Source: a virus. From it: 21,389 nucleotides of DNA. The DNA is taken from the IMG/VR virus record IMGVR_UViG_3300046467_001976, positions 1 to 21,389 of that record. One strand, 5' to 3'. Under the pieces are notes generated by a model. The model was not told the DNA's origin, searched no databases, and saw only the letters and a list, made by a program, of their open reading frames with translations. The translations under genes were made by a program, and so were the position numbers. Below, in pieces: positions 1-21,389 of this stretch; the stretch's first letter is position 1, and every line of letters starts with the position of its first letter.

Positions 1-430
1 CAGAAGCGTCACCGGTCACGTTCCCGGTCAGAGGACCAGCGAACCCGGTAGCCGTCAGGACCCCGGTGGCAGCGTTGTAGGTAGCCCCGGCATCCGACTT
101 CGGAGCCAGGTCACCAGTGGCCGACTCAAACAGAGCGACCGAACAGGTCGTGTCCGTGGTGTCAGCAACAGTGATAGTCGTAGGTACAGCCGCCGGGACG
201 GCGGCCCACTCAGTGTCGCCGTCGCCCTGCTTTACCAGAACGTGATTAGTTGAAGCCCCAGCAGCCGTCGTAGATCCAATACCAAGTTTCGTTTCCAGCG
301 CAATAAGCGCACCAGAAGCATTCGTATGAACCTCGTCGTGAAGAAAGCCAGCGTCATCCATCTCAGTGGACGCACTAGGAGAAGGCTGTTGCGTGGAAGT
401 GTCCAGCGCCGTCGGATAAGCGGTCGCCAT
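1..430 (-). CDS. Tail fibre / receptor-binding structural protein, N-terminal part (cut by left window edge)
   Basis: I translated this frame from the ATG at 430 and it stays open to the window edge, giving about 143 residues. The N-terminal part contains DEVHTNASGALIALETKLG, a pattern common near the start of phage tail fibres (H..N..AI.ALE.KLG), followed by a Ser/Thr/Ala-rich stretch. The rest reads TTITVADTTDTTCSVALFE and then NAATGVLTATGFAGPLTGNV, the repetitive beta-rich style of fibre shafts in marine and environmental phages, where short repeats precede a C-terminal tip or chaperone domain. The start lies one base after the TAG stop of the preceding gene, so translation is probably coupled; I see no strong Shine-Dalgarno sequence in front of it. 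The receptor-binding tip lies outside the window. Fibre or other beta-structured appendage is likely; exact position in the virion is unknown. Confidence 0.72.
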   Translation of the reverse strand, partial: MATAYPTALDTSTQQPSPSASTEMDDAGFLHDEVHTNASGALIALETKLGIGSTTAAGASTNHVLVKQGDGDTEWAAVPAAVPTTITVADTTDTTCSVALFESATGDLAPKSDAGATYNAATGVLTATGFAGPLTGNVTGDAS

Positions 431-431
431 G

Positions 432-950
432 CTACGAAACCGTGATCGTTACCGTCAAGGTCCACTCTGAGCCCGAAGCCTTAGTGCCCAGAGAGGCCAC
501 CTTACGGTTCAGAGCCGTGCCGGTGTCTTCCCCGCCAACGCCACTGGTGGCGCTGCGGATACTCCATTCCTCCCAGGCGAAGTTGCCCTCAGCGGAGCCC
601 CACACCGACTTCCAAGTCATCGTCTGACCTGACCGGCTTGGGAACGTGGACTCCATCGCCTGGTAATCCCTGGCGGAAGTACCCGCCTGGAGGCCCGTCT
701 GCCCCGCAGCAGCCGCCGTGGTGCTGGTACCCACCCCGATGTAACTACCCGTGCCATAAGCGGTAACAGAACCGATAGCACAGAGAAGATCCAACAGATT
801 CTGGATCCCCCCGTTCAGGAGAAGATTGTCCTCAGCAGAAATCGTGTCGTCCGGGGGGAGCCCTTTGGCCCGGTCAGAAGCAACATTCCACTTCTCAACG
901 GTGGCTACAACACCCCAATCTTTGGTGTCAATGACATCAGGTGCGCTCAT
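432..950 (-). CDS. Virion structural protein, 172 aa (tail or head-tail accessory family)
   Basis: The protein starts MSAPDVIDTKDWG. It contains NLLLNGGIQNLLDLL, then YIGVGTSTTAA near residue 70, a W.SVWGSAEGNFAWEEW segment near residue 115, and ends with LNRKVASLGTKASGSEWTLTVTITVS. This succession (LLN.G...L, IGVG.S, EA.F.WEEW, LN+KV..LG.K....W.L.V.I) is familiar from small structural proteins encoded next to tail fibres in many phages, but I cannot name a characterised homologue. The reading frame extends to a GTG at 968, but a GAGG sits five bases upstream of the ATG at 950, so I chose 950. It follows a 77-base structured gap after the decoration-like gene and is one base from the fibre start. 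It carries one cysteine (LLCAIGS), unlike the large proteins upstream. Function beyond 'virion protein' is inferred from position. Confidence 0.7.
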   Translation of the reverse strand: MSAPDVIDTKDWGVVATVEKWNVASDRAKGLPPDDTISAEDNLLLNGGIQNLLDLLCAIGSVTAYGTGSYIGVGTSTTAAAAGQTGLQAGTSARDYQAMESTFPSRSGQTMTWKSVWGSAEGNFAWEEWSIRSATSGVGGEDTGTALNRKVASLGTKASGSEWTLTVTITVS

Positions 951-955
951 AGTGT

Positions 956-959
956 CCTC
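956..959 (-). promoter_or_regulatory. Shine-Dalgarno GAGG deciding the start at 950
   Basis: Read on the minus strand, GAGG is followed by ACACT and then ATG. This spacing favours the ATG at 950 over the in-frame GTG at 968, in whose coding sequence the GAGG would otherwise lie. Confidence 0.6.
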
Positions 960-968
960 ACTATACAC

Positions 969-1013
969 CGGTCACGGGACGGCCACCAGACAGGTGACCG
1001 CCCCGTAAACGGG
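969..1013 (-). other. Intergenic inverted repeats between the decoration and 172-aa genes
   Basis: The 77-base gap between the two genes holds three inverted pairs. CGGTCAC (969-975) pairs with GTGACCG (994-1000). An alternative stem pairs GGCCACC (981-987) with GGTGACC (993-999) through one G-U pair. CCCG-TAAA-CGGG occupies 1002-1013. The first two are mutually exclusive, so the RNA could fold in two ways. No run of U follows on the minus-strand transcript, so a classic intrinsic terminator is not supported. RNA processing, mRNA stabilisation or partial attenuation between highly expressed capsid genes and the tail genes are possible. Confidence 0.4.
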
Positions 1014-1027
1014 TTTGCTACGCCGGG

Positions 1028-1459
1028 TTAGGCAGGCGCAGCCGATGTGGTATTGGTCTGGTGATCGTGCGGCTCACGCAAGGTGAGTGCCACGTTCGCC
1101 GTGTGGGCACCCGAAGTGGTGATGTCATACGTCGCCTTCATGTACTGCTTGTAGACATCCATTCGGATATAAAGAGTTGAACTGTCGTCATCGTGAGCGA
1201 TTGCAGGACAGGAACCGTACTCAACAGTGTTGGTACCGCTACCGTCATCTGCGCCCTCAAATCGGATCGCACCAGCGGTGAACGAGGCATTTGCCCCGAT
1301 AGCACCCAATGCGATCTCCATGACGACGGGCCCTGGCTTGTCGACCTGAACCCAACCGGTGTTGCCATCCGCCGCAATAGCAGTATCTGCGAGGAGAACG
1401 CCTCCGGTTGCGTCCTGAACAAGTGTGCCTGGACCGACTGTGGTTGACGATTGTGCCAT
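1028..1459 (-). CDS. Putative capsid decoration (head-stabilising) protein, 143 aa
   Basis: This gene lies directly downstream of the major capsid gene, the usual place for a decoration or cement protein. The sequence is beta-rich and low in charge: GWVQVDKPGPVVMEIALG near residue 35, then a turn-rich RFEGADDGSGTN around residue 70, and IRMDVYKQYMKATYDITTSG around residue 100. A VDL..G...V...G, IQ-like DDG, YV+..YD-T pattern of this kind is seen in small capsid-associated and appendage proteins built as jelly rolls or beta-sandwiches. The start is clear: AGGAGG lies seven bases upstream of the ATG and overlaps the capsid stop codon, so translation of the two genes should be coupled. There is a single cysteine (YGSCPAIAHD). 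Decoration protein is inferred from position and size; no catalytic motif is visible. Confidence 0.55.
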   Translation of the reverse strand: MAQSSTTVGPGTLVQDATGGVLLADTAIAADGNTGWVQVDKPGPVVMEIALGAIGANASFTAGAIRFEGADDGSGTNTVEYGSCPAIAHDDDSSTLYIRMDVYKQYMKATYDITTSGAHTANVALTLREPHDHQTNTTSAAPA

Positions 1460-1470
1460 GTTTCAGCCTC

Positions 1471-2409
1471 CTATGCTTCCGTGAGGCCGGTGTGCCTCAC
1501 AATGGATAGAGGGTTGTAAATGGCCAAGCCCGGGTAGACCTCTACCCGACCCAAGTGCCCAGGGGCTGACTCAGTCTCACCAAAGTCTATTACGTCGAAC
1601 GATCCGCCCAGGCCCAACAGGCCCGTCACGTTCTCGTCCTCGCCGAAGGCGATGTAATAGATGCTTGAAGTGACACTGCTTGATCCCTGCGTTTCATCGA
1701 ACGCAAGAATAGCAGCACCTGTTGCATCATCACCGATGATCCGAACGGGAATACCGTTCCACTGCATGATCTGACGACCAAACCGGTCATTCCCTACATC
1801 AAGCAGGGAGAAATAACCGGACGTGTTGCGACCAAGGGTCGTCAACTTGCGTCGGATAAAGCGGTTCATCAGGATGACATCAGCACTGGACTGACTACGC
1901 ACAAGATCGTGCGCCTCGTCCATCTTCGCCAATGTGAGGGGGCCACCATTCGTTGCCTCAGCAATCGTCTGGCCCAAACCCTCTGTGATAAGGGAGTTGA
2001 TTCCCTTGAAATCCTTGGCGGTACCAGTACCGTCGAAGAAATACTTGTCATAAGTCCTGGACATAGCCTTTGCGAACTTGGCGTACTGCCTGGCTTTCGC
2101 AGAGACTACGTTCCCACGGACTCTGACAAGGTAGTTATCGACAAATACCTCGCCACCAAGGATAGCCGTACCGAAATACCGCTCCGTGTCCGTGCCGAAT
2201 GACCTTGTGTAGGATTCGTTCACGTCACGAAATGCGGGAGTCGGCAGGCTGTTTTCGACCTGAACCTTGAGAGCGTTTCCAGAGATGGAGGTCTGAGGAA
2301 GCATTTCAAGAATCGGAGATTCCTGAATCAGGGTCTCAATGACCCCACGCTTCAACTGATCGTCACCATATTTAGCCGCTTCAAGGAGGGTCACGCTGCC
2401 TGTCGGCAT
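1471..2409 (-). CDS. Major capsid protein, HK97 fold, 312 aa
   Basis: The product should form the icosahedral shell. The N-terminus (LLEAAKYGDDQLKRGVIETL, then QESPILEMLPQTSISGNALKV) matches the phage capsid family that opens with a helix, an 'E-SP-L-LP' segment and a 'GN' strand. It is followed by AFRDVNESYTRSFGT, then a core strand segment LGGEVFVDNYLVRVRG near residue 85, and a spine-helix-like KARQYAKFAKAMSRTYDKYFFDG. The P-domain end contains FGRQIMQWNGIPVRIIGDD and the C-terminal VYPGLAIYNPLSIVRH. Length (312) is usual for the fold. A GGAAGG lies eight bases before the ATG. It sits between a scaffold-like gene and a decoration-like gene, the canonical order. No cysteine is present, and no delta-domain or obvious N-terminal cleavage site can be called by eye. 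Assignment is by pattern memory plus context and I consider it strong. Confidence 0.88.
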   Translation of the reverse strand: MPTGSVTLLEAAKYGDDQLKRGVIETLIQESPILEMLPQTSISGNALKVQVENSLPTPAFRDVNESYTRSFGTDTERYFGTAILGGEVFVDNYLVRVRGNVVSAKARQYAKFAKAMSRTYDKYFFDGTGTAKDFKGINSLITEGLGQTIAEATNGGPLTLAKMDEAHDLVRSQSSADVILMNRFIRRKLTTLGRNTSGYFSLLDVGNDRFGRQIMQWNGIPVRIIGDDATGAAILAFDETQGSSSVTSSIYYIAFGEDENVTGLLGLGGSFDVIDFGETESAPGHLGRVEVYPGLAIYNPLSIVRHTGLTEA

Positions 2410-2452
2410 ATCGTTTGCCTTCCTGTGGTTAGTGGGTGATTATTGGGACCCT

Positions 2453-2941
2453 CTAACTACGGCGCTTACTGGGCTTATTCTCCAGCGCCCACTCAATGGC
2501 CTGAACACCGGTCAGTTTCTCCGGGTTCATCACCGGAGTTGGCTGGCCGGACATTGCGCCCACCTTGCGAGCCCTGTCAAATGCCTCAGCATCGGTATGA
2601 GAACCAGAATCAGGTGCCGGGCCAAGGAAATCCTCAACCTGACGATCCAACTCATCGCCCTCAAAACCTCGCCTTGCTAGCAGGTCCCTAGCCAACTCCA
2701 TTTGCTGACCACGACGATCCTCATGGATCTCCCTGGCCCGCTCCTCAAGTTGGCCTATGTCGACGCCGTCCAGATCCGTGGGCTTCACAAGCGACAAACC
2801 GTGCTGCTGAATAACCTCTAGGGCTTTCAGGCCAGTAAGTTCGCCTCTAAGCGATTTGTTCTGTTCTAGCGTTTCCTCCAACTTTTGCCGGAGGGTGCCT
2901 CCCGACATCTCAGAAATCGCTTCGTCGGTATCGAATGGCAT
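2453..2941 (-). CDS. Scaffold-like protein, 162 aa
   Basis: The protein is highly charged and helical, with a probable coiled coil at residues 17-40 (LRQKLEETLEQNKSLRGELTGLK) and further helices with many Glu, Arg and Gln. The C-terminus is basic (ENKPSKRRS), as expected for a scaffold that binds capsid subunits through a positively charged helix-turn-helix tail. It lies immediately upstream of the major capsid gene with a 43-base gap, which is the position of scaffolding proteins in most tailed phages. Start: AGGAG six bases before the ATG at 2941. A promoter candidate and leader hairpin precede it, so scaffold and capsid may be transcribed at a higher level than the upstream giant genes. 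The segment GEELDRQVEDFLG-like near residue 95 and NPEKLTGVQAIEWALE near the end are unassigned. Scaffold is an inference from composition and order. Confidence 0.68.
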   Translation of the reverse strand: MPFDTDEAISEMSGGTLRQKLEETLEQNKSLRGELTGLKALEVIQQHGLSLVKPTDLDGVDIGQLEERAREIHEDRRGQQMELARDLLARRGFEGDELDRQVEDFLGPAPDSGSHTDAEAFDRARKVGAMSGQPTPVMNPEKLTGVQAIEWALENKPSKRRS

Positions 2942-2962
2942 ATGTTGCTCCTGGTCTTTACG

Positions 2963-2989
2963 CTTCTGAACCCCAGGGGTACCCAGAAG
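2963..2989 (-). promoter_or_regulatory. Leader hairpin upstream of the scaffold gene
   Basis: CTTCTG (2963-2968) is the exact reverse complement of CAGAAG (2984-2989), and the interior holds a second small stem built on ACCCC and GGGGT. It lies between the promoter candidate and the scaffold Shine-Dalgarno sequence. There is no U-tract on the transcript side, so a 5'-end stabilising hairpin or RNA-processing site fits better than a terminator. Confidence 0.42.
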
Positions 2990-2998
2990 GATGTGTGT

Positions 2999-3028
2999 AA
3001 TCTAAGTATACATGACACGGCGTGTCAA
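2999..3028 (-). promoter_or_regulatory. Candidate sigma-70-type promoter for scaffold-capsid genes
   Basis: On the minus strand a perfect TTGACA (3028-3023) is followed after 18 bases by TAGATT (3004-2999; four of six matches to TATAAT). A further AT-rich TATACT lies inside the spacer. This is the largest gap in the gene block and precedes the two genes expected to need the highest expression. The -35 overlaps the TGA stop of the upstream gene and a 15-bp palindrome. The -10 is imperfect, so confidence is limited. Confidence 0.4.
3013..3027. promoter_or_regulatory. 15-bp palindrome overlapping the promoter candidate (operator-like)
   Basis: TGACACG-G-CGTGTCA has two perfect seven-base arms around a single central base. 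It overlaps the -35 hexamer and the stop codon of the 622-aa gene. Dyads of this size at a promoter often bind a dimeric regulator. Its TTGACACG half is shared with the repeats at 3127-3144 and 6911-6928. Confidence 0.4.
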
Positions 3029-4893
3029 GAGCGGACGCCGGTCGCTCCTCGTCCTGGTTGTGCCAGACGGGCCCCACGGGAAGTAGTAGCAAACCCCCCA
3101 GGGGTACGGGCCCGTGCCAACTCGCCTTGACGGGCCCGTGTCAAAAGATCAGTTTCAGGGGCCTGGCTCAAGAACACTGCGTTCTCAAACTCCTCCTGGC
3201 CAAACGTGGCGGCACCCTCACCCTGGACGTTTGTCCTGCGAATCATGGATTCAATCAGCGAACCCTGGTTCACGAAAGACCCGTAGCCCTTCAGCGCCTT
3301 AGCCCGGTCAATACCCGCCTGCCTGAACTCCCCCACACGCTCCATGGACGGGGCCACCAGGCCCTGTTCCGCTGCGGCACCGCCGACCAGAGCGAACTGG
3401 AACGCTTCTATCAGTTCATCCAACTCCAAGAACGAGTCACCGTCCGGGTCCCCCAAATACAAGGCCTCCACCAGGCCCTGGGCCTGCTCTGTGGAGAGAG
3501 AGTTGATCCTAGCCAACGCACCTTCCGGTAGAGCCCCCTGCGCTTGCAGGGTGTTCAGGGTCTCAGCGGTCGCCTCCAAAGCGGCTTCCGTGGCGTTAGC
3601 CACCCAGGTGGAATAGTCAAACTCTGCATCCAACAGGTTCTGGTTGTACTGCCCAATCAGCGTCTTTGACGCTTCCGGGTCAACCACGGCCTGGTACAGG
3701 TCATCTACGGAAACATCCATGTTGGCGTAAGTCTTGAACGTCGCCCGCACATGGGCAGAGTTGTTTACCAGGTCCCTGTAAGTATCCAATCTGCTTGTGA
3801 GTTCGGTCGTTGAAATACCTCGCTCCATGAGCGTTGCGTAATCCACCGGGTTCTCCGTGGCAGCATTGAAGATTTCCTTACCACCAATAGAGCCAGCGTC
3901 AATCAGCGCATTCCGATACTCCCTGACCTGATCAACATACGACTGTTCATCCACGAACCGCATGCGGCCCTGCTCGTCGGTGATGCTGGGGAACGTGGCC
4001 CGGTACTGCGGGGTGTCACGAACCTGTGCGATCAGAACGTCATTGTCTATGCCCTCTGTGACGGCCTCCCTGATCATTGCGCCCAGGTTCAAGTCCTTAG
4101 CCCACGGGAAATGCTTTAGTGCCCATTCCTGGGCGGTACCGGTTTCAGCAAAAAAGTCAACTGCGTTTGAGTCTTCCTGCGTTATGACTTCCAACGCATC
4201 GGCCACCATCGTCTGCTCGTTCCCGCCAGACACCGGAGCCACGAAGGGCACTCCGGCCGGGTACTGGTCGGGGTCCAACCCCATGTCCCTCATAGCCTGA
4301 TTCTGGACACCCCTCGCCGAACCGACCGTCATGCCGTCGGCCCCGCCGACGACCTTTCTTTCCCAATCATCTATCTGCTGCCCATGTGGCATGAACGGGC
4401 TGCCCGCAGCATTTCGATCCGTGTAGAGGGACTGGTCGCTCCAAACATTGAAGTTGGTACTTTCCACCCCTTGCCCCGCACCCGCAGCCTGTTCACCCCA
4501 CCAGGAATGTGACGGGTCCGCCTGAGCGGCAGGAGGCACCACAGACCCGTAGTTCTGATACGGGGAAGTACCCCCCGAAAGTCCCTCCGCCGATCCGCCC
4601 GGCGTCAAATACCCCAGGTCCATGCCCCGCTGGGCAGCGCCGCCGTACATACTGACGACACCAGTCCAGTCCTCCACCCAGTTGCCGGTGGCCGGGTCCG
4701 GGAACCCCGGCACCCCGCCAGGGCCGCTACCAGAGTTCGCTCCCCGGTACTCTGCGCTGAACTCAGAAGTCGTCCCCGTGGCGTTACTGGTGTTGATCGG
4801 GTTCACATCATCGTTCGGATCAGGGTGGACCTGCCCCGCATAGATCGCAGCGAACGTCACCGTCTTCCCGTCCTCATTCACCCATGTGGCCAT
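3025..4893 (-). CDS. Helical internal-virion-like protein with EF-hand-like loop, 622 aa
   Basis: The first 230 residues are Gly/Pro/Ser/Asn-rich and look poorly ordered (for example SGSGPGGVPGFPDPATG). The remainder is alpha-helical. It includes IAQVRDTPQYRATFPSI, then DEQSYVDQVREYRNALIDAG, LMERGISTTELTSRLDTYRD and YANMDVSVDDLYQAVVDPEA, a helical arrangement I associate with large virion proteins of actinobacterial and environmental phages. Residues 482-493 (DPDGDSFLELDE) match a 12-residue EF-hand calcium loop with Asp at 1, 3 and 5 and Glu at 12; position 6 is Ser where Gly is usual. Helices flank the loop (STEQAQGLVEALYLG and LIEAFQFALVGG). The C-terminal tail is basic and repetitive and contains LTRARQ at 584-589. 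The ATG overlaps the previous stop as TAATG, with GAGGAGG eight bases upstream. The protein lacks cysteine. A DNA-ejection or core protein is plausible by position; no homologue is named. Confidence 0.72.
   Translation of the reverse strand: MATWVNEDGKTVTFAAIYAGQVHPDPNDDVNPINTSNATGTTSEFSAEYRGANSGSGPGGVPGFPDPATGNWVEDWTGVVSMYGGAAQRGMDLGYLTPGGSAEGLSGGTSPYQNYGSVVPPAAQADPSHSWWGEQAAGAGQGVESTNFNVWSDQSLYTDRNAAGSPFMPHGQQIDDWERKVVGGADGMTVGSARGVQNQAMRDMGLDPDQYPAGVPFVAPVSGGNEQTMVADALEVITQEDSNAVDFFAETGTAQEWALKHFPWAKDLNLGAMIREAVTEGIDNDVLIAQVRDTPQYRATFPSITDEQGRMRFVDEQSYVDQVREYRNALIDAGSIGGKEIFNAATENPVDYATLMERGISTTELTSRLDTYRDLVNNSAHVRATFKTYANMDVSVDDLYQAVVDPEASKTLIGQYNQNLLDAEFDYSTWVANATEAALEATAETLNTLQAQGALPEGALARINSLSTEQAQGLVEALYLGDPDGDSFLELDELIEAFQFALVGGAAAEQGLVAPSMERVGEFRQAGIDRAKALKGYGSFVNQGSLIESMIRRTNVQGEGAATFGQEEFENAVFLSQAPETDLLTRARQGELARARTPGGFATTSRGARLAQPGRGATGVRS
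3103..3120 (-). repeat. Palindromic repeat copy B' (TTGGCACGGGCCCGTACC)
   Basis: This copy has a perfect ten-base palindromic core ACGGGCCCGT. It agrees with the copy at 3127-3144 at 14 of 18 positions and lies 24 bases (eight codons) from it in the same reading frame, encoding LARARTP. Confidence 0.5.
3127..3144 (-). repeat. Palindromic repeat copy B (TTGACACGGGCCCGTCAA)
   Basis: TTGA and TCAA flank a CGGGCCCG core. The copy inside the 507-aa gene at 6911-6928 is identical at 16 of 18 positions. It encodes LTRARQ in the C-terminal tail of the 622-aa protein. The repeat may act at the DNA level or as a peptide motif. Confidence 0.5.
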
Positions 4894-6833
4894 TAGGTAA
4901 TCCTCCTCGTACCGCCACCGAACCCGAAAGTGCTTTCCATGTTCTTCATCACATCAGCAGTAAGCACCTTGGCCCGCTTAGACGACTGCCACTCTGGTTT
5001 CCCACGCAGCCTCGTCCTGTATTCGGTCGGGGACTCCCCCGAAGTCAAAGCCGTCATCAGATCCTCATTGCCTAACGGGTGAGCCGCATTTATTGGGGAT
5101 TCCATCTCGCTGTTATGAATGTTCACCCAAGGGGTGGCGTACTCCGTGGTACTCAGCAGGTCCGGTTTCCCAGGGAACTTCGATGAAGCCGTAGCCCGAA
5201 TGTCGTCCATCACCTCCACCATGGAAATCTCGTTCGACATCAGTTGCGTAGCCAAGTCCTGCACATCCCAAGAATGCAACGCTGGGTCTAGCCCCCACTT
5301 GGAGTAAGCCTCCTGCAACTGCTGGACCTTCGCATCACGCTGCGATTCATACGCTCCAGCGGCCACTGCGGTGTCGTGAACGTGGATCTTCCAGGCGTTA
5401 TTGACCCCACCTGGCATGTCCCCCGCATACTGTTTGATGGCGTCACCGACATCCCAATGGGAGGCCTCACCCCGGGCGATCCTTCCCGCCCACTCCAGCA
5501 GGGTGTACCCACCGACAACCAGGGTGGTAGCGGGGCGATCAAACGTGCTGGTGTAATGCTGGAACTGCTTGTAAAGACCGCTCTGGGAATCTTCCAAGAC
5601 CCGCTGTTCCATGGCCCGACGTTCGGCCTGGGTAGAAGCCTGCCAGTTTGCAACCAGGTTTGTTCTTGACTGCCCCCAGTCAGTTGCCTGGATCTGCAAC
5701 TTGACGTATTCCATCGCCTCCAACAACGTCGGGTTGGCGATGACCCGGGCAATGACCTGCTGGACGCCAGAGTCCTCAAGGGCGGCAGTACCGGCCAGGA
5801 ACGCTTCGGTCACCAGTTGATGGATGACCTCGTTGATCGGCAACGCATCGTCGTCTGGTGTGAGGAAGAAACCTTGGTCGTTGAACCTGACCTTGTTGAC
5901 CGGAATGATTTCTCCGGTTTGTAGCCAGTTCTCGTTACCTGAAACGGCCTGATCCCAGGTGTCCCGATCCATCGGGCTGGCGGTCGCACCGGTAGGTAGC
6001 CCGTCAATCTGCCAAACAACTGCGACATTTTCCCCGACAGCAATCGGGTCATCCGTGAAAATCGGAAGGGCGTAATAGAAAGTGTCCGGGGTGGGTTGGT
6101 AAGCGGTGAGGTGCCCAGGGGCGTCCCCGGGTTCCTTTATCTGGAAGAACATCCCTTCGGACGTTCCAAGGCTTTCGATTTGTGCAGTGACCTCGTCGGA
6201 GGCGCCTGTTTCTGAGGTCGTTTCTGAGGTCGCTATGCCCAACGCACCCAGGCGCTTGGTGACAGCGGTCAGAACACCCCCCTCGCCATGGTCGGTGAAT
6301 CTTGTCGGGTCACCAAGCCCGCTATAGCCACCGGTACTCCAGGTCTCAAACATGCTTGCGACGCCGGGGTCGGCAGCGATGCTGGCCAAGTTGGACCCGC
6401 CCTCGCTGATCAGGTGCTGCCATAGGGCGTTAACGTCCTCAGCACCCATTTTGTCCCTGAGGGTCCTTACGGTTGCGTCCACCCCCTGGTCCCAGTCCCG
6501 GTACGACATCACCCCGTGGTCGTTGATGATGGTCATGCCAGCCGCCAGGCTGGCTTCCTCTCGTTTGGTCTGAATCTCCGCCGGGGAAAGGTCTTGCCCC
6601 CTGTAATCCCTGATTTCCCCTGCCAGTTTTGTGGTGTTGAACGGGTTGAACCTGGGCCCGTCCACCCGGCCCACCGGGTTCTCCTCCATCATCCAAGTGA
6701 CCAGGATCATCATGTTGCCCTCAGTCACCGGGGCGTTCAAGCCCTCCAGGACAGCGACAGCAAACTGGGTCATCTCATCAGACGACAACCCGTTGATTTG
6801 CAACCCCGACAACGCTGACAACTCCATTGTCAT
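4893..6833 (-). CDS. Virion-associated peptidoglycan hydrolase (lysozyme-like domain) fused to helical tail, 646 aa
   Basis: Residues 20-130 resemble a lysozyme/transglycosylase-type domain found in actinobacterial and phage proteins. W47 is followed by acidic E50-E51 (candidate catalytic Glu), then FNPFNTT at 62-68, GVMSYRDW at 107-114 and GVDATVRTL at 117-125. This matches the W..E..A..NPLNTT...GV..Y.....G..AT..TL pattern. A short Thr/Ser/Glu linker around residue 205 (TSET twice) leads to about 430 residues of mostly helical sequence. That part contains a stretch starting VIANPTLLEAMEYVKLQIQA and a C-terminal TEYRTRLRGKPEWQSS-FGFGG segment of a type seen in large phage virion proteins. The enzyme probably opens a local hole in the cell wall during DNA entry, as the T7 internal protein gp16 transglycosylase domain does. 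I chose the ATG at 6833, not the upstream GTG at 6875, because it overlaps the previous stop as TAATG and has GAAAGG ten bases upstream. The protein has no cysteine. Confidence 0.7.
   Translation of the reverse strand: MTMELSALSGLQINGLSSDEMTQFAVAVLEGLNAPVTEGNMMILVTWMMEENPVGRVDGPRFNPFNTTKLAGEIRDYRGQDLSPAEIQTKREEASLAAGMTIINDHGVMSYRDWDQGVDATVRTLRDKMGAEDVNALWQHLISEGGSNLASIAADPGVASMFETWSTGGYSGLGDPTRFTDHGEGGVLTAVTKRLGALGIATSETTSETGASDEVTAQIESLGTSEGMFFQIKEPGDAPGHLTAYQPTPDTFYYALPIFTDDPIAVGENVAVVWQIDGLPTGATASPMDRDTWDQAVSGNENWLQTGEIIPVNKVRFNDQGFFLTPDDDALPINEVIHQLVTEAFLAGTAALEDSGVQQVIARVIANPTLLEAMEYVKLQIQATDWGQSRTNLVANWQASTQAERRAMEQRVLEDSQSGLYKQFQHYTSTFDRPATTLVVGGYTLLEWAGRIARGEASHWDVGDAIKQYAGDMPGGVNNAWKIHVHDTAVAAGAYESQRDAKVQQLQEAYSKWGLDPALHSWDVQDLATQLMSNEISMVEVMDDIRATASSKFPGKPDLLSTTEYATPWVNIHNSEMESPINAAHPLGNEDLMTALTSGESPTEYRTRLRGKPEWQSSKRAKVLTADVMKNMESTFGFGGGTRRIT
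6209..6232 (-). repeat. Two tandem 12-bp units encoding a TSET-TSET linker
   Basis: TTTCTGAGGTCG (plus strand) occurs twice in direct succession. It encodes the short Thr/Ser/Glu linker that separates the lysozyme-like domain from the helical part of the 646-aa protein. Confidence 0.6.
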
Positions 6834-8356
6834 TACTGAAACGCCTTTCGCCAAGCGGCCATACGACGGTACCAAGCACCGCCCCTGGACGACTCATCTG
6901 TCAAAGCGACTTGACGAGTCCGTGTCAAGTCTCCTGTTTCCATCCCGGTCTCAGTCGCCATGCGGCTCTCCATGCCAGTCAAAGACTGGCTGGCACCAGC
7001 GAAACGACCGATCCACTCCTCCTCGCCCATATCAGTGGGCTTGTTGCCGTACAGGCGCTGATAATCGCCGGTACCTCTGACCGCCCCCAAGGCTTCCACG
7101 TTCATGTTGGGGACCTCAGTGACCCCCGTCGCCCCAGGCGCAGAGGACCCGTTGTCCCACACGGGAGGCATCGACCGGGACGCACGAAGTTTCGCCCCGA
7201 ACTCCGTAACCATGTTGTCTAGTTCATTGTCGCTGAGAGGCTGCAACCGCCAACCCTGGGCCAGTGTCCTCACTGCCCCCCTCATAGCGTCCCCCTGGAC
7301 CTCCACCGGGCCCCTAGAGGCCAAGTCATCCATGTAGCCAGCGAACCTGAAAGATCCGATCTGGTCCTGGGCGTCGAAAGCATCCATCCCGGCAAGTTCC
7401 TGCTGCCAGTTCGGGCCCAGAATCGAAATGATCTGACCCATCTCCTCACCGGTCAGGTCCGATTCGGCGGTGCCGTCGCCAATCCCCATCACACGGTTAC
7501 CTAGTTGCTGCCCACCGAACGTGAAAATCTTGGCCTGCACATGGTTATACCCCCGTTCAATGTGACCCGCATACGCCCTGACAGCACCCTGGAGAACCGT
7601 CCTCTCCTCCGCAAGATTTGTTCCCTGGTCCGTGGACACGACCCGGGTGTCCCGGTGGCGTTCCAACGCTGACGTAGCAATGTCAAACAGGGGATCCAAC
7701 TGCATGCCCTGGGTGGCTGCTGTTTCCAACAGGCCCGTGCCGTGCGGCCCGCTCAGGTCCAAGAAATCGACACCGTACTTTGTGATCAGTCTCAACACAT
7801 TGTCGTAGTCGAAGATCCGGTGGTCCCGCTGCCCAGGCGCACCAACTTCAATGTAGTTCAGTGCAGTGCCGGTCTCCGACGCCATCCTGTTGGCGGCAGA
7901 CGCCAGGGTCGGTGTCCAAAGATCATTGTCTTTGGCCCCGGACCACCAGGCCATGAAGGGCAGCACGTTGGCTGCCGGTGCGGCGAAGAAGACTTTCTTG
8001 TCGTCAAGGGAGAGGCCACTGGGGATGTAACCGAAAATGTCGGCTCCCGATCCCGCCGCATAAGCGGTGTACCAATCTGGGAGGTCTTCGCCCCGGTCCT
8101 GCATCGTGGCGATGATGCTGGTCGCCATTTGCACCATGTAGTCGTACTGCTGCTCGTTTGCTTCCAGTAGGCCTTCAGCACCAGGAACATTGGTTGGGTG
8201 GACCGGGTACACCATGGACGAATACTTGTAGAAGATCCCCGGATCGAACGCCCAAGGGTTCGACTGGCCGCCAACGGTGTCTAGGGCGGAGTAGTCGGTT
8301 ATCTTGGGGCCATCCCAAGTGGTAGTGGGGGGAGGAGTAGTGGTAGTAGTACTCAT
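6833..8356 (-). CDS. Unrecognised internal-virion-like protein, 507 aa
   Basis: I do not recognise a named family. The N-terminus is a low-complexity MSTTTTTPPPTTTW encoded by ACT/ACC triplets, followed by a mixed helical protein with aromatic-rich patches (PWAFDPGIFYKYSSMVYPVHP near residue 35; VFFAAPAANVLPFMAWWSGA near residue 125). Residues 280-345 (LTGEEMGQIISILGPNWQQ onward) look helical. The basic C-terminus (SSRGGAWYRRMAAWRKAFQ) follows LTRTRQ at 477-482, a motif shared with the 622-aa protein tail. No transmembrane segment, catalytic motif or cysteine is visible. The ATG abuts the TAA of the 2092-aa gene with GAGGT seven bases upstream, and its own TAA overlaps the next ATG (TAATG). 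This suggests fixed stoichiometry with its neighbours in one virion subassembly. An internal core or ejection protein is the best guess from position; a head or connector component is also possible. Confidence 0.68.
   Translation of the reverse strand: MSTTTTTPPPTTTWDGPKITDYSALDTVGGQSNPWAFDPGIFYKYSSMVYPVHPTNVPGAEGLLEANEQQYDYMVQMATSIIATMQDRGEDLPDWYTAYAAGSGADIFGYIPSGLSLDDKKVFFAAPAANVLPFMAWWSGAKDNDLWTPTLASAANRMASETGTALNYIEVGAPGQRDHRIFDYDNVLRLITKYGVDFLDLSGPHGTGLLETAATQGMQLDPLFDIATSALERHRDTRVVSTDQGTNLAEERTVLQGAVRAYAGHIERGYNHVQAKIFTFGGQQLGNRVMGIGDGTAESDLTGEEMGQIISILGPNWQQELAGMDAFDAQDQIGSFRFAGYMDDLASRGPVEVQGDAMRGAVRTLAQGWRLQPLSDNELDNMVTEFGAKLRASRSMPPVWDNGSSAPGATGVTEVPNMNVEALGAVRGTGDYQRLYGNKPTDMGEEEWIGRFAGASQSLTGMESRMATETGMETGDLTRTRQVALTDESSRGGAWYRRMAAWRKAFQ
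6844..6849 (-). promoter_or_regulatory. Shine-Dalgarno GAAAGG deciding the start at 6833
   Basis: GAAAGG lies ten bases before the ATG at 6833, inside the end of the 507-aa gene. Together with the TAATG overlap it supports this start over the in-frame upstream GTG at 6875, which would add 14 residues and overlap the previous gene by 43 bases. Confidence 0.55.
6911..6928 (-). repeat. Palindromic repeat copy C (TTGACACGGACTCGTCAA)
   Basis: This copy matches the one at 3127-3144 at 16 of 18 positions although it lies in a different gene 3.8 kb away. It encodes LTRTRQ in the C-terminal tail of the 507-aa protein. Flanking bases extend the outer dyad to ACTTGAC and GTCAAGT. Confidence 0.5.
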
Positions 8357-11300
8357 TTATCGGACCTCTGCGCTGATGGGGCCATAGTCCCTGGCCCAGA
8401 TGCGATTATAGATCGCCAGGAAGTCCGGGTCGACACCCACAGCGTAGAGGGCGGCCTCCCGAACCTTCTCATGGTGTTCGGGTGGTGCGAAGTCAATGTC
8501 CGTCAAAGACCCAGGAATAGCATCCCCCAGAGCCTTACGCTCTGCGGCCAGCCAGTTTATAAACGGAACGACCGCATTCTTGTCGACATCCTGAACTGAA
8601 AACTCCTCTCGGACTTTCAACTCGTTGGCGCTGGCAGCCGAATACACCATCTCCGCCCCCCACGACGGGTACTCCGCCAGCAGTCTCGCCTTCTCCCCAT
8701 CCAACCAGTTCTTCAAGTCCACAAAGTACGGGTTGCTCGTCCTGTAGACAGCGGAATAAGGAAGACCCATGCCGTGAAGTTGGGCTCTGGCCCCGTCCCT
8801 GGCAGCGTTCCATTCGTCCCAAGCCCGCTCGTTCTGCTCACGTTTGGTCACATGATGCGGGCTGGTAATAACCTCCGCCTGCTCAAAGAAATCCCCGACC
8901 AGGTGACCGAAGTCCGCCCACAGCGGGAACATCCGCTTCACGTTGTATTGGATGGAGTTCATGTCGTCGGCGTCCTTGATGCTCACAGCGTTCGGCATCA
9001 GAGCCGACACCAACGGGCTCACCATCAGGTTCTCAGCGGTCTCATCAGAGGCACCGAACTGTTTCGCCATCCCGCCGACGGCGGCTTCTGCTGCCTGGCC
9101 GATAAACGGTGCGTGGTGCAGGGTCCGTATGAATGGTGCGTTGGGTCCGCCAAACTCGCCCAACGACAGGCCATATGCGAACAGGTTCGACCGGCGCATC
9201 TTCCCCAGGATCGGCAGGTAGGCCTCGTACTTCTCATGGAGGTCGTACTTCTCGTCCATCATTTCGTAAGTCTTCATCATGTCGTGCAGGATCACCGCAC
9301 GGCTGTAGTCCTCCGTCATGTAATCGGCAAAGTGCCCCACGGTCTTCTTCATAAACGAGAACGGGAAGAACACCATGTTGACGGACTGTTCCGCCGCTGA
9401 ACGGCCAGTCAGGCCGTAGGTGTAAATGCTTCGTGCAGCGTCGTAGGCGTCGTCGGGGTTCACTCCGGTCTGTAGCAACTGGCCGTAGGTGGACGACATC
9501 CACGACTGCGGAGAGAACCCCATGATTCCCACTGATGTGAACCAGCGGCTCATGTTGTCGATGTTTTCCCAATCGAAGTCCCCCCGGCCCTTCGCCTGCT
9601 TCATAAATGAGTTTCGGACACGGGTCCATTCGTCATTAGCCGCCTTGCTGGCGGAATCTAAGTCCATGCCTCTCTGGCGGTACCCCTTCGCTAAGGCCCG
9701 CCGGAACGACGTTGGTGACTGGTTCAGTTTCATACCCTTGGCCACATCACTGCCAACAACCTGCGACAGGGTTAGGGCCTCTGCGTAACGGCTCATGTCG
9801 AAGATTGGTGACAGCGAGAACCGCAGGTAGTCACGCATGTTCACATAGGCGTCACCCATGTACGCATACTTTTGCCAATCGGTCTGGCTGAACAAAGCCT
9901 GTGGGTTCCTGAACGGCAAAGCCTCCCAGGCCTTACCCCTGACCAGACCCCCGCCGATGGCTCCAGCGGTACCCCACGCCGCAGCGCCTTTCAACGCACC
10001 GCTGACACCGCCCTCCTCATACACACCTTCCTGGTAGGCACCAGCACCAGCACCAAGGCCACCGCCGACCCCAGCCCCTCCAAGCCCCATGGCCGGTTTG
10101 TCACGCAACCGGGCGATGTCGGTACCAACGCCAGAGGTCGTATCGCCAACTGAAGCCCAGCGAGAAACCTCTGGGGTCAAGCCCGCCAACCTGCGGGCCA
10201 AAACCTTGGAGGCAGCGTTCCCCATCAAGGCTGCCGGGACACCCGCCAAGACGCCCCACCTTGGAGTTACTCTCAGTGGGCCAGCATTGAAACCCGCTGC
10301 GTCAGGGTGTTGTTCGGATGCCATCGCCGTTGCACCCGTCGCAGGCAACCAGGTACCCATCCAGGTTCCTGCCCGGGCACCGTAGGTGCGTCCAAACCCT
10401 CTCCGATAACCGGATTCGGTAGCGAACCGTTTCATGTTCTCCGGCAAAGTACGGAACAACGTGAACAGGCCCTTGACCCCGTCGCCTTCGTTCCGCATGA
10501 AATCGCCCGCCCGGTGCTTCCCCAGGGTCATAGTCATGTCCAACAGGTTCGGCCTGGACCGCAAGTGGTCCTCCAAGTGGGCCAGCCCACGAACCCACAG
10601 CCCGTCCTGGAGTTTCCGGGCCTTCTTCAACCCCTCCCAGATGGCGTGGAACTCCTCCTCCGAATAATCCAACGCCATGATTCTCTTTTTCATCTCGCTG
10701 TACCGGCGGGCCCCCAAATCAGGCACCGAATAGGGTGTACGAGAAGCCTTCAACCTGGTACCTATCTTGGACGGGCCGGTCTCAAAGCCCAACTCCACCG
10801 CATCCAAGGCGATCTGATTCTGCTGGTTGATCTCGTCAACCATGCGCTGCAAGTTGTCGATGATCTGCCGCACACCGTTACTGTTCGGGTCCCCTGAAGC
10901 GAACTCGTCCCTGATCCCAGCAGCGGTCTTCACCCTCTGCTGCCCCTTGTAGACCGGCAGGGTAGGTGCCGGGACCATGGAGGCGTGGGAGGCCAAGGCC
11001 CCCGCCAGGGTCGATTTCGTTGTTCTCATCCGAAGGTTGCTCAACCAGTAAGGGTTCTGACGGCTCAACCCCAACGTCAACTTGCTGGTGAGATGCGACT
11101 GGTGCAGCCCCAGTTCTGGCATCAGGTTCCCCAACTTGCGGGGATCGGTGAACGACACCCCATGGACGACCTTGTACCCCTTGTCCGCCATGGACTGCAC
11201 AAATGGGGCGTCCAAAGTTCTGGGATCTATCTCAGCAGCCATCCAGTTTGATTCCTTCGTCAACTGTTTGGACCGCTTGCGAGCGGTTTCCACCGCATCG

Positions 11301-14300
11301 TGACCAGCATCGGCCAACTCTTTCAACCCGAAACGAGCCACCCATTCAGGTGAGTTGGCGAACGAGGTCAGTTCCTCCACCAGAAGGTCTTCCAACCCCT
11401 GCATGTTCAGTGGGCTGTCATCCCCCAAGGACATGACCGCTTCAGCCAGTTGACTGAACTTGCCTTGGGTTTTTCCTCCGAAAGCCCTGGAAAGGACCCG
11501 TTCTCCGGCAGCAGCCTCGTCGGCCATGGCCTGCTTGATGAAGTTCGCTGCGGCCCTTTGGCCAAGTTTACCGCCAGCGTTCTGCACCACTTCCGCAACG
11601 GCTTCGTCAACAGCGCCAATCAAACCCCAAGTCTTGAAGCGGCGGATGGTCCGTAGCATGTCGTAGCGGTACTTGATCTGGGCAGTGAACTCAATCGCTT
11701 CCTGCTTTGTGACAGTCCCCATTCGGGCCAAGTGGTACCGGCCCTTGCTCTGATCCAAAGCCCGAACCAACGGGCTGTACATCCCCTGGTTGATCCACTC
11801 AATGTAGGAATAGTCACCGGCACTTTCACCAAACAGGTGCCCGGCGTAGGGGCGGGGACGCAGCGGGTCATCTTTAGCGAACGGGAACAAGCCCAACCGT
11901 CGGTTGCCGTGAGACAGGGCCTTCAGGTATTGGGCCTTATCCATCCCCATTCGTGAGATTTCCTCCCCCAACTGGTCCGATGCGGCCACATACTCGTTCC
12001 AATGGGAGAACCGTTCCAGGAAGTCGTCCGTCAAAGCGTTGTGCAGGGCGGGCACTGTTGGGCTGTACCCCTTCGCCCCCCCGGTGCGAGCAGGGATATT
12101 ACCGGTGTGCGGGATCATGTCGTGGAGTCCCGGTGCCAGGTTCGGGTTGCCAGACTCAAGGTTGTTGATTAGGTCGGCAATCGTCCCGTCACGCTTGGCG
12201 TTGTGGTTGTGGACTACGCCCTTCAGCGTGCCCACACGATCCTTAGGGATAAGTTCATCCCCCGGAGCAATGATTTCCGTATCCCACATCCACCGTGACT
12301 TGGCCGAATCCCACCGTCGGGCCGTGCCTGCCTGGACTTCGCCCCACGAATGCACCCGATGCCTACCCTCAAACGACGGGGACAGGTCAACCCGAAGACC
12401 ACCGGGGATACCGGGCTCAGGGTTGTTGAAGAAGTCTTTGACCTCGTCCAAGGGACGGCCATGGAATGACGCATACTCCTCCAAGTCCAAATCCGTTATT
12501 CGGGCGTCAACGTCAGGTACCTCGCCGTGGCGTAATGGCCTCCAATGGTGGTAGTCCAAACTGTTGGGATCCGACTGGCGAATCAGGCGAACATGCCCGT
12601 CCACGACGTTCCCTCCCCGGGCCGACGCTTCAGCGGAGGTCTCCAAGAACTGATCCACCAACTTTGCTAGTTCATTCTGAATGATTGTGTCATCGTCCAA
12701 GGCCTTAGCGGCCTGCCCCACCGCCCCCCCGATTTCGACCTGGGAGGCTATTTCAGCCAGGTTCCCGTACATATCGTGCGGGTCCAAGTACCTTGTCTGC
12801 CCCTCCAAGAAGGCTTTCACCGTGTTGTAAATCGGGTTCCTTGAGTAGTTCTCCTTTACCCCGCCAAGTAGGTTCGCCGTCTGGCGGGCGGCATGCTCTA
12901 TCCCAATCGAATACAGAGCGTGAACGTAAGCGCCCCCGAAGTCGTCGTCGGAACCGTTGAAGAAGACCTTGGACAGTGCCGCCCCGGGGCCTTCCGCCTG
13001 GGCCATCTTGTCGTATTCAGCAGCCAAGTCAGGGTCGGTGCGCCGAAGGAAATCCAAAGAAGCGTCATGGAATGTGGCTATTGCCCGACTCCCCAAGTGC
13101 CCCTTAGCGGCCAAGTGCTTCCTCACCGACGGGAGAACCCGGGCGGTGGCGTGCAGGGACCGGTTCTTGATCATCCCCGCCCCCCGCATGACCGACTTGA
13201 TTGTTCCCGGCTCAAACAGGGTGTACGGGGTGAACATCAGATCGAACACCAGATCCCCGGCGATGTTCGTCATGCTGGTGGGGTACAGGTACTTGTCTCT
13301 CAGTTCAGAGACAATCCCGACATCTTCCAGGGCAAACCCACCGTCGCCCCTGTCTTCCCTGTCGCCTGGGCGCACCGCTTCGATGCCTCGCAAACCCAGA
13401 CCGGTCTTCCATACGTTCTGGAAACCGACCTTTCCGGCCTGAACAGCACGGAGGTTTCTCCACTGCTGCATCTTGGAACCCATCCAGACGGCCTGTTCAG
13501 CCAGGCTGCTTGTACCGGAGACAGCCACACCTGGCATGGCCTGGCCGACCGCTGCCGCTCCACGACCAACAACATTGCCGGTGTATTGCCCCCCGATGCC
13601 TCCAACCAGGTAGTTGGACAGGCCGGAAGGCCTGCCGAAGTTCGTGAGCCGGGTGCCAGCAGCACCCGCCTGGCCAGCGAACCCTGTCTCAAATCGTTGC
13701 GCCGGAGTCAACGCTCTCGCTATCGGCCCGATGCCCTTGGCCCGACGTGTCGCCTCCATCCCCGTGGCCAACTTGGTGCCCGTGACCGACGCTGCCCCCA
13801 GCGACAGGCCCTTCACGCTGAGGAAGGTGTTCCCCACCCCGGACAGGATCAGGAACCAGTTCAGGGCCGGGACCAAAGCCTCGTCTAGTGGCCCGGTAAC
13901 CATATCCATGGTGGACTTGGCCACATCTATTGGTCCAGCGCCGCCAGGACTTGGTACGGAAGAAACGTCACTCCACCATTTGCGGGCCTTGCTAGGCCAG
14001 TCCATGAACTCATCTTTTATCTCGCCGTAGTCCCAGGCCAGGTCCGCTTCTATAGCGGCCCTCGCCAAACCAGAAGGTGACAGCCAATCGTCAAAAATGT
14101 TTCCTGTCTCCCGGATAGACAGGGCCCCTTCCTCTCCCCCCATAAAGTCCCGCTCCATCCGGTCCCGGGTCATGTCATAGTTGATGCTGTTGTATTCAGG
14201 CCTCCAACGGGGGTCCGTCAACTCTGCGTCATCCATTTCGATGTACCCGTCCTGGACAGCACGACGCTTCCAGTCAAACACCGCCTGGTTGTTGGTCTCA

Positions 14301-14635
14301 GACACCTCCAGGGGCCTGTCCCCACCCTGGATAGCACTCATCCACCTGGTCAAGAACCTGGCCGATGATTCCCCCCCGCCCGGTTGGGCCGGGTCGATCT
14401 GTGGAACGTCTATCTGCTGTGCATCCAGGCTGGGCGGCAAGCGGATAGGCGACGGCGTGGGGGGTGCTGCGATTTCGTTAGCGGCCCCGTAGAGAAGCGA
14501 TTCCAGATTCTCTGACTTCATCCCCGGCAAGATCGCCAAATCCAACATCACTTGCTCTGGCATCTGGGGCATGTTCCAAGACCCGTCGATATGACGCAGG
14601 GTTGTCAAGTTGCGGTCGATCTGTTCCAAACTCAT
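8357..14635 (-). CDS. Giant virion-associated protein with glycine-zipper segments, 2092 aa
   Basis: No whole-protein homologue is recognised. Several hydrophobic or glycine-zipper segments could insert in or span a membrane: about 255-275 (NWFLILSGVGNTFLSV), 330-380 (YLVGGIGGQYTGN), 1458-1485 (GVLAGVPAALMGNAASKV) and 1516-1565 (GLGGAGVGGGLGAGAGAY, GAAAWGTAGAIGGGLV). The C-terminal third is aromatic-rich and helical (DYLRFSLSPIFDMSRYAEA near 1605; FMKKTVGHFADYMTEDYSRA near 1750; WDEWNAARDGARAQLHGMG near 1940). Residues 690-870 hold a His/Trp/Asp-rich region (YHHWRPLRHGEVPD, VVHNHNAKRDGTIADLI) whose meaning I cannot assign. There is no cysteine in 2092 residues. Its ATG overlaps the stop of the 86-aa gene (ATGA). 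Position after the portal, size, membrane-active segments and the lysozyme-like neighbour suggest a packaged or ejected protein that helps DNA cross the envelope. A polyvalent conflict protein is the alternative. Confidence 0.75.
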   Translation of the reverse strand: MSLEQIDRNLTTLRHIDGSWNMPQMPEQVMLDLAILPGMKSENLESLLYGAANEIAAPPTPSPIRLPPSLDAQQIDVPQIDPAQPGGGESSARFLTRWMSAIQGGDRPLEVSETNNQAVFDWKRRAVQDGYIEMDDAELTDPRWRPEYNSINYDMTRDRMERDFMGGEEGALSIRETGNIFDDWLSPSGLARAAIEADLAWDYGEIKDEFMDWPSKARKWWSDVSSVPSPGGAGPIDVAKSTMDMVTGPLDEALVPALNWFLILSGVGNTFLSVKGLSLGAASVTGTKLATGMEATRRAKGIGPIARALTPAQRFETGFAGQAGAAGTRLTNFGRPSGLSNYLVGGIGGQYTGNVVGRGAAAVGQAMPGVAVSGTSSLAEQAVWMGSKMQQWRNLRAVQAGKVGFQNVWKTGLGLRGIEAVRPGDREDRGDGGFALEDVGIVSELRDKYLYPTSMTNIAGDLVFDLMFTPYTLFEPGTIKSVMRGAGMIKNRSLHATARVLPSVRKHLAAKGHLGSRAIATFHDASLDFLRRTDPDLAAEYDKMAQAEGPGAALSKVFFNGSDDDFGGAYVHALYSIGIEHAARQTANLLGGVKENYSRNPIYNTVKAFLEGQTRYLDPHDMYGNLAEIASQVEIGGAVGQAAKALDDDTIIQNELAKLVDQFLETSAEASARGGNVVDGHVRLIRQSDPNSLDYHHWRPLRHGEVPDVDARITDLDLEEYASFHGRPLDEVKDFFNNPEPGIPGGLRVDLSPSFEGRHRVHSWGEVQAGTARRWDSAKSRWMWDTEIIAPGDELIPKDRVGTLKGVVHNHNAKRDGTIADLINNLESGNPNLAPGLHDMIPHTGNIPARTGGAKGYSPTVPALHNALTDDFLERFSHWNEYVAASDQLGEEISRMGMDKAQYLKALSHGNRRLGLFPFAKDDPLRPRPYAGHLFGESAGDYSYIEWINQGMYSPLVRALDQSKGRYHLARMGTVTKQEAIEFTAQIKYRYDMLRTIRRFKTWGLIGAVDEAVAEVVQNAGGKLGQRAAANFIKQAMADEAAAGERVLSRAFGGKTQGKFSQLAEAVMSLGDDSPLNMQGLEDLLVEELTSFANSPEWVARFGLKELADAGHDAVETARKRSKQLTKESNWMAAEIDPRTLDAPFVQSMADKGYKVVHGVSFTDPRKLGNLMPELGLHQSHLTSKLTLGLSRQNPYWLSNLRMRTTKSTLAGALASHASMVPAPTLPVYKGQQRVKTAAGIRDEFASGDPNSNGVRQIIDNLQRMVDEINQQNQIALDAVELGFETGPSKIGTRLKASRTPYSVPDLGARRYSEMKKRIMALDYSEEEFHAIWEGLKKARKLQDGLWVRGLAHLEDHLRSRPNLLDMTMTLGKHRAGDFMRNEGDGVKGLFTLFRTLPENMKRFATESGYRRGFGRTYGARAGTWMGTWLPATGATAMASEQHPDAAGFNAGPLRVTPRWGVLAGVPAALMGNAASKVLARRLAGLTPEVSRWASVGDTTSGVGTDIARLRDKPAMGLGGAGVGGGLGAGAGAYQEGVYEEGGVSGALKGAAAWGTAGAIGGGLVRGKAWEALPFRNPQALFSQTDWQKYAYMGDAYVNMRDYLRFSLSPIFDMSRYAEALTLSQVVGSDVAKGMKLNQSPTSFRRALAKGYRQRGMDLDSASKAANDEWTRVRNSFMKQAKGRGDFDWENIDNMSRWFTSVGIMGFSPQSWMSSTYGQLLQTGVNPDDAYDAARSIYTYGLTGRSAAEQSVNMVFFPFSFMKKTVGHFADYMTEDYSRAVILHDMMKTYEMMDEKYDLHEKYEAYLPILGKMRRSNLFAYGLSLGEFGGPNAPFIRTLHHAPFIGQAAEAAVGGMAKQFGASDETAENLMVSPLVSALMPNAVSIKDADDMNSIQYNVKRMFPLWADFGHLVGDFFEQAEVITSPHHVTKREQNERAWDEWNAARDGARAQLHGMGLPYSAVYRTSNPYFVDLKNWLDGEKARLLAEYPSWGAEMVYSAASANELKVREEFSVQDVDKNAVVPFINWLAAERKALGDAIPGSLTDIDFAPPEHHEKVREAALYAVGVDPDFLAIYNRIWARDYGPISAEVR

Positions 14636-14892
14636 TCTTCCGACACCTCCAACCCTTTGCTCATACCCATAAAGTCCCTCACCATCTCCGGTGTCACATC
14701 ATCATCGGGGGCGAAAACGACCCCCTTGTCTCCCCGCACGGGATCAAAGTGCATTTCTGCCCCGGAGAAAATCTGATCTGGTATCCCGTCAGGGAAAGCG
14801 TCGCAGGTCTGCGTCCCTTGTGGATTCCCTAAGCCGGGCTTCCAATACTTGCACAGGCGACAGAGCCCTCCAACATCTCCGTAACTACGCAT
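14632..14892 (-). CDS. Small Cys-rich putative zinc-binding protein, 86 aa
   Basis: C11 and C14 (CRLC), C30 and H48 could form a zinc site. The body reads CDAFPDGIPDQIFSG, then MHFDPVRGDKGVVF. The pattern C..C...C.AFP.GIP..I..G...H..P..GD.G..F is widespread in small bacterial and phage proteins of unknown function, some of them encoded beside portal or head-morphogenesis genes. The gene overlaps the preceding stop by eight bases (ATGCGTAG) and the next start by four (ATGA), so it is firmly part of the operon. Within this block it stands out: three cysteines in 86 residues, while its two giant neighbours have none in almost 4000. The overlaps make a non-coding or shadow frame unlikely. A structural zinc fold is inferred; whether it is packaged in the virion or acts during assembly is unknown. 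Confidence 0.75.
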   Translation of the reverse strand: MRSYGDVGGLCRLCKYWKPGLGNPQGTQTCDAFPDGIPDQIFSGAEMHFDPVRGDKGVVFAPDDDVTPEMVRDFMGMSKGLEVSEE

Positions 14893-17800
14893 CAGGCAAC
14901 GCCTTTAGGTCTTCTTTCGACCATACAACTTTACCCCTACGGCGACCGGTCTTACCCAGCCCCGACTCTTTCGTCAGGTAGTTCAACCATGGGAGCATGC
15001 CGCCCTCATATTTCGGCGGGGGGATTGCCTTCGCCGGGTCCGCACCCGTTAGCGCAACCGCCCTCTGCGATGTCATGGCGTCGTGCTCCCACTGGCTCAT
15101 TGCGGTGTCCCAGAACCCGATCTCCGTAGGCCCACCCCAAGGGTGTCCAAACCCGGCCTCCGCCACCGTGGTCGTTTTCCCGATCAGGGCGATACCCGCA
15201 TCGGACTGGTACAGCAGATCCCAGGCCATGTCCACGATTTCGATAGCCATTGGTGGGGCGTCCGGGCCCATGATCATCACCAAGTCGAACGATTCGGAAA
15301 TCGTTTCAACCCAGGTCCCTGCGGCGTACCTACCCAACTGGCGGCGGACTTCTCCGACACCACCGTGTCGGGCGATGACCTGGGCCAGTTGTTCCCGATA
15401 CACATGACCAATACCGGTTTCTATGATGGCGTGGTGGACGGCGTGGCCGAACTCATGTATGGCGGTCATGGAACTTCCGATATCGCTTACCTGTTCTGAC
15501 ATTTTCGCATGCCGCAAGGCAATCTTTGAGGCGATAACGGTGTCGTGGCTGAGCCTCAGGTACCTGGTGTGCCACTCAGGATCGCCCTGGTACCGGGTCG
15601 CTGAAACGTCAACACTGATCCCAGTCCCAGAAACCAGGTTCCCGTCCTCGTCCATCATGTGGTTCAGCCCCCGACCAGTGACCTTTGAGGAGTATTCCGG
15701 CTGAATGAACGACCCCAAGGTGTTCCCACGGTTTACCGCCGCTGAGTTTCTTGCACCGACCTGTATGGAACCCAGAAGCGCCACAACACCAGGGAACATC
15801 ACTCCCCCGTGGCGTTCACGAAACCAACTAACCCCCGGCAAATCTCGCATAGCGTTCGCTGGCACGACATGACCGGGACGTTCGTTCAACGCCCCTATCA
15901 GCCCCAAAATATCCATCACCAGTTTGTGGTGGACCTCCTGGTTCGGCATCCGATACCCGGCCAAGATGTTGACGGGGAGACCTTCAACCAGGGAGTAGTC
16001 CCCGATCAGTGTCCGGGCGGTTTCCTTGTAAACCTTCTGCAACTTCTTGTCTAGGGTATTGCCCTTGGCGGTGATGGCTGTGGCCCCGCCCTCGTCCCCC
16101 GTCATCCTACTATTCTTGCCGGTGGCGTCGATCAGCCAGGACTCCAACACTGTTGGGTCTCCGGTGTTGTAATACTCCAGGACGGTCTTGTCTAGGTCCG
16201 CTTTCTCGTCGTGCCAGTCCCGATAGGAAATGTCCTGTCCGGCCAGGCCCCTTTGGAGAGCCAACAGGGGCCCGGTGGGGGAAATGTGTCCGCTGATTGA
16301 CGCTCCCAGCGGGTGATTCCGCAGAGATTGACGTATCGCTCCCGGTGTGGCCCCGTACCGGAGCAGCAGTTCGACCGCAGCGAACACATCGTTGATTTCA
16401 GCAGCGTGCAGGGGGTCGTGAATGTCGGTCGGTTCCAACTTCAGTGTTTCTTGTGCTACCGGCGTGCCACTGCCCCCTTGGCCCGCTTCGGTCGCCACGT
16501 CGCTCACGGTCGCTATTTCCCGGCTTACTGCCCGGTCGACGGCCAGGGGTCCCGGGTATCCCAGAGTTGTTTCCATTGTCGAAGGAACAGCCAGGGCATC
16601 GTTGGTTATCCCTGTGATGGACCCACGGGCCCCCACCTTGAAGATTGCCGCCAGACGGAACCCCGGCCAAAACTCGCTGGCCCGCAGGGCGTCCTCTGAC
16701 ACCGCCATCAGGATCGCTGGCTGACCGGTGGTCGGGTCCTTGGTCACGGCCAGGGCCCTGATGGATTCCCCGTCCACCTTGGAGGTCAACAGTTTCTCCG
16801 TGTTGATATCCAGGTTCTCCCCGGCACCAATGATTGTTGTTTCCCCATCCAGAACAACCGCATTGTCGGACTTGCGTTCAACCGTTGCATTGTGCCGGGT
16901 TGATTTCGACGGGAAGGTTCCGTGAGTCAGATCCAACCGTTGTGCTTCAGATGTCGGAACCCATGTCGTGTAGTAGTTCTCGTCTTCCACCAGGTGTTCG
17001 CTGTGCTGGGCCCGTTGCGTCATTCGTTCGTTACCGTTCGTGAACGAATACTCTCCGACCTGCGTCATGGCGTGGCCGGTCGTTTTCCCTGTCGTGTCGG
17101 CGTACAACCCGCCGTGGAAATACCCGGAAAGGCTTACTGTTGACGGGGCCCTGTCAAGATTCTCCCAAAGCCTCAGAACCATCGCTGGATCGGGAATGGA
17201 TCCCAGTTCAACGATTAGTTGGGTTCGCTTCGTCGGGGATGATGCCTCCGCACGCCTGGGGCCCCCAGCAACCGGCGTGGTCTCGTCTGCTGCGAACTCC
17301 ATGGAGAAGTCTGTTGATCCAGGGTCTCCTGTTATCTGAAAGAGTGTCCCGTCCCCACCGGACTTCATGGACACCCCGTCTGTAGTAACGGGGGTGAACA
17401 TGCCGTCTGCGTGATGGCCGTCCTGCGTCCAGAAAGTCCCAGCGTTTGCCATGAACTCAGATTGGGCAGTCAGACCAAACACCAAGTGGACCCGTCGGGT
17501 TTCCCCCGCCTCTCCGTCCCTCACATAGGTGGGTATGGGGGAGAAGTTGTTTCGCTTCAACCGGTTTACCAGACGACGGTCGTCGGGGATCACCGCCCAG
17601 TTCTGAGTGTTCAACGGGTTCTCAGACGCCCGCCTGTGAAACGCTGTTGATGCTTCCGCCTCAGTAAGTTTTGCTGACGACCGGTGGTGCCCCGCCGTGT
17701 GGGTTATGGGGGCTTCCGTAACATCCAAGGGGAAACTGTTGGTACTCAGCACTTCCCGGACAGCGGTCGTGTCGCCCTGGGCGACTTCAACCACGATGTA

Positions 17801-20509
17801 GTTGCCGGGGGAATGAACGTCTGGTACCCCTGGCCGACTAGAAGGGTCGGTCACGGTTCGGAACTCGCTCGCTGGCGACGTGGACAGGGAGGCTTCCTGG
17901 ACAACCGCCAGGTCTGCCCTCCTGGAAATACGAGGGATAAAGCGCACCGGGTCCAGTTTCGTGGGCCGGGGCTTTGACCTTGCGTCCAGGGTCAAACCCT
18001 CTTTCTTCCCGGTGAACAGTTTCGGTCGGGCGGGGATAGGTCTCGCTGTCCTCAGTTGGTCTACGATCCCGTCAACCGTTGGGTCTGCGTAAATGCGGAG
18101 CCCTGAAGGACCACTAGCGACCAGGATCCCCACCCCAGGCTCAAAGGCGTGGGTGTCAGCGACCGTGAATACGTCCAAATGCCCGGACATGGGGTCTATC
18201 AACGCACTGTCTAGGAGAGCCAACGAATCGGTGATCGACGGTGATGTCGGGCTACGGCCTTCCAACTCTTGAAGAACCCCGTCGTGCCATACAACTGTCC
18301 GGTCCCCTCTCAGGGATGAGGACGCTTCCATGACCGGTTGCCAAATCCTGGCCTGGGCTTCCACTGCGCTGATCCCCATTAGTTCCCCGGTGATGACGTG
18401 CGCTCTGACGATGGCGTCGTACATTCTTTCCGCTGCGAACATTGGGACCGATGCGCCTGATGGCACCGACCCCCCCATGATCGCCAAGTCGTCGTCAATC
18501 TCTCCAATGTCGTCAAGGCGGGCCACCAGGTCTTCCCCGATAACCGACCGCCAACCGGGCAGGCCAGTCAACCAGTTGGTCTTCGGCACCACCTGGGTGG
18601 CCTTCATCCAGGGTGCTTCCGCACTGTGGTAGAACCCGGTGATGGCCCTGAAGGCGTGCGTATCGGCGGTGATGACCGCCCGACCAAGCGCACTGTTTTC
18701 TGGGGTTCCTTCCGGGAACAATCCGTTGTGCATGAACGACATCGTCTTGAGCATCCGCAACGCTTCCACCGGGTTCATCCCAGCGAGGATCTGAGACACC
18801 TTCGCTTGCCCGGTACCCAGCGCAGAGCCGAAACTCTTGAAAGAAGTCACCGGGGGGAACCCCGCCAAAGTCCTGACTTCGTTTAGTTCCTCAAGAATGC
18901 CTGGGGGGATGTTCTCCCCGGTGTGAGACTTGAGAGATCCGTGTTTGGTTTCCAAGGCCCCCAGGATCGCCCAGTTCACGTTGTCTGGGTCCCAAGCCGC
19001 CCGTGGAGACAACGCAGAAACAATCGCCCCCACCTGGTATTTCCTCAACCCGTACCTTTCAGCAACCACTTCGATCAGTTTGTGGAACTGCGGGTACCAC
19101 TCCTTCGCTCTCTCACGGTGAACCTCCGACACCGCAATAGAGGTAACGCCGTCTTCTATCGCCATCATGGAGCGAACGAAATGGGAAACCAGGGTGTTGT
19201 AGTCCATGCTCCACAACTGGCGTTCCATCCCCTCCGGGTCCAGGATCACTCCGTTCTCCGGGTCCACATACCGACTGTTTTGCGTAACGTGGATGTTCAT
19301 TGTCCCCAAAAGGCGACCGTCAGGTGTGGAGTAAAACGAGTTCCATTTCATGTTCGGTGTCAGGGTCAGGTCCGGGCCGCCATGGCGCATCACGATCTGA
19401 GCCAGGTCGCCCAGTTGCGAAACGAACAACGCCAAGTCCGACGTACCCTGGCCTGAATCGACCGCATACCTGAACAAGGAACCATCCTCAAAACTCTCTG
19501 AGAGTTTGGTCATTGCGTCACCGTGTATCAGCCCGGCGTCTTTGGCCTGGGTGTATATAGCCAGTGCATGGGTGGCCCCCCCGAAGATGTCCGGGTCCAA
19601 ATCCATAGACCAGTCCGTGAGAGACTCAGCGAACATCTGCCCTGTGTGAGTTGTGACCTGACCGTCAACTGACTCGTACAGCCCGGTGTTGATCATCAGG
19701 GTCCCCAACTCAACCAGGAACGCAGCGAAGGTCGCACGGGGGCCACCACCGCCCAAGCCCGGTGTCTGGCCCCACACCTCATTCCCGGTGACTGAGCCAA
19801 GGGTCGCCGCCTGCGTCTTGGGTGAGTCGAAAAGGGCGTCAATGAGTTGTTCCGTCGAACGGGCGGTAGCCACCCCTACATGGCGGGGGGCTGAGATGTC
19901 GCCCCGGGTGAAAGCCAACTTCTCCTGCTCAATACCCGTAGTGGCTTGTGCCGCCACCAACCTCGCCCGGACCTGATCCACGCTTTCCCGCAGGGTGTCC
20001 AGGGTGACCTTGTTCTTCATGTCAATCGTTGGGCGATCCGAAACCACCGCTGGTGCCATACCCGCAGTGGGTGTTCGGTATGTTGCCGCTAACCGTTCAT
20101 AGGCTTCTTCGGCCTGCTGGTGGTAACGATTCCGCATGTGAGACTGAGCCCCCATGCTGATGGTGGCCGCTGCACCACCAAAGAGACCAGCCCCAGCGAA
20201 GAAAGCCAAACCCCGCTCCAACGGGTCCATGTCGTTCTCAAAGTTCATGCCCTCCCGCAAGTCCATCACGTCGCCCACAACGGGGGTGAACTCAATCATT
20301 CCCCGGAGAGAGTCGGACAGGGACAGGCCGGTTTCTGGCCTGCTGCCAGTTATCCAGTTCGGCATGAACATGCCAGCCGTTGCGCCCAACCCCTCCAGGG
20401 GGTTGCGGCCAAAGGTCTCTAGGAGAGTTTCCCGGTCTTGCTGGGGGGCCGTTACTCCCGGGTCTACTACCGCCGGGTCTTCAACAACGTGTTCAGGACT
20501 GTGAGGCAT
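14885..20509 (-). CDS. Giant multidomain virion-associated protein with glycosylase-like domain and HEFGH metallopeptidase, 1874 aa
   Basis: Visible parts in order: a hydrophobic Gly/Ala segment at 101-118 (LAFFAGAGLFGGAAATIS); a helical region to about 460; a domain at about 463-640; a long mixed region rich in Thr/Ser; and a C-terminal zincin-type domain. The 463-640 domain has RAKEWYPQF, ALSPRAAWDPDN at 499-510 and VITADTHAFRAITG with D616-T-H618. This matches a phage family with AALSP..W..N and VTVDTHA..R motifs that I recall as DUF7178-like and helix-hairpin-helix glycosylase-like; the name is uncertain. The C-terminal domain has HEFGHAVHH (H1685, E1686, H1689) and a downstream YAAGTWVETISESF, where E1735 or E1739 is the likely third zinc ligand. 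No cysteine occurs. The ATG overlaps the previous gene by 17 bases with GGAG ten bases upstream. Roles could include prohead or self-processing, or action inside the host after ejection. Confidence 0.78.
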   Translation of the reverse strand: MPHSPEHVVEDPAVVDPGVTAPQQDRETLLETFGRNPLEGLGATAGMFMPNWITGSRPETGLSLSDSLRGMIEFTPVVGDVMDLREGMNFENDMDPLERGLAFFAGAGLFGGAAATISMGAQSHMRNRYHQQAEEAYERLAATYRTPTAGMAPAVVSDRPTIDMKNKVTLDTLRESVDQVRARLVAAQATTGIEQEKLAFTRGDISAPRHVGVATARSTEQLIDALFDSPKTQAATLGSVTGNEVWGQTPGLGGGGPRATFAAFLVELGTLMINTGLYESVDGQVTTHTGQMFAESLTDWSMDLDPDIFGGATHALAIYTQAKDAGLIHGDAMTKLSESFEDGSLFRYAVDSGQGTSDLALFVSQLGDLAQIVMRHGGPDLTLTPNMKWNSFYSTPDGRLLGTMNIHVTQNSRYVDPENGVILDPEGMERQLWSMDYNTLVSHFVRSMMAIEDGVTSIAVSEVHRERAKEWYPQFHKLIEVVAERYGLRKYQVGAIVSALSPRAAWDPDNVNWAILGALETKHGSLKSHTGENIPPGILEELNEVRTLAGFPPVTSFKSFGSALGTGQAKVSQILAGMNPVEALRMLKTMSFMHNGLFPEGTPENSALGRAVITADTHAFRAITGFYHSAEAPWMKATQVVPKTNWLTGLPGWRSVIGEDLVARLDDIGEIDDDLAIMGGSVPSGASVPMFAAERMYDAIVRAHVITGELMGISAVEAQARIWQPVMEASSSLRGDRTVVWHDGVLQELEGRSPTSPSITDSLALLDSALIDPMSGHLDVFTVADTHAFEPGVGILVASGPSGLRIYADPTVDGIVDQLRTARPIPARPKLFTGKKEGLTLDARSKPRPTKLDPVRFIPRISRRADLAVVQEASLSTSPASEFRTVTDPSSRPGVPDVHSPGNYIVVEVAQGDTTAVREVLSTNSFPLDVTEAPITHTAGHHRSSAKLTEAEASTAFHRRASENPLNTQNWAVIPDDRRLVNRLKRNNFSPIPTYVRDGEAGETRRVHLVFGLTAQSEFMANAGTFWTQDGHHADGMFTPVTTDGVSMKSGGDGTLFQITGDPGSTDFSMEFAADETTPVAGGPRRAEASSPTKRTQLIVELGSIPDPAMVLRLWENLDRAPSTVSLSGYFHGGLYADTTGKTTGHAMTQVGEYSFTNGNERMTQRAQHSEHLVEDENYYTTWVPTSEAQRLDLTHGTFPSKSTRHNATVERKSDNAVVLDGETTIIGAGENLDINTEKLLTSKVDGESIRALAVTKDPTTGQPAILMAVSEDALRASEFWPGFRLAAIFKVGARGSITGITNDALAVPSTMETTLGYPGPLAVDRAVSREIATVSDVATEAGQGGSGTPVAQETLKLEPTDIHDPLHAAEINDVFAAVELLLRYGATPGAIRQSLRNHPLGASISGHISPTGPLLALQRGLAGQDISYRDWHDEKADLDKTVLEYYNTGDPTVLESWLIDATGKNSRMTGDEGGATAITAKGNTLDKKLQKVYKETARTLIGDYSLVEGLPVNILAGYRMPNQEVHHKLVMDILGLIGALNERPGHVVPANAMRDLPGVSWFRERHGGVMFPGVVALLGSIQVGARNSAAVNRGNTLGSFIQPEYSSKVTGRGLNHMMDEDGNLVSGTGISVDVSATRYQGDPEWHTRYLRLSHDTVIASKIALRHAKMSEQVSDIGSSMTAIHEFGHAVHHAIIETGIGHVYREQLAQVIARHGGVGEVRRQLGRYAAGTWVETISESFDLVMIMGPDAPPMAIEIVDMAWDLLYQSDAGIALIGKTTTVAEAGFGHPWGGPTEIGFWDTAMSQWEHDAMTSQRAVALTGADPAKAIPPPKYEGGMLPWLNYLTKESGLGKTGRRRGKVVWSKEDLKALPDA

Positions 20510-20942
20510 CTACCATCATCTCCAGGACGATCTTTGCCCATTCTCTTGTTTCCTTAGAAACATCCTGGCTGCTTGACAGAGAATCCAGGAGAGCAAGCCT
20601 GGCCTGGGAAATGTCCGCTGGGCCTGCGCCCTGGGCCATCTGGGGTTGGGGAGCCACCGGTCCTCCCTGTGTCCCCCCGGGATGCGTCAACACGTCCGGC
20701 AGCCCAGAAGGGCCACCACCCGTGACGGGGGGCATCCCAGAAGTCGGCTTGTTCGGTGTTGCCACCGCACGTTCGGGTTCGGGTGCCTGCTGAGGTCCAC
20801 CAGGACCCATAGGGCCCCCACTGGACGGCAACTCTTTCTTCAGCCGCTCAACTTCAGCCTTCTCACCGTAGGTGCCGCCCTCTGGTTTATTGAGCGACAT
20901 ATTCTGAGTCGGTGTCTTGTCAAGAGAGGTGGGATCAGCCAC
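20493..20942 (-). CDS. Pro/Gly-rich small virion or assembly protein, about 149 aa (start uncertain)
   Basis: The protein has a charged helix early (TYGEKAEVERLKKELP), a long low-complexity Gly/Pro/Gln stretch (MGPGGPQQAPEPE, then GGPSGLPDVLTHPGGTQGGP), and a C-terminal helix (DISQARLALLDSLSS, then ETREWAKIVLEMM). Small proteins with a 'YGE(+)..L..L' start and a disordered middle occur directly after the portal gene in several actinobacterial phages, function unknown. Three starts are possible: TTG at 20957, GTG at 20942 and ATG at 20900. I prefer the GTG because GTGGCTGA overlaps the portal stop by eight bases, the same overlap style as at the 86-aa gene, but none has a convincing Shine-Dalgarno sequence. 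The stop overlaps the next gene by 17 bases. No cysteine. It may be a chaperone or linker for the giant protein that follows. Confidence 0.6.
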   Translation of the reverse strand: MADPTSLDKTPTQNMSLNKPEGGTYGEKAEVERLKKELPSSGGPMGPGGPQQAPEPERAVATPNKPTSGMPPVTGGGPSGLPDVLTHPGGTQGGPVAPQPQMAQGAGPADISQARLALLDSLSSSQDVSKETREWAKIVLEMMVDASQS

Positions 20943-21389
20943 GGACTTCTGCCCCAATCATTCCGCCCGGACCTGCCGGTACGCCCATGCGGGCGAGGAG
21001 GTTCGACCCTTCCGGTGGTTGCGGTGGACCAGGCCCCAGTTGTGGCGGACCACCTGGACCACCTGGACCACCTGGACCCATCGGGGCTCCTGGTTGGAGA
21101 CCAGGTCCGGCCATCGACGGAAGCATCTGGTTCATCTGTTCCTCCTGTGGTTTCACTACCCACTGCTCAAACAGGTCGAACAGTTCCGCACCCTGCAATC
21201 GGGCACGGGCAATCTCCACCAGGGCCGAATCGGGGATCACTCCCTGTTCCAAACCCTGAAGTAGTTTCGCCAGGGCCATGGCACGGAACTTCTCCGTGTC
21301 GATCCTTGCCTGTTCCCTGGCCACATCGGTGAGCCCGTCCAGGTTCTCCTGCACGAACTCCTTGGACACGAACTCGTTCTGGCTGTATT
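20935..21389 (-). CDS. Portal protein, C-terminal part (5' end cut by right window edge)
   Basis: The frame is open from the window edge; an apparent GTG start at 21369 is probably internal, because YSQNEF continues in frame upstream of it. About 85 residues are helical (LTDVAREQARIDTEKFRAMALAKLLQ and then GLEQGVIPDSALVEIARARL), followed by WVVKPQEEQMNQML and a collagen-like (GPG)n/Pro-rich tail ending near MIGAEVRG. The 'A+LLQ.LE.G.IP......IA+ARL' helix pair resembles the C-terminal region of phage portal proteins, and the position ahead of the head genes fits. The conserved portal core lies outside the window, so the call is inferred. A different minor head protein remains possible. Confidence 0.5.
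   Translation of the reverse strand, partial: YSQNEFVSKEFVQENLDGLTDVAREQARIDTEKFRAMALAKLLQGLEQGVIPDSALVEIARARLQGAELFDLFEQWVVKPQEEQMNQMLPSMAGPGLQPGAPMGPGGPGGPGGPPQLGPGPPQPPEGSNLLARMGVPAGPGGMIGAEVRG
21047..21079 (-). repeat. Tandem 9-bp repeat encoding a collagen-like tract
   Basis: GGACCACCT (plus strand) is repeated about 3.6 times. It encodes GPGGPGGPGGPP in the tail of the portal-like protein. Such repeats vary in copy number through slippage. Confidence 0.7.

Follow-up and report, generated by a model that had tools for sequence, protein, structure and literature searches.

Missing cysteine in a block of large phage proteins as a probable marker of ejected proteins

Work published on N4-like phages reports that their virion RNA polymerase (vRNAP) contains no cysteine, and this absence has been tied to passage through the tail or the envelope (PMC3715699, PMC3915230, PMC4837373, PMC5795418). 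Tail passage and the oxidising periplasm have thus both already been proposed for this enzyme (PMC3715699, PMC3915230; also PMC5795418). We did not find a general rule of Cys exclusion stated among 5.39 million open-access papers, and priority is uncertain. Term counts over the accessible text of a review on ejection proteins (PMC8954989) and of a preprint on the N4 polymerase structure (PMC12633501) returned no mention of cysteine. According to our in silico analysis, the described phages whose portals are nearest to the one studied here are Streptomyces phages of the Beephvirinae (26–27% identity). Within the Beephvirinae, Abafar has a podovirus morphology by electron microscopy (PMC11536984).

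The sequence that we analyzed, called the window, is a whole virus contig of 21,389 bp (IMG/VR record IMGVR_UViG_3300046467_001976), and all its clear genes lie on the − strand. The gene order starts with the C-terminal part of the portal protein (20935..21387), which is cut by the contig end. It is nearly identical to the corresponding end of the portal (604 aa) from a related genome, G007, which itself matches phrog_104 portal (E 2.9e-13). A Pro/Gly-rich small protein of 154 aa follows (20493..20957), which lacks Cys like its counterparts of 133–146 aa in relatives and is a possible further member of the block described here. The 1874-aa protein (14885..20509) contains a DUF7178 domain at residues 464–627 (Pfam E 5.5e-10) and a HExxH zinc-protease motif at 1685, which is kept in the window and in 5/5 relatives inspected; the protein was aligned in a set of 9. 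It is followed by an 86-aa protein (14632..14892), probably metal-binding, with a CxxC...C pattern whose three Cys are conserved in the window and relatives. The 2092-aa protein (8357..14635) was also aligned in a set of 9, where the most distant sequence shares 28% identity with the window copy; a relative of this protein is present in an Acidimicrobiales MAG. Then come the 507-aa protein (6833..8356; positional counterparts of 506–558 aa, all without Cys), the 646-aa protein (4893..6833), which by the domains of its counterparts occupies the peptidoglycan-hydrolase slot of the block, and a helical protein of 622 aa (3025..4893; phrog_8424, E 6.8e-8). A TTG start further upstream would extend the 646-aa product to 660 aa.

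The 1874-, 2092-, 507-, 646- and 622-aa genes form a five-gene block between the portal and the scaffold and capsid genes. Beyond it are encoded a scaffold-like protein of 162 aa (2453..2941), which precedes the capsid gene and has a weak family match, the major capsid protein of 312 aa (1471..2409; phrog_212, E 5.7e-57), a decoration-like protein of 143 aa (1028..1459; phrog_5707, E 2.7e-5), a 178-aa protein, given as 172 aa in the first-pass annotation, and a fibre. The block resembles the N4-like vRNAP, gp50, in comprising giant Cys-free virion proteins, gp50 being ejected and ours presumably so, but we found no RNA-polymerase homology in the window, and five of its proteins are Cys-free rather than one. 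Like T7 gp14/15/16 and P22 gp7/16/20, it consists of large virion-module proteins, has a wall enzyme among its members and is extremely depleted of Cys. It differs from these sets by the lack of sequence similarity, by its place between portal and scaffold instead of after the tail genes, and by having two proteins of ~2000 aa.

The five proteins had been reported to contain no Cys in 5741 residues, where dozens would be expected. Our recount of the translations agreed exactly (0 Cys in each, at the same coordinates and lengths), and we computed an expectation of ~89 Cys from the position-specific base frequencies of these genes, or ~57 at the 0.99% Cys found in the other genes of G007. Assuming 0.5% Cys, the chance of finding none is ~e^-29. 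In the same DNA, TGC/TGT codons number 0 in frame, compared to 186 and 196 in frames +1 and +2. A single nucleotide change would turn 1098 of the 5741 codons into Cys codons. The remaining 19 amino acids, Trp, Met and His included, occur at 0.77–1.33 times control levels. Because in-frame TGY codons are absent but frequent in the shifted frames, and because the other residues are at normal levels, the five genes avoid Cys specifically and a composition effect is excluded. The claim that neither codon usage nor composition accounts for the absence is further supported by the relatives, which are Cys-free from GC 0.42 to 0.69. That chance, or a base-composition or codon effect, produced the absence has a negligible probability: the frame count refutes it, the GC range of the relatives speaks against it, and we found no point in its favor. 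The small genes nearby do use Cys, as had been noted, with 3 in the 86-aa gene and 1 each in the decoration, 178-aa and fibre genes. Further Cys-free products of the window are the scaffold (162 aa), the capsid (312 aa), the 154-aa protein and the C-terminal piece of the portal, each of them short and none significant alone.

Since the window is the whole contig, the genome-wide contrast in Cys was taken from relatives. Scans of viral contigs gave relatives that carry the whole block, and the comparison covered ten, namely nine contigs and one in an Acidimicrobiales MAG. Their block proteins contain 0 Cys in 47,857 residues, although the relatives span GC 0.42–0.69 and identities down to ~28% for the 2092-aa protein. 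The homologues are therefore all Cys-free, and this does not extend to the rest of the genome: in the same relatives the terminase has 2–9 Cys and the portal 2–5, with 3 conserved Cys (CxxC...C) in the small gene within the block. Such a pattern, held across this range of GC and identity by the block and not by terminase or portal, argues that Cys avoidance is maintained by selection over deep divergence.

Wall-enzyme domains were detected in the relatives at the slot of the 646-aa protein or in an equivalent gene of the block. Its homologue in G011 matches PF18013 Phage_lysozyme2 (E 5e-22) and its counterpart in L240 matches SLT_3 (E 5e-13); altogether, the domains present at these places are Phage_lysozyme2, SLT, or M23 + SLT. 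A peptidoglycan-cutting domain is thus present in the relatives' sets, whereas the 646-aa copy of the window gave no Pfam match above threshold. The block of FlowerPower, a member of the Beephvirinae, carries NlpC/P60 and SLT domains. The C-terminal domain of the 646-aa family matches the FlowerPower gp12 glycosylase (hhalign E 3.6e-7), and the 622-aa family matches FlowerPower gp13 (hhalign prob 94, E 1.3e-7, with an alignment built without gp13). The 2092-aa profile did not match the FlowerPower giant gp9, and these two are paired by position and size only.

The layout agrees with that of FlowerPower and Immanuel3, which runs from terminase and portal through small genes, a giant and more large proteins (annotated as peptidase and glycosylase) to scaffold and capsid. 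These phages differ from the window in having one giant (1635 aa) instead of two, at low identity, with no counterpart of the 1874-aa protein identified in the Beephvirinae, and in carrying a tRNA cluster that is absent from the window. The portal identity and the common layout suggest that the window phage belongs to a sister group of the Beephvirinae. The five block proteins of FlowerPower contain 1 Cys in total, within the DCSG active-site motif of NlpC/P60, and the Immanuel3 block likewise contains 1. FlowerPower serves as a natural control: with its single block Cys in this active site, Cys seems to be kept just where chemistry requires it. The hosts are probably Actinomycetota, because the nearest described relatives are Streptomyces phages and one relative lies in the Acidimicrobiales MAG contig. 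Binning of phage contigs, on which the Acidimicrobiales hint depends, can be wrong.

Searches between the block and the ejection proteins of T7, P22 and N4 gave no PHROG, Pfam or tblastn match. The giants had no tblastn match to described phages (50,697 phage records), and PDB profile searches returned nothing significant. AlphaFold models of the 646-aa and 622-aa proteins were of low confidence (pLDDT 63 and 52) and matched no PDB fold significantly; for the 646-aa model the T7 gp15-gp16 complex was listed at just E 8.7, which we did not count as evidence. We rejected identity with an N4-like vRNAP, as none of the five proteins has a Pfam or PHROG polymerase match. The giants were also considered as tape measures and rejected, given that they lie upstream of the capsid gene and that the window copies have no tape-measure match. 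In the related contig G007, no tape-measure family match was found among the genes scanned.

Its position and the Beephvirinae layout place the block in the virion module of a phage with a short tail. Because the proteins are large and their relatives carry wall-cutting domains within such a module, the five genes are most likely an ejection (internal virion) protein set. Our main reading, with a probability of about 0.78, is that of a Beephvirinae-related podovirus ejection block from which selection has removed Cys since free thiols hinder delivery; we infer both the ejection and the thiol cost. The five proteins would be packed in the head and would exit through the portal and tail, either before the DNA or together with it, then breach and span the host envelope. 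One slot of the block would supply an enzyme that cuts the wall, and the zinc-protease motif belongs to the 1874-aa protein. They may leave the virion partly unfolded and in many copies, and refold or assemble in or across the oxidising envelope. In such proteins, free thiols could form wrong disulfides and block delivery, and selection would then remove Cys.

We analyzed known ejected proteins of other phages for the same property. T7 gp15 and gp16 and the N4 vRNAP, which the first-pass annotation had proposed for comparison, all contain 0 Cys, and the only Cys of T7 gp14 is at position 2. There is likewise no Cys in N4 gp51 and gp52, P22 gp7, gp16 and gp20, phiKMV gp35-37, or P-SSP7 gp15 and gp16. 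The crAss001 cargo proteins gp45, 46, 47, 49 and 50 (assigned in PMC10172136) have 7 Cys in 7478 aa, 4 of the 7 within ~10 residues of a chain end, and epsilon15 gp14-17 have 5 in 2574 aa, with 2/842 in gp15 alone. Tape measures are similarly poor: lambda 0/853, HK97 0/1089, T4 gp29 0/590, Mu 0/690 and P2 1/815. The property is also shared by homologues in viral contigs, with Cys-free distinct sequences in 44/44 cases for T7 gp15 (identity down to 34%), 68/68 for P22 gp20, 60/60 for P22 gp16, 12/12 for N4 gp51 and 14/14 for N4 gp52. The homologue families of T7 gp16 and N4 gp50 contain 0.09 and 0.07 Cys per 1000, compared to 7.6–11.5 in terminase, 6.5 in P22 portal, 5.8–26 in adaptor/nozzle and 1.2–4.5 in capsid control families; taken together, portal, terminase, adaptor and nozzle families lie mostly at 4–26. 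Any Cys in a homologue of P22 gp7 nearly always falls at position 18, which belongs to the 20-residue leader removed by cleavage in P22; residual Cys of ejected proteins mostly lie at a terminus of the chain or in such a leader. In a hand-picked six-phage panel that leaves out scaffolds, themselves nearly Cys-free, Cys per 1000 is 0.64 in ejected, 7.1 in other virion and 13.5 in non-virion proteins (within-genome permutation p <= 5e-6). The N4 virion RNAP has 0/3500, whereas the N4 cytoplasmic RNAP1+2 have 13/673 and T7 RNAP 12/883; polymerases of the same family being Cys-rich unless packaged, the enzyme class is not the cause of the absence.

Not all injected proteins follow this pattern. 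T4 Alt (3/682), P1 DarB (9/2255) and two phiKZ vRNAP subunits (5/1451 and 2/490) are injected yet carry ~4 Cys per 1000; these proteins are delivered by contractile tails. Passage through a tail channel alone is therefore insufficient for Cys loss. The same proteins bear on which step of delivery would penalize thiols. Cys may be excluded mainly because the proteins are unfolded for a time, or assemble, in the oxidising envelope of the cell, and not because of the narrow channel itself; we give this reading slightly less than an even chance. It fits with the almost complete lack of Cys in podovirus proteins that form or cross an envelope channel, as opposed to Alt, DarB and phiKZ vRNAP, and with the oxidation of thiols in the Gram-negative periplasm and the Actinobacteria exterior (PMC3715699, PMC9974433). 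However, these contrasts are few and lack phylogenetic control, and two tape measures from contractile tails, T4 gp29 and that of Mu, have 0 Cys. Cys could instead be excluded by unfolding and refolding through a channel of ~35–50 angstrom in portal and tail, in which a disulfide would block passage wherever it had formed. Partial unfolding has been proposed for N4 vRNAP and crAss001 cargo (PMC12633501, PMC10172136), and the in-tube tape measures have 0–1 Cys, but this reading, which we hold more tentatively, has to accommodate Alt, DarB and phiKZ vRNAP, which traverse the tail tube too and keep Cys. The contractile-tail exceptions mildly favor the envelope and the Cys-free contractile tape measures favor the channel; we lean slightly towards the envelope. 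Exported proteins are oxidised in Actinobacteria too (PMC9974433), and therefore actinobacterial phages do not separate these two causes.

It is unlikely that Cys is missing as a side effect of the proteins being helix-rich and having internal or assembly roles, with no link to ejection. Such a side effect would account for the nearly Cys-free scaffolds of T7, P22 and N4 and for the window scaffold and capsid, which have none. However, enzymes that are ejected (vRNAP, wall hydrolases, zinc protease) lack Cys just as the helical proteins do, while unpackaged RNAPs of the same family are Cys-rich, and the crAss001 muzzle gp44 has 10 Cys in 1371 aa, a far higher density than in the cargo.

Absence of Cys had also been put forward as a signature of ejected proteins. 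This is partly supported: the homologues of the block and known ejected proteins are Cys-free, but scaffolds and some capsids are Cys-poor as well, T4 Alt, DarB, phiKZ vRNAP and epsilon15 gp15 have Cys, and ejection of the window proteins is itself a prediction. Besides the scaffolds, Cys is scarce in the capsid of N4 and the needle of P22, though they are not classical ejection proteins. The rule has high sensitivity for podovirus ejection proteins and fair specificity, and is no law for all injected proteins. Seven well-studied phages, covered as whole or partial genomes, have 13 Cys-free ORFs of at least 350 aa, and 11 of these encode ejected proteins or tape measures.

We consider it likely that near-total Cys exclusion is a general selected property of podovirus envelope-ejected proteins and of most tape measures, weaker with contractile tails, by which unknown ejected proteins could be found from sequence. 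Ejection proteins diverge fast and are hard to recognize; with 11/13 Cys-free ORFs falling in these classes, a simple Cys count flags candidates in uncultured phages, and the lack of Cys seems to be a workable marker for phage proteins that are ejected. The contrast between podovirus (almost none) and contractile-tail proteins (~4 per 1000) makes the thiol-penalized step genetically testable in T7.

The sole cysteine of T7 gp14 (L075, 27728-28318) is residue 2, and this residue is conserved across nearly all T7-like homologues. The gp14-like protein of epsilon15 (L082, 11586-12128) and the gp14-like ejection protein of P-SSP7 (L244, 5956-6558) likewise carry their only cysteine at residue 2, so that three phage groups share this arrangement in their gp14-like ejection proteins. 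This N-terminal cysteine possibly has a functional role. Homologues of P22 gp7 (L077, 9369-10058) frequently contain a single cysteine, at position 18. Because this position falls within the leader that is removed by cleavage in P22, the mature ejected gp7 would be cysteine-free.

In the polymerase cargo of crAss001 (gp47, gp49 and gp50; L081), the remaining cysteines mostly lie close to a terminus, about 10 residues away at most: two are at position 5, one at 2339/2341 and one at 2404/2412. The phiKZ tail protein gp181 (L242, 2237 aa) has only 1 cysteine, whereas the virion polymerase subunits of this phage have 5 and 2. An uncharacterised 568-aa protein of P-SSP7 (20360-22066) has none and, going by the near-absence of cysteine as a mark of ejected short-tailed phage proteins, may belong to the virion or be ejected.

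In the window, the 1874-aa protein (14885-20509) carries an HExxH zinc-protease motif close to its C-terminus, conserved in every relative inspected, including the shorter 979-aa version in L240 (contig JANYHQ010000491.1). Between the two giants sits an 86-aa protein (14632-14892) with a conserved CxxC...C, probably a small metal-binding protein. L240, which carries the same block, is a phage contig inside an Acidimicrobiales MAG; this placement points to actinobacterial hosts.
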